DNA of 64,000 nt from contig NZ_CP095072.1 of NCBI RefSeq assembly GCF_022919115.1, positions 3,720,001-3,784,000 of the forward strand, written 5' to 3'. A model generated the notes under the pieces. The model did not search any database. It was not told where the DNA came from and saw only the letters and a program-made list of their open reading frames with translations. The stretch is from Gracilibacillus caseinilyticus. GTDB lineage: Bacteria > Bacillota > Bacilli > Bacillales > Amphibacillaceae. A program made the translations under genes and the position numbers. Shown here in pieces: positions 1 to 64,000 of this stretch; position 1 is the first letter of the stretch; each line of letters opens with the position of its first letter.

Positions 1-13
1 ATGTTTCGTAAAA

Positions 14-19
14 CCACCT
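14..19 (-). promoter_or_regulatory. Ribosome binding site of the next gene, off the window
   Basis: On the minus strand an AGGTGG lies just after the ylqD stop codon. It is followed about 11 nt later by AT at the very edge of the window, consistent with an ATG that straddles the boundary. By conserved order the next gene would be rimM (16S rRNA processing factor), but none of its coding sequence is visible. Confidence 0.4.
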
Positions 20-20
20 A

Positions 21-407
21 TTATGTAATTTTTGTAATCATTCCATCTTGAATGACGATTGAGCGTTGACTCGTTATGTCATCCCATCTCATACCTTCTT
101 CAATATCAATGATTGCATCCACTTCTCCTTCGTTCATTTCACTTCCAACCGGGAGAATTTCTAACTGCTCCAATTTGTATTTATACCATTTAATTTGATC
201 TTTACGATTCGAGATTTCCTTTTTGAAACGTGTTGCTATATCAGCTTTTTTATTAGCGGAGCGCTGTTCCAATTTTTTCTGTTCAAATTTTAATTGCTCA
301 CATTCCTGCTCTAACTTAAAAATCTTAAATTGATATTCTTCTCTTAAATTAGCTTTGCTTTGATCGGTTACAATTTTTTTGATGGCAACTTTTTTTATTA
401 TTTTCAT
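21..407 (-). CDS. ylqD: YlqD family protein
   Basis: A 128-residue protein of unknown biochemical role, matching the length and position of YlqD in the rpsP-khpA-ylqD-rimM-trmD neighbourhood. The N-terminus (MKIIKKVAIKKIV) is typical of the family. Residues about 20-85 are rich in Lys, Glu and Gln with heptad-like spacing and look like one long coiled coil. The C-terminal 40 residues form a more acidic small domain. I chose the ATG at 407 because AAAGAGG sits about 8 nt upstream; an in-frame TTG six codons further upstream lies inside that site. It is unusually separated from khpA by about 920 bp containing a terminator and a repeat element. Family assignment rests on similarity remembered from B. 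subtilis and on context. Confidence 0.8.
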   Translation of the reverse strand: MKIIKKVAIKKIVTDQSKANLREEYQFKIFKLEQECEQLKFEQKKLEQRSANKKADIATRFKKEISNRKDQIKWYKYKLEQLEILPVGSEMNEGEVDAIIDIEEGMRWDDITSQRSIVIQDGMITKIT

Positions 408-455
408 TATTTCATCCTCTTTCAATCCTATTCAAGAGTACGATCAGTTAATTAA

Positions 456-485
456 AGAATAGCATGCACAGAAACGAAAGCGCAA
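456..485 (-). promoter_or_regulatory. Candidate promoter for ylqD
   Basis: TTGCGC (480-485) and TATTCT (456-461) are separated by 18 bp, with TGC directly before the -10 giving an extended -10. It would transcribe ylqD and the genes beyond the window, which have lost read-through from khpA because of the terminator at 1299-1329. The -35 overlaps one arm of a possible stem (gcgcaag at 480-486 with cttgcgc at 554-560, and gtttac at 492-497 with gtaaac at 544-549). Sequence match only. Confidence 0.4.
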
Positions 486-645
486 GTCTCTGTTTACAGA
501 ACAAAATTAATAAAGCATGAACAGCCAATACCTATCAGCACATGTAAACCAGCCTTGCGCTTATTTATAAAAATACTAATGTGTAAATTAAAAAAACGCG
601 CATAAAACCGCCTCGTTCTAAAGTACTAAAAATATATAGCTACCT

Positions 646-1221
646 ATAATATGGATTATGTAAACTAGATTGTACTACAATGTGGTAATTTTGACATATT
701 TATGTGCGTAGCAAAGCTCCGGAAATATACTCTGCGTTCTGCGGGGCACGGATTCAGCTAGGCTACTACATGCACTGCTTCTTTGCTGCCTTGTACCGAG
801 GAAGCTACTTCGAAGCAATACTTGTAGACACAGGCACAGACAAAGTCGATCTTTAGCTCGCGCTGACGCATGCGGAGTCTCCGTACATTTCCTATGCTTA
901 AGGAAGTGTTACATCGTATGTAACTGCTAAAAACAGTGGTTTTAGGCATATAGAATTCGAATAGCATCATGGCAATGATAATCAGCTCAATGTAATAGCT
1001 CTTGTTTACGTTGTAGAGTCTGTACCATAGCGCAGGCCAACCACGTAGACTACCGCGGGACGTGCAGGTGCTGAAGATCCACTTTGTGAAGCGATCATCT
1101 TCGCAAAGTGAGCTTCAGCCGTGCCCCGTAGGACGCGAAGTAGTTGGCCGGAGCGGTTATCCTAGCACACTATCTATTTCAAAATTACCACTAAGCTTGT
1201 AGTTTACATAATCCGTATTCT
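646..1221 (-). repeat. Miniature inverted-repeat element, copy A
   Basis: A 576-bp non-coding element between khpA and ylqD. It starts with ATAATATGGATTATGTAAAC and ends with the inverted copy (GTTTACATAATCCGTATTCT), about 22 bp of terminal inverted repeat with few mismatches. Just inside, GTGGTAATTTTGAC (about 681) is matched by the inverse CAAAATTACCAC (about 1182), extending the symmetry. The interior holds two hairpin modules. At 1033-1166, GGCCAACCAC pairs with GTAGTTGGCC, and CTGAAGATCCACTTTG pairs imperfectly with CAAAGTGAGCTTCAG. The left arm has the R-type sequence (GTAGCAAAGCTCCGGAAATA) and the right arm the L-type (TTGGCCGGAGCG), so this copy is inverted relative to copies B, C and D. 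The rest of the 408-1298 gap shows no gene. Confidence 0.85.
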
Positions 1222-1298
1222 AAAAACCCACACTTTCACTTTTGCAACTTAAGCTGAAATTTTTGTGATTCGGTTATATACATACTTTTGTTTATGAA

Positions 1299-1329
1299 AA
1301 AGAGGGGGGCTTTGGAAGCCTCCCTCTTT
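1299..1329 (-). terminator. Rho-independent terminator after khpA
   Basis: A 14-bp stem with one mismatch (AAGCCTCCCTCTTT at 1316-1329 with its partner at 1299-1312) and a 3-nt loop. On the minus strand it is followed by a T run. The stem starts inside the khpA stop codon. It ends the rpsP-khpA transcript before ylqD. Confidence 0.85.
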
Positions 1330-1555
1330 ACATGATATCTAAATAAATTCTTTTATTAGATTTCATCCCAGCTGCATAGACAACTGTTCGGATTGATTTG
1401 GCAATGCGACCATTTTTGCCGATCACTTTCCCGACATCATTCTCATGAACATGAAGATGATAAATATGTTTGTTATCCTCTTCTTTCTCCGTGACAACAA
1501 TTTCTTCTGGGTGATCTACTAATGGTTCTACAATTGTTTCAATCAATGATTTCAT
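1328..1555 (-). CDS. khpA: KH domain RNA-binding protein KhpA
   Basis: A 75-residue protein made of a single type II KH domain, with the RNA-contacting GxxG loop visible as GKNG at residues 46-49 within GKVIGKNGRIAKSI. In Bacillota this small protein (YlqC) partners with KhpB/Jag. The pair binds RNA and influences cell division and elongation; that role is family knowledge. It follows rpsP by 17 bp and is almost certainly co-transcribed with it. A strong terminator begins at its stop codon. Length is normal for the family. Confidence 0.93.
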   Translation of the reverse strand: MKSLIETIVEPLVDHPEEIVVTEKEEDNKHIYHLHVHENDVGKVIGKNGRIAKSIRTVVYAAGMKSNKRIYLDIM

Positions 1556-1572
1556 CGAATCACATCACTTTA

Positions 1573-1842
1573 TTATTGATTTTTTGATTCGTGGAATTTA
1601 GTCATAACGCCTTCTTTAGAGAACAAGTTGCGTACCGTATCACTCGGCTTCGCACCTTTAGTCATCCAATCAAGCGCTTTGTTTTCATCTAATGACACTT
1701 CAACCGGATTAGCTACCGGATTATATGTTCCAATTTGTTCGATGATACGTCCGTCACGTGGTGAACGAGAATCTGCCACTACGATACGGTAAAATGGATT
1801 TCTTTTAGAACCCATACGTTTTAAACGAATTTTTACTGCCAT
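1573..1842 (-). CDS. rpsP: 30S ribosomal protein S16
   Basis: Small-subunit protein S16, 89 residues (family usually 80-92), with the characteristic start [21 protein letters not shown] and the following DSRSPRDGR and IGTYNP motifs. It binds 16S rRNA during assembly of the 30S body. It is preceded by a GGAGGTG ribosome binding site and lies 77 bp downstream of ffh, heading the short rpsP-khpA pair. No anomalies. Confidence 0.98.
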
Positions 1843-1919
1843 TTTGTTACACCTCCAAATAAATATCTCACAAGAAAGAATTGTATCAGATTTATTTTAG
1901 TCTGTAAAGTGTTTTTACC

Positions 1920-3281
1920 TTACATGAACGGAAAATTTAAACCTTTTTGTTTTTTACGCTTTTTGCCTTTCTTTCCTTGCTGCATGTTGGTCATTTGTTT
2001 CATCATTTTTTTCATTTCTTCAAATTGCTTTAACAAACGGTTCACTTCCGATACAGAACGGCCGGAACCTTTCGCAATACGCTTACGGCGACCTGCATTT
2101 ATCACACTGGGATCTTGACGTTCCTGTGCTGTCATCGATTGAATAATTGCTTCAACATGTGTAATCTGCTTCTCATCAAAATCAACGTTCTTAAGACCTT
2201 TCATCTTATTCGCGCCAGGAATCATGTCGATCAGTTCATCAAGTGGTCCCATATTTTTCACCTGACCCATTTGTTCAAGGAAATCATCAAACGTAAACGA
2301 AGCGGATCGCATTTTTTCTTCTAATTCTTTTGCTCGTTTCTCGTCAACATTTTCCTGGGCTTTTTCGATTAAGGACAGTACATCACCCATCCCCAGAATA
2401 CGCGACGCCATACGTTCAGGATGGAACACTTCCAATTGATCGAGTTTTTCTCCCATACCAGCAAATTTAATCGGCTTATCCGTAACAGCTTTAATCGATA
2501 GCGCTGCCCCGCCACGGGTATCACCGTCAAGTTTTGTTAATACGACACCAGTGACATCCAATTGTTCATTAAAGCTTTCTGCTACGGTTACAGCATCCTG
2601 ACCTGTCATAGAATCTACGACTAAGAATACTTCATCAGGATTGACGTTTCCTTTAATTTGGATTAACTCATCCATTAATTCGTTATCGACATGCAGACGA
2701 CCTGCAGTATCAATAAGAACATAATCAAGATGCTCTTCCTTCGCTTTCTCCATCGCATTGTTAACGATGTCTACCGGATTAGCTTCTGTACCTTCTGCAT
2801 ATACCGGAATATTTAACTGCTTCCCTAGTGTCTCCAGTTGATCAATTGCTGCCGGGCGATAAACGTCACCTGCTACCAGTAACGGTTTTCGATTATATTT
2901 CTTTCGTAATAAATTTGCTAATTTACCTGTTGTGGTTGTTTTACCTGCACCTTGTAGACCGACCATCATAATCACTGTCGGCGGACGATCAGCTACAGCA
3001 ATTTTGCTCTCATCGCCACCCATCAAGGCTGTTAATTCTTCCTTCACCACTTTAATAACCTGCTGTCCAGGTGTAAGACTTTCCATTACTTCCTGGCCTA
3101 CTGCACGTTCTTTCACTTTCTTTACAAAATCTTTTACTACTTTAAAGTTAACGTCTGCCTCTAATAAAGCTAATCGGACCTCACGGGTCATTTCTTTTAC
3201 GTCTTGCTCACTTACTTTACCTTTTCCTTTAATCTTTTGAATGGTATTCTGCAGGCGGTCGGCTAAACCTTCAAATGCCAT
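1920..3281 (-). CDS. ffh: Signal recognition particle GTPase Ffh
   Basis: The protein part of the signal recognition particle, which binds signal peptides and 4.5S/scRNA and delivers ribosomes to FtsY at the membrane. At 453 residues it shows an N-terminal helical bundle (1-95), a GTPase domain with GLQGAGKTTTTGK (108-120), DTAGR (191-195) and TKLDGD (249-254), and a C-terminal M domain (about 300-453). The end is Met- and Lys-rich (MKKMMKQMTNMQQGKK), as expected for the signal-peptide groove and RNA binding. It starts 12 bp after ylxM and belongs to the ftsY-ylxM-ffh cluster downstream of smc. Start is ATG with a G-rich ribosome binding site. Confidence 0.98.
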   Translation of the reverse strand: MAFEGLADRLQNTIQKIKGKGKVSEQDVKEMTREVRLALLEADVNFKVVKDFVKKVKERAVGQEVMESLTPGQQVIKVVKEELTALMGGDESKIAVADRPPTVIMMVGLQGAGKTTTTGKLANLLRKKYNRKPLLVAGDVYRPAAIDQLETLGKQLNIPVYAEGTEANPVDIVNNAMEKAKEEHLDYVLIDTAGRLHVDNELMDELIQIKGNVNPDEVFLVVDSMTGQDAVTVAESFNEQLDVTGVVLTKLDGDTRGGAALSIKAVTDKPIKFAGMGEKLDQLEVFHPERMASRILGMGDVLSLIEKAQENVDEKRAKELEEKMRSASFTFDDFLEQMGQVKNMGPLDELIDMIPGANKMKGLKNVDFDEKQITHVEAIIQSMTAQERQDPSVINAGRRKRIAKGSGRSVSEVNRLLKQFEEMKKMMKQMTNMQQGKKGKKRKKQKGLNFPFM

Positions 3282-3293
3282 ACTATTCGCCCC

Positions 3294-3620
3294 CTATTCG
3301 ATTTCAATAATTGCTTCTATCTTCGTCTTTAATTGCTCATCATTTCTTTCATCAGCGATGTCACTTATTTCCTTAAGGAGTGACTGCCGTGCGAGAAATT
3401 TCTGATATAAGCCAAGCTTTTGCTCATATTCTTCTAGCATTTGTTCCGTTCTTCGAATATTATCATAAATTGCCTGTCTTGATACATTCGATGTCTCGGA
3501 AATTTCACCTAATGAAAAATCTTCCAAATAATACATTTCCATATAACTGCGCTGTTTCTCCGTTAAGAGTTCCTGGTAAAAATCATACAGTGCATTAATC
3601 CTAGTCGTTTTATCTAACAT
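3294..3620 (-). CDS. ylxM: YlxM/p13-like helix-turn-helix protein
   Basis: A 108-residue protein of the UPF0122 (YlxM/p13) family, which is regularly encoded directly before ffh and has been linked to SRP function in streptococci. Residues about 18-65 look like a sigma-70 region 4 type helix-turn-helix: [22 protein letters not shown], then [16 protein letters not shown]. The C-terminal half is a charged helix. Start ATG is preceded by AGGAG. It sits between ftsY (74 bp upstream) and ffh (12 bp downstream). The precise molecular role is not shown by the sequence. Confidence 0.9.
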
Positions 3621-3694
3621 AAAAAAGACTCCTCGTTAAGTAAAATGCCTTTACATTTTAGTCTACTCATCCTGAAGAACAACTGTCAAGTTTT

Positions 3695-4699
3695 TCAGGA
3701 TGACTCTTCTTCAATCATATCCGCAAACAGCCCATAGACAAATGCATGTGGATCAAAGGTTTGCAGATCAGTCACTTTCTCTCCTAACCCGACGAGTTTA
3801 ACCGGAATACCTAATTCATTACGAATAGCAAGTACAATACCGCCTTTCGCAGTACCGTCGAGTTTCGTTAATACAATTCCCGACACTTCGGTTGATTGAG
3901 AGAAAGTTTTTGCTTGGCTTAACGCATTTTGTCCTGTTGTTGCATCTAGCACTAATAGTACTTCATGGGGTGCGTTTGGCACTTCTCGTTCGATGACACG
4001 TTTTACTTTGGCCAATTCATTCATCAGATTGACTTTATTTTGGAGACGCCCTGCTGTATCGCATAATAATACATCTGCATTCCTTGATTTAGCAGCCTGA
4101 ATCCCGTCATAGATTACCGCGGCAGGATCACTGCCTTCACTATGCTTGATAACATCAACACCGACACGTTTACCCCATTCATTTAATTGCTGAATCGCAC
4201 CAGCACGGAAGGTATCACCAGCGGTAAGCAGGACTTCTTTTCCTTCTGTTTTTAATTGGTGTGCCAGTTTTCCGATGGTTGTAGTTTTACCAACACCGTT
4301 AACACCAACAAACAAAATAACTGTTAACTCGCCTTCCTGGATATTTAAAGAGGTATCTTCTATTTCTGTATCTTTTCCTTGGTAAATCTCTACAAGCTTT
4401 TCAGAAATTACTTCTTTTACTTCTTTCGTGTCTTTAATGTTACGACGTTTCACTTCCATTTCCAGCTCTTCAATCAATTCCATAACGGTCGTAACACCGA
4501 CATCTGCAGAAATCAATACTTCTTCTAAGTCCTCAAAAAATTCTTCATCTACTTTTCGATAGCGTGCAACAAGGTCGTTAATTTTTTCTGAAAAAGATTT
4601 TCTCGTTTTACTCAAACCATCTTTGTATTTGTCCGTTACTTCTTCTTGATCTTGACTATTGGATTGGAATTTTTCTTTTAATTTCTTCAGGAAACTCAC
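3695..4699 (-). CDS. ftsY: SRP receptor GTPase FtsY
   Basis: The membrane-associated receptor for the signal recognition particle. At 334 residues it has only a short charged N-terminal region instead of the long acidic A domain of enterobacteria, as is usual in Bacillota. The NG domain shows GVNGVGKT (132-139), DTAGRLQ (214-220) and TKLDGTAKGG. The start is a GTG at 4699 with GAGGAGG seven bases upstream; the ATG overlapping it runs straight into a stop. It follows smc by 17 bp, so smc-ftsY-ylxM-ffh can form one unit. Confidence 0.97.
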   Translation of the reverse strand: MSFLKKLKEKFQSNSQDQEEVTDKYKDGLSKTRKSFSEKINDLVARYRKVDEEFFEDLEEVLISADVGVTTVMELIEELEMEVKRRNIKDTKEVKEVISEKLVEIYQGKDTEIEDTSLNIQEGELTVILFVGVNGVGKTTTIGKLAHQLKTEGKEVLLTAGDTFRAGAIQQLNEWGKRVGVDVIKHSEGSDPAAVIYDGIQAAKSRNADVLLCDTAGRLQNKVNLMNELAKVKRVIEREVPNAPHEVLLVLDATTGQNALSQAKTFSQSTEVSGIVLTKLDGTAKGGIVLAIRNELGIPVKLVGLGEKVTDLQTFDPHAFVYGLFADMIEEESS

Positions 4700-4716
4700 A
4701 TTAATACCTCCTCTTC

Positions 4717-7700
4717 TTATGCTTCTAACAATTCAGGGGCTTCTTCGAGCTTCACAGATACTAATCTGGAAACACCTGATTCTTGCATAGTCACCCCATA
4801 TAAAACATCGGCTTCTTCCATTGTACCTTTACGGTGTGTAATAACAATAAATTGAGTATGTTTACTATAATATTTTAAATATTGAGCAAATCTTGCCACA
4901 TTTGCTTCATCGAGTGCTGCTTCTACTTCATCAAGCACACAGAATGGGACCGGACGGACACGAAGGATCGCAAACAGTAATGCAATGGCTGTTAAGGCGC
5001 GTTCACCACCTGAAAGCAAGCCCAATTGCTGTAACTTCTTACCGGGAGGCTGGGCGATAATATCAACACCAGTCTCTAATAACTGATTCGGATCAGTTAA
5101 TTTCAGTTCTGCATGTCCTCCACCAAATAATCGTTGGAAAACGACCGTGAATTCTTCTTTAATTTGTGAGAAGGTCTCATCAAATCGTCTCGTCATCTCT
5201 TCATCCATTTCCGCAATGATTTCATATAGGGTCCGTTTGGCTTCGACCAGATCCGTTTGCTGGCTTGTCAAAAATTCATGCCGTTCTTTAATCCGGTCAT
5301 ATTCCTCGATTGCCCCAATATTTACAGTACCAAGTTCTTCAATTGATTTTTTGATCAGTTTTACCTGCTCTTTGGCATTTTCTAAATGATCTGGTGCAGG
5401 GTAATCTGCTTTTGCTTTTTCGAACGTCATGCTGTACTCATTTTCTAGCAGTTGCAACCTGTTATCCAAATCAAGATCTAAACGATTTCGACTGATTTCA
5501 ATCGCTTGAATGTTTTGTTGCAAATCGTATTCTTCTTTTTGTGCAAGTCTGATTGATTCATCTAACGTGGTCACGTTTTGCTGACTCGCAGAACGAGCAT
5601 CTCTTAGTTGTTGCAACGCTTCTTGGTTACTCTGTTTCTGCTGCCTTTTATCCTCAATCTGTTGCTCAATCTCTTCTTCCGTCTGTTGACTATTTTTTAC
5701 ATCAATCAGCTGTTGTAATTGTTGTTCTTTCGTGCTTTGTATTTCCTTGTATTCTGCCATTTCCGATTCTGTTTTTGCAACTTTTTCTTTCTGATTGGTT
5801 AACTGACTTTTCAATTCGGCTTGCTGTACTTGTAGTCGTTGAAGGTTGTCCTTCAATCCCTCTTCTTTAGCCTCAAAATTTTGAAGCTGGTCTGTTAAGG
5901 TTTCAATCTTCTGATCAAGCGTTGTTAAGCGCTCGTGAAGAGATTCTAAATCACCATCAATCTGTGTACGTTGCTCTTCTAATAACTTCCTGTCCTGTTC
6001 CTGTTGCATCTTATCCTGATCATAAATGGATAGTTGATCATTCAAATGTTCAAGTGATAGTTTAGACTCTTTATACTCGCTATGATGCTTTTGATAATTC
6101 ATGCGCAATCCATCTAATTTTTGATACAAAGTGTCTTTTTGCACACGTAATTCAGCCAATGAATCTTTTTGTGTTTGCAATTGTTTTTCATAGTCAGTCA
6201 CGCGCACCTGGTATTCTTTGTATTTTTTCGTTAATGTCTTCAGTTCACGATCTCTCGTAAATAATGACTGGTTATTCTTTTTCTTGGCACCACCAGACAT
6301 GGAACCACCAGGATTCACGACATCGCCATCTAATGTGACGATTCGGTACCTTCTGCCAGTCTGTTGGGCAAAACGGTTGGCACCTTCTAATGTTTTTGAA
6401 ATGATAACATTCCCTAATAGTGCCCCCATCACCGATTGATATGTAGAATCAAATTGAATTAAATCTACGGCAACCCCAACAAACTCGTCATCCTGTTTAA
6501 GCATTTCAACAAAATTAGCCGGTATTTGTTTCGGTTTCATCGCATTAATAGGTAAAAAGGTAGCCCGCCCCTTGTTTGTTCTTTTAAGCCACTGGATTGC
6601 CTCACGCGCTGATTTTTCATTGTCGACAACGACATGTTGAGCTTGTGCACCCAATGCAGTTTCCATCGCATCCACCAGCTGATCACCAAACTCAATAAGC
6701 TCAGGTATCGCACCATGGATGCCTGATAGTTTATGTTGTTCACGAGCTTTCAACACTTCTTTGACGCCAAAATAAAAACCTTGGAAATCTTCTTTCAAAT
6801 CTTCGAGCATTTCTTTCTTAGATTTTAAATTCTCTAGCATTTGATAGCCTTTATACAGTTTCTGTTGCATATCATCGAGCATCTTATCTTCTGCTGATAC
6901 CTTTCGCTCGGTTTGCTGGTAAGATTCTTGCACTTCTTGTAACTCTTTACTTTCACGATCAACTACGGCTTCTGCTTGCTCCACCGCCCGAACAAGTTCA
7001 CTCCGCTCCTCATATAAATGTTGCCACTTAGTGGATTGAACATTCTTTTTGCCTTCCATTTTTTCTAATTGCTGCTGTATAGAATTCTTTTCATTACGTT
7101 TCGCTGCCTGCTCATTCAGCAGTTCAATATAATCACTCTTCAGCGTTTCAAGATCTTCTTCGATTGTATTTTTTCCTGTTTTTAATTGCTCATTAATAGT
7201 ATTAATTTGCTTCGTTAAAGATTGATTCTCTTGTTTATACCGGTCTAAAATCTGTTGTTCCTGTTGCAATTGCTCCAAAAGAGCTTCTTTTTTTTCTAGC
7301 GTATCGGCAATATCTCGTTCTAAATTCGTTTTATTTTCATGAAAATGCTGAAGCCTTTCATGAAAGATTTTCTTGTTACCTTCAAGATTCTCTAATTCCT
7401 GTGTTGCAACTAATAATGTTTCCTGTAATTTTGTAATTTGTTCATCTGCCTGCTGGACTTCCTGTTTTAACTGCGTACTTTTTTGTTCATGTGTTTCAAT
7501 CCATTGTTGCTTACCTTTTAAATCAGTACGCATCTTAGTTAATTCCTGTTCAGAAGCTTGCCATTGATCATTCAGCTGCTCAATTTCTTTTGCTAGCAAG
7601 CCGACTTCTACATTTGTCAGCCGTTCTTTTTGGGACAGATATTCTTTTGCAATCGACGCTTGCTTTGCCAATGGTTCCAATTGTCCGTCGATTTCATAAA

Positions 7701-8283
7701 TAATATCTTCCACACGGTTTAAATTTTCTTGTGTTTCAGCTAATTTATATTCTGCTTGTTTCTTTCTGTTTTTATATTTCAAAACACCTGCAGCTTCTTC
7801 AAAAATCACTCGTCGTTCTTCCGATTTAGAGCTTAGGATTTCTTCCACTTTCCCCTGACTGATAATAGAAAAAGCTTCTCTTCCTAATCCTGAGTCCATA
7901 AAAAGTTCAGTAATATCTTTTAAGCGGCATGGCTGTTTATTCATTAAAAATTCACTTTCACCTGAACGGTACACTCTTCTTGTGACACTGACTTCCTGAT
8001 AATCTACGGGAAGACGGTTATCTGAGTTATCCAGTACCAACGTTACTTCGGCAACATTTAAGGCCCTGCGCGATTCACTTCCCTGGAATATAATATCTTC
8101 CATTTTGGCACCACGAAGGGATCTAGCTGATTGCTCCCCCAGTACCCAGCGAATCGCATCGGTAATATTACTCTTTCCACTTCCGTTCGGTCCTACTACG
8201 GCCGTAACCCCTGGTACAAATTCGACTTTAATTCGCTCAGCGAAAGATTTAAAACCAATTGTATCTAATTGTTTTAAATACAT
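4717..8283 (-). CDS. smc: Chromosome segregation ATPase SMC
   Basis: The core of the SMC-ScpAB condensin, which loops and organises the chromosome and is loaded by ParB. At 1188 residues (family about 1180-1190) it has an N-terminal Walker A, GPNGSGKSN (31-39), then a long coiled coil with Gln/Glu-rich heptads (about 165-510). The hinge follows (about 510-670, containing GIHGAIPELIEF and the Gly-rich GGSMSGGAKKK). The return coiled coil runs to about 1020. At the C-terminus are the ABC signature LLSGGE (1089-1094) and Walker B DEVEAALDEANV (from about 1119). In B. subtilis smc directly follows rnc; here rnc has its own terminator, and yfkK plus a repeat element lie between. Start ATG with TAGGAG 8 nt upstream. 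Confidence 0.98.
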   Translation of the reverse strand: MYLKQLDTIGFKSFAERIKVEFVPGVTAVVGPNGSGKSNITDAIRWVLGEQSARSLRGAKMEDIIFQGSESRRALNVAEVTLVLDNSDNRLPVDYQEVSVTRRVYRSGESEFLMNKQPCRLKDITELFMDSGLGREAFSIISQGKVEEILSSKSEERRVIFEEAAGVLKYKNRKKQAEYKLAETQENLNRVEDIIYEIDGQLEPLAKQASIAKEYLSQKERLTNVEVGLLAKEIEQLNDQWQASEQELTKMRTDLKGKQQWIETHEQKSTQLKQEVQQADEQITKLQETLLVATQELENLEGNKKIFHERLQHFHENKTNLERDIADTLEKKEALLEQLQQEQQILDRYKQENQSLTKQINTINEQLKTGKNTIEEDLETLKSDYIELLNEQAAKRNEKNSIQQQLEKMEGKKNVQSTKWQHLYEERSELVRAVEQAEAVVDRESKELQEVQESYQQTERKVSAEDKMLDDMQQKLYKGYQMLENLKSKKEMLEDLKEDFQGFYFGVKEVLKAREQHKLSGIHGAIPELIEFGDQLVDAMETALGAQAQHVVVDNEKSAREAIQWLKRTNKGRATFLPINAMKPKQIPANFVEMLKQDDEFVGVAVDLIQFDSTYQSVMGALLGNVIISKTLEGANRFAQQTGRRYRIVTLDGDVVNPGGSMSGGAKKKNNQSLFTRDRELKTLTKKYKEYQVRVTDYEKQLQTQKDSLAELRVQKDTLYQKLDGLRMNYQKHHSEYKESKLSLEHLNDQLSIYDQDKMQQEQDRKLLEEQRTQIDGDLESLHERLTTLDQKIETLTDQLQNFEAKEEGLKDNLQRLQVQQAELKSQLTNQKEKVAKTESEMAEYKEIQSTKEQQLQQLIDVKNSQQTEEEIEQQIEDKRQQKQSNQEALQQLRDARSASQQNVTTLDESIRLAQKEEYDLQQNIQAIEISRNRLDLDLDNRLQLLENEYSMTFEKAKADYPAPDHLENAKEQVKLIKKSIEELGTVNIGAIEEYDRIKERHEFLTSQQTDLVEAKRTLYEIIAEMDEEMTRRFDETFSQIKEEFTVVFQRLFGGGHAELKLTDPNQLLETGVDIIAQPPGKKLQQLGLLSGGERALTAIALLFAILRVRPVPFCVLDEVEAALDEANVARFAQYLKYYSKHTQFIVITHRKGTMEEADVLYGVTMQESGVSRLVSVKLEEAPELLEA

Positions 8284-8346
8284 TTATAAAACTCCTATTT
8301 ATATCATTTCATCGCGAAAAATCAAGATTGGATTATATTTAATCCT

Positions 8347-8374
8347 TTGCTTTTCAACTTATTTATTTTATCAT
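8347..8374 (+). promoter_or_regulatory. Possible promoter for yfkK
   Basis: TTGCTT (8347-8352), 16 bp, TATCAT (8369-8374) lie in the 148-bp divergent gap between smc and yfkK. The region is AT-rich, so chance matches are likely. Confidence 0.3.
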
Positions 8375-8431
8375 AAAGACTAGAGTAAGAGAAGGAAGAT
8401 CCTATAAAATACATATTAGGAGTGAATAGAA

Positions 8432-8653
8432 TTGCATTTAGAAGAAAAAACAGAAGCTAATTTGACTTATATCATTCAGGAAATGGGTAAAATGCTGCAA
8501 GTTGTGAATGAATCGATTATGAATCCTGATGACTATGATATGGAGCATTATGATGAACTAAAAGAGCTGTATGATTTACTTAAAATGAAAGGTAGCTTAA
8601 CCGTAGCAGAAACCCAAGCCTTCATTGCCGAATTACGACAATATCGTAAATAA
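8432..8653 (+). CDS. yfkK: UPF0435/DUF1128 family protein (YfkK-like)
   Basis: A 73-residue soluble protein that I recognise as the DUF1128 (YfkK) family from the pattern NPDDYDMEHYDELKELYDLL, followed by an acidic-then-basic C-terminal helix. Function is unknown. The start is TTG at 8432, with AGGAG at 8418-8422 giving good spacing; no in-frame ATG lies nearby. It is on the plus strand, divergent from smc, and its 3' end runs into a terminator and then repeat copy B. In B. subtilis yfkK is far from smc, so this is a relocated gene sitting between rnc and smc. Confidence 0.75.
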   Translation: MHLEEKTEANLTYIIQEMGKMLQVVNESIMNPDDYDMEHYDELKELYDLLKMKGSLTVAETQAFIAELRQYRK

Positions 8654-8659
8654 AACCTA

Positions 8660-8702
8660 TCAAAAAAGCTCGGATGCCTCAATAATAGCAGCCGAGTTTT
8701 TT
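8660..8702 (+). terminator. Terminator after yfkK
   Basis: AAAAAAGCTCGG and CCGAGTTTTTTT form a short GC stem extended by A-T pairs across an 18-nt loop, with the T run on the plus strand. It lies just 11 bp before repeat copy B. Confidence 0.65.
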
Positions 8703-8712
8703 TGAACTTTTC

Positions 8713-9500
8713 ATAATACGGATTATGTCAAAAAGCGTTGTGGTAAATTTTGAAATGATTCATGTGCTGGAATACCGCTCCGGCCAACCACTTCACGTCC
8801 TGCGGGCACGGCTGAAGATCCACTTAGTCTGTGCCTGTGTCTGCAAGTATCGCTTTGAAGCGTGCTACCTTGGCACAAGGCAGAAGCTGTGCAAGTAGCA
8901 GCCTAGCTGAAGCTGTACCCCTATAGCCGTCAAGTTAAGGTAAGGCTTTTAAAAAGCAAGGTGGATACGTACCGTAATGGGTACAAGTTATGTATGGGGA
9001 GGGGATTTTTTATGAGTTTTGTGAATGATATGAAACCATTTAAAAAGCTATTCCTGAGGTATTGTCGGTTTCGAAACTACAAAATTGGCCCAAGAAACTG
9101 GATTTGTGAAACGCCAGAAGAAACTAAAACCTGATCAAAATCTATATTGGCACGGACAAAGAGAGCATCGGTATTGACACAAGAGTCCTTTTGATATCCT
9201 TGAGTGGTTCTAAATTTGATTCTTTTGGACAGCTTTTGACGTTTACTCTTTCAAACAGTCATAGGGTTGATTCTTATGGACGAAAATCGGAAAAAACCTA
9301 TTAAACTGTCCATAAGAATCGATCCTATGATATGAGCAAACATGTAAGGCGGTTTAAGCACTTTTTAACTTTTTCTTAGCTTGACGGTTATGAGCCATGC
9401 CCACAGGACGCGGAGCATATTTCTGGAGTTTTGCTAAGCAAATACAATATATCAAAATTACCATCTTGTAATACAGTCCACTTTACATAATCCGTATTAT
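8713..9500 (+). repeat. Miniature inverted-repeat element, copy B (with nested insertion)
   Basis: A 788-bp element between the convergent yfkK and rnc. Both termini are canonical: ATAATACGGATTATGTCA at the left, TTTACATAATCCGTATTAT at the right. The left arm is L-type (GTGGTAAATTTTGAAATG, then CCGCTCCGGCCAACCACTTC). The right arm is R-type (ACGCGGAGCATATTTCTGGA, then TTTGCTAAGCAAATACAATA). The interior hairpin region is interrupted by a second, unrelated inverted-repeat element at about 8927-9387. Without that insertion the copy would be about 330 bp, like copies C and E. Confidence 0.85.
8927..9387. mobile_element. Nested decayed insertion sequence, IS4-like
   Basis: The segment is bounded by CCGTCAAGTTAAG (left) and its imperfect inverse CTTAGCTTGACGG (right), suggesting its own terminal repeats. 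Near 9012-9145 on the plus strand a broken reading frame begins MSFVNDMKPFKKLF. After two frame changes it continues LAQETGFVKRQKKLKPDQ, which resembles the N-terminus of IS4-family transposases. The rest of the transposase is gone. Positions 9259-9281 and 9308-9330 form a further 23-bp imperfect hairpin, and the motif TGATTCTT(T/A)TGGAC recurs nearby. No clear target duplication is visible. Assignment to IS4 is from memory of the motif and is tentative. Confidence 0.5.
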
Positions 9501-9514
9501 TTCCTTCTTGGCAT

Positions 9515-9568
9515 AAAAAAATTCTACTATCAATTAGCCCGCAGGCATTTCATTGATAATAGAATTTA
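9515..9568 (-). terminator. Terminator after rnc
   Basis: An imperfect 16-bp stem (AATTCTACTATCAAT with ATTGATAATAGAATT) around a 16-nt loop, followed on the minus strand by a T run. It separates rnc from smc, which are usually co-transcribed. Confidence 0.75.
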
Positions 9569-9588
9569 TGTACTGACGACCGTGGTGC

Positions 9589-10275
9589 TTATTGTGGAAG
9601 TGCATCGAGTGCCTGTTTGGCCGCACGTTGTTCTGCTTCCTTTTTTGTTCTGCCGACACCTTTTCCAGCAGTCTGTCCGTTGATAGTGACAACAGCGAAA
9701 AATTCTCGATCATGTGCAGGTCCTTTTTCATCAATAATGCAATACTCCACTAATCTATTTTTATGCTGCTGTACGGTTTCTTGCAACTGACTTTTGTAAT
9801 CCATCGTATGAGAAAAAACACCGGTTGTAATTTCAGGGTAGACATATTTCTTTAAAAAATTAATTACTTGATCGTACCCTTGATCTAAGTATAAAGCACC
9901 TATAAATGCTTCAAAAACATCTGCCAAAAGGGCTGGACGGTTACGACCACCTGTCATTTCTTCCCCTTTACCTAAGAGTATGTATTTACTAAAATCTAAT
10001 GTTTCCGCAAATGTGACGAGCGCTGGCTCACAAACAATGGATGCCCGAAGCTTCGTCAAATCCCCTTCAGCAAAATGGTCGAATTCTCGGTAAAGGTATT
10101 GAGAAACACCTAACTCTAATACCGCATCTCCCAAAAATTCTAATCTTTCATTATCTAGCAGATTCTTTTTCCGGTGCTCATTCACATAAGATGAATGAGT
10201 AAAAGCTTGTCTTAATAGTTTTTCATCTTTAAACCAAATATTCAGTTCTTTCTGAAGCAATTTCAAATCTGACAC
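9589..10275 (-). CDS. rnc: Ribonuclease III
   Basis: Double-strand-specific endoribonuclease that matures rRNA, scRNA and other structured RNAs. The catalytic domain carries the signature [14 protein letters not shown] with the metal-binding Glu and Asp, near residue 45. The C-terminal double-stranded RNA-binding domain covers the last 75 residues and ends [20 protein letters not shown] prefer the GTG at 10275 (228 residues), because AGGTGA lies six bases upstream. A GTG three codons earlier would overlap that site. It has its own promoter and terminator here and is not joined to smc. Confidence 0.95.
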
Positions 10276-10313
10276 TTTCTTCACCTACCAACATGATTTC
10301 AATCATTGACACT

Positions 10314-10342
10314 ATTATAAAGGAAATATGGCGATACGCCAA
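10314..10342 (-). promoter_or_regulatory. Promoter of rnc
   Basis: TTGGCG (10337-10342), 17 bp, TATAAT (10314-10319) on the minus strand, about 40 bp before the rnc start. The -35 is one arm of a small GGCGTATCGCC palindrome. Confidence 0.6.
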
Positions 10343-10479
10343 CCTTTTCTGTAAAGGTTTCCCACTAACGTAAACCCGGCGATTGCCAATCTTTGAGTCG
10401 ACAGCAGAAGTGTATGTTCTCTTTCTCGTGATTTTCTGTGTCGAGTTACTCCGCTGTTGATTACTTATATTCCTGGTAA

Positions 10480-10520
10480 ATAAATACTAAGAAAGTCTTA
10501 CATGGGTAAGACTTTCTTAG
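10480..10520 (-). terminator. Terminator of the fapR-acpP operon
   Basis: A perfect 14-bp stem CTAAGAAAGTCTTA / TAAGACTTTCTTAG (10487-10520) with a 6-nt loop, followed by an AT-rich stretch on the minus strand. It lies 11 bp beyond the acpP stop. The 200 bp between here and rnc otherwise hold only the rnc promoter. Confidence 0.8.
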
Positions 10521-10530
10521 AGGTTACAAA

Positions 10531-10764
10531 TTATTGGTTGCTGTCTATGTATTTTACAGCATCACCTACTGTAGCGATTTTTTCTGCATCTTCATCAGCA
10601 ATTTCCATGTCAAACTCGTCTTCTAATTCCATCACTAGTTCCACTACATCTAAAGAATCTGCTTCTAAATCATCTTTAAAAGACGCTTCTAGTGTTACTT
10701 TCTCTTCGTCGACGTCAAGACGGTCAACAACGATTTGCTTTACTTTTTCAAAAGTCTCGGACAT
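10531..10764 (-). CDS. acpP: Acyl carrier protein
   Basis: Carrier of growing acyl chains in type II fatty acid synthesis. It is 77 residues, strongly acidic, with the phosphopantetheine attachment motif ADSLDVVE; the modified residue is Ser37. The ATG at 10764 follows AGGAGG by 8 nt. A GTG three codons upstream sits inside that Shine-Dalgarno sequence and is unlikely. It is the last gene of fapR-plsX-fabD-fabG-acpP, 36 bp after fabG, and is followed by a strong terminator. Confidence 0.98.
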
Positions 10765-10800
10765 TCTCGTCACCTCCTTTCAAAGGTCAAGTTCATTTTA

Positions 10801-11544
10801 TTACATGATCATACCACCATCAACCTGAATGGTTTGACCTGTAATATAGCTGGATTGTTCAGAAGCCAAAAACAGGGCTACTTTAGCTACGTCTTCCGCT
10901 TTACCTAATTTGTTTAGAGGAATTAGAGAAAGCATTTGTTCTTTCTGTTCTTCCGTTAATTTGTCCGTCATGTCTGTTGCAATAAAACCAGGAGCAATGG
11001 CATTGACTAATATATTACGAGCAGCAAATTCTTTCGCTGTCGACTTAGTTAGTCCAATGACACCAGCTTTTGCCGAAACATAATTGGCCTGTCCTGGATT
11101 ACCGCTGATTCCAACTACAGAAGATACATTGATAATCCGACCTTGTCGCTGCCTCATCATTTGACGAGATACCGCCTTAGTAGTTAAGAAGACACCTTTG
11201 AGATTAATATCAATAACATCTTCAAAATCCGCTTCACTCATCCGCATTAACAAATTATCTTTGGTAATGCCTGCATTATTCACAAGAATATCAAGACTTC
11301 CAAAGGTTTGAATCGTCTCTTTCACCATGGCCTTCACATCAGCTTCATCACTGACATTAGCTTGAAGCTTGATCGCTTCTCCGCCATTCGCGACGATCTC
11401 GTCAACCACTGCCTGCGCTCTTTCTTCACTTCCAGAGTAGTTTACCACGACTTTTGCACCGTTACTAGCAAAAGTTAAGGCGATCTCGCGCCCAATTCCA
11501 CGAGAAGCACCTGTAACAAGTGCAACTTGATCAGTTAACATCAT
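10801..11544 (-). CDS. fabG: 3-oxoacyl-ACP reductase FabG
   Basis: NADPH-dependent reductase of beta-ketoacyl-ACP, the first reductive step of chain elongation. At 247 residues it is a classical short-chain dehydrogenase: the TGASRGIG nucleotide loop (11-18), NNAG (89-92), and the catalytic Ser in NVSS (about 142), Tyr155 and Lys159 (YVSAK). The C-terminus ends [12 protein letters not shown] as in most FabG proteins. Two adjacent ATG codons follow AAGGAGG; either may be used. It lies 3 bp from fabD, so translation is likely coupled. Confidence 0.97.
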
Positions 11545-11547
11545 TTA

Positions 11548-12492
11548 TTAGTCCTCCTTCATCCACTCGATAAATGTTTGCAAGGAAGCATCATCCTGTA
11601 CAGCAAAGGTAGTCATTCTCCGATTCACTTTCTTTACCAGTCCCGTTAGTACTTTACCACTACCTACCTCAACAATTGCATCAAGTGATTCATCCAGCAA
11701 CTGTTCAATTATTTCTTCAAATCTTACAGGTGAATATAACTGTTCTACCAGCAGCTGCTTGATTTGTTCTTGATTGGTTACTTTGTCTGCTGTCACATTT
11801 GCGTAGACAGGAATTCTCGTATCTGACCAATTCACGTTCTGAACAAGATCACTAAACTGCTTTGCTGCAGGTTTCATTAGACTGGAATGGAACGGACCAC
11901 TCACAGCAAGTGGTAATACTCGCTTGGCCCCTGCTTCTTTCACCTGATCCACCGCAACATCAACAGCCTTCTGTGAGCCGGAAACTACAATTTGTCCCGG
12001 ACAATTGATGTTTGCTATTTCTATCACTTCATCTGTTTCTTCATGAATGTGATCTAATGCTTCTTGCAGAGTTGACTTATCGAGGCCCAGTACTGCTGCC
12101 ATCGCACCTTTTCCTGCTGGATAAGCATTCTCCATTAATTTTCCACGTTGATGTACTAATTCGACCGCATCTGTTACTGGCAAGGCATTTGCTGCTACAA
12201 GTGCACTGTATTCACCTAAACTATGACCACCAGTTACAGCAGGGACAATACCGTGTTCGTTTAATAATTGAGTTAGCGCAGCACTTACTAGTAATAGCGC
12301 TGGCTGCGTATTTTCAGTTTTCGTTAAGTTTTCCTTTGGACCATTAAACATAATGTTGGTCAGATCATAACCTAATACTTCATTTGCCTGATCAAACAAT
12401 TCTCTAACCTGTTCATAGTTGTCGTATAAGTCCTGTCCCATGCCTACTGCTTGAGACCCTTGACCTGGATAAATAAATGCTACTTTTTTCAC
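11548..12492 (-). CDS. fabD: Malonyl-CoA:ACP transacylase FabD
   Basis: Transfers malonyl from CoA to ACP to supply elongation. At 314 residues it shows FIYPGQGSQAVGMG at the start and the nucleophile elbow GHSLGEY with Ser91. The catalytic His lies in GPFHSSLM near residue 200. It sits between plsX and fabG with 3-bp gaps on both sides, the usual FapR regulon order. Confidence 0.97.
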   Translation of the reverse strand: MKKVAFIYPGQGSQAVGMGQDLYDNYEQVRELFDQANEVLGYDLTNIMFNGPKENLTKTENTQPALLLVSAALTQLLNEHGIVPAVTGGHSLGEYSALVAANALPVTDAVELVHQRGKLMENAYPAGKGAMAAVLGLDKSTLQEALDHIHEETDEVIEIANINCPGQIVVSGSQKAVDVAVDQVKEAGAKRVLPLAVSGPFHSSLMKPAAKQFSDLVQNVNWSDTRIPVYANVTADKVTNQEQIKQLLVEQLYSPVRFEEIIEQLLDESLDAIVEVGSGKVLTGLVKKVNRRMTTFAVQDDASLQTFIEWMKED

Positions 12493-12495
12493 GAC

Positions 12496-13500
12496 CTATT
12501 CCTCCTCATTATTCGCCTGAAGCTGTTGAACTTCAGCTTCGATTTTCGTGATGACTTCTTTCTCCACTATCTGGACAGTCTGTTGAATCGCACTAAAAAT
12601 CGCTTGTTGGTTGGAAGAACCGTGCGCTTTTACAACTGGTGCTGCTAGACCGAACAACGCAGCTCCACCGTATTCGGAATAATCAAGTTTGCTCTTTATC
12701 CCCTTCATATCATTCTTAGCAAGAAGTGCTGCAAGTTTGGTTTTAGTATTTGTCGTAAAAACTTCTTTGATCATAGAAAACATCGTCAAAGCAGTTCCCT
12801 CAACAGTTTTCAACGCGATATTACCACTAAAACCATCAGTGACCACGACATCTGCAACACCATTCAATAAATCACGAGCTTCCACATTTCCGACAAACTG
12901 AATAGGCAAATCCTGCATTAAATCAAATGCTTTCTTTGTCAGGTCATTTCCTTTGCCTTTTTCTGTCCCGACATTTAGAAGTCCTACACGAGGTTTTTCA
13001 ACTTGTCGTACTTTCTCCATATAGATGGATCCCATTAACGCATATTGCTGAAGATGCTGTGGCTTGGCATCGACATTCGCGCCGACATCAAGCAGTAAAA
13101 AGCCGTCTCCATCTACTGTCGGAAGCGTTGGACTTAATGCAGGTCGATCAATCCCTTTAATACGACCAACTATAAACAATCCGGCACTCATTAGTGCACC
13201 AGTGTTACCGGCTGATATACAAGCGTCAGCTCGACCAGTTTTGACTTCGTTTGCCATTAACACCATGGAGGCATTTTTTTTGCGACGAACTGCTTTTACT
13301 GGTTCATCTTCACTTGTTATTTTTTCTGTGGTATGTATGATGTCAACTCGGTTGTTACTTTTCAGATAGGGTTTCATTGCATTTTCATCACCTATTAGTG
13401 TTAAATGAAGCTGATCAAAATGTTCGATGGCTTTCATCGCACCAAGAACGATTTCCTTCGGTGCATGGTCACCACCCATCGCATCTATTGCAATTCTCAT
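12496..13500 (-). CDS. plsX: Phosphate acyltransferase PlsX
   Basis: Makes acyl-phosphate from acyl-ACP, which PlsY uses to acylate glycerol-3-phosphate in phospholipid synthesis. At 334 residues it begins [18 protein letters not shown], the family hallmark, with [10 protein letters not shown] and VVTDGFSGN further in. It overlaps the fapR end by 4 bp, so the regulator and this enzyme are translationally coupled. Confidence 0.97.
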
Positions 13501-14078
13501 GATTGTTCCCCTTCCTTATTGTCATTCGAACGAAACATTTCAAAGAGTCCCGTAAAGACTGTTTCATTATCAACATAACTTTGGATTTCAACAGCAGTAC
13601 GGTTGGAAGACGTTACTTCTATCACTCTTGCTTTTGCGATCACTCTCTCACCTTGCACCACTTGTCGGGTGAATTTAATATCAGCATTTGCTGTCAATGC
13701 TAATTCATCATTGATGACAGCAACCGCAAGTGAATTAGCCTGAGCAAACAAATGGTGGCCTCGGGCAATTTTATTTCGTGAAAAAACATGTTCTGCTGTT
13801 ATATCCAGAATAGAAATAGCTCGGTTATCTAACTCCAGATCTATAATTTCACCGATCACTTCATCAATCGGCAAAGCTTTCACTGTTTCATTCCAATTAT
13901 TCGTTGCGACTGATTTAATTCGTTCTCTCAGCTCAGGTATATTTAGTTCCATTCGATCCAGCCGTATGGTCTGGATACTGACCTCAAACATTTTCGCTAA
14001 CGCTTCATCGGTAATAAACGGTTTTTCTTCAATCGTATCCTTTAGCAATAATTGCCGTTCTTTTTTGTTCCGTTTCAT
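13497..14078 (-). CDS. fapR: Malonyl-CoA-responsive repressor FapR
   Basis: Repressor of fatty acid and phospholipid genes that is released from DNA by malonyl-CoA. From the ATG at 14078 (GGTGGAG just upstream) it is 193 residues and begins MKRNKKERQ, as in B. subtilis. An upstream in-frame ATG (14105) would add nine unconserved residues and has a poorer ribosome site. Residues 1-60 form the DeoR-like helix-turn-helix ([23 protein letters not shown]). The rest is a hot-dog fold carrying [16 protein letters not shown]. Its own operator overlaps the transcription start, giving autoregulation. Confidence 0.96.
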
Positions 14079-14123
14079 GTACTCCACCGTCCATTTACAT
14101 GTCATCCGCTTTTTTACAAAGAT

Positions 14124-14173
14124 TTATGACTAGGTACTAATAGTAATATATAATACCATCGTCATTTATGCAA
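14124..14173 (-). promoter_or_regulatory. FapR operator and fapR operon promoter
   Basis: On the minus strand TTGCAT (14168-14173), 17 bp and TATATT (14145-14150) form a sigma-A promoter; its -35 overlaps the recG stop region. The expected start point falls inside TTAGTACCTAGTCATAA (14124-14140), a near match to the known FapR box. Binding there would block initiation until malonyl-CoA accumulates. The box is 46 bp upstream of the fapR ATG. Confidence 0.88.
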
Positions 14174-16199
14174 GTGTCTGCTTATCTAAATCTAATTCTT
14201 TCTGCAAATAATTGAATAAATCCTGATAATCAGGATCCTTCCAAAATTGATGTTCTACCAGCTCGATTGCATCTGTACGAGCTGTTTCCAATGCACGGTA
14301 ATCGTGAACAAGATCCGCTAATTTAAACTCAGGAAGACCACTCTGTTTCACACCAAAAAGATCACCGGGACCTCTTAACTCAAGATCTCGTTCAGCCAAT
14401 TCGAACCCATCTGTTGTTTCCGTCATGATCCTCATCCGTTCTTTTCCTGTTTCACCTTTAGGATCAGCTACTAATATACAGTAACTCTGTTTATCCCCTC
14501 TACCAACACGCCCCCTCAGCTGATGGAGCTGTGACAGACCGAAACGATCGGCATCCTGAATCATCATGACCGTGGCATTTGGCACATTAACACCTACTTC
14601 TACGACAGTAGTAGAAACTAAAATTTGTACATTGTTAGAAGCGAAATCAAGCATTACTTGTTCTTTTTCTTCTGTAGATAATCTACCGTGCATTAATCCA
14701 ACTGTTGCCTTTCCTTGAAGCACTTCCTGTAATTGAGCAAAAAGGTCTAAAGCATTTTGGATATCTAATTTATCCGACTCCTCAATTAATGGACAAATAA
14801 TATAAGCTTGCGAACCTTTTTTTATTTCTTTATAGATAAAATTCACGGTTCGTTCAAACATATTTTGTTTTACCCAATATGTTTCAACTGGTTTTCTCCC
14901 CTTGGGCATTTCATCAATTTTGGATACATCCATATCACCGAATGCAGTAATGGATAACGTTCGGGGAATCGGTGTAGCGGTCATATACAGCATATCAGCG
15001 AGAATACCTTTTTCCCTTAACGTATTGCGCTGATGAACACCAAATCGATGCTGTTCATCTATGATGACATAAGCCAAATCACGAAAATGCACATCATCTT
15101 GAATCAGAGCATGAGTACCGATCACCACCTGACAACTTCCATCCTCTACCTCAGACAGAATCTGTTGTCTTTTCTTACCTTTGATTGATCCGGTCAATCG
15201 ATGGATCGTCACTTCCTTCGGTAATAATTCTTTCAGTGATGCTTCATGCTGTTCAGCAAGAATTTCTGTTGGTACCATAAAGGCGACTTGCTTACCGGCA
15301 GTCACTGTCCCATACAGACTGATTACTGCTACGGCTGTCTTCCCTGAACCTACATCTCCTTGCAGCAACCGATTCATGCGGTATGGGGAATGCAAATCCT
15401 GAAAAATATCAGTAAGTGATTTTTTTTGAGCTTCCGTAAGGGTAAAGGGAAACTGCTGTATTAATTGTTTTACTTGCTCCATGTTAATGACTTGCGCATT
15501 TCCTTCTGTGGCTTCGCGATTCCGTTTTCGATAAAGTTGCATTTTGATTTGAAATAACAATAATTCTTCATAGATAAAACGTCGTTTCGCATGCTTAAGC
15601 TGCTGAAATGAACTTGGAAAATGCATTTCTGAAAAGCCGGTGACTCGATCTGGCAGCTTGTACTTTGTTAAAAATGGGGCTGGCATAAACTCGCTGATTT
15701 CTTCTTGATAATCTTGTATTGTTTGCTTGATTATTTTTTGAAATTGCGCATTTTTTATGTCACCTTTTGAAGAATATATCGGAGAGATCGGATTATCGGC
15801 ATTCATACTGCCTTTCTTATACTGATCAATGGTTATTTGCAACCGGTGCTGATCCCATTTTCCATTGACAGAGATCGTATCGCCAGCTACAAAGTGTTTT
15901 TTGGCAAATGGCCTATTGAACATAACACCTTTGACGACCGCGCCATCGACCCGAATATTGACTGTCAGACGAGATTTTTTTCGACCATAAAACGTGACCA
16001 TTGGCTCCTGCAATACTTCTCCTACTATCGTCACTTTTTCATTATGGATCAATTCATGGAGCGGTTTCTGTTCATAATGGTCATAACGGTTAGGGAAATA
16101 ATACAAAAGGTCTTCTACTGTATGAATATTTATCTGTTCCAATGTTTCGGCCAATTTTGGTCCAACACCTTTTATTTGTTCCACGGATAGTTGATTCAT
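14166..16199 (-). CDS. recG: ATP-dependent DNA helicase RecG
   Basis: Remodels stalled replication forks and branched recombination intermediates. From the ATG at 16199 it is 677 residues; a GTG five codons upstream is an alternative. The N-terminal wedge/OB domain (about 1-200) begins MNQLSVEQIKGVGPKLAETL. The helicase core has LLQGDVGSGKTAVA (Walker A) and IDEQHRFG (DExH box). Motif VI appears as QLRGRVGRG, and the C-terminal TRG region contains GDLFGVKQSG. It lies immediately upstream of the fapR promoter. Confidence 0.96.
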   Translation of the reverse strand: MNQLSVEQIKGVGPKLAETLEQINIHTVEDLLYYFPNRYDHYEQKPLHELIHNEKVTIVGEVLQEPMVTFYGRKKSRLTVNIRVDGAVVKGVMFNRPFAKKHFVAGDTISVNGKWDQHRLQITIDQYKKGSMNADNPISPIYSSKGDIKNAQFQKIIKQTIQDYQEEISEFMPAPFLTKYKLPDRVTGFSEMHFPSSFQQLKHAKRRFIYEELLLFQIKMQLYRKRNREATEGNAQVINMEQVKQLIQQFPFTLTEAQKKSLTDIFQDLHSPYRMNRLLQGDVGSGKTAVAVISLYGTVTAGKQVAFMVPTEILAEQHEASLKELLPKEVTIHRLTGSIKGKKRQQILSEVEDGSCQVVIGTHALIQDDVHFRDLAYVIIDEQHRFGVHQRNTLREKGILADMLYMTATPIPRTLSITAFGDMDVSKIDEMPKGRKPVETYWVKQNMFERTVNFIYKEIKKGSQAYIICPLIEESDKLDIQNALDLFAQLQEVLQGKATVGLMHGRLSTEEKEQVMLDFASNNVQILVSTTVVEVGVNVPNATVMMIQDADRFGLSQLHQLRGRVGRGDKQSYCILVADPKGETGKERMRIMTETTDGFELAERDLELRGPGDLFGVKQSGLPEFKLADLVHDYRALETARTDAIELVEHQFWKDPDYQDLFNYLQKELDLDKQTLA

Positions 16200-16265
16200 G
16201 GTATTCACTCTCACTTACTTCAACATAATTTAGATAGATATCTTTCATCTTTAAATAAATAAAAA

Positions 16266-16452
16266 TGGCTGTCCAAAAGGTTCCATGCTGTACTGTCAAC
16301 ACTGCTTGCTCCTACAATGGAGCATGTCTACTAACTTTTCCTCAAAAAAGCAAGTGTTCAGTAGCTTCTCTGCTTATGGAGAAAGAAGCGACTGACAATC
16401 GATTTGTGTTTATGCCAGCATTCAATTGCCTAAAACCTTCTAAGACAGCCTG
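16266..16452. repeat. Imperfect long inverted repeat between recG and fakA
   Basis: GGCTGTCCAAAAGGTT (about 16266) and AAACCTTCTAAGACAGCC (about 16433) are imperfect inverses enclosing about 150 bp with further pairing (AACACTGCTTGCT with AGCAAGTGTT). On the minus strand, after fakA, the outer arm is followed by ATTTTTATTT, so it may serve as an elaborate terminator. It is unrelated in sequence to the A-G repeat family. No coding content is convincing. Confidence 0.45.
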
Positions 16453-16460
16453 AATTCTAT

Positions 16461-18128
16461 TTACTCTACCGAAAAAATATAAGAATAAATTGGTTGGTCC
16501 CCTTGATGTACCTCAATCTCTACATCTTCAAATTCAGCTTCAATAAATGCGATGATTGCTTGTGCTTCTTCTTCAGATGACTCTTGGCCACGTATAACGG
16601 TAACAATTTCGTCCTCATCAGGATCAATCAGGTCTGTTAATAATGACTTAATAACGGTTAGCTGATCGGCATTGGTTACTTTAATTTTACCATCTGCAAG
16701 TCCCATATAGTGTCCGTTCTCAATGGTCATTCCGTCGATTTGCGTATCCCTGACTGCATAAGTAATTTGACCTGTCTTCACATGTTTGCTTGCTTCAGCC
16801 ATCGCCTCTTTATTATCTGTTAGAGAGTTCTCCGGGTTATAAGAAAGCATCGCAGCCATACCTTGAGGGATCGTTTTAGTCGGCACCACAGCAACATTTA
16901 CTTCTGCTAATTCTGCTGCTTGTTCCGCTGCCATCACAATATTTTTATTATTAGGTAAAACAATTACATTCTCAGCATTAGCTTCCGTAATTGCATTAGC
17001 TATATCTTGTGTGCTCGGATTCATAGTTTGTCCACCTTGAATGACAACTGTTGCTCCTAAGCTCTTTAATAAATCAGCTAATCCCGTTCCCATCGCAACG
17101 GTTACAACACCAAACGGTTGCTTCACTTTTGGTTTTTCCTGTTGTGGTTCTACTATTTTTGAATGCTGTTCACGCATATTTTCCACTTTTAAACTAATGA
17201 AGCTACCGAAACGTTGCCCCAAATTAAACACATCACCTGGATATTCAGCATGGATATGCACTTTTACGATTTCATCATCTGAAACCACTAATAAGGAATC
17301 GCCATGTTCGCTAAGCTCTTCTCTAAACTTCGCTTCATCATAAGGCTGTTCTTTTAACTTGTCTTCTTCAAAACGCACCATAAATTCCGTGCAATAACCA
17401 AATTCTATGTCATCCGTACTCATGTAATCCTGTGCCAGCTTATGGTGCTCAGCATTGACAAGGTCATCTAAATCCATCGTTTCATCTTGTGACTGCGGGA
17501 CTTCTTCCCCTTTCAATCCAGCCAAAAACCCTTCATAGATAACGACTAAACCCTGTCCTCCACTATCAACTACGCCAACCTCTTTCAGAACGGGTAATAA
17601 GTCAGGAGTTCGTTTCAATGATTTCTTGGCAGCTTGGACTACTTTCTCCAAGAATATTTCGATGTCTTTTTCTTGTTTTGCAATTTCTTTTGCATCATGA
17701 GCTGTATCTTTGGCAACCGTGAGAATTGTACCTTCGACCGGTTTCATTACAGCTTTATAAGCCGTATTTACACCGCTATCAAGAGCCGTCACAAAACTGT
17801 CTATATCTAATTCTTCTTTGCCCTCCAACCCTTTGGCAAAACCTCTGAAAATCTGTGACAAAATTACACCTGAGTTACCTCTAGCTCCCATAAGCAGACC
17901 TTTAGCAAAAGCATTGGCCACCTCTGATACACTATCCTTATTCGCCTTCTTTACTTCAGTCGCTCCAGAAGTTATCGATAAATTCATATTTGTTCCAGTA
18001 TCACCATCAGGTACTGGAAAAACATTCAATGCATCAATCTTATCTGCATTATTTGACAGGTGTGTAGCCCCTGTTATGACCATATTAGCAAATAATGCTG
18101 CGTCAATATTTTTATGCGTCACTTGCAT
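16461..18128 (-). CDS. fakA: Fatty acid kinase catalytic subunit FakA (DAK2 domain)
   Basis: Phosphorylates fatty acids presented by a FakB carrier so they can enter phospholipid synthesis through PlsY. At 555 residues (YloV in B. subtilis) the N-terminal DAK2 kinase domain (1-200) has the nucleotide/metal motif NVFPVPDGDTGTNMN (36-49) and LLMGARGNSGVILSQ. The middle and C-terminal domains (about 230-555) belong to the family and include the conserved VHIHAEYPGDVF region. It follows yloU by 66 bp, as in most Bacillota. The sdaAB-sdaAA genes that separate fakA from recG in B. subtilis are absent. Confidence 0.93.
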   Translation of the reverse strand: MQVTHKNIDAALFANMVITGATHLSNNADKIDALNVFPVPDGDTGTNMNLSITSGATEVKKANKDSVSEVANAFAKGLLMGARGNSGVILSQIFRGFAKGLEGKEELDIDSFVTALDSGVNTAYKAVMKPVEGTILTVAKDTAHDAKEIAKQEKDIEIFLEKVVQAAKKSLKRTPDLLPVLKEVGVVDSGGQGLVVIYEGFLAGLKGEEVPQSQDETMDLDDLVNAEHHKLAQDYMSTDDIEFGYCTEFMVRFEEDKLKEQPYDEAKFREELSEHGDSLLVVSDDEIVKVHIHAEYPGDVFNLGQRFGSFISLKVENMREQHSKIVEPQQEKPKVKQPFGVVTVAMGTGLADLLKSLGATVVIQGGQTMNPSTQDIANAITEANAENVIVLPNNKNIVMAAEQAAELAEVNVAVVPTKTIPQGMAAMLSYNPENSLTDNKEAMAEASKHVKTGQITYAVRDTQIDGMTIENGHYMGLADGKIKVTNADQLTVIKSLLTDLIDPDEDEIVTVIRGQESSEEEAQAIIAFIEAEFEDVEIEVHQGDQPIYSYIFSVE

Positions 18129-18194
18129 GTTCCTCCCTCTGCTCCATTTCCAATATATAATCTACTTAGCAGGAATTGTTCTCACAAAACTTCC

Positions 18195-18557
18195 TTAATC
18201 CTGAATCACACGTACACCCTGAATATAAATATTAATAGAATTTATTTTTAGACCAAGCGTTTTTTCAAGGTTATATTTTACCTGTGATTGAACATTATGT
18301 GCAACTTCCGAAATTTTCGTGCCATAACTGACTATGATATACATGTCAATGTGCACGGCCTCCCCTTCTTGCCGAACAATCACACCTCTTGAAAAATTCT
18401 CTTTTCTTAATATTTCTGCTATCCCGTCACGCAATTGCTTCTTCGATGCCATTCCAACAATTCCATAGCATTCAATAGCAGCGCCTCCTGCTATCGTTGC
18501 AATTACCTCATTTGTAATGGTCACATGACCATCTGCAGTAGTTAATTCAATAGACAT
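18195..18557 (-). CDS. yloU: Asp23/Gls24 family envelope stress protein YloU
   Basis: A 120-residue Asp23-family protein, regularly encoded before fakA; members are membrane-associated and respond to envelope stress, but this one is not functionally defined. The family signature is visible as IATIAGGAAIECYGIVGM (about 21-38), and the C-terminus has the INIYIQGVRV strand. AGGAGG lies 7-8 nt before the ATG. Its 5' leader is about 120 nt long and contains a tandem 12-bp repeat. Confidence 0.9.
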   Translation of the reverse strand: MSIELTTADGHVTITNEVIATIAGGAAIECYGIVGMASKKQLRDGIAEILRKENFSRGVIVRQEGEAVHIDMYIIVSYGTKISEVAHNVQSQVKYNLEKTLGLKINSINIYIQGVRVIQD

Positions 18558-18618
18558 CCTTCATCCTCCTTTATGTATAGATAAAAGAAAAGTGCTTTTG
18601 AGATTTTCAAGCTTTATA

Positions 18619-18642
18619 TAGTTAACGGCTTAGTTAACGGCT
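18619..18642. repeat. Tandem 12-bp direct repeat in the yloU leader
   Basis: TAGTTAACGGCT occurs twice with no gap (18619-18630 and 18631-18642), each containing the palindrome GTTAAC. It lies about 60-85 bp upstream of yloU and downstream of its probable promoter, so it could be an operator or an RNA element. Confidence 0.6.
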
Positions 18643-18674
18643 GTTTTCAATTACATGAGAAATAAGGGTATTCC

Positions 18675-18708
18675 ATTATAGAATGTATGAAAATCACCTT
18701 CATGTCAA
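18675..18708 (-). promoter_or_regulatory. Possible promoter of yloU-fakA
   Basis: A perfect TATAAT (18675-18680) is preceded by a perfect TTGACA (18703-18708), but 22 bp apart rather than 17. Either only the -10 is used or the promoter needs an activator that tolerates long spacing. Confidence 0.35.
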
Positions 18709-18797
18709 GCAATCTCATTATATTTTCCTATAGTTGTTTGTTCCTGCTACAGTTTAGGGCGATGTCTTTAAATTTATATTATATTTGATAAATCAAA

Positions 18798-18826
18798 TTG
18801 CAAAAAGAACCAATATATGATAAATT
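18798..18826 (+). promoter_or_regulatory. Promoter of rpmB
   Basis: TTGCAA (18798-18803), 17 bp, TAAATT (18821-18826), about 44 bp before the rpmB start. The region is AT-rich. Confidence 0.45.
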
Positions 18827-18869
18827 AGATAAGTATGAATTGAGTTAGTGTAGTAGGAGGGAACAAATT

Positions 18870-19058
18870 ATGGGACGTAAATGTGTCGTAACTGGTCGTA
18901 AAACGACTTCAGGAAATAAACGTTCACACGCTATGAATGCAAATAAGCGTAATTGGAAAGCAAACGTACAGAAAGTTAGAATCATGGTTGACGGTAAACC
19001 TCAACGTGTATATGTTTCTGCTCGTGCGCTTAAATCTGGCAAAGTAGAACGCGTATAA
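18870..19058 (+). CDS. rpmB: 50S ribosomal protein L28
   Basis: Large-subunit protein L28, 62 residues, starting [20 protein letters not shown] and ending [12 protein letters not shown] as in B. subtilis. Only one Cys is present, so this is the zinc-independent form. It is monocistronic on the plus strand, divergent from yloU, with AGGAGG 9 nt before ATG and its own terminator. Confidence 0.98.
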
Positions 19059-19079
19059 TTTATGAATAACTTGTGAAAT

Positions 19080-19106
19080 GGCTCCTGTTCAGCAGGGGCC
19101 TTTTTC
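19080..19106 (+). terminator. Terminator of rpmB
   Basis: GGCTCCTG TTCA GCAGGGGCC (19080-19100) forms a stem with one bulge and is followed by TTTTT, 22 bp after the rpmB stop. Confidence 0.8.
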
Positions 19107-19190
19107 ATAGGTGAAAAAGCAGACAATTACAGCCACAAAAGCGAAATTCAGAAGCAATCATGCTCATTAAGAAATGAAAATTGGGTGCTT

Positions 19191-19508
19191 ATAATACGGG
19201 TTATGTCAACTAGCTCTGGGCCATTTTAATATTTATTTGTGTGCTGGGATATCGCTCCGGCCAACCACTTCGCATCCTGTGGGGCACGGCTTCAGCTAGG
19301 CTACTACTCGAACAACTCCTTTTCTGCCTTAGCTTACTTCGAAGTGATACTAGCAGCCACAGGCACATACAAAGTGGTCTCCGTGTCCGAAAATCCCGCA
19401 GGAAAGTGTTTTTCTTTCCGAGGAAGTTGAGGCCGACCCCACAGGACGCGGAGCATATTTCCGGATTACCACATTGTCATATAGTTCAATTTACATAATC
19501 CGTATTAT
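19191..19508 (+). repeat. Miniature inverted-repeat element, copy C
   Basis: A compact 318-bp copy between rpmB and spoVM. Termini are ATAATACGGGTTATGTCAAC and AATTTACATAATCCGTATTAT. The L-type arm (CGCTCCGGCCAACCACTTCG) is on the left; the R-type arm (GACGCGGAGCATATTTCCGG) is on the right but lacks the TTTGCTAAGC segment seen in copies B and D. Inside is the hairpin with AAAATCCCGCAGGAAAGTG and TTTCTTTCCGAGGAAG that copy D also has. Confidence 0.87.
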
Positions 19509-19616
19509 AGGTAGTAGTTGTTGAGAAATGGGTTTAAATAATGAATCCAGTGAACATGTTTCCGAAGCTTCGCCGGACTCACTGTCTACCAATATAAATC
19601 TGTTTCATAGTTAAGG

Positions 19617-19645
19617 AAAAGACCGGGCGATTGCCCGGTCTTTTC
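19617..19645. terminator. Bidirectional terminator between rpmB and spoVM
   Basis: GACCGGGC GATT GCCCGGTC (19621-19640) is a perfect 8-bp GC stem flanked by AAAA on one side and TTTTCTT on the other. It can terminate spoVM transcripts on the minus strand and residual plus-strand transcripts. Confidence 0.85.
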
Positions 19646-19730
19646 TTATCTAGCTACGTAAACAAACACTTTGATAAATATACAATAATAGCATGCAACT
19701 TCCACTGGCTGGCAACAGTCAACAAGTCGG

Positions 19731-19775
19731 ACATCTGTAATTGTGCGCCTGCTCGAAAGCTGGCAATACAGATGT
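19731..19775. other. Stem-loop downstream of spoVM
   Basis: ACATCTGTA and TACAGATGT are perfect inverses separated by about 27 nt that contain a second partial symmetry. It lies in the 160-bp untranslated stretch between spoVM and its terminator. Role unknown; there is no T run, so it is not a terminator. Confidence 0.4.
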
Positions 19776-19802
19776 CATTCCCTACTGTCAATCAGAGCTT
19801 GC

Positions 19803-19880
19803 TTATTTTTTGCCAGATCCCAACAATGCTCGGATGAATCCTCCAAGAAAACGTGGGAGTTTAATCGTATAGAATTTCAT
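19803..19880 (-). CDS. spoVM: Stage V sporulation protein SpoVM
   Basis: A 25-residue amphipathic peptide reading MKFYTIKLPRFLGGFIRA, then LLGSGKK. It is nearly identical in pattern to B. subtilis SpoVM (26 residues), including the conserved Pro9. SpoVM recognises the convex forespore membrane, anchors SpoIVA and starts coat assembly. The ATG at 19880 is six bases after a GAGGAGG; a second ATG directly upstream is too close to it. It is in the canonical place between thiN and rpmB. A weak sigma-E-like pair (CAAATTT, 13 bp, CATAAGCT) lies about 80-100 bp upstream. The gene falls below common length cut-offs and is easily missed. Confidence 0.95.
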   Translation of the reverse strand: MKFYTIKLPRFLGGFIRALLGSGKK

Positions 19881-20002
19881 CATACCCCTCCTCTTCACTC
19901 CAGAAGACATAAACACTTTTTGTTCAGTTGTAAATCTGTTCTTATACAGCTTATGAGGAGACACGCCTAAATTTGCATAGGTTTCAATATTTATTGAATA
20001 AT

Positions 20003-20653
20003 TTACGTCGGTTCCTCCTCCGTACTCTTTATCATTATTAATATGCCATCATTAAATAAAAAAGTACCTTGAGAACCAATTATTTTATTAGAGATACATC
20101 GAGTACTCCCCCACGTTAACGTGTAATCTTCCAAAGGGTATGCGAAATCACGCAATGTCAATCCTTCGACATGCTGGGATAGAGTGACAAAAGAAATCAG
20201 TTCGGAAGCTTTTGCCTCGACTCTGTAAGTACCAGGTTTATAAATAGAAATAGCATTATGCCGATCAAACAGTATAGCCTTAATATTTTTTTCTAATAAC
20301 AAGTATAGCAACTGTAAATTGGCCATTTCATGATCCAATCGTTTGCCTGTAGCACCAAAAAGCGAAATGGATTCGGGCTCAAGAAGAAGTGCATGAGAAA
20401 CAGCCAATTCTAAATCAGTTTCATCTTTTGCTGATGGATATTCTTGATACCTAGCAGCATGTTGCTGTACCAGTTTCTTTTCGTCCAAGGTAATAGAATC
20501 AAAATCACCAATTGCCATATCAAGCGGAAGTTCGCTTCTCACTATATATAAGGCACCTTTATCAGCCCCTATCCAATAATCAACAGCAGATTGATGTGTG
20601 GTTAATAGGCTTAACGTTTGTTCAGGACCACCTGCGACAATACCAATGTGCAT
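20003..20653 (-). CDS. thiN: Thiamine pyrophosphokinase
   Basis: Converts thiamine plus ATP to thiamine pyrophosphate and AMP. At 216 residues it shows the family motifs IGADKGALY, AIGDFDSI (metal-binding Asp residues), KDETDLELA and GATGKRLDHEMANLQLL. It lies 23 bp after rpe at the end of the long priA-to-thiN run and just before spoVM. Confidence 0.95.
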   Translation of the reverse strand: MHIGIVAGGPEQTLSLLTTHQSAVDYWIGADKGALYIVRSELPLDMAIGDFDSITLDEKKLVQQHAARYQEYPSAKDETDLELAVSHALLLEPESISLFGATGKRLDHEMANLQLLYLLLEKNIKAILFDRHNAISIYKPGTYRVEAKASELISFVTLSQHVEGLTLRDFAYPLEDYTLTWGSTRCISNKIIGSQGTFLFNDGILIMIKSTEEEPT

Positions 20654-20676
20654 AATGAACAGCCTTTCTACACGAA

Positions 20677-21330
20677 TTACTCATGATTTCGTATTTTTTC
20701 GATAGCACCCTGACGATCTTGTTCATTAAAAATGGCGCTGCCGGCAACTAATACATCTACTCCGGCATCAATACATTGCTTAGCTGTCATTTCGTTTACG
20801 CCACCATCAACCTCGATTTCGAAAGCTAATCCTAATTCTTCTCTCCATTGAACAGCTTGCTGTACCTTTTCTAAGACTTCCGGAATAAAAACTTGCCCAC
20901 CGAATCCAGGGTTGACAGTCATAAACAGAACAAGGTCGATATTTTTTAAAATTGGTTTAATCATTTCCACTGGTGTGGCAGGGTTAACAACGACACCTGG
21001 CTTCACACCAGCTTCCTTAATCAAATGGATAGTACGATGTAAATGCCTGCATGCTTCCACATGTACCGTTATAATATCTGCACCAGCATCGGCAAAATCA
21101 TGAATATAGCGATCCGGCTCCTCAATCATAAGGTGAACGTCTAGTGTGGCATCCGTTAATGGACGAATGGATGATAGAACAACTGGTCCAAACGTAATAT
21201 TAGGAACAAAATGTCCATCCATGACATCTACATGGATGTAGTCTGCTCCTCCTTGTATAACGTCTTCGATTTCCTCTTTCAAAATAGAAAAATTCGCAGA
21301 TAATATCGATGGTGCGATTTTCGTGCTCAT
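20677..21330 (-). CDS. rpe: Ribulose-phosphate 3-epimerase
   Basis: Interconverts ribulose-5-phosphate and xylulose-5-phosphate in the pentose phosphate pathway. This 217-residue TIM barrel has SILSANFSIL at the first strand and HVDVMDGHFVPNITFG with metal-binding His and Asp. MTVNPGFGGQVFIP and EVDGGVNEMTA (second catalytic Asp) follow. It starts 1 bp after rsgA ends, so the two are coupled. Confidence 0.97.
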   Translation of the reverse strand: MSTKIAPSILSANFSILKEEIEDVIQGGADYIHVDVMDGHFVPNITFGPVVLSSIRPLTDATLDVHLMIEEPDRYIHDFADAGADIITVHVEACRHLHRTIHLIKEAGVKPGVVVNPATPVEMIKPILKNIDLVLFMTVNPGFGGQVFIPEVLEKVQQAVQWREELGLAFEIEVDGGVNEMTAKQCIDAGVDVLVAGSAIFNEQDRQGAIEKIRNHE

Positions 21331-21331
21331 A

Positions 21332-22213
21332 TTAATACCTCGGCTTTCTATTTTTTATTTCTTCGACGAATTGCAAATAATTTTGGTAGCGATCATCTAA
21401 GATTTCACCTTTATCCAATGCTGCTTTCACAGCACATTTAGGTTCTTTAATATGCATACAACCTCTGAATTTGCATTGATTTTGCAGTTCAACAAATTCA
21501 GGGAAGCATTCTGGCAAGACTTCTAACTTAATTTCTTTAAAGTCTAGCGCACTGAACCCTGGGGTATCTGCTATTAATCCTTCTTCAAAAGTAATTAACT
21601 CGACATGTCTAGTCGTATGCTTACCTCTTCCTAAACTTTCCGAGATATCATCTGTTTCCAATTGCAAATCTGGAATAATCTTGTTTAATAAAGATGTTTT
21701 GCCGACTCCAGATTGGCCAGCAAATACAGAAACCTTATGATTTAAATGGACCGAAAGCTGATGATTCAGCTCTCTATCTTTCGTGGAAAGAAATTCAACC
21801 TCATAACCAATTGTTTGATAATAGGCAAGTTTTTGTCTGACATTACTCTCTTCCTCTTCTTCCAGCAAGTCCATTTTTGTAAAAAATAATAGCGGTTGAA
21901 TGGATTTAGATTCGACCAAAACTAAAAATTTATCTAATAGATTAAGGCTGAGGTCAGGCTCTTTCACTGAAGTTACAATAATAGCCTGATCCACATTGGC
22001 AATCGGTGGTCTGGTTAATTGGTTTTCTCGTTCCGCGATTGCCAAAATGTAGCCTTCTTTTTTATTATGGTATTCAAACTCAACATAATCACCTACAAGC
22101 GGTGTTATCTTTTTTTGACGAAAGTTCCCTCTACCACGGCATTGAACAAGACCACCTTCATATTGTACATAATAAAATCCGCTAAGTGCCTTGACAATTT
22201 TACCTTTCGGCAT
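21332..22213 (-). CDS. rsgA: Ribosome small-subunit GTPase RsgA
   Basis: A circularly permuted GTPase acting late in 30S maturation (CpgA/YloQ in B. subtilis, also a PrkC substrate there). At 293 residues, an N-terminal OB fold (1-70) is followed by the permuted GTPase: FTKMDL (G4), then GQSGVGKTSLLN (G1), then DTPGFS (G3). The C-terminal zinc knuckle reads CKFRGCMHIKEPKCAV. It is directly adjacent to prkC, the usual linkage. Confidence 0.97.
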   Translation of the reverse strand: MPKGKIVKALSGFYYVQYEGGLVQCRGRGNFRQKKITPLVGDYVEFEYHNKKEGYILAIAERENQLTRPPIANVDQAIIVTSVKEPDLSLNLLDKFLVLVESKSIQPLLFFTKMDLLEEEEESNVRQKLAYYQTIGYEVEFLSTKDRELNHQLSVHLNHKVSVFAGQSGVGKTSLLNKIIPDLQLETDDISESLGRGKHTTRHVELITFEEGLIADTPGFSALDFKEIKLEVLPECFPEFVELQNQCKFRGCMHIKEPKCAVKAALDKGEILDDRYQNYLQFVEEIKNRKPRY

Positions 22214-24211
22214 TTACTCACCCTCTACATCTTCATATTGTATTGTTTTCTCCATAATCAGTTCATCATCTCTTAGTACTTTGTAGGTTGCATCGTCATC
22301 TGGAGCAATAGTCAGATCGATGTCAAAAGACATATCTTCCGTAATCATTTTCACTTCCTGATATAATTCGGTAATATCATTATTCATATCTTCCACATAA
22401 ATACTGATTTCCTGTGGTGTTTTCTCACCGGATTCTTCATCGTTTTGCCCTGTATATGGTATCGTAAACGATTCAGTATGTGTTACTTGTTGCTTCGGTT
22501 CAGGTCCTTTGGAGACGGTAAGTGCTACCGTGTCCCCTTTTTCAAGTTTTTCGTTTGCTGCTGGGTTCTGCTCCAGTACAATACCTACTTCTGCGTCTTC
22601 ACTATGGACTTCCTTTATTTCGGCATTTAATTCATTATCATCGATATAGGAAGTTGCTTCATCAACATGTAACCCGACAAGCCTGTTTAAGGTAATTTGT
22701 TCAGGTCCTTTACTCACCTCAAAAATGACATTCGTTTCACGAGGGACTACTTCACTTCCTGCAGATGGTTGATATTGGGCAATAATTTCCCCAGCAGGAC
22801 GATCTGAAAATTCTTCATAGAATTTCACATCTTTAAAGCCTGCATCCATCAATATGGATTCAATCCGATCGTAATCATTTCCGACATAATCATCCATCTC
22901 AAACGTTTCCGGACCAGTACTTACATAAATCGTCACTTCTTCGCCTTCTTTAATTTGTTTGTTAGCAGCTGGTGAAGTTTCGATAACGTGATTGTTTTCC
23001 ACATCTTCATCAGAAGTCTCTTCTTTGACTACCGTTAGCTTCATTTCTGTTAATTGTTGCTCGGCATCTTCATAACTTAGACCAGCCACATCCGGAACTT
23101 GTACATCTTTCGGCTGAAATAATCCAGGCAGCACAAACAAAGCAATTAAAATAGCTCCAAAAAGAACGACAAACAAGCTTGTAACCCAAACAAAAGTCTT
23201 TTTCCGTTTGTTTTTTTTCTTTTCTTTCGGAGCTCCTGTCTGCTCCACGTTGTCCGTTGGAGTACTGACAAGTGTAGCCTCATCGTCCGTCTTCTGACCA
23301 ACAAGCTGATCTCCTTCTTTAATGATTGGAACTGCCTTTGTAATCGTATCATCAGATTCAGGTGGTTGAAATTTCGTTTCATTTATTTTATCAGGATCTA
23401 ATGAATGGATTAGTTGTTCTTCCATTTCATACACCGTTTGATAGCGATGGAACGGATCTTTCGTAGTTGATTTTAGAACAATATTTTCGACAGACTGCGG
23501 TACACGTGGATTGAACTCACGAATAGATGGTGTCTCAGACTGTAAATGTTTTAGAGCAATCGAGACCGCAGATTGACCAGAAAAAGGAAGTTGTCCTGTC
23601 AATAATTCGAATAATAGTATACCAAGTGAATAAATATCTGATTTTCGGTTTGCTTTTCCACCTCGAGCTTGTTCCGGTGATAAATAATGTACAGATCCTA
23701 GTACGGAATTGGTTTGCGTTAACGCAGTAGCGCTTAAAGCTACAGCAATTCCAAAGTCCGTTACTTTTACCTGACCGTATGGATTGATCAAGATGTTCTG
23801 TGGCTTAATGTCACGGTGGATTAAACCATTCTCATGTGCTTGGGCGATCGCAGATGTGATTTGTGTCATTATATCGATGACTTCTTCCACTTCAATTGGT
23901 GCATGCAACTGTATGTATTGTTTCAATGTCATTCCATCAACATATTCCATAACCATATAATAGATCTGGTCTTCTTCCCCGACGTCATAAATACTAACGA
24001 TATTCGGATGAGACAAGCTGGTAGCCGCCTGTGCTTCACGATGGAATCTCGTAATAAATTCCTGGTCGTTCGCATATTCAAGACGAAGTACTTTAATGGC
24101 TACTTCCCGCTCAAGGATGGTATCATTCCCTAAATAAACATTGGCCATCCCGCCTCCACCGATCAGTTTAATGATCTCATATCGTTCATTTAATACTTTA
24201 CCTTCTAGCAT
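22214..24211 (-). CDS. prkC: PASTA-domain Ser/Thr kinase PrkC
   Basis: Membrane receptor kinase that senses muropeptides and cell-wall intermediates; in B. subtilis it promotes spore germination. At 665 residues the cytoplasmic kinase domain has the glycine loop LIGGGGMANVYLG (16-28), catalytic Lys40, HRDIKPQN (132-139) and DFG (152-154). After a charged linker (KKKNKRKK) comes one membrane helix (about 340-364). Three extracellular PASTA repeats follow (about 368-575), then a C-terminal extracellular domain. Its ATG overlaps the prpC stop by one base (TGATG), so phosphatase and kinase are translationally coupled. Confidence 0.97.
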   Translation of the reverse strand: MLEGKVLNERYEIIKLIGGGGMANVYLGNDTILEREVAIKVLRLEYANDQEFITRFHREAQAATSLSHPNIVSIYDVGEEDQIYYMVMEYVDGMTLKQYIQLHAPIEVEEVIDIMTQITSAIAQAHENGLIHRDIKPQNILINPYGQVKVTDFGIAVALSATALTQTNSVLGSVHYLSPEQARGGKANRKSDIYSLGILLFELLTGQLPFSGQSAVSIALKHLQSETPSIREFNPRVPQSVENIVLKSTTKDPFHRYQTVYEMEEQLIHSLDPDKINETKFQPPESDDTITKAVPIIKEGDQLVGQKTDDEATLVSTPTDNVEQTGAPKEKKKNKRKKTFVWVTSLFVVLFGAILIALFVLPGLFQPKDVQVPDVAGLSYEDAEQQLTEMKLTVVKEETSDEDVENNHVIETSPAANKQIKEGEEVTIYVSTGPETFEMDDYVGNDYDRIESILMDAGFKDVKFYEEFSDRPAGEIIAQYQPSAGSEVVPRETNVIFEVSKGPEQITLNRLVGLHVDEATSYIDDNELNAEIKEVHSEDAEVGIVLEQNPAANEKLEKGDTVALTVSKGPEPKQQVTHTESFTIPYTGQNDEESGEKTPQEISIYVEDMNNDITELYQEVKMITEDMSFDIDLTIAPDDDATYKVLRDDELIMEKTIQYEDVEGE

Positions 24212-24948
24212 CAGACGTCACCAACTTCTTCTTGTTGATCAACAATAGCCAATGTAATATTATCTTCGCCACCGCGTTCATTTGCTAAATCGACTAACGT
24301 TTGCCCAAGGTTATCCAAGGAAGTGTCACAGATGACATCATGTAACTCTTGATCGGAAACTTTATTCGTTAAACCGTCTGAACAAATAAGAAGACGATCA
24401 AATCCTTCCCAATCAGAATGGAAAATATCTGGTTCTAAATCTGGTTCTGTTCCCAATGCTTTTAATATAACATTTCTTTTTGGATGGAGCTGTGCATCTT
24501 CTTTGGAAAGTTGCCCACTTCGTACCAGCTCACCCACTAAAGAATGGTCTTCCGTAACCTGCTTCCATTCTGCTTTACTAATCAAATAAGCACGACTATC
24601 TCCAATGTGACCAATAATTAAATCTTTTTCTGTACAAACAGCTGCCACAACCGTCGTTCCCATTCCTTGATAAGACGAATCGGATTGTGCTTTTTGATAC
24701 ACCAGATTATTTACTTCTTTAATAGAAGAAGCTAGCCATTTTTTAAAATCTAGCTCATGCACATCAGCATTGGTCCATAATTTCTCTAACTGTTCAATCG
24801 TTAATTTACTGGCAATATCTCCAGCCTGATGACCTCCCATGCCATCTGCCACAACTGCAAGCAATGCTTCTTTCCTGGGAATAACTGTCACAGCATCCTC
24901 ATTCAATTGTCTGATCTTACCTTTGTCCGATTGATACACATATTTCAT
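24211..24948 (-). CDS. prpC: PP2C-type protein phosphatase PrpC
   Basis: Dephosphorylates PrkC and its targets. The ATG at 24948 with AGAGGTGG upstream gives 245 residues; a GTG three codons earlier lies within that site. PP2C metal-binding motifs are all present: LNEDAV, VADGMGGHQAGD, IGDSRAYL, ICSDGLTNKV and GGEDNITLAIV. In B. subtilis rlmN lies between rsmB and prpC; here prpC follows rsmB by about 20 bp. Confidence 0.96.
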   Translation of the reverse strand: MKYVYQSDKGKIRQLNEDAVTVIPRKEALLAVVADGMGGHQAGDIASKLTIEQLEKLWTNADVHELDFKKWLASSIKEVNNLVYQKAQSDSSYQGMGTTVVAAVCTEKDLIIGHIGDSRAYLISKAEWKQVTEDHSLVGELVRSGQLSKEDAQLHPKRNVILKALGTEPDLEPDIFHSDWEGFDRLLICSDGLTNKVSDQELHDVICDTSLDNLGQTLVDLANERGGEDNITLAIVDQQEEVGDV

Positions 24949-24969
24949 TCTTTCCACCTCTAATCCCCA

Positions 24970-26325
24970 TCAACTATTTCGCAATAGTCTCGTAATAAAA
25001 AAGCCATCACTGTTTAAATCTTGAGGAAATATTTGCACACCAAACTCACAAAATCCACTGGTATGCTGCAATGCATCAGGTATATCATTGAAGAAACCCT
25101 GGTCAACTTGATATTCCGGGTGTTGCTGAAGAAATGATTGTATGACGTAGTCGTTCTCTTCTTTGTCTACTGTACAAGTACTATATGTCAATTTACCGTT
25201 CACCCGTAGTAAAGGTGCTACGTGATCTAATATTTGATGTTGTATTTGAGATAGTTGGAAGATGTCTTCTTCTCTTTTATTATATTTTATATCAGGCTTG
25301 CTGCGCAATACACCTAAACCTGTACACGGTGCATCAATTAATATTCGGTCAAATGTGGAGGCCGGGTGCTTCTCTTGTAATTTCCGTGCATCTGCCTGAC
25401 CAGTCTGTATTGACGTCAAATCTAGAGAAGCTGCTTTATCAGCTACTAACTTTGCTTTCTTTCCATGTAAATCATAAGCATACACAGTACCATTATCCTG
25501 CATTTTCTCTGCAATGTGCGTCGTTTTACCACCAGGTGCACTACAAGCATCCAATACGGTCATGCCAGCTTCTAAATCCATCAACTCCGCCACTAACATC
25601 GAGCTTTCATCCTGTACAGTAAACATCGCGTTAGCAAAGGTATCATGTTTCAAAACATTACCTTTTTCGATGATAATACCTTGATCTGAAACATCAGAAG
25701 GTCTTGCCTTAATACCATCCGATTCCAGTTGATTCATTAACTGAGGCCTTGACGTTTTCAATGGCTGAATTCGAATGGTCATTTGTTTATGAAACAGGTT
25801 CGTTTCGCACATCGTTTCCGATACGCCCAATCCATATTGCTCGATCCATCGTTTCACAAGCCACTCTGGATGACTCGTCTTCACACCGATTCGCTTCACT
25901 TCATCGTCGATATCATCATAGTCTGAGAAACCTTCTCGTTGTGCAGCCCGCAAAATGCCATTCACAAAGCTTGCTATCCCTTTATGACCTCTGCTCTTGG
26001 CAATTTCGACGGCAACATGGATGATAGCGTGATCAGGAACTTTATCCAAATATTTCATTTGATAAATCGACAGATATAACAGCCACTTTACCCAATTATT
26101 CATTTTTTTCTTTTTGTTAATAAAACGGTCAAGGTCATATGCTAACGTCATTTTTCTTTGCAATGTTCCGTATACAATTTCTGTAAGCAATGCTCCATCT
26201 CTTGTGTCCAACTGATGCTTATTTAACGCCTGGTCAATTACCAGGTGACTGTATCCACCTTGATCTCCAATTCGGACCAATATATCCAGGGCAATTTCGC
26301 GTATGTTATTGTTTGCTGTTGTCAT
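24970..26325 (-). CDS. rsmB: 16S rRNA cytosine-967 methyltransferase RsmB
   Basis: SAM-dependent m5C methyltransferase of 16S rRNA, 451 residues. The N-terminal NusB-like RNA-binding domain (about 1-135) is followed by the methyltransferase with the SAM loop LDACSAPGGKTTHIAE. The two catalytic Cys lie in DAPCTGLGVLRSKPD and TYSTCTVDKEEN. It overlaps fmt by 4 bp. Confidence 0.96.
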   Translation of the reverse strand: MTTANNNIREIALDILVRIGDQGGYSHLVIDQALNKHQLDTRDGALLTEIVYGTLQRKMTLAYDLDRFINKKKKMNNWVKWLLYLSIYQMKYLDKVPDHAIIHVAVEIAKSRGHKGIASFVNGILRAAQREGFSDYDDIDDEVKRIGVKTSHPEWLVKRWIEQYGLGVSETMCETNLFHKQMTIRIQPLKTSRPQLMNQLESDGIKARPSDVSDQGIIIEKGNVLKHDTFANAMFTVQDESSMLVAELMDLEAGMTVLDACSAPGGKTTHIAEKMQDNGTVYAYDLHGKKAKLVADKAASLDLTSIQTGQADARKLQEKHPASTFDRILIDAPCTGLGVLRSKPDIKYNKREEDIFQLSQIQHQILDHVAPLLRVNGKLTYSTCTVDKEENDYVIQSFLQQHPEYQVDQGFFNDIPDALQHTSGFCEFGVQIFPQDLNSDGFFITRLLRNS

Positions 26326-27260
26326 TCGCCTAATTTCTCTCCTACTTTCAGATTACTGCCAACGCCGCGAAGAAATTCTGCAGCTGTCATTTTCTTTTTT
26401 CCGGCAGGTTGCACCGTTGTTAACCGAACTGCCTTTTCGTCACCGGTTGCCACTGTAATTCCTTCTTCACTAGCATCTATAATGGTTCCAGCTGGTTGAT
26501 TGCTAAATTGTGTTGCTTTATCGGCGTGATAAACTTTAAAGATTTTTCCTTGCCATAATGTAAAAGCAACAGGCCATGGATGAAGTCCTCTTATCTTATT
26601 AAAAACGACTTGTTGTGTCTGATTCCAATCGATTTTTTCTTGTTCACGTGTAATATTTGGAGCAAAAGTCGCCAACGATTCATCTTGTTCCTCACGATTC
26701 GCCTCTCCAGAAAAAATGGAAGGAATCGTGTCGGCTAATAGATCTGCCCCGATTGTGGCTAATTTGTCATGTAATGAACCTACATCATCAGTCTCAGCAA
26801 TGGTTAATGCTTTTTGACTAATTACATCTCCAGCATCGAGTTTTTCTGCCATATACATAATCGAGATTCCTGTTTGTTGATGTCCTTCTAAGATCGAATA
26901 ATGGATCGGGGCACCACCGCGTAAACTAGGTAGCAGAGATGCATGCACATTAATACAACCGTATGTCGGAATCTCTAATAATCCCTTAGGCAGCAACTGA
27001 CCAAATGCCGCAGTCACAATCAAATCTGGTTTGAGGTCTTCAATGTCCTGATAATTATCTTTTATTTTTTCAGGCTGAAAAACCGGGATTTGATGTTTCT
27101 CTGCTGCTGCTTTAACGGGTGGTGGAGTCATGATACGCTTTCGGCCGCGTGGACGATCAGGCTGTGTTACCACCAAATCAACCTGATATCCTTCAGCAAG
27201 GATTCGTTCCAGTACAGGTACTGCAAAATCTGGGGTACCCATAAAAATAATATTGTTCAT
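26322..27260 (-). CDS. fmt: Methionyl-tRNA formyltransferase
   Basis: Formylates initiator Met-tRNA. At 312 residues it begins MNNIIFMGTPDFAVPVL; the catalytic region contains HASLLPSLRGGAPIHYSIL and, further on, the conserved Asp in the AEKLDAGDV loop. The C-terminal OB-like tRNA-binding domain follows residue 205. Peptide deformylase, normally encoded between priA and fmt, is not present here; the gap to priA is 14 bp. Confidence 0.97.
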   Translation of the reverse strand: MNNIIFMGTPDFAVPVLERILAEGYQVDLVVTQPDRPRGRKRIMTPPPVKAAAEKHQIPVFQPEKIKDNYQDIEDLKPDLIVTAAFGQLLPKGLLEIPTYGCINVHASLLPSLRGGAPIHYSILEGHQQTGISIMYMAEKLDAGDVISQKALTIAETDDVGSLHDKLATIGADLLADTIPSIFSGEANREEQDESLATFAPNITREQEKIDWNQTQQVVFNKIRGLHPWPVAFTLWQGKIFKVYHADKATQFSNQPAGTIIDASEEGITVATGDEKAVRLTTVQPAGKKKMTAAEFLRGVGSNLKVGEKLGE

Positions 27261-27274
27261 AAGAAAAACTCCTC

Positions 27275-29683
27275 TTACATTAATGAATATGGTTCAAAAT
27301 CTACTTGTATCGTTAAATCGTGACGATGGATGTCATCACGATAATGTGTTTGGATTTTACGAATAATTTCTTTTTGATTTGGTTCATGCTTATATTTTAC
27401 CATGCACTGGTAACGATATCTATTATTTATACGGACCATCGGTGAAGGGGTAGGTCCCAAAATGGTCGCTTGGTCTGATAAATGTTTGTACAATAACTTA
27501 CAAATCGTCTTCGTTACCTCTTGCACTTTTATTTGATTTGGGTGAGAAACCGTGATCAATGTCAGAAAATAATAGGGTGGGTAATGAAAGCTTCTTCGCA
27601 TCGACATTTCCTGCATAAAGTATTGCTGATAATCATAATGACTGGCCAATTGAATACTGTAATGCTCAGGAGTGTATGTTTGTATGATAACTTCGCCGGG
27701 CAACTGATGCCTTCCTGCCCTGCCGCTGACTTGTGTTAACAGTTGAAATGTTTTTTCAGATGAACGGAAATCTGGTAAGTGCAACATCGCATCGACAGCT
27801 AATACTCCTACTAATGTAACATTCTCGAAATCTAATCCTTTGGCAATCATTTGCGTACCTAGCAAAATATTCGCCTTCCCGCTACCAAACTGATCGAGCA
27901 GTTTCTTGTGAGCTCCTTTTCGCCTGGTTGTATCCACATCCATTCGAATAATATCAGCTTCTGGAATCTGCTCTTTTAATGCTTCTTCTACTTTTTGGGT
28001 CCCAGTACCGAAATAGCGGATTGTTTTACTACTGCACGTTGGGCACTCGTTCACCATTGGAATTTGATAGTCACAGTAATGGCATTTTAACTGGTGAGAG
28101 CTTTTATGATAAGTAAGTGCAATATCACAATTGGGACATTTCATCACATCTCCGCACTCCCGACACATAACAAAAGTCGAATAACCTCTTCTATTTAAAA
28201 ATAACACAACCTGCTGTTGTCTTTCTAATCGAGAACGGATAGCTTGTAATAATTTCACCGAAAACATCGTACGATTACCCGCATACAATTCTTCGCGCAT
28301 ATCTACAATTTCTACTGGTGGCATCGTTGCCTCATTCATCCTGTCTGGCATCTCTAGCAGTCGATAGACACCTTTTGTCGCTCTAGCATATGACTCCAGC
28401 ATCGGTGTAGCACTACCAAGTACAACCGGGCAATGATGGTAGATGCCTCGCTGCTTTGCGACTTCTCGAGCATGATATCTTGGTTGTTCATCCTGTTTGT
28501 AGCTTGTTTCATGCTCTTCATCAATGATAATAATGCCGATATTTTCAAATGGAGCGAAGATAGCGGAACGGGCACCCACTACTACTTTTACTTCTTTATT
28601 ATGAATTTTTGTCCATTCATCAAATTTTTCTCCAGCTGACAATGCACTATGCAAAACCGCCACTTCTGAACCGAATCTGCCTTTGAAACGGTTGACCATT
28701 TGTGGTGTCAGGGCAATTTCAGGGACTAATACAATCGCTTCTTTTCCTTTGTTCAACACTTTCTCTATCGCTTGCAAGTACACTTCTGTCTTACCACTTC
28801 CTGTAACGCCATGCAACAGAAATACTTCATTCTGACCGGTTTCCGTCGCCCGCCATATCGGTTCAATAGCGGTACGCTGCTGCTCACTTAGAGGGAGAGG
28901 CTTTGTAACTTTAAACTCACTGTCCTGATAAGGATCGCGATACACCTTACGATCAATTCTTTTCAAAAGATTACGTGAGATTAATTGGTTGACAGTCTGT
29001 GTAGTTGTTTTTAGCTTATCCAACAATTGTTTCTGACTGATCGGTTCAGGATTTCCAATAAAAAATTCGATGATTTGTTTTTGTTTTTTCGCTTGGTTTG
29101 GGACATCCTCTAAGGCCTCTTCTAACAAGTATGTCTCTTTAGCAGCGGCGATAAACCGTTGAATCTTGTTCGTTTCTTTCGATTTCACTTGATAGTTGAT
29201 TTGAACATGTCCATTACGAACTTCCTTTAACAACAATGCATGATTTCCCTGCCTCTCGAGAAATTCCGCATAATCCATGACACGCCTTCCAGCGAAAAAC
29301 TGTTGCAGTTCGTCATCTAACTCTTCTTCCGTTAATGCCTCTATTTCCTTTCTATACTTTGCCTTTAGTATCTGCGGTAGCATGGCCTGAAATGTTTGAA
29401 TATAAAAACTAACCGTCTGCTCACTAATCCATTGTCCCAATTGCAATAATTCTTCTGTCAAAACGGGAGTCAAATCCATGACCTCATCAATGGCTTTTAA
29501 TTTATCGAATTCCGAATGATTATCGATATCGAGAACAAAGCCCATCACTTTCCTCGGTCCAAACGGAACAGAAACGCGCATACCTTTTTGAATAAGATCT
29601 TCAAAATTCTCCGGTATCAAATAATCAAACGTACGATTCGTCTGATTTGTCGGTACATCGACAATAACTTTTGCAACTTGCAT
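27275..29683 (-). CDS. priA: Primosomal replication helicase PriA
   Basis: Restarts replication at repaired forks by loading the primosome. At 802 residues the N-terminal fork-binding domain (1-110) begins MQVAKVIVDVPTNQTNRTFDYLIP-like sequence. The helicase has LLHGVTGSGKTEVY (Walker A) and DEEHETSYKQ (DEEH box). Paired zinc-binding motifs follow: CRECGDVMKCPNCD, CHYCDYQIPMVNECPTC. QVSGRAGRH is motif VI. It lies 8 bp after coaBC. Confidence 0.97.
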   Translation of the reverse strand: MQVAKVIVDVPTNQTNRTFDYLIPENFEDLIQKGMRVSVPFGPRKVMGFVLDIDNHSEFDKLKAIDEVMDLTPVLTEELLQLGQWISEQTVSFYIQTFQAMLPQILKAKYRKEIEALTEEELDDELQQFFAGRRVMDYAEFLERQGNHALLLKEVRNGHVQINYQVKSKETNKIQRFIAAAKETYLLEEALEDVPNQAKKQKQIIEFFIGNPEPISQKQLLDKLKTTTQTVNQLISRNLLKRIDRKVYRDPYQDSEFKVTKPLPLSEQQRTAIEPIWRATETGQNEVFLLHGVTGSGKTEVYLQAIEKVLNKGKEAIVLVPEIALTPQMVNRFKGRFGSEVAVLHSALSAGEKFDEWTKIHNKEVKVVVGARSAIFAPFENIGIIIIDEEHETSYKQDEQPRYHAREVAKQRGIYHHCPVVLGSATPMLESYARATKGVYRLLEMPDRMNEATMPPVEIVDMREELYAGNRTMFSVKLLQAIRSRLERQQQVVLFLNRRGYSTFVMCRECGDVMKCPNCDIALTYHKSSHQLKCHYCDYQIPMVNECPTCSSKTIRYFGTGTQKVEEALKEQIPEADIIRMDVDTTRRKGAHKKLLDQFGSGKANILLGTQMIAKGLDFENVTLVGVLAVDAMLHLPDFRSSEKTFQLLTQVSGRAGRHQLPGEVIIQTYTPEHYSIQLASHYDYQQYFMQEMSMRRSFHYPPYYFLTLITVSHPNQIKVQEVTKTICKLLYKHLSDQATILGPTPSPMVRINNRYRYQCMVKYKHEPNQKEIIRKIQTHYRDDIHRHDLTIQVDFEPYSLM

Positions 29684-29691
29684 GTTTCGTT

Positions 29692-30885
29692 CTACCTCAA
29701 TTCCTTATCAATAAGTTGAATAATTGCTTCGGCAATGTCTTTCTTACTTGACTGCGGAATAGAATGCTCTTTACCGTCTTTCGTCAGAAAAATCACTTCA
29801 TTTTGATCAGAGGCAAAGCCTATATCTTTGTTACTGACATCGTTCATGACAATCGCGTCTAATTTTTTTCTTGTAAGTTTGCTCTTTGCATAATCCATTA
29901 CATTGTCTGTTTCAGCCGCGAAACCTACTAAAAACTGATGTGTTTTCTCATTGCCTAAAAACTGAAGGATATCTGTTGTTCTTTCCATTTCAACAGTCAT
30001 TGTACCTTCCTGTTTTTTAAGCTTCTTATTATGAACATGTGCAGGAGTGTAATCAGCTACAGCAGCCGATTTAATAATTACATCCATATCCTGGTAATGT
30101 TGTTTCACCTTTTCATACATATCGGCTGCACTGTTTACCTTCAACAGTTGTACACGTTGCGGAGGGCTAATATGGACAGGACCTGATACTAGTGTCACTT
30201 CTGCCCCTAGCTCCATAGCCGCTTGTGCAAGTGCATATCCCATCTTCCCTGATGAATAATTGGTCAAATATCGGACTGGATCTAATGCTTCACGTGTTGG
30301 CCCTGCGGTGATCAACACTTTTTTTCCTTGCCAAGCATTAGAACGATTTGTTTCACTCTCAAGTAGCTCTACCATTTTCTCCGGTTCTTCCAAACGGCCT
30401 TTGCCAACATAACCACACGCTAAATAACCTTCCCCTGGCTCAATAAATCGATATCCCCATGAATCTAACAGCTGCATATTGTGGATTACTGCAGGGTGCT
30501 GGTACATATGAACATTCATAGCAGGAGCGATGTACACCGGGGCTTGTGTTGCCATTAATGTCGTCGTCAGCAAATCATCTGCAATACCTCCTGCAATTTT
30601 ACCAATTACGTTTGCAGTAGCTGGCGCAACTATTACCATATCTGCCCAATCTGCCAAATCAATATGGGCAATTTTTTGTGGATCTTTCTCGTCAAAAGTG
30701 TCCGTATAGACCGGATTTCTTGATATCGCCTGAAACGTTAATGGTGTTACAAACTCCTGTGCATGATCAGTCATCAGCACCTTCACATCTGCTCCAGCAT
30801 GTGTCAATTTACTTGTGAAAGCAACGGCTTTATATACAGCAATGCCTCCCGAAACACCTAAAAGAATTTTTTTTCTTTTTAACAC
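29692..30885 (-). CDS. coaBC: Bifunctional phosphopantothenoylcysteine decarboxylase/synthetase
   Basis: Catalyses two successive steps of coenzyme A synthesis. At 397 residues the N-terminal flavoprotein CoaC half has GVSGGIAVYKA, the catalytic His in HIDLADWADM, PAMNVHMYQHPA, and the substrate-clamping Cys in CGYVGKGRL. The CoaB half (from about 190) has GPTREALDPVRYLTNYSSGKMG and the KKLKK lysine cluster. It sits 70 bp after rpoZ, with a hairpin in between that would reduce but not exclude read-through. Confidence 0.96.
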   Translation of the reverse strand: MLKRKKILLGVSGGIAVYKAVAFTSKLTHAGADVKVLMTDHAQEFVTPLTFQAISRNPVYTDTFDEKDPQKIAHIDLADWADMVIVAPATANVIGKIAGGIADDLLTTTLMATQAPVYIAPAMNVHMYQHPAVIHNMQLLDSWGYRFIEPGEGYLACGYVGKGRLEEPEKMVELLESETNRSNAWQGKKVLITAGPTREALDPVRYLTNYSSGKMGYALAQAAMELGAEVTLVSGPVHISPPQRVQLLKVNSAADMYEKVKQHYQDMDVIIKSAAVADYTPAHVHNKKLKKQEGTMTVEMERTTDILQFLGNEKTHQFLVGFAAETDNVMDYAKSKLTRKKLDAIVMNDVSNKDIGFASDQNEVIFLTKDGKEHSIPQSSKKDIAEAIIQLIDKELR

Positions 30886-30910
30886 GTAGACACCCCATCT
30901 CTGATATAGA

Positions 30911-30942
30911 AGAAACCCTCGCAGCGCGATGCAATGCGAGGG
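30911..30942 (-). terminator. Terminator between rpoZ and coaBC
   Basis: CCCTCGCA and TGCGAGGG (30916-30942) form an 8-bp stem around an 11-nt loop, followed on the minus strand by TTTCTTCT. It likely attenuates transcription of coaBC and priA from the gmk-rpoZ promoter. Confidence 0.7.
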
Positions 30943-30955
30943 AGATATTTAAATA

Positions 30956-31800
<845 letters not shown>

Positions 31801-31803
31801 CTA

Positions 31804-32064
31804 TTATTCTTCATTTATTTCATCGTGGCTGAGAACACGTTGTCCAACTGTTTCCGGTTGAACAGCTGAAAGTACTACATGATCACTATCTGTAACAATA
31901 ACAGCTCTTGTTCTTCTTCCGTATGTAGCGTCTACTAGTTTATTATTTTCCCTAGCGACCGTTATAATACGTTTAATTGGAGCGGACTCCGGTGATACAA
32001 TTGATATGATCCTGTTGGCAGAAACCACATTTCCAAAACCGATATTAATTAACTTTAAACTCAT
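31804..32064 (-). CDS. remA: Extracellular matrix regulator RemA
   Basis: DNA-binding activator (DUF370) of biofilm matrix and osmoprotection genes in B. subtilis; it forms ring-shaped oligomers. At 86 residues it has the conserved [20 protein letters not shown] start and the [22 protein letters not shown] core, including the arginines needed for DNA binding. It lies 30 bp after yicC and 15 bp before gmk. Confidence 0.95.
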
Positions 32065-32094
32065 CTCGAGCTCCCCCTTAAATCTAAGAACAAC

Positions 32095-32973
32095 TTACTC
32101 TACATTCTGTATTTGCTCTTTCATTCTTTCTGCTTCGCTTTTTAAAGATACAACGTGCTCACTTATCCATATGTCATTTGACTTCGAACCGATCGTATTT
32201 AACTCTCTATTTAGTTCCTGGACAATAAAGTCCAATCTCCTCCCAATCGGCTCCGTCTCTTTCATTAGTTGCTGAAACTGCATGACATGACTATGTATTC
32301 TTGTCAGTTCTTCTGTTATGTCGCCTTTTTCGGCTAGAAGCGCGATTTCTTGAAACAACCTGGATTCGTCGTAAACAGAAGTATTTTCGAGATAACTGTT
32401 TATACGTTCTTTTATTCGCTCCTGATACTCTATTATAACAATTTTTCGCCTCTCACCCAACTGTTTTATTCTATTTTGTATAATTTCTGTTCGTAATTGA
32501 AGATCTTTTCCAAGTTCAGCGCCTTCTTTTAGCCGCATAGCATGAAGGTTCCCTACTGCTTTTTCCAAAGTAAGCAGTACGTTCGTATCTGTATCCGTAT
32601 TACTTTCCTCTCGTTGCTCCACTTCAAATATATCCGGATATTGCCCCAGCATGTCCAATGTTATTTCGCCATGAAGCTGATATGTTTGTTTAATTTGTTG
32701 AAACTGATTTATGTATTGTTCCACTAAATCCCAATTCGTGGTAAGCTTTTTAGAGCTCGTAAAGGTTCCACTCACATTGATCGTTACACTAACTTTTCCT
32801 CGCTTAACCTGCTGCTGAATTATCTTCTTCAACCGGTCTTCTAACGGAACTAAAAATTTTGGCATTTGAAAAGATATATCCAAATAACGATGGTTTACTG
32901 TTTTGACTTCTGCTATGATGTACATTTCATCCAGTTGCAATTCCTGTCTGCCGAATCCTGTCATGCTTTTCAT
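32095..32973 (-). CDS. yicC: YicC/YloC family endoribonuclease-like protein
   Basis: The YicC family is highly conserved; members have endoribonuclease activity on structured RNA. From the ATG at 32973 it is 292 residues and begins MKSMTGFGRQELQ, as in homologues. An upstream in-frame start would add eleven unconserved residues. The C-terminal DUF1732 motif reads RRLDFIVQELNRELNTIGSKSND. It is divergent from rqcH across about 140 bp. Confidence 0.93.
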   Translation of the reverse strand: MKSMTGFGRQELQLDEMYIIAEVKTVNHRYLDISFQMPKFLVPLEDRLKKIIQQQVKRGKVSVTINVSGTFTSSKKLTTNWDLVEQYINQFQQIKQTYQLHGEITLDMLGQYPDIFEVEQREESNTDTDTNVLLTLEKAVGNLHAMRLKEGAELGKDLQLRTEIIQNRIKQLGERRKIVIIEYQERIKERINSYLENTSVYDESRLFQEIALLAEKGDITEELTRIHSHVMQFQQLMKETEPIGRRLDFIVQELNRELNTIGSKSNDIWISEHVVSLKSEAERMKEQIQNVE

Positions 32974-33085
32974 TAATACATCACTTCCATCTTCTATTAT
33001 AAACATAATCTGATTATCATAATCATCATATCAGACTTTTCAACTGTTCGACAAATGATTCTGGGCAGTTTTTTGCTTAAAGAAA

Positions 33086-33094
33086 TGTTATAAT
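33086..33094 (+). promoter_or_regulatory. Extended -10 of the rqcH promoter
   Basis: TGTTATAAT gives a perfect TATAAT (33089-33094) with the TGN extension. No good -35 lies at 17 bp. It is 21 bp before the rqcH start. Confidence 0.55.
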
Positions 33095-33114
33095 AATCAG
33101 ATGAGGTGATTTAT

Positions 33115-34827
33115 ATGGTATTTGACGGAATTGTTACACGTGCTGTAGGAAACGAGCTTGATCAAGAGTTGGTTTCTGGACGCGTTTTAAAAATATATCA
33201 ACCAACAGAGACAGAATTAGTCATGACGATTCGCAAACATGGAGAAAATAAGCAATTATTAATTAGTGCTCATCCTAGTTACGCAAGATTGCACCTTACT
33301 AAGGATACATACGATAACCCGAAGGAACCATCGATGTATTGTATGATGTTGCGCAAATATTTAAGTGGAAGTTTTGTTGAATCAGTCGAACAGATTGAGA
33401 ATGAACGAATTATTCATCTTCATTTCCAGACAAGAAATGAAGTCGGTGATCCAAGTGTTAAAATACTTGTCGTGGAAGTAATGGGAAAACACAGTAATAT
33501 TATTTTAATCGATAAGGAAAGACAGGTCATTCTTGATAGCATCAAGCATATATCCAGTGCTCAAAATCGGCATCGATCGATTTTGCCAGGCAGCACCTAT
33601 ATACAGCCACCGAGTCATCAGAAGGTTAACCCTTTCTGCCTTGATGGGGATCAACTGATAAGAAAATTGGATTTTAATGCAGGTAAACTGGATCAACAGC
33701 TGGTTAATACGTTAATGGGCGTTTCTCCGGTGTTAGCGAAAGAAATCGTAACAAGAGCTGGATTAGGTGATCATCAAACATATAAGGATGCTTTTGAAGA
33801 CGTTCAACATCAATTGCTAGCACATCAGTATCAGCCAAATATTATGCATGGCAAAAAAGAACGTTTCTATGTCATCCATTTAGCATATGCAACGGAAGAT
33901 CGCGAAGATTTAAGCAGTGTTAGTGGAATGCTGGATCACTTTTACTCTGGTAAAGCGGAACGAGACAGAGTAAAGCAAAGAGCAGGTGATTTACTCCGAT
34001 TCCTAACCAATGAACAAAAGAAAAACAAACGAAAATTAGGGAAGCTCGACAAAACATTAGATGATGCTAAGGATGCGGATCGTTATCAGCGTGATGGCGA
34101 ATTATTGACAGCGCATATGCATTTAGTTCGTCACGGTGATAAAGAGGTCGAGGTGATTGACTACTATGATCCTGATCAATCGAAGCGAGTCATTTCACTA
34201 AACCCGAACAAATCTCCGAGCGAAAATGCACAGTCGCTCTTTAAGAAGTACCACAAACTGAAAAAGTCTAAAGAAATGGTAGAGGAAGAAAAGAAAAAAA
34301 CGTATGAGGAAATGAAGTATCTCGATGAAATTATTGAACAGATTGATTCTGCACGTGAACAGGATATTGAAGAAATACGTGAAGAATTACAAGAGCAAGG
34401 TTACCTAAAGAAAAGACAGTCTAATACGAAACAGAAGAAAAAGCCAGCAAAACCAGCTCCTGAAATTTTTTATGCAACAGACGGTACAGAGATCTTAGTA
34501 GGTAAGAACAATAAGCAAAACGAATATGTGACAAACCGGTTAGCAAGAAAAGATGACATTTGGCTGCATACGAAGGATATACCAGGATCACACGTCGTCA
34601 TCCGTGCCCAAGATCCAAGCGAAGATACGTTACTAGAAGCCGCACAACTGGCTGCAAATTTTAGTAAATCGAAACATTCCTCCTCAGTGCCGGTAGATTA
34701 TACCTTGATTAGGCATGTTAAGAAACCAAACGGTGCAAAGCCTGGTTTTGTCACCTATGATAACCAAAAGACATTGTTTGTAACACCCGATCAGCGATTG
34801 ATTGATCATTTACGGAAGAAAAGCTAG
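33115..34827 (+). CDS. rqcH: Ribosome quality control factor RqcH (NFACT family)
   Basis: Binds obstructed 50S-peptidyl-tRNA complexes and adds C-terminal alanine tails that mark stalled peptides for degradation (Rqc2/NEMF homologue, YloA). From the ATG at 33115, with GAGGTGA upstream, it is 570 residues. It has NFACT-N at 1-270 starting MVFDGIVTRAVGNEL, and helix-hairpin-helix-like MGVSPVLAKEIVTRAG near 200. A long coiled coil covers about 280-435. The NFACT-R domain has DIWLHTKDIPGSHVVIR. It is monocistronic, divergent from yicC, and ends at a clear terminator. The older annotation fibronectin-binding protein is superseded. Confidence 0.94.
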   Translation: MVFDGIVTRAVGNELDQELVSGRVLKIYQPTETELVMTIRKHGENKQLLISAHPSYARLHLTKDTYDNPKEPSMYCMMLRKYLSGSFVESVEQIENERIIHLHFQTRNEVGDPSVKILVVEVMGKHSNIILIDKERQVILDSIKHISSAQNRHRSILPGSTYIQPPSHQKVNPFCLDGDQLIRKLDFNAGKLDQQLVNTLMGVSPVLAKEIVTRAGLGDHQTYKDAFEDVQHQLLAHQYQPNIMHGKKERFYVIHLAYATEDREDLSSVSGMLDHFYSGKAERDRVKQRAGDLLRFLTNEQKKNKRKLGKLDKTLDDAKDADRYQRDGELLTAHMHLVRHGDKEVEVIDYYDPDQSKRVISLNPNKSPSENAQSLFKKYHKLKKSKEMVEEEKKKTYEEMKYLDEIIEQIDSAREQDIEEIREELQEQGYLKKRQSNTKQKKKPAKPAPEIFYATDGTEILVGKNNKQNEYVTNRLARKDDIWLHTKDIPGSHVVIRAQDPSEDTLLEAAQLAANFSKSKHSSSVPVDYTLIRHVKKPNGAKPGFVTYDNQKTLFVTPDQRLIDHLRKKS

Positions 34828-34901
34828 ATTTATTAACACATTTAAGTCAACTGGTTTTATGATTCGACATTGTTAACCGTTCTAACATATCAGTTGTATA
34901 G

Positions 34902-34936
34902 AAAAAAGCTCCGTTAACATGGACGGAGCTTTTTTA
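34902..34936 (+). terminator. Terminator of rqcH
   Basis: AAAAAAGCTCCGT and ACGGAGCTTTTTT are perfect inverses across a 9-nt loop, with the T run on the plus strand. Confidence 0.88.
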
Positions 34937-35012
34937 ATAAGCAAAGAAAATTATATACTTACAGTCATAAAGTAGAATTCAGAACCATACTTAAGAAAAA
35001 GTATAGGTTCTC

Positions 35013-35084
35013 ATAATACAGATTATATAAAGTGGAACTGTATTCACAGTATGGTAAATTTGATTTATTGTATTTGCTTAGCAC
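35013..35084. repeat. Truncated miniature element, copy G (one end only)
   Basis: ATAATACAGATTATATAAAG, then GTGGAACTGTAT, TATGGTAAATTTGATTTATT and GTATTTGCTTAGCA, align over about 70 bp with the inverted right (R-type) end of copy D. The other end and the hairpin interior are missing. It lies between rqcH and the convergent deacetylase gene. I see nothing else in 34937-35243. Confidence 0.75.
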
Positions 35085-35243
35085 TTAAGTTAGTTTGATC
35101 AGCAAGTTTATACTCGGCTCTTCTAATGACCAAGGTAAGCACAATTCAATGAATGAGGTAATTGACTAGTAATAAACTGGATAGCCTTCAAATCATATAA
35201 CATATTATACTGCTCAGCACTGCTTTATTTGTGGCTAGTTTTT

Positions 35244-35948
35244 TTAGTTTGCATGCTGTTGTAGTTCGTCTACTGTAACGAATCGGTAGTTTTGTTCTGT
35301 TAGTTCTTTTAAGATTGTTTCCATTACTTTTAATTCCTCTCCATCGTCGTACATTGGATGGAGTAAGATAATTGATCCTTTTTCTATGTTGTCGAGTACA
35401 TAATCCACTTTTTCTTCTACTGTGGCCGCATAAGTATCTGGTTCAAGATTCCACATGATTGTTTCCCTTTTCTGATTGTTTAGAATCCATGGTAATACTA
35501 CAAGCTTTTTACCAAATGGCGGTCGAAAATCGATGTCACCTTCATATCCGGCATCTCTGATTAAAGAATCTGTAGAGGATAATTCCTGCTGTACAAAAGA
35601 TGGAGATTTCCCTATCATTCTAGAATGTGTATAGGTATGATTTCCGATTTGATGTCCGGCAGCTGCAATAGCCTTGGTCAGCTCCGGATATTTCCTAATA
35701 TCATGTCCAATGAGAAAAAAGGTAGCCTTTACCTGATAATCCTCCAACATAGATAAAATACCTGGTACATTCTCAGACGGTCCATCATCAAAAGTCAGTG
35801 CAATGACCTTTTCATCAGTTTCCACTTGAGCTGTTAATTCACCAAATAATTGAAATTCCCGTGCATTCATCAATTTATAGCTGCCAAGACCCAGTAGTAT
35901 TAGACAACATATAGCCAAACCACTCCATAGCAATTTCTTTTTCATCAA
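35244..35948 (-). CDS. Membrane-anchored polysaccharide deacetylase
   Basis: A 234-residue NodB-homology deacetylase. Residues 6-25 (LLWSGLAICCLILLGLGSY) form an N-terminal membrane anchor or signal, so the enzyme acts outside the membrane on peptidoglycan or another N-acetylated glycan. All catalytic motifs are seen: TFDDGPS (Asp-Asp), GNHTYTH (His-His), RPPFGK, and ILLHPM (His). The substrate cannot be told from the sequence. It stands alone between repeats G and D, where B. subtilis has the cysH-cysP-sat sulfate genes. Two adjacent ATG codons at the start. Confidence 0.9.
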   Translation of the reverse strand: MMKKKLLWSGLAICCLILLGLGSYKLMNAREFQLFGELTAQVETDEKVIALTFDDGPSENVPGILSMLEDYQVKATFFLIGHDIRKYPELTKAIAAAGHQIGNHTYTHSRMIGKSPSFVQQELSSTDSLIRDAGYEGDIDFRPPFGKKLVVLPWILNNQKRETIMWNLEPDTYAATVEEKVDYVLDNIEKGSIILLHPMYDDGEELKVMETILKELTEQNYRFVTVDELQQHAN

Positions 35949-36133
35949 AAATTACCTGCTTTCCTAATTAATAAGTTTACTAAAATCTATCTTAGTCATT
36001 GTCGGTCCTATTCCACAACAAATAACATTTTACGATTTTGAGTATCACTGAAATGATTATCTGTGATTTCTTCAAGAAAACAGGGCAAAAACCCAACAGG
36101 ACGTATCTAAATTAAGTATTTATTAAAGTTTCT

Positions 36134-36503
36134 ATAATACGGATTATGTAATGCTAGCGTTGCATCCATTTTGAAATGTAGTTAGAGGTATGAGGAAGCA
36201 GATTGACTGGTACCCTCATGTGACCATCCATATAGCAGCTTCATTCTCAAATACATTATGCTAGCACTGTTGCTTTTAGCTGTTCCAATCGTTGTAGAAC
36301 TTCCGTTAAGCGTAGGAAATATGTAGAGACTCCCGTGGGATCAGTCGTGTCCGAAAATCCCGCAGGAAAGCGGGTTTCTTTCCGAGGAAGTTGAGGCCGA
36401 TCCCACAGGACGCGGAGCATATTTCCGGAGCTTTGCTAAGCAAATACAATATATCAAACTTAGCATATTATTATACAGTTTCACTTTACATAATCCGTAT
36501 TAT
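36134..36503 (+). repeat. Miniature inverted-repeat element, copy D
   Basis: A 370-bp element upstream of the deacetylase and downstream of pyrE. Termini are ATAATACGGATTATGTAATG and ACTTTACATAATCCGTATTAT. The right arm is a full R-type end (GGAGCATATTTCCGGAGCTT, TGCTAAGCAAATACAATATA). The left arm has diverged, retaining only CATTTTGAAATG after the terminus. The interior has the hairpin around AATCCCGCAGGAAAGCGGG and CCCACAGGACGCGGAGC. The flanks 35949-36133 and 36504-36584 show nothing recognisable. Confidence 0.85.
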
Positions 36504-36584
36504 AAGCACCTGATGCTTCCCATTCTTCGACAAGCTCTCTTCTGCAAGTTACATTAATAACAGTGAAATATAATATTTTTACAT

Positions 36585-36624
36585 AAAAAAACAGATTACA
36601 GATATGGTAGATCTGTAATCTGTT
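36585..36624 (-). terminator. Terminator of the pyr operon
   Basis: ACAGATTACAGAT and ATCTGTAATCTGT form a perfect 13-bp stem with a 7-nt loop (36591-36623), followed by eight T on the minus strand. It is about 80 bp after the pyrE stop. Confidence 0.9.
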
Positions 36625-36702
36625 AGATGACTATTGTTCCTGTTTTGCCGTCGAATGATAGCGAAATAAACTGCATTTTGCGGTTGCCCAGGAAATATTA
36701 TC

Positions 36703-37326
36703 TTAATTATTTTCTAGTTCATCCCGCCATTGTATTAAATCTGTTTTTTCTGCTTCGGTGATTTTATGATTCTCAACCAATGTCTCTGCAAGTACATCAA
36801 AATTACTGATCGTTGCGAATGGGATACCAGTAGCACTAAACTGTTTATCTGCCTTCTGTAAACCATAGCTAAAAATGGCTAAAACACTTAACACCTTAGC
36901 TCCTGCTTCCTGTAATACTACAGCACTGTCTAAGGAGGATCCTCCAGTCGAGATCAAGTCTTCGATGACAATGACATTATCACCTTCTGAAATTTTCCCT
37001 TCAATCTGATTTTGTTTACCATGGCCTTTTGGCTTCGATCTCACATAAACCATTGGTAAATCTAAATAAGACGCTAACCATGCAGCATGCGGAATCCCTG
37101 CCGTTGCGCAGCCAGCAATCACATCAGGCTTTTCATCCATCTGTTCGATCATTTGCGCAAATTGTTCCACGATTTGTTGTCTTATTTCCGGATATGACAT
37201 GGTTAAGCGATTGTCACAGTAAATTGGTGACTGAATTCCTGATGTCCAGACAAAAGATCGATCAGGTCGTATTTGAATTGCATCAATATCATATAATGCA
37301 TATGCCAATTCTTTTGATTTAAGCAT
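36703..37326 (-). CDS. pyrE: Orotate phosphoribosyltransferase
   Basis: Joins orotate to PRPP to form OMP. At 207 residues it has the PRPP loop VIVIEDLISTGGSSLDSA and the catalytic-loop region VYVRSKPKGHGKQNQIEG. It is the last gene of the pyr operon and overlaps pyrF by 8 bp. Confidence 0.97.
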   Translation of the reverse strand: MLKSKELAYALYDIDAIQIRPDRSFVWTSGIQSPIYCDNRLTMSYPEIRQQIVEQFAQMIEQMDEKPDVIAGCATAGIPHAAWLASYLDLPMVYVRSKPKGHGKQNQIEGKISEGDNVIVIEDLISTGGSSLDSAVVLQEAGAKVLSVLAIFSYGLQKADKQFSATGIPFATISNFDVLAETLVENHKITEAEKTDLIQWRDELENN

Positions 37327-38023
37327 GATCCCACTCCTCTAGTACACGTTGATAATTAGCTTTCGGGCTTTCTGCCTGTGTAATACTTCTGCCAATCACC
37401 AAATAATCGGCTCCGTTCTGTTTCGCAAGTGCTGGTGTTGCCACTCGTTTTTGATCATTATTACTTACATCTGTTAACCTGATGCCTGGTGTTACCGTCA
37501 AAAAGTCTTTGCCGCACACTTCTTTAATTGTACGCACCTCATGGGCCGAACAAACAACACCATCTGCTCCACTTTCTTTCGATAGCAAGGCTAGACGTTG
37601 AACTGTCTCGTCCACGGATTGCTTTACATACAATTCCTTTTGCAATGTCTCTTCATCCATGGAAGTAAGTACGGTAACTGCTATCAATTTTGGTAATGAT
37701 CCATTTGCACCTGCATCAAGTCCTCTTCTGGCTGCTTTGATCATCTCTGAGCCACCAGCAGCATGAACATTTACGATATCCACTCCTAAATGAGCAAGAT
37801 TGTACATCGCCTTTTCGACAGTTGTTGGAATATCGTGTAATTTCAAGTCTAAAAAAATCGAATGATTCCGTTCTTTTAACCAAGAAATAATGGCTGGACC
37901 TTCTCGATAAAATAATTCCATTCCTACTTTGACTGGGACCTCTGCTAAATCATTCGTTTGCAAAAAGTCTTTCACTTCATCCCCAGTCCGAAAATCCAAA
38001 GCTAGAAAAAATGGTTTGTTCAC
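37319..38023 (-). CDS. pyrF: Orotidine 5'-phosphate decarboxylase
   Basis: Decarboxylates OMP to UMP, the last de novo step. At 234 residues it carries the catalytic Lys-Asp array in [16 protein letters not shown], the barrel-strand DGVVCSAHE, and the phosphate-binding VTPGIRL and VIGRSIT loops. It overlaps pyrD by 4 bp. Confidence 0.97.
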
Positions 38024-38931
38024 GCTTCATGCCCCTTTCCAATTGCATCTTCTACAGATTCAAACCCATATTTATTCAATACGTCTGGTAATGCCTGAAT
38101 AATCTCAGGGCAGGCTAACGGATTTTGGAAATTGGCTGTTCCTACCGCTACGGCATTTGCACCTGCCAAAAGATATTCTACCACATCTTCAGCAGTCACG
38201 ATGCCTCCAATACCGATAATCGGAAGATCTAATGCTTGACGCACTTCATAAATCATTCGGATCGCAATTGGTTTTACTGCTGGACCTGATAAGCCACCGG
38301 TTTTATTTGCTATGATCGGCTTACGTTGCTTCAAGTTGATTTGCATACCTGTTAACGTATTAATCATGGAGATTCCGTCTGCTCCACCATCAGCTACTGC
38401 TTTAGCCATGCCTATGATATTCGCTACATTTGGAGATAGTTTGACGTAAACCGGATAGTTACTTGCTTGCTTTACTGCATACGTCACTTCTTTTGCTAAC
38501 TCAGGGTCTGTCCCAAATTGCACGCCGCCTTCTTTCACATTGGGACATGAAATATTCAGTTCAAGAGCAGATACGTCTTCTGAACGGTTCAGTGCTTTCG
38601 TCACGTGCTCGTATTCTTCAACCGTACTGCCAGCAACATTTGCTATAACAGGTGTATCGAATTGTCTTAAAAAAGGTAGTTCTTCATCAATGATTTTTTC
38701 CACACCTGGATTTTGTAAACCAATTGCATTCAACATTCCGCTTGCTGTTTCTGCAACACGTGGAGTCGGGTTACCATAACGTGCCTCTCTAGTAGCGGCT
38801 TTTACGATAATCGCACCCAGTTCGTTCAGGTCAAAAAACTGACTGTATTCTTTTCCGAAACCGAAACAGCCGGAAGCAGGCATTACCGGATTCTTTAAAG
38901 TCAGTCCTGGCATTTTAGTCGATAAACTCAT
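38020..38931 (-). CDS. pyrD: Dihydroorotate dehydrogenase B, catalytic subunit
   Basis: FMN enzyme oxidising dihydroorotate to orotate, class 1B, working with PyrK and NAD. At 303 residues it has the catalytic Cys in [19 protein letters not shown], and the FMN phosphate loop [11 protein letters not shown] followed by [13 protein letters not shown]. It overlaps pyrK by 4 bp. Confidence 0.97.
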
Positions 38932-39689
38932 GTTAACAACACCTCATTCGCCGCAAAGACAGGACCATCCTTACATATTTTTTTCGACTTGGTTGGATCT
39001 GTTTTAGATGGAACCACACATGCATAGCACGTACCCACACCACAGCCCATCCGTTCTTCCAATGAAATGTAACCATTATGAGCCTCTAATTGATTAGTTA
39101 CAGCTTTCAGCATTGGGGTCGGACCGCATGAGAAATAATAATCAAATGCATCAGGAAGCCCTGAAATAATATCTGTGACAAATCCTTGTGAACCATAGCT
39201 GCCATCATTAGTAGCAATATGCGTATCCCCTAGCAATTGAAATTTCTCTTCATAAAATACCTGATCTTTATTCTGAAATCCTAGTACACTCGTTACCTTA
39301 ACACCTTTTTCCTTTAAGGTTTTTGCCAGGTAGTAGAGAGGAGGAACACCGATTCCTCCACCTACTATTAAGGCATGATCAAGCTGTAAATCATCTAAGG
39401 GATAGTAACTGCCACACGGTAAAATCACATCTAATGCATCCCCAGCCCGAAACTGGCTTAATTCGCGTGTTCCTTCACCAAAAATTTTAAAGATAATAGT
39501 GAAATTGTTATTCTCTTTATCAATACCAGCTACGGAAACTGGTCTTCTAAGCATATGATTCTTTAAGGCAATATGCACAAACTGTCCTGGTTTTAATTCT
39601 TTTGCCAATGAAGATTGTAAGACCACTTCAAACGTATCTTCCGCAATTTGAACATGACTTATAATTTGCAGTAATTGTTTGGTTATCAA
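38928..39689 (-). CDS. pyrK: Dihydroorotate dehydrogenase electron transfer subunit PyrK
   Basis: FAD and 2Fe-2S subunit that passes electrons from PyrD to NAD. At 253 residues it has the flavin motif [10 protein letters not shown], the nucleotide-binding [14 protein letters not shown], and the iron-sulfur Cys cluster [12 protein letters not shown] followed by KICKDGPVF (four Cys). It overlaps carB by 4 bp. Confidence 0.96.
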
Positions 39690-42600
39690 AGTATTATTGC
39701 CTTCCCTTCAACTGCTGGTTTTGCAGTAAACGTAGTTGAGTCAATCACATTCACAATTGCTTCTGCTGTATCAAGGCTTGTTAAACAAGGTACCCCATGT
39801 TCCACTGCTTCACGACGAATCCTAAATCCATCTGAACGAGGTTTCTTACCTGATGTTAACGAGTTGACCACAAGCTGTACTTCTCCTTGTTCAATAACAG
39901 AGATTACGTTCTTGTCATCTGCTCCTACTTTTCCTACTTCGGTTACTGGCAAATTCATTTCTCTAAGGACGTTTGCAGTACCTTCTGTCGCATACATGGT
40001 AAAGCCAAGTTCAAAGAAACGCTGAGCTAGTTGACTTGCTTCTTCTTTGTCTTTATCAGCAACTGTAATCAAGACTGCACCTTCCATTGGTATCTTTAAT
40101 CCTGAAGCCGTTAATCCTTTATAAAGTGCTTTTTCTAACGTTCTGTCTCGCCCAATTGCTTCCCCGGTCGATTTCATTTCTGGTCCAAGCATTGTATCAA
40201 CGCTGCGTAATTTCTCAAAGGAGAATACCGGTACTTTTACCGATACTGTTTCTGGTTCTGATAATAATCCCTTTTTGTATCCCATATTGGCTAATGATTC
40301 ACCAATGATACAACGAGTTGCAATATTTGCCATTGTGACGCCCGTAATCTTACTTAAGAACGGTATGGTACGGCTTGCTCTTGGATTTACTTCCAGCACA
40401 TAGACTTCATTTTTGTGAACGACAAACTGAATATTGATCAAGCCGCGTACGCCTAATTTTTCCGCGATATTAATGGTAATGTCCACACATTTGTGTTTGA
40501 TCTCTTCAGATAAACGTTGTGTCGGGTATACCGCAATTGAGTCCCCAGAGTGTACACCAGCGCGTTCAATGTGCTCCATCACGCCTGGTATAATCGTCGT
40601 TTCCCCATCACTAATCGCATCTACTTCAACTTCAATACCTGTTAGATATTTGTCAATTAAAACTGGATGCTTATGTTTAATATGATTGGTCTTCGCTAAA
40701 TAACTTTCCAATTCTTCCTGATTATAGACAATTTCCATCTGACTTCCACCGATAACATACGATGGACGTACTAATACCGGATAGCCAATCTCAGCTGCAG
40801 CTTCTTTAGCTTGGTCAAGCTGACGAACGCTTTTACCTTGTGGCTGTGGAATATTTAATTCTTGTAATAATTGTTCGAATTTGTCACGATCCTCTGCTGC
40901 ATCTATTGCTGTAAGAGGTGTTCCTAGTATTTGAACTCCTCGTCTTTCTAAACCTTCTGCAAGATTGATCGCTGTCTGACCACCGAACTGAACGATTACT
41001 CCTTCTGGTTTTTCCAATTCTACAACATGCATGACATCTTCTAATGTTAACGGTTCGAAGTATAGTTTATCCGAAACACTGAAATCAGTAGACACTGTTT
41101 CCGGATTACTATTCATGATGATTGCTTCATAACCAGCTTCTTTTAATGCCAGTACGGAGTGCACAGTTGCATAGTCGAATTCAATCCCCTGTCCAATGCG
41201 GATCGGTCCAGAGCCAATTACTAATACTTTCTTGCGATTTGTTACTTCTGACTCATTCTCTTCTTCGTATGCACTGTAAAAGTATGGTGTCGCTGATTCA
41301 AATTCTGCAGCACACGTATCTACCATTTTATACACTGGTAAGATGTTCTCTGCGATACGCAGTTGGTATACTTCATCTACATCAACATTCCAGACACGAG
41401 CGATTTGAGTATCAGATAATCCAAGAGTTTTCGCTTCTTTCAGTAAATCGATATTTTGTGGAATGTCTGCTAATTTACGTTCAAAATCAATGATTTTCTT
41501 AATTTTATCTAAGAAGAAGCGATCAATTTTTGTTAAGTTAAAAATCTCTTCAACAGATAGCCCTTTACGTAAAGCTTCCGCTAATACATAAATACGTTCG
41601 TCATCAGCTTTCACTAAGCGCTCTTTTAGCACTTTCATTGATTCATCTGCGATTTTAGGTAAATAGAAATCTTCGCCACTAATATCTAATGAACGGATAC
41701 CTTTTAATAAAGACTCTTCAAAATTACGTCCGATTGCCATAACTTCTCCAGTTGCTTTCATTTGTGTTCCTAGCGTACGATTCCCTAATACAAACTTATC
41801 GAATGGAAAGCGTGGGAATTTCGTTACGATATAATCTAGTGCTGGTTCATAACATGCATAAGTTGTTTCCGTAATAGGGTTCATGATTTCATCCAAAGTC
41901 ATACCTATTGCGATTTTTGCTGCAATTTTCGCAATAGGATAACCTGTAGCCTTCGATGCTAACGCAGAAGATCGACTTACTCGCGGATTTACTTCGATAA
42001 TATAATATTGAAAACTGTATGGATCGATCGCTAACTGAACGTTACAGCCACCTTCTATTTCCAAAGCACGGATAATTTTCAGTGATGCAGAGCGAAGCAT
42101 TTGGTATTCTCTGTCACTTAACGTTTGAGATGGAGCTACTACGATGGAATCACCGGTATGTATACCGACCGGATCAATATTTTCCATATTACAAACAACG
42201 ATAGCTTGATCGTTTTTATCACGCATTACTTCATATTCAATTTCTTTAAAACCAGCAATATTTCGTTCAATTAAACATTGGTTTACCGGAGAAAGCGATA
42301 ATCCATTTCTAGTAATATCTCTTAAATCTGCTTCATTGTAGCACATTCCACCACCTGTTCCCCCTAATGTATAGGCAGGACGAACAATTAATGGATAACC
42401 AATTTCATCGGCAAAATCTAATGCTTGTTCCACTGTATTCACTATTTGACTCTCTGGTACTGGTTCGTTGATTTCATTCATCAACGTTCGGAATTTTTCA
42501 CGGTCTTCGGCATTTTGAATCGCGTCTAATTTCGTACCTAACAATTCTACATTGTATTCGTGCAAAATACCTGATTCATCTAAAGAAACAGCCAGATTCA

Positions 42601-42886
42601 AACCTGTTTGACCGCCAAGTGTCGGCAATACTGCGTCAGGGCGTTCTTTTCGAATGATTTTGGACAGGAATTCAACGCTTAAAGGTTCCATATAAACCGT
42701 GTCTGCTATCGTATGGTCTGTCATGATCGTCGCTGGATTGGAATTAGCCAAAATAACGGTATAACCTTCTTCTTTTAACGACTGACAAGCTTGCGTTCCA
42801 GAATAATCAAACTCCGCAGCCTGTCCGATGACAATTGGTCCTGATCCGATCACTAAAATTTTGTTAATATCTGTTCTTTTTGGCAT
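39686..42886 (-). CDS. carB: Carbamoyl phosphate synthase large subunit
   Basis: Makes carbamoyl phosphate from ammonia, bicarbonate and two ATP. At 1066 residues it has the internal duplication: the first ATP-grasp half starts [20 protein letters not shown], the second [20 protein letters not shown] (about residue 553). The C-terminal MGS-like allosteric domain (from about 935) starts after [14 protein letters not shown]. It shares one base with carA and sits inside the pyr operon, so it is the pyrimidine-regulated synthase. Confidence 0.97.
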
Positions 42887-43977
42887 TAGACTTCCTCCTT
42901 GTTTGCACTTTGATAGCTTTCGATCGTTTGCATGAATTTATCAAATAAGTAGTTCGTATCGTCTGGTCCTGGCGAGCTTTCCGGATGATATTGTACGGAA
43001 AAAGCCGGATAAACAGTATGCTTAACTCCTTCAACCGTTTTATCATTTAAAGCAACCTGTGTTAGTTCTAAATCAGTCTCTTCTAATGATTCCGCGGTTA
43101 CCGCATAGCCATGATTCTGTGAAGTCAAATACGTACGCTTCGTTTCATAATCATATACCGGATGGTTCGAACCACGGTGACCAAATTTCAATTTATCCGT
43201 ATCTGCTCCGCAAGCTAACGAAAGCAGTTGATGGCCTAGGCAAATACCAAAAGTCGGTACCGATGGAATGACATCTTTAATCATTTCGATCGCTTCTGGT
43301 ACTTTTTTCGGATCTCCTGGTCCGTTGGTAAGCATGATACCATCTGGTTTTAAGCGGAGAATATTATCTGCACTATAATTATATGGTACTACTGTTACAT
43401 TACAGTTTCGTTTCGTCAATTCACGCAGAATACCATGCTTCATGCCAAAATCAACAAGAACAATACGAAAGCCTCTTCCTGGAGATACGTATGGTTTAAT
43501 TGTCGAAACCTGTGCAACCTGATCGTGCATCGGAGTTGACTGAGAGAGTTTCTCTTCTGCACGTTCGTCTTCTGCGCCAGCCTCTGTCAAGATGCCACGC
43601 ATCGTACCATGTTTACGCAAAATCTTTGTCAACTTTCGTGTATCAATACCAGCAATACCAGGAATATTATTGGCTTTTAAAAACTCGTCCAAATTCTCGT
43701 CACTGCGAAAATTAGACGGTGTCTGGCAATATTCTTTGACTACAAAACCGAATATGGAAGGATTAATCGTTTCGAAGTCATCGCGATTAATACCGTAATT
43801 TCCGATTAACGGATAGGTCATGGTAACAATTTGTCCACAATATGACGGATCTGATAAAGTTTCCTGATAACCAGTCATCCCTGTGTTAAAGACTACTTCC
43901 CCAATACTTTCATTTAAGGAACCAAATGCTTCCCCGTTAAATACCGTACCGTCCTCTAAAATTAGCTGTCTTCTCAT
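42886..43977 (-). CDS. carA: Carbamoyl phosphate synthase small subunit
   Basis: Glutaminase subunit feeding ammonia to CarB. At 363 residues the C-terminal class I amidotransferase domain shows the nucleophile in [12 protein letters not shown], and the His-Glu pair in [21 protein letters not shown] forms the oxyanion region. It overlaps pyrC by 4 bp. Confidence 0.97.
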
Positions 43978-45254
43978 CGTACTGCCTCCTCATATACTGT
44001 CTCACCTTGATAAATGGTCATAACTGGTTTACCTTTCACTTGCCATTGATCAAATGGTGTGTTTTGTCCTTTTGACAGAAACGTTGATTTGTCAATGGCT
44101 AGTTGATTGTTTAAGTCAATCAATGTCAGATCTGCACTTGCACCAAGCTCAATCCGACCGTATGGCAGACCAAATGTTTTAGCTGGTTTGATTGTCATCC
44201 AGTCAATCAGCTGCTTCAATGTGAAAATCCCTTTTTCTACGAAATGAGTATGCAATAAGCTAAAAGCTGTCTCAAATCCTACAATTCCAAATGGTGCTTC
44301 TGTCATACCGTTAGCTTTTTCGGCTGTGGTATGTGGGGCATGATCGGTTGCAATAAAATCAATTGTCCCATCAAGCAATCCATCAATTAAAGCTTGGTGA
44401 TCTTCAATTGCACGCAATGGCGGGTTCATTTTGAAATTAGCATCATCTTCCTTAATGCTATTTTCATTGATTAATAGATGATGTGGTGTAACTTCTGCCG
44501 TCACTTTAATACCAGCTCGTTTCGCATCGCGAATCACACGAACCGATTCTTTCGTACTAACATGACAGACGTGATAATGACAGTCCGCCGCTTCTGCTAA
44601 AAGTACGTCTCTCGCTATCTGGACAGATTCACAAATAGATGGAATGCCTGGTAAGCCTAGTTGTTCACTAACTTTCCCTTCATGCATCACGCCACTATGG
44701 ATCAACGTGTTTTCTTCGCAATGTGCCACAATTGGCATATTGATTGATGCTGCTTGTTGCATAGCTTTCAGCATCATGTCAGCTGATTGAATGCCAACAC
44801 CATCATCAGTATAGGCAAAGGCACCAGCTTCTTTTAATGCTTTCATATCCGTTAATTTGTTGCCTACTAATCGTTCCGTAATGGACGCATACGGTAACAC
44901 TCTAATCTGGGCCGTATCCTCGATTTTTGCTTGAATCATATCTAAAATCTCTACTGAATCAGGAGTGGGCTGCGTATTAGGCATCGCACACACCGTCGTA
45001 TAACCGCCACGTGCTGCCGCAGCTGTACCGGTTGCGATCGTTTCTTTTGTCTCCCCGCCTGGTTCACGAAGATGGACATGTACATCGACAAATCCAGGCG
45101 TTACCAGATGGCCTTGCCCATCGATTTTTTCCGCATCATCCGCGGTAAGGTGAGTTCCAATAGCCGCAATCTTTCCATTTTCAATTAAAAGCTCACACGA
45201 TTGTGTGGATCCATTATCCAGTAATTGCTTGACGTTTGTTAATAGTCTTTTCAT
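43974..45254 (-). CDS. pyrC: Dihydroorotase
   Basis: Cyclises carbamoyl-aspartate to dihydroorotate. At 426 residues it is the larger zinc-dependent class I type, with [12 protein letters not shown] (metal-binding His pair) and HVSTKESV. The later metal site is ATDHAPHT. Start is ATG at 45254 with AAGGGGGA about 8 nt upstream. The first 41 bp overlap the end of pyrB in another frame, an unusually long overlap for this operon. Confidence 0.96.
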
Positions 45255-46143
45255 GAAAAGTTCCCCCTTGATTTAGCAGTGTCTCGATGACAGCCATTCT
45301 TGTAGCTACACCATTCTGCATTTGTTTAAATATTCTGGAACGTCCACATTCAACAAGGTGTGTATCAATTTCTACTCCACGGTTAACAGGAGCCGGATGC
45401 ATAATGATTGCATCATGTTTCATTTTCGCTTCCCTCGCCAATGTGAGTCCGTATTGCTCTAAGTAACTTTCCTGCTGAAATGAAACATGATCCTGATGTC
45501 TTTCATGCTGAATCCTTAACAGCATAAATACATCTGCTATCTCTGTAGCTTCATCAATCGGTACATATGGGTACGGTAATGTGTTATCCTGCCATTGTTC
45601 CATCCCTGTTAAGTAGACTTCAGCACCTAACGTTGACAATGCATATGCATTGGATCTTGCAACCCGACTATGTTTGATGTCACCAGCGATTACCACTTTA
45701 ACTCCTTTGAATTGTTGAAATTCCTGATAGATCGTAACCAAATCAAGCAGTGACTGGGTCGGATGTTCCCCCGTCCCATCTCCTGCATTAATGACAGGGA
45801 TGGAAATGGAGTCAGCTAGTTGGCTTGCGATATTTTCTTGCTGATGACGCAGGACGATGACGTTTGCGCCAATCGATTCAAATGTTCTTGCCGTGTCATA
45901 AATACTTTCACCCTTCGTTACACTAGAGGAATCAGCGGCAAAATCTAATGGTTCGATACCTAGTTTTCGTTCCGCTACAACAAAACTCATTTTGGTTCTT
46001 GTACTCGGTTCAAAGAAAAGATTTGCAGCAAAAAATGGTGACTGAAATGGGACAGTACCATGTTTACTAATATAATCTGCCTTTTTTACCAGTTGAAGAA
46101 TATCTGCTTCGCTTTGATCCTTCATTGTCACAAAATGTTTCAT
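45214..46143 (-). CDS. pyrB: Aspartate carbamoyltransferase
   Basis: Condenses carbamoyl phosphate and aspartate. At 309 residues it has the carbamoyl phosphate motif [12 protein letters not shown] and the active-site loop with [17 protein letters not shown] and [11 protein letters not shown] follow. As usual for Bacillota, no PyrI regulatory subunit is encoded beside it. Only 33 bp separate it from pyrP, so the second intergenic PyrR attenuator of B. subtilis (pyrP-pyrB) is absent. Confidence 0.97.
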
Positions 46144-46176
46144 CTAACATTCCTCCCTAAGAATTATACTATCTAT

Positions 46177-47559
46177 TTATTGATCATCTTCAGGTGAAGA
46201 GAACATGCTGCCATTGCCATAACCTGTTTCTTTTCCTGGCAGAACAAGATTTAAAATCAGTCCGATAAATGCAGACAGTGCCATACCAGCGATCGTAACT
46301 ACCTGACCATTACCGATTGGTATATTTACATATGCTCCACCAATCCCAATCACTAAGATTACGGAAGAGATGACTAAATTACGCTTGATTCCTAAGTCCA
46401 CCTGATTGTCGATTAACATTCTCAGACCACTTGAAGCGATAATACCGAACAACAGGATTGACACACCACCCATCACAGGTGTTGGAATTGAACTAATGAT
46501 TTCGGTGATAATACCGATAAACCCGAAGAGTATCGCAAGAAAGGCAGCTCCGCCAATGACAAATACACTGAATACGCGGGTAATGGCCAATACGCCGATA
46601 TTTTCTCCATATGTTGTGTTCGGCGGTCCACCAAGGAATGATGCAATCATCGTTGCCACCCCATCCCCCATAATGGAACGGTGAAGACCAGGCTTTTTAA
46701 TAAAGTTTTTTCCGACTACTTTTGAAAGTACCATCTGGTCACCAATATGTTCTGCTACTGTTACAACAGCGATTGGAACCATTAATAACACTACGGAAAG
46801 ATTCAATACTTCGAAAGGCTGGTAGTCGACGAACGGAATCACAAAATTCGGTACAAGAAAAAGGGAATGGAAGAATTCGCCGATTGAATTACTCGATATT
46901 ATTTGTGTCCATGCTGCCCGGACACCACTTGTATCTAAAACAGTCACTCCCGTAATTGCTGTAATCACTAAGGAATACGTATAACCGCCAATTATCCCGA
47001 TTAAAATCGGTATGATACCAAAAATTCCTTTAAAAAGTAGTGATGCAAGAATTGTGATTAGCAATGTTACTGCCGCTGCACTGAAATGAACCGCGCTGTA
47101 TTCTCCATCGACGTTCATTGCCATATCAACCGCAGTTGGTGCCAAACCTAATCCGATCACAATAATGACAGGTCCGACTACGACTGGTGGCAATACTTTA
47201 ATAACCCAATCTGTACCAAATGCTGCGATTAAAAGCGACAAAATTCCGTAAACAATACCTGCCAGGAAACTCCCCATCATGACGCCTCCGGTTCCACCTA
47301 ATGCCATTGCACTGGTGATTGGCGTAATGAAAGCAAAGCTGGAGCCTAAATAGGCTGGAATTTGCCCTTTGGTAATGATAATATAGGCTAATGTACCTAA
47401 CCCACTTGATACTAAGGCAACAGCTGTTGAAAGATCTGTTAAATAAGGTACTAAAATGGTCGAACCAAACATTGCAAATAGATGCTGTATACTAAAGAGT
47501 ATCCATTTTGATATTTTTGGTACTTCTTGTACATCTAAAACTACATTTTTGTCTTTCAT
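46177..47559 (-). CDS. pyrP: Uracil permease PyrP
   Basis: Proton-coupled uracil importer of the NCS2 family. The ATG at 47559 follows GAGGGA by about 8 nt and gives 460 residues starting MKDKNVVLDVQEVPK. The frame stays open about 50 codons further upstream, but that part is the PyrR attenuator RNA. About 12-14 hydrophobic membrane segments are seen. The half-helix motif FAFITPITSAMALGG and the substrate-region PNTTYGENIGVLAIT are visible. It is second in the operon. Confidence 0.95.
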   Translation of the reverse strand: MKDKNVVLDVQEVPKISKWILFSIQHLFAMFGSTILVPYLTDLSTAVALVSSGLGTLAYIIITKGQIPAYLGSSFAFITPITSAMALGGTGGVMMGSFLAGIVYGILSLLIAAFGTDWVIKVLPPVVVGPVIIVIGLGLAPTAVDMAMNVDGEYSAVHFSAAAVTLLITILASLLFKGIFGIIPILIGIIGGYTYSLVITAITGVTVLDTSGVRAAWTQIISSNSIGEFFHSLFLVPNFVIPFVDYQPFEVLNLSVVLLMVPIAVVTVAEHIGDQMVLSKVVGKNFIKKPGLHRSIMGDGVATMIASFLGGPPNTTYGENIGVLAITRVFSVFVIGGAAFLAILFGFIGIITEIISSIPTPVMGGVSILLFGIIASSGLRMLIDNQVDLGIKRNLVISSVILVIGIGGAYVNIPIGNGQVVTIAGMALSAFIGLILNLVLPGKETGYGNGSMFSSPEDDQ

Positions 47560-47660
47560 TGTTGTAACTCCCTCTTGTCTTTTAAAGAAAAATTTTGTTC
47601 TTAAAAAATTTTGCCACGTCGCATGACGACTCTGATAAAATTTTATACTTTCCAACGAAT

Positions 47661-47764
47661 AAAAAAACCTCTTTGCTAGGTCGCAAAGAGGCAGACGTGT
47701 CCTCAAAATGATACACGTTTCTCAAGATTGCAACCTTTTAAGCATCTCTGTACTTTTTTAAAGG
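47661..47764 (-). promoter_or_regulatory. PyrR-dependent attenuator upstream of pyrP
   Basis: In RNA sense, a PyrR-binding stem-loop lies at 47733-47764 (CCTTT stem, loop with ACAGAGATGCTT, AAAAGG closing strand). It is followed by a terminator hairpin, CCTCTTTGC / GCAAAGAGG (47669-47691), and a T run. With UMP bound, PyrR stabilises the first hairpin, preventing the antiterminator and allowing termination. The mechanism is known from B. subtilis. Confidence 0.88.
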
Positions 47765-47767
47765 TCT

Positions 47768-48331
<564 letters not shown>

Positions 48332-48375
48332 TTAATTCCTGTATTTATACTTAGATCATTTGCGTTATATAGTAT

Positions 48376-48475
48376 AAAAAAATCCTTATTCTCCGCGAGA
48401 GAATAAGGATTCTGGGCATACGTATAGCTATGCTAACCGTCTTCCTTTTCAGCCTCACGGGACTGTTTTAAAAGG
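48376..48475 (-). promoter_or_regulatory. PyrR-dependent attenuator in the pyr operon leader
   Basis: The PyrR-binding hairpin at 48444-48475 has CCTTTT / AAAAGG flanks and the loop CAGTCCCGTGAGGCTG, close to the consensus. Downstream, a 13-bp terminator stem AATCCTTATTCTC / GAGAATAAGGATT (48381-48411) precedes a T run. It regulates read-through into pyrR. Confidence 0.92.
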
Positions 48476-48494
48476 TCTTTATGATACTGTTAAT

Positions 48495-48523
48495 AGTATG
48501 ACAAATCCGAGTTGTAAAGTCAA
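48495..48523 (-). promoter_or_regulatory. Promoter of the pyr operon
   Basis: TTGACT (48518-48523), 17 bp, CATACT (48495-48500). The -35 overlaps the rluD stop codon. It lies about 20 bp before the PyrR-binding hairpin, as required for the attenuator. Confidence 0.6.
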
Positions 48524-49434
48524 TAACTTTTGCGAATATTTTCTAAAACTTGCTCGAATTTCGTCGGTAAAGGTGCTTCAAATTCCATTTGCTCATCTGT
48601 GACCGGATGGACAAACTTTAATTGATAGGCATGTAATGCTTGTCCTTCCACATCAATCGTCTTTCGTTGTCCATATTTCGGATCACCTACTAACGGGTAA
48701 CCGATATATTTCATATGCACACGAATCTGGTGTGTTCTTCCAGTTTCTAACATACATTTCACAAAAGTGAATTTACCATGCAATCGTTCGATTACTTCAA
48801 AATGCGTCACAGCAGGTTTTCCTTTTTCAGTTACCGCCATGAGCTGTCGATTTTTTTCACTGCGGCCAACAGGGGCATCGATCGTACCGTAATCATGCGG
48901 TATATCACCATGCACTATCGCTTTATAAGACCGTTTCATCGTTTTCTCTTTTAATTGCTTTGCTAGTCGTTCATGTGCTTTATCATGCTTCGCAACGACT
49001 AATAATCCACTGGTGTCTTTGTCAATTCGATGTACAATACCAGGCCGTTTCACACCATTTATTCCGGACATATCATCACAGTGATACAACAAGGCATTTA
49101 CTAATGTGTCTTCAAAATGCCCTGCTGCAGGATGAACAACCATCCCACTCTGTTTATTGATAACTAAAATATCCTGATCTTCATAGACAATATCGATCGG
49201 TATATTTTTAGGCTCCACATCAAGTGGCTTGGCAACAGGTACCATCCATTCGATTGTATCTCCATTTTGACATTTATAATTTTGTTTGACCACTTTATCA
49301 TTTACAGACACTAAATCTTTCTCGAACCACATTTTTATTTGTGATCTGGAAAAGTCCTCGGTTACGTCGACAAGTAATTTATCAATTCTTGTGCCTGCTT
49401 CTTCATTTGTTACTTGATAAGAAAACTCACTCAT
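48520..49434 (-). CDS. rluD: 23S rRNA pseudouridine synthase, RluD family
   Basis: RluA/RluD-type pseudouridine synthase (YlyB in B. subtilis), 304 residues. An N-terminal S4 RNA-binding domain (about 12-75) is followed by the catalytic domain with the active Asp in [15 protein letters not shown]. It also has [20 protein letters not shown]. The exact target uridine cannot be read from the sequence. It overlaps lspA by 4 bp and precedes the pyr operon promoter. Confidence 0.94.
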
Positions 49435-49907
49435 TTTTTCGTGTTACTCCTTTTTTGATTCCGTTCATCAAAGAATGTGTAGATAAATATAAAAATGACA
49501 CCAACTACTAATGCTGAATCAGCGATATTAAAGATCGGATAATCGTAACTGCCAATATAAACATCAAAAAAGTCGACTACCTCTTTCCGGAACAACCGAT
49601 CAATAAAATTCCCAATCGCTCCGCCAAGTACGAACGCCAAGGCAATGCCCAGCCATTTGCTTTCTTTCGCAAATTTCTGGATATAGAAAATAATAAAGCC
49701 AATGACAATAATCGTTATAATATAAAAGAATCCCATTTGACCTTGCAAAATTCCCCATGCTGCCCCTGAATTTCGATGAGACGTTATGTAAAAAAAGGAT
49801 TCAATTACCGTTAAGCGATCGCCGATTTCCATGTTTGCGACAACCAGATATTTGGTTACCTGATCAACTAATATAACTGCTAATGCTATAAGATATACTC
49901 GCCACAT
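49431..49907 (-). CDS. lspA: Lipoprotein signal peptidase LspA
   Basis: Aspartyl protease in the membrane that removes signal peptides from prolipoproteins. At 158 residues it has four hydrophobic segments, and the two catalytic Asp residues are in [11 protein letters not shown] and [16 protein letters not shown] near the start is conserved. The C-terminus is basic ([10 protein letters not shown]). In B. subtilis ylyA lies between ileS and lspA; here that gap holds a partial repeat. Confidence 0.97.
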
Positions 49908-50130
49908 AATGTACCTCCGCTTATTCTCTTACATACCTTTCACATTATACCACTAATATCTCAAATGAAAAAGTGGCTTCGATATAACAGAAGTGCGTAT
50001 GCTGAAAATCGAACAAACCAGATATAAAAAAACTCTGCAAGTTACCAATTAATACGAAGTTGAAGCAAACTGCGAAGTAAATACCGCTCAAAATGCTACC
50101 TCTTACATCAGTTGTGAAATATTAACATTA

Positions 50131-50270
50131 GCGTAGGCCAACCACGTAGACTCCCACGGGGATTGTGCAGGTGCTGAAGATCCACTTTGTGAAGCGATCT
50201 TCTTTACAAAGTTAGCTTCAGCCGTGCCCCGCAGGACGCGAAGTGATTGGCCGGAGCGGAATTTAAGCAC
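50131..50270. repeat. Partial miniature element, copy F (hairpin core only)
   Basis: The core GCGTAGGCCAACCACGTAGA to GAAGTGATTGGCCGGAGCGG is a 130-bp imperfect palindrome nearly identical to the module at 1031-1165 of copy A, including CTGAAGATCCACTTTGTGAA. Neither ATAATACGGATTAT terminus is found nearby. It lies between lspA and ileS. The flanks 49908-50130 and 50271-50371 show nothing else. Confidence 0.75.
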
Positions 50271-50371
50271 AGTATATATGTCAATATGATCTCAAAGCTG
50301 ATCATCACGTTCATTTTTTACGGTTATATACGAAGTTACTTCATAGTTTATAGATACAGTTCAATAGACAA

Positions 50372-50423
50372 AGCCGAACATAACACGAATGTTAGTTAAA
50401 AACATTTCGTGGGATGTTCGGCT
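50372..50423 (-). terminator. Terminator-like hairpin after ileS
   Basis: AGCCGAACAT..CACGAA and TTCGTG..ATGTTCGGCT pair around a 15-nt loop with a small internal bulge; a weak T-rich stretch follows on the minus strand. It resembles the hairpin after sigG (57984-58029) in both stem sequence and flanks. Confidence 0.65.
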
Positions 50424-50468
50424 ATGATTTGACTAAAACACTTTTGCTCCAGCCTCCTAGCAGACGGA

Positions 50469-53228
50469 TTACTCTGCTATGTCCTGATAATTTTCTTTTA
50501 CAACTTGAGCGCAGCGTTGACAAAGTGTTGGGTGGTCAGGGTCTTCTCCTACTGTATCTGCTACAACCCAGCAGCGTTCACACGTTTCACCATCGTGTTT
50601 GTTAATGTGAACAGAAACATGGTCATATTGCTTACCCACTTCAAGTTGATCAACCACTTCAACATGTGAAACGATCAATAACTGATGTAAATAAGGGATT
50701 TCCTGCAATAATGTCGCAATTTCCTGGTTGTTTGCTTTTAGCGTTACCGCTGCCTCTAAAGATTTACCAATTGTTTTCTCTGCACGAGCTTCTTCTAAGG
50801 CTTTGAGAATATCATCTCGTACTTCCATGAATTGAGACCATTTAGCAGCCAAAACTTCTTGATCTGGTAATTCTTTAGGTTCTGGCATATCTGCTAACTG
50901 TGGTGAAGCAGCTTCCACTCCCGGAATGTATTGCCACACTTCTTCCATTGTATGGGTTAGAATCGGCGTCAACAGTTGAACAAGTGACGTAATGATTTCA
51001 TGATAAACTGTTTGAATGCTACGTCTTCTATGATCATTTTCTGCTTCAATATATAAAATATCTTTGGCAAAATCTAGATAGAACGAGCTTAAATCAATCG
51101 TACAGAAGTGATGGATTGTTTGATAGACAGTAGAGAAATCATACGCATCATACGCTTTACGTGCTTTCTCGATCACTTGTTGCAAACGGTAGAGCATATA
51201 ACGATCAATTTCTTCTAACTTCTCATCTGCGACTTTATCTTCTACATTGAAATCTGCTAAGTTACCTAAAAGGAAGCGGAACGTATTTCGAATTTTTCGA
51301 TAGCCTTCTGCAGATTGTTTGATAATCTCATCAGAAATACGTACATCCGCCTGATAATCAACAGATGCTACCCATAAACGAAGGATATCTGCACCATATT
51401 GTTTCATAATTTTTGAAGGAACAACGACATTACCTACCGATTTACTCATCTTACGGCCTTGACCGTCTAGCGCAAAACCATGACTAATGACAGTTTCGTA
51501 CGGTGATTTACCCGTTACAGCTACAGCTGTCGAGATCGATGAATTAAACCAGCCGCGATATTGGTCTGATCCTTCCAAATATACATCAGCAGGTCGCTGT
51601 AATTCTTCTCTTGATTCCAGTACCCCTTGATGGGAACTGCCAGAGTCGAACCAAACGTCCATAATGTCGGTTTCTTTGGTGAATTCACCATTTGGACTGT
51701 GTTCTGAGCTGAATCCAGCTGGAAGTAAATCTGTCGTGTCCCAATCAAACCAGATATTTGAACCATGCTCTTCAAATAATCCTGCTACATGCTCAATGGT
51801 TTCATCATTAATAATCGGCGTTTTATCCTCGCCATAGAAAACAGGAATTGGTACACCCCAAGTACGTTGTCTCGAAATACACCAATCTTCGCGATCGCGA
51901 ACCATGTTAAATAATCTTGTTTCGCCCCATCCTGGCAACCAGTTAATTCGCTTGATTTCAGAGAGAATGTCTTCACGGAAATCTTTAATCGATGCAAACC
52001 ACTGACTAGTCGCACGGAAAATTGTTGGTTTCTTCGTACGCCAATCATGAGGATAAGAATGTGTAATGAAATTCATCTTTAACAATGCGTTTGTTTCTTT
52101 TAGTTTTTCTGTTACTACTTTATTTGCTGCATCATAGAACAAGCCTTCGAAACCAGGCGCTTCTTCCGTAAAGTTACCTCTTTCATCAACCGGACAAAGT
52201 ACATCCAAACCGTATTTTTTCCCGATGATAAAGTCATCTTCACCATGTCCAGGTGCTGTGTGGACAAGTCCTGTACCACTTTCTGTTGTAACGTGCTCTC
52301 CTAAAATTACTAATGATTCACGATCATAAAATGGATGCTGTGCCACAACATATTCCGCATCCTGACCTTTAAAAGATTTGACTACTTCTGCTTGCTGCCA
52401 TTCTAATTGTTCTGTTACTTCTTCCAGTAAATCATGAGCAACGATATACTTCGATCCTGCTTCTTTTACCACTACATATTCTAAATTCGGATGAACAGAG
52501 ATTGCTAAGTTCGCCGGAATCGTCCAAGGCGTTGTCGTCCAAATAACGAACTTCTCGTCACCATCCAGCAACTGTTTGCCATCCCTCACATCAAATGCCA
52601 CATAAATCGATGCAGATCGTTTATCCTGATATTCGATTTCTGCTTCCGCTAATGCAGACTCGGAAGATGGAGACCAGTATACAGGTTTACGTCCTTTATA
52701 GATATAGCCTTTTTTCGCCATCTCGCCGAACACTTTAATTTGAGCCGCTTCATATGATTTATCCAGAGTGATATAAGGATTTTCCCAATCCCCTCTTACA
52801 CCAAGCTGTTTAAATTGAGTACGTTGGTTATCAATTTGTTTTAACGCATATTCAGCACATTTCTGTCTAAATTCAGATACCGTCATTTTCTTACGGTTTA
52901 CTTTTTTCTTAGCCAGCGCCTGTTCAATTGGCAATCCGTGTGTATCCCAGCCTGGAACATATGGTGCGTGAAAGCCGGCCATCGACTTATATTTCACGAT
53001 AAAGTCTTTTAATACTTTATTTAACGCATGCCCCATGTGAATATCGCCATTAGCGTACGGAGGGCCATCATGGAGCATAAACAATGGTCTTCCTTCTGTA
53101 CGTTGTTGTACTTGTTGATAGAGATGTTCGCTATCCCATTTTTCTTGCAGTTTCGGTTCTTTGTTCGGTAAATTACCACGCATTGGGAAATCTGTTTGCG
53201 GCATTTTTAACGTTTTTTTGTATTCCAA
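50469..53228 (-). CDS. ileS: Isoleucyl-tRNA synthetase
   Basis: Charges tRNA-Ile; 919 residues. The class I signatures are [16 protein letters not shown] (HIGH type, with Met) and [10 protein letters not shown] (KMSKS). The editing domain has the TWTIPAN-type region, here [12 protein letters not shown]. The C-terminal zinc site is CERCWVV and CQRCAQVV. It is controlled by an upstream T-box and transcribed from its own promoter. Confidence 0.98.
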
Positions 53229-53321
53229 TTTGCATCCTCCTATTTAATTTCTGTTGATAATCTCATTCACAATACTAAGTAATGTTACCTTTTTAGGTCC
53301 ATTTTAATTGTCTCACAGGAC

Positions 53322-53565
53322 CATAAAAAAACTCCTCATCCCAAAAAGGGACGAGGAGTTCTCGCGGTACCACCCTTATAGACAGCAAGATCTTTCGTAC
53401 TGTCCACTCAGCAATTCGTAACGTGAATGATTCGTTTACACTTACTCTATTTCGGTGTAACTACTCATGGGTGATCTTCTATTAAAGGGCTAAATTAGGC
53501 TCCCACTATCCCTAAATCGCTACGTTAGCATACTTTAATATACTGTCCCAATCCTAGTATTTAAC
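53322..53565 (-). ncRNA. T-box riboswitch (isoleucine) upstream of ileS
   Basis: The T-box core AAGGGTGGTACCGCGAGA (complement at 53361-53378) is followed by a terminator, AACTCCTCGTCCC / GGGATGAGGAGTT, with a T run at 53322-53360. Stem I lies upstream (to about 53565), with a likely specifier ATC (Ile) at 53473-53475 in GAAGATCACCC. Uncharged tRNA-Ile pairs with the specifier and the T-box and prevents termination. Confidence 0.93.
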
Positions 53566-53592
53566 TAACATCATCAAAAGTTTGTAATAAGA

Positions 53593-53621
53593 ATTATATG
53601 TAATAATTCTTATTTCGTCAA
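53593..53621 (-). promoter_or_regulatory. Promoter of the ileS T-box transcript
   Basis: TTGACG (53616-53621), 17 bp, TATAAT (53593-53598). The -35 ends 3 bp from the divIVA stop codon. Confidence 0.8.
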
Positions 53622-53624
53622 GGC

Positions 53625-54149
53625 TTAATAATGTGTTGACTCTTCTTGTGCGGATTCGTCTTCATCCTGATCGAAATCCATATCGAAGAGCCCGTCCCAA
53701 TCTTTATTATCCAAAAGGTCAAGCTGAGCTTCTACTAACATTTTCAATCTTGTGCGAAAGACCTTGGCTTGCTTCTTTAATTCTTCCACTTCCAACGCGA
53801 TAGATCTTGATTTATGTAGAGCCTCATTAATAATTCGATCGGCATTTTTCTCTGCTTCTTTTATAATTAATTTCGATTCTTTTTTGGCGTTTTCTTTTAC
53901 TTCTTCCGCTGTTTCTTGTGCAACCAGAATGGATTTATTCAAGGTTGATTCAATATTTGAGAAATGACTCAGCTTCTCATTTAAATGATCGACTTTTTCA
54001 TTCAGTTCCTTCTTTTCACGAATGACTGTCTCATAATCTTTAATGACTTGATCCAGAAATTCATTCACATCATCTTCATCATAACCGCGAAATCCTCTGG
54101 CGAACTCTTTGTTATGAATATCGAGCGGTGTTAAAGGCACATTGGCCAC
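53625..54149 (-). CDS. divIVA: Cell division site/pole protein DivIVA
   Basis: Peripheral protein that binds negatively curved membrane at septa and poles and recruits MinJ and, in sporulation, chromosome-anchoring factors. At 174 residues the N-terminal lipid-binding domain has PLTPLDIHNKEFARGFRGYDEDDVNEFL, with the exposed Phe and Arg. The rest is a long coiled coil (30-150) and an acidic tail. Confidence 0.97.
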   Translation of the reverse strand: MANVPLTPLDIHNKEFARGFRGYDEDDVNEFLDQVIKDYETVIREKKELNEKVDHLNEKLSHFSNIESTLNKSILVAQETAEEVKENAKKESKLIIKEAEKNADRIINEALHKSRSIALEVEELKKQAKVFRTRLKMLVEAQLDLLDNKDWDGLFDMDFDQDEDESAQEESTHY

Positions 54150-54224
54150 CTCCTAATAGATGTCTTTCTTTTATACATTATCTTATCATACTTTTTAGGC
54201 AAGTCAGCAAAATTTTCGCAAAAA

Positions 54225-54998
54225 TTATAATAATTTCTCATAATTGATCCTAAATTTATCTTTTTTTGTCATTCCTTGTAGTTCTGCTATCCGTGATCTG
54301 CCTTTTCCTCTTACCGAAATCATATCGGCTTCTTCCAAAGTAAAAGCTGGCTGTTCGATCGTTTGAAAATTTACTTTGACAAAACCTTTCTTAATAAGTG
54401 TTAAAGCTTGTTGTCGAGACATCTGGTACATTTCTTTCATTAGCACATCTAAACGTAAGGATGCGCATGTAGCAGTGCGTGATTGCCACTGATCCTGACT
54501 AATCAGCCGATTTGATAACCCCACTCGTTCAAATTGAATTCCAGCCTTCTTAATTCCGGTAATGTTGGCAATTAAATAGGCAGATATATCTTCTGTAACG
54601 AGGATCTGTATGACATTATCATGTATCACAATGTCACCTATTTTTTTCCGTTTGATACCAGCAGACAAAAATGCACCAAGTACATCACGATGTTCAATGG
54701 ATACGAATTTATCCGGAAAAGTCGCTTGCAGCAGCTCTAATTCAAAATCAATATCGGTGATTTCTTCATAGTATGGTGCCAGAATTGCTCTTTTACGTTC
54801 GGCATGATCCCAGCCTCCAGCAAACGAAAGCGATAATTCTTCATCATTTCCAATAATGGATTGAAGTATTCGTTGTTCACGAGGATGTAAAAAATCGATG
54901 AGTTTGCGCTGGTAACGAGTTGTAATTTCCTCCCGCCAAGATAAAACTTGATCTATGAACGGGTATTCTTCTTTTCTAAAATGTTGATAAAGGTCCAT
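54225..54998 (-). CDS. ylmH: S4-domain RNA-binding protein YlmH
   Basis: A 257-residue protein with a C-terminal S4 domain (about 180-245; RLDVLMKEMYQMSRQQALTLIKKG). YlmH binds the 50S subunit and has been linked to ribosome rescue. The N-terminal two thirds contain FLHPREQRIL and SFAGGWDHAERKRA, typical of the family. It belongs to the ylmC-divIVA cluster, next to ylmG. Confidence 0.92.
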   Translation of the reverse strand: MDLYQHFRKEEYPFIDQVLSWREEITTRYQRKLIDFLHPREQRILQSIIGNDEELSLSFAGGWDHAERKRAILAPYYEEITDIDFELELLQATFPDKFVSIEHRDVLGAFLSAGIKRKKIGDIVIHDNVIQILVTEDISAYLIANITGIKKAGIQFERVGLSNRLISQDQWQSRTATCASLRLDVLMKEMYQMSRQQALTLIKKGFVKVNFQTIEQPAFTLEEADMISVRGKGRSRIAELQGMTKKDKFRINYEKLL

Positions 54999-55029
54999 TT
55001 AATCACCTGTCGTCTATGTAATACTGGAT

Positions 55030-55296
55030 TTAAAGCAGATTAAAAAATAAAAAGCCTAATCCGCGCATCGCAAATTGTAATACAAATAAAGCAACGATTG
55101 GCGAAATGTCAATCATGCCACCGATAGGAGGAATTATCTTGCGGAACGGCTCTAAATAAGGCTCAACGATGGAGCCGAGAAAATTACCGATAGAAGATTG
55201 TCGTGCTCCCGGAAACCAGGACATTAAAATATAAATAATGATCGCATACGTATAAAGCTGCATTGCGTAATATAATATCTCATATAACATATACAT
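55030..55296 (-). CDS. ylmG: YggT family membrane protein YlmG
   Basis: A small integral membrane protein of unknown mechanism, associated with cell division or envelope organisation. From the ATG at 55296 (AAAGG about 11 nt upstream) it is 88 residues with two hydrophobic segments (about 4-28 and 68-88). Between them is the family motif LMSWFPGARQS, then GSIVEPYLEPFRKIIPP. A GTG upstream would place the ribosome site inside the gene. Confidence 0.88.
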   Translation of the reverse strand: MYMLYEILYYAMQLYTYAIIIYILMSWFPGARQSSIGNFLGSIVEPYLEPFRKIIPPIGGMIDISPIVALFVLQFAMRGLGFLFFNLL

Positions 55297-55304
55297 TGAA
55301 TTGA

Positions 55305-55751
55305 TTACCACCTTTGTTCTGGATCTACTTCCTCCATTATTTCAGTAATATTACCTGATATTTCAATATTTTCAGGTGTACATAAGAAGGTCTGTGAACC
55401 TAATTTTTTTATTTGACCAGATACAGCATATACTGTACCACTCATAAAATCAATAATTTGACGGGCCTGCTGATTATCTACTCGCTGCAGATTGATGACA
55501 ACCGATCGCCGGTTTACAATATGATCGGCAATGTCTTGTACTTCATTATAGTTTCTAGGTTCACATAATACCATTTTCGTATTCTTTTGTACCGAAGATA
55601 AGCTGACGACATTTGTTTTATCCTCTTTGCGCTGACTTCTTCTCATTGGTTCTGCTTCTGCAGAAGATTCCTGTTCCAGCTCCTCTTCTACTATTTCATA
55701 TTCTTCATCTTCGAGTCCGAAAAGATTACGAAATTTTCCTTTCATACTCAT
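55305..55751 (-). CDS. sepF: Cell division protein SepF
   Basis: Membrane-binding protein that tethers and bundles FtsZ. At 148 residues it has the N-terminal amphipathic helix MSMKGKFRNLFGLED, an acidic linker, and the ring-forming domain (about 60-140; EPRNYNEVQDIADHI, GTVYAVSGQIKKLG). Start ATG follows GAGGTGA. Its neighbours are ylmE and ylmG. Confidence 0.96.
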   Translation of the reverse strand: MSMKGKFRNLFGLEDEEYEIVEEELEQESSAEAEPMRRSQRKEDKTNVVSLSSVQKNTKMVLCEPRNYNEVQDIADHIVNRRSVVINLQRVDNQQARQIIDFMSGTVYAVSGQIKKLGSQTFLCTPENIEISGNITEIMEEVDPEQRW

Positions 55752-55764
55752 CGTTCATTCACCT

Positions 55765-56445
55765 CTATTCTTCATATGGTCCTACAAGGCTCGAACCAAT
55801 ACGTATATGGGTTGCTCCCTCTTCAACAGCGATCTGATAATCATTGCTCATGCCCATCGAAAGATAAGTACAGGGTGCATGACTGTGTCCTTTTTGTTTA
55901 ATTTGATCACGGAGTTTTCTTAACGAACGAAAAATTTCCCTTAATTGATTGCGATCTTCCATATATGGTGCCATTGTCATTAAGCCGACTACTCTAATAT
56001 TAGAATACCCTTCTAACGTTTCGATAAACGGTTCCACCTCAGCAGGTGACAGACCGTGCTTTGATTCTTCTCCACTAACGTTCACCTGAACGAAGCAATC
56101 AACAGGCTTGTCTGCTCGCTTATTAATTTCCTTTGCTAAAGACTTACGGTCCAAAGAATGAATATAATCTACTTTATCGACCACTTCTCTTACTTTTCTC
56201 GATTGAAGGGTTCCAATAAAATGCCAATTAGCTTTACTGCCGATCTGCTCATACTTCTCTAAAAAACCTTCGATTCGATTTTCACCAAAATGGCTGATCG
56301 TTGCTTCTAATGCTTCAAGGGCTCGTTCAACGGATACATATTTCGTCACCCCAATTATTGAGATGTCTTTTGGATGACGTCCTGTCTTTTCACATGCTTG
56401 ATTGATTTGCTGGTTGATTGCTGCTAAGTTTTCTGCTACAGACAT
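55765..56445 (-). CDS. ylmE: PLP homeostasis protein, YggS family
   Basis: Pyridoxal phosphate-binding protein (COG0325) that buffers PLP; not known to be an enzyme. At 226 residues it has the PLP-Lys in SIIGVTKYVSVERA (Lys about 35), HFIGTLQSRK, and STDL-type SMGMSNDYQIAVEEGATHIRIGS at the C-terminal phosphate site. It lies between ylmD and sepF. Confidence 0.95.
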   Translation of the reverse strand: MSVAENLAAINQQINQACEKTGRHPKDISIIGVTKYVSVERALEALEATISHFGENRIEGFLEKYEQIGSKANWHFIGTLQSRKVREVVDKVDYIHSLDRKSLAKEINKRADKPVDCFVQVNVSGEESKHGLSPAEVEPFIETLEGYSNIRVVGLMTMAPYMEDRNQLREIFRSLRKLRDQIKQKGHSHAPCTYLSMGMSNDYQIAVEEGATHIRIGSSLVGPYEE

Positions 56446-56466
56446 GATTATACTCCCTTCTCACTT

Positions 56467-57270
56467 TTAAGCTAGACCAATGAATCCGATCATCCGGCCT
56501 GTCGGATGCTTGTCACGTCGATGAGAATAAAAAAGGCTGTCATGCGACGTGCAATACGATGTTGTATATATATGAGCTGGTAATACGCCTGCCTCGATTA
56601 GTAATTGCTTGTTTAACTGCTTTAAATCCAATTGGTATTGACCATCCCAACCGTCGTAACAATTTTGATGAGCAGGTTCAATATGCTGAATGACATGATC
56701 ATTGACTTCATAACAGGACGGACAAATACTTGGTCCTATTACTACTTCTATATCACTTGGATCAGCAGACAATTGTATCATCGCCTGGGTGGTTTTCTGT
56801 GCGATTTTGTTTACGGTCCCTTTCCATCCCGCATGTGAGATGGCAACAATTCCTTTTTTCCTGTCTGCGAAAAATAACGGCACACAGTCAGCAAACAGTG
56901 CAGCACAGACCATCTCATTCTCCATTGAAACTAAACCATCGGCATCTGGTATTGCCGTTTCCATGGAGTGACTCCCCTTACCTTTATCTCGTTGCTCTGC
57001 TATGTGCACTTTGTTTCCATGCACTTGTTCTGCTAATACCCAATGATCTAAAGGTACAGAAATAGCATTCGCAAGTAATTGTCGATTGTTCAAAACGTGC
57101 GTAGGATTGTCCTCAACATGAAATCCTAAATTGTTGCTATCATAAGGGGGTAAACTGACCCCACCTTCTTTTGTCGTAAAACCTGCTATGATCTTCTTAT
57201 CACCATTTATCCATGGAGCTATCCAAACTATCGGCTCTTTTTCATCTCGTACAAAGGGTTCTGTCATCAT
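56467..57270 (-). CDS. pgeF: Multicopper-fold nucleoside/purine hydrolase family protein YlmD (PgeF)
   Basis: DUF152 / laccase-domain family (YfiH/PgeF), linked to peptidoglycan editing in E. coli and to purine nucleoside handling. The ATG at 57270 follows GGGAGG and gives 267 residues; extension upstream is unsupported. Metal-site residues are visible in EQVHGNKVHIA, ADCVPLFF and ISHAGWKGTV. It is coded between ylmC and ylmE. Confidence 0.9.
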   Translation of the reverse strand: MMTEPFVRDEKEPIVWIAPWINGDKKIIAGFTTKEGGVSLPPYDSNNLGFHVEDNPTHVLNNRQLLANAISVPLDHWVLAEQVHGNKVHIAEQRDKGKGSHSMETAIPDADGLVSMENEMVCAALFADCVPLFFADRKKGIVAISHAGWKGTVNKIAQKTTQAMIQLSADPSDIEVVIGPSICPSCYEVNDHVIQHIEPAHQNCYDGWDGQYQLDLKQLNKQLLIEAGVLPAHIYTTSYCTSHDSLFYSHRRDKHPTGRMIGFIGLA

Positions 57271-57332
57271 ACCCCTCCCTATTTTACCCCATTTTATCAC
57301 ATATTGTGCGATCATAACAGCGACAATGTCGT

Positions 57333-57626
57333 TTATTGCGAATATGCGGAAGAATCGTCATCTTTTGGCGAAGTCGTTATTGCAGAAAAGCTGCCATTCT
57401 TTTTAACCAGGATCACGTCATGACCAATTTTCATAACATGCTCCCAAGGGATAATGACTTCTCTTGACTCTCCAAAAACACCGAACATTTTTGTTTTAGT
57501 GGCTACGACCAGATTTGAAATGCTGCCTAAATCGATATTAATTTCAATATCTGTCAAATTGCCAAGCTTAGTACCATCTTCAATATAGACAATATCTTTT
57601 AATTGTAGTGACGATAATGTGATCAT
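57333..57626 (-). CDS. ylmC: YlmC/YmxH family sporulation protein (PRC-barrel)
   Basis: A 97-residue PRC-barrel protein of the YlmC/YmxH family, found in spore formers next to the ylm cluster; function unknown. It starts MITLSSLQLKDIVYIEDGTKLG, and the ATG at 57626 has AAGGAGG about 10 nt upstream. The frame is open another 51 codons upstream, but that sequence is unlike any protein and lacks a ribosome site. The C-terminal tail after residue about 80 is longer than in B. subtilis. Confidence 0.87.
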   Translation of the reverse strand: MITLSSLQLKDIVYIEDGTKLGNLTDIEINIDLGSISNLVVATKTKMFGVFGESREVIIPWEHVMKIGHDVILVKKNGSFSAITTSPKDDDSSAYSQ

Positions 57627-57761
57627 GAATACCTTTACCTCCTTTTTATCAATATATGTCTTATTAAAAAAAATATGGTGTTTATGACAATAAAAATAGT
57701 TCATCTTCTCAGATGAACTGCGCAACCTATTAAAGTATTCGTAAAAGAAAGGATGATAAAA

Positions 57762-57941
57762 GTGGGTAGAGATGAACATAAGAAAAAAGCTGGAAAGAAT
57801 CGCTTAGCACAAACACCAAAGCAAGAAAAGATGGATGGTTTTGACGTCGAATTTTCCTCTGAATTAGCAGATGCGGAGGACAAAGAAGCACAAGCGCGTG
57901 GTAAACAGGCGGACAGTCGAGCGAAACACGCTAGACCATAA
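57762..57941 (+). CDS. YfhD family protein
   Basis: A 59-residue hydrophilic, highly charged protein that I recognise as the YfhD family from GRDEHKKKAGKNRLAQTPKQ, DVEFSSELADAED and EAQARGKQADSRAK. It has no membrane segment and no known function, and is common in spore-forming Bacillaceae. GTG at 57762 with AAAGGA 8 nt upstream fits best; an ATG three codons earlier directly abuts that site. It is on the plus strand, convergent with sigG, at the place where B. subtilis has ylmA. Confidence 0.7.
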   Translation: MGRDEHKKKAGKNRLAQTPKQEKMDGFDVEFSSELADAEDKEAQARGKQADSRAKHARP

Positions 57942-57983
57942 TAGAAGATTGCCATTTCTGTTTAAATTTGATGATAACGAAAA

Positions 57984-58029
57984 AGCCGAATTTAACACGA
58001 AGTATTTATCCTCCGTGTTAAATTCGGCT
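57984..58029. terminator. Bidirectional terminator between the yfhD-like gene and sigG
   Basis: A perfect 16-bp stem (AGCCGAATTTAACACG with its inverse) around a 14-nt loop. On the minus strand GGCTTTTTCG follows, ending sigG transcripts. It also lies 43 bp after the plus-strand gene. The stem is related to the hairpin after ileS. Confidence 0.85.
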
Positions 58030-58060
58030 ATATCTGTTTTTGCTCTAGCCCTTCTTTTAC

Positions 58061-58840
58061 TTACTCAAACATTTCTTTATTCATTTCTTTAATTGCGGCT
58101 TTTTCCAAACGTGAGACCTGTGCTTGCGAAATACCGATCTCTTCTGCGACTTCCATTTGTGTTTTTCCTTGGAAGAAGCGTTTATTTAAGATCATTTTCT
58201 CACGTTTATTCAGTCGGTGCATTCCTTCTTTGATAGATAAATTATTAATCCAATCATTATCTTTAATGGAATCATCACCAACTTGATCCATTACATAAAT
58301 AGGATCTCCTCCATCGTTGAAAATCGGTTCAAACAATGAAACAGGGTCTTGAATGGCATCCAATGCAAATATTACGTCTGTCACAGGCACATCTAATTCA
58401 TTCGCAATTTCCAGAGGAGAAGGATCCTTTGATGTCTTATTCAAAAGCTTTTCTCTTGCATGAAGTGCTTTATACGCAATATCCCGTAATGACCTGGATA
58501 CCCTAATTGGATTGTTGTCACGGAGATACCGTCTAATTTCACCAATAATCATCGGAACAGCATAGGTGGAAAATTTCACGTTTTGACTTAAATCAAAATT
58601 ATCAATAGATTTTAATAAGCCGATACATCCTACTTGAAACAGATCATCACCATACTCTCCACGATTATGGAAGCGTTGAATAACACTAAGTACTAACCTT
58701 AGATTGCCATTGACCAATTTTTCACGTGCTGATTGATCTCCATTTTGCATGGCTTTGAATAAAATTCTCATCTCTTCATTCTTTAGAACCGGTAATGTAG
58801 CTGTGTCTACCCCACATATTTCTACTTTGTGTCTTGTCAT
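58061..58840 (-). CDS. sigG: Late forespore sigma factor SigG
   Basis: Directs late forespore transcription during sporulation. The ATG at 58840 with GGGAGGG upstream gives 259 residues starting MTRHKVEICGVDTATLPVL, the conserved N-terminus. Region 2 contains LVNGNLRLVLSVIQRF and the promoter-melting segment FSTYAVPMIIGEIRRYLRD. Region 4 has KTQMEVAEEIGISQAQVSRLE. A sigma-F-type promoter lies just upstream, while sigE read-through is also possible. Confidence 0.97.
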   Translation of the reverse strand: MTRHKVEICGVDTATLPVLKNEEMRILFKAMQNGDQSAREKLVNGNLRLVLSVIQRFHNRGEYGDDLFQVGCIGLLKSIDNFDLSQNVKFSTYAVPMIIGEIRRYLRDNNPIRVSRSLRDIAYKALHAREKLLNKTSKDPSPLEIANELDVPVTDVIFALDAIQDPVSLFEPIFNDGGDPIYVMDQVGDDSIKDNDWINNLSIKEGMHRLNKREKMILNKRFFQGKTQMEVAEEIGISQAQVSRLEKAAIKEMNKEMFE

Positions 58841-58876
58841 ATCGTACCCTCCCAATTGGAGATCCTTCTCAAAAAT

Positions 58877-58905
58877 CAGTATCACCAATCAGGAGGTTTT
58901 TATGC
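58877..58905 (-). promoter_or_regulatory. Sigma-F-type promoter of sigG
   Basis: GCATA (58901-58905), 14 bp, GGTGATACTG (58877-58886), matching the sigma-F consensus GYATA and GGNNANANTR. The start would be about 30 bp before the sigG ATG. In B. subtilis spoIIIG is likewise transcribed by sigma-F. Confidence 0.75.
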
Positions 58906-58934
58906 ATCATCCATCATTTACCATGAAGAGAGAT

Positions 58935-59657
58935 TTACACCATTTTATTAAACTCTTTTTGCAATCTTTTGATGATTTTTTTCTCCAATCTGGAAATATA
59001 GGACTGCGATATTCCAAGCATATCTGCTACATCTTTTTGTGTCATTTCTTCTTCTTTTTCCACAAGACCAAAACGCAATTCCATGATTTGTCGTTCACGT
59101 CCATTTAATTGATCTAATGCTTTTCGTAATAACGATTTATCTATACTTTGTTCTAAGTCTTTAAATGTCACATCTTCATCAGTACCAAGTACGTCTGACA
59201 ACAGTAATTCATTGCCATCCCAATCAACGTTTAACGGTTCATCAAAAGAAACCTCTGTTTTTATTTTATTATTTTTCCTGAGGTACATAAGAATCTCATT
59301 TTCAATACATCTTGATGCGTATGTTGCTAGCTTGATTTTTTTCTCAGGATTAAATGTATTGATTGCTTTAATTAAACCAATTGTACCAATACTGATCAAA
59401 TCCTCAATATTAATACCAGTATTTTCAAACTTTCTAGCAATATAAACAACAAGACGTAAATTTCGTTCAATCAGCATTGCTCGAGCTGCCTTGTCACCTA
59501 CCGGAAGCCGATTAATTAATTCAAATTCTTCTTCCTTCGACAATGGTGGAGGTAATGCTTCGCTTCCCCCAATATAATAAATTTCATCTACTTTAAACCC
59601 TAGCTTCTTTAAAATTTTGTAAAAAATCATTTTATATTTTTGTTGCACGATTTGCAT
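58935..59657 (-). CDS. sigE: Early mother-cell sigma factor SigE (pro-protein)
   Basis: Made as an inactive membrane-bound precursor and cleaved by SpoIIGA to start mother-cell gene expression. From the ATG at 59657 (AAGGAG 8 nt upstream) it is 240 residues. The pro-sequence is the basic, hydrophobic first 25-30 residues ([21 protein letters not shown]). Region 2 has [23 protein letters not shown] and [21 protein letters not shown]. Region 4 has [20 protein letters not shown]. It lies 26 bp after spoIIGA. Confidence 0.97.
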
Positions 59658-59683
59658 TCCTTCCACTCCTTATCGATATAATG

Positions 59684-60577
59684 TCACCCTGTCTGTTGAA
59701 ATAATTTAGGGTGTAATAAACAATGATAACTGTCATCAGATACCAAATTCCCAAATTGAATTCCTATTAACACCTTTTTACTAGTCAGTTGAAGATCCTT
59801 CATATGTATGTTCAAAAGGTCGGGTTTAAATGCCAGCATAAAATCCTGATCGCCACTAACACCCTGAAATGGTAATAGTCTAAATCCTACATTTTGAAAT
59901 TCATTACTTTCACCTCCTAGCAGTTGTTGATAGGAAGTTCGAAGCTGTGCAATTTGCGCCTCTGTATACCAATGCCTTAAGATTGTTTCATCTACAATAA
60001 TCACAGGCGTTTGGGTAAAAGGATCAACTAAATGGTTCCCACTGTCCAAATAACCGATCGTTTCTATGCTTTTCTCTTTCCAGCCGATCGAGACAGTATA
60101 GTAAAATTCCTGTTCAAACTGTTGCATTTTGTGCTTGTCCATTCGGAATTTTGTGAAAATTAGAACAATAGGAAAACCAATTAATACAAATAGTGCATGT
60201 ATTTGACCTGCCTCCACTCCTTGACTAGTCAAATTCCCTTCTTGATAAAATAAAAAATGAATGGCAAATAAGCCACCGCCTATTGAAAAAGTCATAAAAT
60301 AAAATGTACATAATAACTTTAAATAGACAGCAACATTTCGGAATCCAAACGCCATGCATACCATCAGCATGGAGTGAATAACTTTGAAATACCAAGCATC
60401 TATCGGGAATGTTGGAGCAATGAAAGATAACGGTACAATAATGGATCCAAATAAGCTCGCAAGTAAAAGGCGATACCATTTGCTCATGTTTCTGGTGATG
60501 GACTGGGTCAGCAAAAGGATCATCCAGTCAATCATAATATTGATAAGCCAAATGACTTCGATATAAACTGTCACCAT
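59684..60577 (-). CDS. spoIIGA: Sporulation sigma-E processing protease SpoIIGA
   Basis: Membrane aspartic-type protease that cleaves pro-SigE after a forespore signal. At 297 residues the N-terminal half has five hydrophobic segments (about 1-27, 36-56, 64-83, 88-110, 126-143). The C-terminal half holds the catalytic DSGN (178-181) in GYLDSGNHLVDP. It is first in the spoIIGA-sigE operon. Divergence from B. subtilis is typical for this protein. Confidence 0.95.
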   Translation of the reverse strand: MVTVYIEVIWLINIMIDWMILLLTQSITRNMSKWYRLLLASLFGSIIVPLSFIAPTFPIDAWYFKVIHSMLMVCMAFGFRNVAVYLKLLCTFYFMTFSIGGGLFAIHFLFYQEGNLTSQGVEAGQIHALFVLIGFPIVLIFTKFRMDKHKMQQFEQEFYYTVSIGWKEKSIETIGYLDSGNHLVDPFTQTPVIIVDETILRHWYTEAQIAQLRTSYQQLLGGESNEFQNVGFRLLPFQGVSGDQDFMLAFKPDLLNIHMKDLQLTSKKVLIGIQFGNLVSDDSYHCLLHPKLFQQTG

Positions 60578-60622
60578 GTCCTCCCTTTCCCAACAAACTT
60601 AACAAGCATTTCTTGTCTACTA

Positions 60623-60655
60623 AGTATAAAGAAAGAAAGGAAAGAAGTCTGTCAC
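60623..60655 (-). promoter_or_regulatory. spoIIG-type promoter with long spacing
   Basis: GTGACA (60650-60655) and TATACT (60623-60628) are separated by 21 bp. The B. subtilis spoIIG promoter is also unusual in having about 22 bp and needing phosphorylated Spo0A. A near 0A box, TGTTGAA (60703-60709, one mismatch to TGTCGAA), lies about 50 bp upstream. The stretch 60720-60937 shows nothing recognisable. Confidence 0.5.
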
Positions 60656-60937
60656 AGTTTGTATGCAAAAATCATCTAGTTTTAAGAAAATTTGATTGAA
60701 ATTGTTGAATGAATGAATTAGCGGGAGGGTAGTTAGATCGCAACATGCCTTGATCAAGGCACTAAGTGTGAAACCGGCTAACTCAAGAAGTATGTCGATG
60801 CTAAATGAGGAAAACTTTCAATGAAGCTTGCAGCAGAAGTATAACAAAATGATTGCACGAACAGATAGGGTATTATGATCACCGCAAAATTCAAAAATTC
60901 TTCAGATCAGAACCACTCACAGTCCTATCAAAATTAC

Positions 60938-61245
60938 ATAATACGGATTATGTAAAGTGAAACTTTATGATGATGTGGTAATTTTGATAGTTAATATATG
61001 CGTAGCAAAGCTCAGGAAATATGCTCCGCGTTCTGTGGGGCAAGGCTTTACCTAGGCTATTACTTGCACTGCTTCTTTGCTGCCTTGTGCCGAGGAAGTC
61101 CACTTCGAAGCGATACTTGTAGACACAAGCACAAACAAAGTGGATCTTTAGCCTTGCCCGCAGGACGCGAAGTGGTTGTCCGGAGCGTTATCATAGCACT
61201 TTAAACATGCCAAAATGACCTCTACGCTGACATAATCCGTATTAT
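60938..61245 (-). repeat. Miniature inverted-repeat element, copy E
   Basis: A compact 308-bp copy between ftsZ and spoIIGA. Termini are ATAATACGGATTATGTAAAG and ACATAATCCGTATTAT. The left arm is R-type (GTGGTAATTTTGATAG, GCGTAGCAAAGCTCAGGAAA), the right arm is inverted L-type (GAAGTGGTTGTCCGGAGCG). The interior folds with GGGGCAAGGCT pairing to AGCCTTGCCC and AAGTCCACTTC to AAAGTGGATCTT. Confidence 0.87.
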
Positions 61246-61316
61246 CGACAGCAAAACATTTCCTTTATTCATAACGACATTCAATGCTTTGTGATGGTGT
61301 TTAAAAAATTGTTGAT

Positions 61317-61346
61317 AAAAAAAGCTGCCAAGGATGGCAGCTTTTT
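61317..61346 (-). terminator. Terminator of ftsAZ
   Basis: AAAAGCTGCCA and TGGCAGCTTTT form an 11-bp stem with a 4-nt loop, T run on the minus strand, directly after the ftsZ stop. Confidence 0.88.
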
Positions 61347-61349
61347 AGA

Positions 61350-62507
61350 TTATCTTCTTCTGTTACGATTTCTTAAGAATGTTGGAATATCCAACGTGTC
61401 TTCTTCTTGCTTTGGTCTTGATGCAGAAGATGTTGGTGTTGGCTCTTGTTGTGCTTTTTCTGGTTGTGGCTGTTGTTTTGGTTGTTGTTTTTCTCTTTTT
61501 TGAGGACCGGATTGTAATACGGATCTAGGTTTGTTTTGTGCATTTTTAATTTGTGTTTCATCAAATCCAGTTGCAATAACCGTTACAACAATCTCGTCTT
61601 TTAAATCTTCGTTAATAACAGAACCAAAAATAACATTTACTTCCTGATCTGCGGCAGATGTCACGATATCAGCAGCCTCTTGTACTTCATAAAGGCTTAA
61701 ATTAGCTCCGCCAGTAATATTCATTAGAACGCCATGTGCCCCATCAATTGATGTTTCAAGCAATGGAGAAGAGATGGCCTTCTTTGCAGCTTCAGCAGCT
61801 CGGCTCTCACCAGTCGCGATACCGATACCCATTAATGCTGAACCTTTATCAGCCATAATGGTTTTCACATCTGCAAAGTCAACGTTAATTAAACCGGGTG
61901 TTGCAATTAAATCAGAGATACCTTGTACCCCTTGACGCAATACATTATCAGCTTCACGGAAAGCTTCTAACATCGGCGTGTTTTTGTCAATAATTTCTAA
62001 CAATCGATCGTTCGGAATAACGATTAATGTATCTACACTGCTTTTTAATCCATCGATTCCTGAAACTGCCTGTGTAGCACGTTTTCTACCTTCAAAGGTA
62101 AATGGACGAGTAACAACCCCTACAGTTAACGCTCCTAGCTCTTTTGCTACAGAAGCGATGACTGGTGCAGCACCTGTTCCGGTACCACCACCCATACCTG
62201 CAGTAACAAATACCATATCTGAACCTTTTAAGATTTCTTCAATCTGTTCTTTGCTTTCTTCTGCTGCTTTTCTTCCTACTTCTGGATTGGCACCTGCACC
62301 TAATCCTCTCGTTAATTTCGTTCCAATTTGCATTTTTACTTCAGCTTTTGACAAGTTCAGTGCCTGTGCGTCGGTGTTTACCGCAATAAATTCCACACCT
62401 TGTACACCATGTTCTATCATTCGGTTCACAGCGTTGCTCCCGCCACCGCCGACACCGATTACTTTTATCGTAGCTAGCTGATCCATATTCGTATCAAAGT
62501 CTAACAT
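61350..62507 (-). CDS. ftsZ: Cell division GTPase FtsZ
   Basis: Tubulin homologue that forms the division ring. At 385 residues it has the GTP-binding motif [11 protein letters not shown] (about 104-114), [14 protein letters not shown] near the start and [11 protein letters not shown] (T7 loop). A Gln/Pro-rich flexible linker (about 320-368) ends in the conserved C-terminal peptide [12 protein letters not shown] and a basic tail RNRRR, the SepF/FtsA docking site. It is 66 bp after ftsA. Confidence 0.98.
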
Positions 62508-62573
62508 GCCATTTCCTCCTATTTTGCAAGATTAATAGTCTGTATGTTTCCACGTGTGAAAAGATAGTCCTTC

Positions 62574-63869
62574 TTAATCAAAGAAATATTTGAAAAAGTT
62601 TGCTAATTTAGGCTCTTTCTTCTCTTTTGGCTGTCTTTGTTTCTGAGGTTTTGCCTGTGCCCGGTTCGGTTTTTCTTTTTGAACAGGTTTCTCTACCATT
62701 TCTTGTTCTGTTACTGCATTTGAAAACTGTTTCCCTTGTATTTTCGCATTCTTGTAGGCAAATTTCAAGATACCAATTCCGGCTGTAAATTGAGGCTCTC
62801 GAACCCCTATATAATCCGGTATCGCAATTCTGACATTACTTTGGTAAATATCCTGTGCTAATTCAGCTGTACCAGGCATACTCATAGTCCCGCCTGTAAG
62901 TACTAAACCACCCGGAATCTCATCATATCCCATTTTTTGTATTTCTCGAGCACTATATACCAGAATTTCTTCTAATCTAGCTTCAATGATTTCGGCTAAA
63001 TCTACTTGATTATATGTTTGTCTTTGATTACTGCCAATAATATTGACATCAAAGATTTCCTCCTCATTCGCATCTTGGAAAAATGCATGTCCATGATCAA
63101 GTTTAATATCCTCTGCTTCTTCTGAGGTGGTCCGTAAGCCGATTGATAAATCTTTCGATATATTGTATCCGCCAAGTGGTATGACACTCGTAGCAGCTAA
63201 TCCATCGTCTTCAAATACCGAAACGGTCGTACTTCCACCGCCGATGTCCAACAAGGCAACGCCTAAACTTTTTTCATCTTGTGATAATGCCACTTCACCC
63301 GTTGCCAAAGGCTGTAAGCAAATATCCATAATTTTTAAACCAGCTTTTTCAACACACTTCAAAATATTATGCAACATGGTTTTGGAGCAAGTAATAATAG
63401 TGCCTTCCATTTCCAAGCGTACACCAATCATTCCCCTAGGATCACGTATCTCGTCAAGCCCGTCCACAATGAATTGTTTCGGAATAACATCGACAATTTC
63501 GCGCTCTGGCGGAATGGACATAACTTGTGCCGCATCCATAACCCGATATATATCTTCTTCTGCAATTTCTTTACTGTCACTGGAAACTGCTACAACACCA
63601 TGGCATCTTTGTAATTGAACATGATTACCATTAATGCCTACAATTACTTGATCAATATGTATATCTACCATACGCTCCGCCTGTTCGACTGCTGCACGGA
63701 TTGAATGTACAGTTTCGTCTATGTCTACTATAGCTCCTTTTTTCATACCTAGTGACTTGGCTGTTCCTACACCAATTACGTTAAGTGAATCTCCAACAAT
63801 CTCTCCGATAATCACTTTTATTTTTGATGTACCTATATCCAAGCTGACTAGAATTTCACCGTTATCCAT
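62574..63869 (-). CDS. ftsA: Cell division protein FtsA
   Basis: Actin-like protein that anchors FtsZ to the membrane. The ATG at 63869 after AGGAGGTG gives 431 residues. Phosphate-binding motifs are SLDIGTSKIKVIIG (phosphate 1), LLDIGGGSTTVSVF (phosphate 2) and GLVLTGGTMSMPG (adenosine). The C-terminal tail is Gln/Lys-rich and ends in an amphipathic membrane-targeting helix, KLANFFKYFFD. Upstream sequence (63870-64000) holds no recognisable gene start and is cut by the window. Confidence 0.97.
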   Translation of the reverse strand: MDNGEILVSLDIGTSKIKVIIGEIVGDSLNVIGVGTAKSLGMKKGAIVDIDETVHSIRAAVEQAERMVDIHIDQVIVGINGNHVQLQRCHGVVAVSSDSKEIAEEDIYRVMDAAQVMSIPPEREIVDVIPKQFIVDGLDEIRDPRGMIGVRLEMEGTIITCSKTMLHNILKCVEKAGLKIMDICLQPLATGEVALSQDEKSLGVALLDIGGGSTTVSVFEDDGLAATSVIPLGGYNISKDLSIGLRTTSEEAEDIKLDHGHAFFQDANEEEIFDVNIIGSNQRQTYNQVDLAEIIEARLEEILVYSAREIQKMGYDEIPGGLVLTGGTMSMPGTAELAQDIYQSNVRIAIPDYIGVREPQFTAGIGILKFAYKNAKIQGKQFSNAVTEQEMVEKPVQKEKPNRAQAKPQKQRQPKEKKEPKLANFFKYFFD

Positions 63870-64000
63870 AAGGCACCTCCTAATTCTATGCATTAAACTA
63901 CGTATCTCTTCATATAATAAACTGTATTAAACACTATTATAATAAAAAAAACAACAATTTTACACGTATAAGTGCAAATTTAGCAGAAAAAATTCATTCC

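Follow-up and report, generated by a model that had tools for sequence, protein, structure and literature searches.

A bacterial chromosome normally has a unique dif site; beyond it, Xer sites have been described chiefly on plasmid modules and in phages. The recombinases XerC and XerD correspond to CodV and RipX in Bacillus. Short, non-coding, intergenic and multicopy repeats with inverted ends are familiar as MITEs and as Bacillus bcr-type repeats such as bcr1. The closest described systems to the one considered here are the pdif or dif D modules of Acinetobacter: they comprise two inverted sites, each built of a XerC arm, a 6-bp spacer and a XerD arm, with the XerD arms internal, and where the spacers agree they can invert or be replaced by another module, being mostly gene-carrying and alternating with C modules in Rep_3 plasmid arrays, with some chromosomal (PMC13141974, PMC11705084, PMC12907356). 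IMEX likewise use host XerC/XerD via dif-like sites, integrating at chromosomal dif and carrying genes, and in the attP of CTX-phi two inverted att sites are joined in a folded single strand (PMC5357621). The cwpV switch of C. difficile and the mba switches of Ureaplasma also place a segment between inverted repeats, partly with candidate tyrosine recombinases, and are single loci controlling a gene.

The repeat family described here was found in Gracilibacillus caseinilyticus, starting from a window of 64,000 nucleotides (the whole stretch of DNA that was analysed). It works like a D module, yet it is not placed in the Acinetobacter system: its members are single, mostly gene-free 0.5-kb hairpins, present in hundreds per chromosome of a firmicute and bordered by conserved flanks (P and T), and neither gene cargo nor alternation with C modules was found. 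Use of XerC/XerD would be shared with IMEX, and the two sites would pair at the base of the hairpin much as in CTX-phi; unlike IMEX, the copies are dispersed and their centre is unlike that of dif, TATATA occurring at 0 of 352 ends examined. From MITEs and bcr repeats the family differs in that its ends are dif-like recombination sites and its inner part lies both ways round against conserved flanks. Among the open-licence literature matches listed, there was no report of a non-coding dif module family of such kind. It would add firmicute non-coding dif modules beside the gene-carrying plasmid modules of Acinetobacter, and a chromosome bearing inverted dif-like sites by the hundred, their centres unlike that of dif, would offer a natural setting for asking how Xer systems separate compatible sites and why the genome remains collinear.

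The repeat family is real. The sequence ATAATACGGATTATGT matched the window 14 times at 11 places with up to 3 mismatches (three palindromic places being counted twice), against 1.03 matches expected and with 14 reached in 0 of 100 shuffles. The initial annotation had projected hundreds of copies and named their presence elsewhere in the host genome as a test; with up to 2 mismatches, the genome (G000) holds 228 forward and 244 reverse end matches, against 1 and 6 in the control. All five copies it had located (A to E) were recovered where it had placed them and, as it had claimed, are non-coding, overlapping no open reading frame of at least 90 aa; among 86 copies sampled more widely, 11 share more than 60 bp with a mechanical open reading frame of at least 100 aa. 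The inner part between the two sites measures about 0.5 kb and folds into one long hairpin, borne out in 16 of 16 copies folded (a sample drawn from 52 full-length copies), with stems stronger than in shuffles. Copy number, strong positional turnover relative to a species about 89% identical (G015) and a near-identical inner segment at two loci support the annotated picture of a non-autonomous, polar, mobile and hairpin-rich family.

What had been described as a palindromic terminus is not the end of the element. Each end forms the core part of a dif-like Xer site of 28 bp, consisting of XerC arm, 6-bp centre and XerD arm, and a copy has its two sites in inverted orientation, XerD arms internal and XerC arms external; that the repeat continues beyond the 16-mers, and that these with their flanks form dif-like sites, had gone unnoticed. 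A dif-type pattern hit six places in the host genome and none in the control: dif itself (1 mismatch), which lies opposite dnaA in both G000 and G015, and five places at 3 mismatches whose centre is the TATGGA of the elements, four being ends of paired copies and one an unpaired end. With exact arms, 77 sites were found in G015 and 5 in G000 (each including the genome's own dif), 0-1 in each of fifteen other genomes of the genus and 0 in the control. A looser pattern applied to 159 genomes of the family gave 112+110 matches in G000, 162+152 in G015 and at most 4 in any other. At the 12 arm positions lying outside the 16-mer used to find ends, 128 of 180 ends in G015 and 70 of 172 in G000 have at most 3 mismatches to the firmicute dif, against 0.3% and 0.1%, respectively, after permutation. 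All 22 arm positions of the firmicute dif are matched by 13 of the 180 G015 ends, and the weakest part of the site in G000 is the XerC arm on the P side. There are also counter-signs: comparable ends in two further genomes (G010 and G013) have a symmetric form (CACATAA..TTATGTG) and show no likeness to dif beyond the core, and in both G000 and G015 the base preceding ATAA is C in dif but T in most ends.

The centre is mostly TACGGA or TATGGA. Both ends of a copy share it in 59 of 85 copies in G000 (shuffled mean 30.0, maximum 40), in 30 of 42 in G015 (shuffled 23.8, maximum 29) and in 11 of 14 in a third species (G007). In a matrix search of consecutive sites, plus-minus neighbours fell within 1 kb of each other in 43 of 43 cases in 804 kb of G000 and in 42 of 52 in 800 kb of G015, against 0 of 42 and 4 of 51 for minus-plus neighbours, whose median spacings of 8.9 kb and 7.2 kb leave the modules mostly single. 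As regards an autonomous partner with such ends, plus-minus pairs longer than 700 bp were represented by copy B alone in the 804 kb of G000 and by ten neighbours in G015. The two best tyrosine recombinase matches of each genome are open frames of 299-312 aa in 8 of 8 genomes of the genus and were taken as candidate XerC and XerD. A dedicated extra recombinase was set aside, no PF00589 match being obviously restricted to G000 and G015.

Outside the sites, the P side adjoins the 3' end of a gene (60 of 65 typed copies) and the T side ends in a terminator-like hairpin. Both outer sides could be typed in 90 of 176 copies, giving 89 P+T, one P+P and no T+T, and the outer orientation is one-sided (56:9). 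Polarity, which the initial annotation had ascribed to the whole copy, was indeed seen, but it belongs to the inner segment, which lies both ways round against its surroundings. Among 54 copies in G000 and 82 in G015 with at least one outer side typed, and leaving out 12 and 10, respectively, in which an arm was untyped or both arms were L, the ratios were 20:22 and 45:27, the latter slightly off even (p 0.044); the same design with diverged sequences gave 8:3 in G007, where 11 of 14 copies could be typed in full and without contradiction. Six copies at 93-99.8% identity split 4:2 in orientation. The inner segments of two G015 loci (L352 and L355) are identical at 526 of 527 bases and opposite in orientation, whilst the first base outside either 16-mer already differs and outer identity is 0.51 on both sides. 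The contrast between outer and inner similarity is clear in G000 (n=14) but weak in G015, where P~T is 0.189 and P~inner is 0.133 (n=55, p 0.049).

Taken together, it is probable that the copies are non-coding D-type dif modules, inverted and exchanged by the host XerC and XerD. These would recognise the two inverted sites; a copy whose own sites recombine would have its inner segment flipped, and recombination between copies sharing a 6-bp centre would swap inner segments between loci, whilst the outer P (gene side) and T (terminator-like hairpin) would stay put. A centre differing from that of dif would bar recombination with the chromosomal site and permit it among modules. The sites, their layout, both inner orientations and the base-exact edges of one recent transfer can be read from the DNA itself; inversion or exchange at the sites shows here as a footprint in the sequences, and we infer both XerC/XerD catalysis and the role of the centre.

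Several observations count against this explanation, among them the counter-signs at the ends and, in G015, the weak outer-inner contrast and the slightly uneven orientation. In Acinetobacter, intramolecular recombination between plasmid Xer sites has been found inefficient and XerD cleavage usually FtsK-dependent (PMC11705084), which tells against Xer inversion. Hundreds of compatible sites would be expected to bring about chromosome rearrangements, yet all 124 matches longer than 1 kb between the 804 kb of G000 and the 800 kb of G015 are collinear, with both strands tested. In-place inversion between the two species is not demonstrated, because among 10 loci shared by position the rank of the inner segment as its partner's match runs from 1st to 32nd of 42, so these loci fit independent insertion or exchange as well; only one (A627665/B623557) has outer flanks ranked first of 42, and its inner segments differ. 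Inversion at orthologous loci was dropped as proof, most inner segments there not being mutual best matches. The explanation also leaves the origin and spread of new P-T units unaccounted for. A variant, possible but rather doubtful, would have a single strand of the inner segment fold and bring its inverted sites together as one double-stranded dif-like site; XerC (and XerD) would recombine this into dif-like half sites beside gene terminators, spreading copies around the chromosome in either orientation, akin to a gene-free hybrid of the CTX-phi attachment site with an integron cassette.

Empty T-P joints leave room for a different reading, in which the inner segment inserts either way into a separate T-P pad at a dif-like half site, in place of Xer exchange between filled sites. 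At least two joints lacking an inner segment lie in the 800 kb of G015; one, judged by eye, is a second T-P unit beside the terminator, the corresponding G000 locus being occupied by a filled unit, and a short direct repeat at the joint, CTTCCTAT, would fit a target duplication. The joints equally fit deletion between short direct repeats across the hairpin, however, and two, set beside the 42 paired copies of that 800 kb, make empty pads look rare; none was seen in the 804 kb of G000, an insensitive search with 19 P and 18 T matches for 44 copies, and 3 matches to symmetric empty sites in 1.6 Mb included no intact empty pad. Insertion into pads is thus unlikely. An ordinary MITE family whose transposase is encoded elsewhere, with likeness to dif arising by chance or AT-rich palindromy, would account for short, mostly non-coding copies by the hundred, their inverted ends and their positional turnover, as well as for the same hairpin family having different ends in other species. 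We nevertheless regard it as quite improbable: it does not sit well with ends matching every firmicute dif arm position, with a XerC arm lying beyond the inner segment on both the P and the T flank, which are otherwise unrelated, or with an inner segment lying both ways round, where a fixed orientation relative to carried sequences would be expected. No clean target duplication was seen, the empty sites compared being too diverged at 89% identity, and a TA or other short duplication (IS630-like) was rejected since the flanks are themselves conserved repeats.

The mosaic-like pattern of many inner-segment pairs, which match over part of their length only, would suit RecA-type recombination or gene conversion that flips and homogenises inner segments, as would one typed copy with two L arms and the species-specific centres, which suggest homogenisation. 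Conversion tracts should end at random, but both edges of the L352/L355 identity fall at the 16-mers, and the shared inverted ends, at only about 28 bp, are a short homology for RecA, so that this too is quite unlikely. The copies might instead be retained for a role as RNAs or terminators 3' of genes, their mobility being incidental, which sits badly with the strong turnover between two related species. The position of the P side, the terminator-like T side and the strong stems speak for it; copy A lacks an Rfam match, inversion would scramble a sequence-specific RNA, and the idea is very improbable. In the window, Rfam recognised a T-box and two PyrR leaders and nothing else, with no entry at E<=1 across copy A (560-1300), and a group II intron or other known RNA was dropped for want of any match. 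Copy A had no match in plasmid and phage collections, nor the exact end pattern in viral contigs.

Within the window, arm typing agrees with the directions assigned in the initial annotation. In copy A, the left dif-like site (639-666, plus strand; GCTACCTATAATATGGATTATGTAAACT) has its XerC arm outside, centre TATGGA and XerD arm inside; the folded inner hairpin segment (662-1205) has the R arm left and the L arm right (RL), and the right site, an end match, occupies 1201-1228 on the minus strand. Its approximate outer sequences, both on the minus strand, are a T type with a degenerate terminator-like hairpin (585-638) and a P type (1229-1294) adjoining the terminator-like hairpin of the neighbouring gene, placed by eye at about 1296-1330. 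The remaining copies are likewise bounded by end matches, left on the plus and right on the minus strand. Copy B (sites 8706-8733 and 9480-9507) has an LR inner segment (8729-9484), apparently longer because of a nested insertion read by eye at about 8927-9387. Inner hairpin segments are shortened in copies C (19207-19492, arms L?; sites 19184-19211 and 19488-19515), D (36150-36487, arms ?R; sites 36127-36154 and 36483-36510) and E (60954-61229, arms RL; sites 60931-60958 and 61225-61252). Copy D has an approximate T-type outer sequence with a terminator-like hairpin (36073-36126, minus strand), and in copy E neither P nor T is recognisable. The two partial copies annotated at 35013-35084 and 50131-50270 proved to be, respectively, a one-ended deletion derivative (35006-35084, plus strand) that keeps a single dif-like site along with an R-arm end, and an inner hairpin half at which no end was found with 3 mismatches allowed. 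A query made from the same half of the copy A hairpin finds matches in 45 out of 155 genomes belonging to the bacterial family.

The five full copies (A–E) that the initial annotation had placed in the window were all borne out at their positions, and the multicopy end sequence it had described proved real, with 228 + 244 matches across the genome at up to two mismatches against 1 + 6 for a reversed-pattern control. Within the window, there are 14 matches at 11 places, where 1.03 would be expected. The window covers 3720001–3784000 of one 4.51-Mb contig, and its CarA protein, with 85% identity to the best named match, groups it with Gracilibacillus. Across 121 genomes searched, the family is found in mass in two members of the genus: the host, with 169 + 178 ends when at most one mismatch is allowed, and a second genome, G015 (184 + 177). 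A third, G007, carries a variant end (7 + 11), and each remaining genome has at most five ends.

Judged by their sequence, the element ends are dif-like. The 28-mer site consensus in G015 is ACTTCCTATAATATGGATTATGTtAACT and the host dif is ACTTCCCATAATATATATTATGTAAACT; the two outer sequences flanking each copy, P and T, have extra bases in common next to the 16-mer end sequence, though they are otherwise unrelated. A dif-type pattern occurs at six places in the host (control: 0), comprising dif itself with one mismatch and five places with three mismatches and the element centre; four of these five bound paired copies, and the fifth is an unpaired end. A pattern requiring both arms only is found 77 times in G015 and five times in the host, dif counted in each, and 0 or 1 times in each of fifteen further genomes of the genus. 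As the dif of both genomes lies opposite dnaA (distances of 2.41 and 2.39 Mb in G015; 2.29 and 2.22 Mb in the host), this is the genuine dif. At the element ends the centre is TACGGA, TATGGA or a related sequence, whereas none of 352 ends has the dif centre TATATA. In G007, G precedes ATAA in 26 of 28 element sites and likewise in its dif candidate; this parallel is only partial, because in the host and G015 the preceding base is C in dif and T in most ends. Numerous dif-like ends characterise the host, G015 and, in altered form, G007. Elsewhere, three dif-arm pattern matches share one orientation at 234-bp spacing (G181:C9:36202, 36436 and 36670).

Between the ends lies an inner segment with an L and an R arm. 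The sites bounding a copy are inverted relative to each other, with the XerD arms on the inner side, and their 6-bp centres agree more often than in shuffled ends. Outer-edge to outer-edge length has a median of 514.5 bp (range 133–788, 86 copies), and a mechanical ORF of at least 100 aa is overlapped by 11 of these 86. All 16 copies folded, drawn from 52 full-length ones, form one long hairpin from the inner part (folding z −4.6 to −22.7, 20 shuffles each), with 12–16 of the first 16 bases pairing with the opposite end. Alignment of the 52 copies gave 55 consensus pairs with 98.1% of cells paired, and compensatory cells numbered 47, spread over 9 pairs, compared with 4–16 when slid, relatedness being uncontrolled. 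By eye, copy B contains an apparent nested insertion (window ~8927–9387) with inverted ends CCGTCAAG..CTTGACGG. The hairpin family is distributed more widely, in 45 of 155 genomes of the bacterial family and 15 of 46 genera. Other termini stand at individual loci in several other species, among them symmetric CACATAA..TTATGTG at L319 and L071 (G010, G013), and ACTCAACTTTCGCAC at L328 and L329 in two genomes of another genus (G151, G159); L319, L328 and L329 were located via the same hairpin family. The hairpin may therefore be a passenger that swaps its ends between species.

P (~70 bp) adjoins a host gene, whose 3' end faces it in 60 of 65 typed copies; T (~60 bp) terminates with a terminator-like hairpin and TTTTTCTTA. 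Both sides could be typed in 90 of 176 copies, one side in 47 and neither in 39; the 90 comprise 89 with P and T, one with P and P, and none with T and T. Outer orientation tracks the chromosome (56:9). Of the 76 sites with exact arms on the whole G015 chromosome (its dif left out), 65 run against the replication fork, probably because genes are so oriented. Beside several host and G015 units is a second repeat, which has a terminator-like hairpin (CTCGGCATTCGC..) and GGTACATACTAAATTTTCACTACGTC. At locus L010, the left flank resembles the T end of another unit, and units may therefore occur in tandem.

The inner segment varies independently of P and T. Its orientation relative to them is 20:22 among the 54 host copies that had an outer side typed, and 45:27 among 82 such copies in G015, the remaining copies having an untyped arm or, in one case, two L arms. 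In G007, an independent set of diverged sequences, it is 8:3 in the 11 copies (of 14) whose typing was complete and consistent, the typing references being drawn from those same copies. Pairwise similarity of P and T is correlated (host: rho 0.395, p 0.008, n 14; G015: rho 0.189, p 0.026, n 55); that of P and the inner segment is lower (0.043, p 0.36; 0.133, p 0.049), a contrast that is weak in G015, and T and the inner segment show no significant correlation (0.127, p 0.27; 0.086, p 0.17). The most telling individual case for this independence is L352 and L355, two G015 loci ~190 kb apart, whose segments are identical at 526 of 527 bases from 16-mer to 16-mer. Relative to P and T these segments face opposite ways, the first base beyond them differs on both sides, and outer identity is 0.51 each side, against 0.50 for unrelated P–T comparisons. 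Among 110 full copies compared, all twenty pairs at least 93% identical were in G015. Every outer could be typed in 17 of these pairs (8 opposite, 9 alike), but 15 of the 17 come from one six-copy set split 4:2.

Mobility is visible as turnover between the host and G015, compared over ~0.8 Mb (633 kb aligned, 88.9% identity). The 44 paired host copies comprise 10 shared with G015, 25 with some end-like sequence there, 6 with none and 3 unmappable; for the 42 in G015, the counts are 11, 6, 17 and 8. At four loci, the absent stretch exceeds the inner segment by ~110–190 bp, close to the length of P and T together; other loci fit less well, and divergence obscures exact junctions. Two observations run against a simple story. 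Inner segments at the 10 shared loci are mostly not mutual best matches (ranks 1 to 32 of 42), and at least two T–P joints are without inner segment or dif-like sites, at ~453847–454037 and ~795346–795494 of G015 4401264–4801263 + 1–400000, joined and reversed. The former lies beside an older unit remnant, and the host has a filled unit at that locus.

The best reading of these analyses is that the copies would be gene-free dif modules of the Acinetobacter D type, which have the same site layout (PMC13141974). According to that paper, pdif recombination requires XerC, and inversion of matching-spacer modules was demonstrated by PCR and sequencing. PMC11705084 states that the ATAA-centre-TTAT motif governs binding and cleavage, that recombination within a plasmid is inefficient and that exchange between plasmids is supported, results which fit exchange better than local flipping. 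The two att sites of CTX-phi pair in single-stranded DNA to give a site recombined by XerC (PMC5357621), and the copies' two sites likewise pair in the folded strand. Among the open-licence papers listed, none reported non-coding, high-copy dif modules. Over the ~0.8 Mb compared, all 124 matches longer than 1 kb between the host and G015 are collinear, and recombination between distant copies is therefore either rare or removed by selection. The window also contains, on the minus strand, a T-box leader (53344–53564) and two PyrR binding leaders (48374–48479 and 47658–47768).
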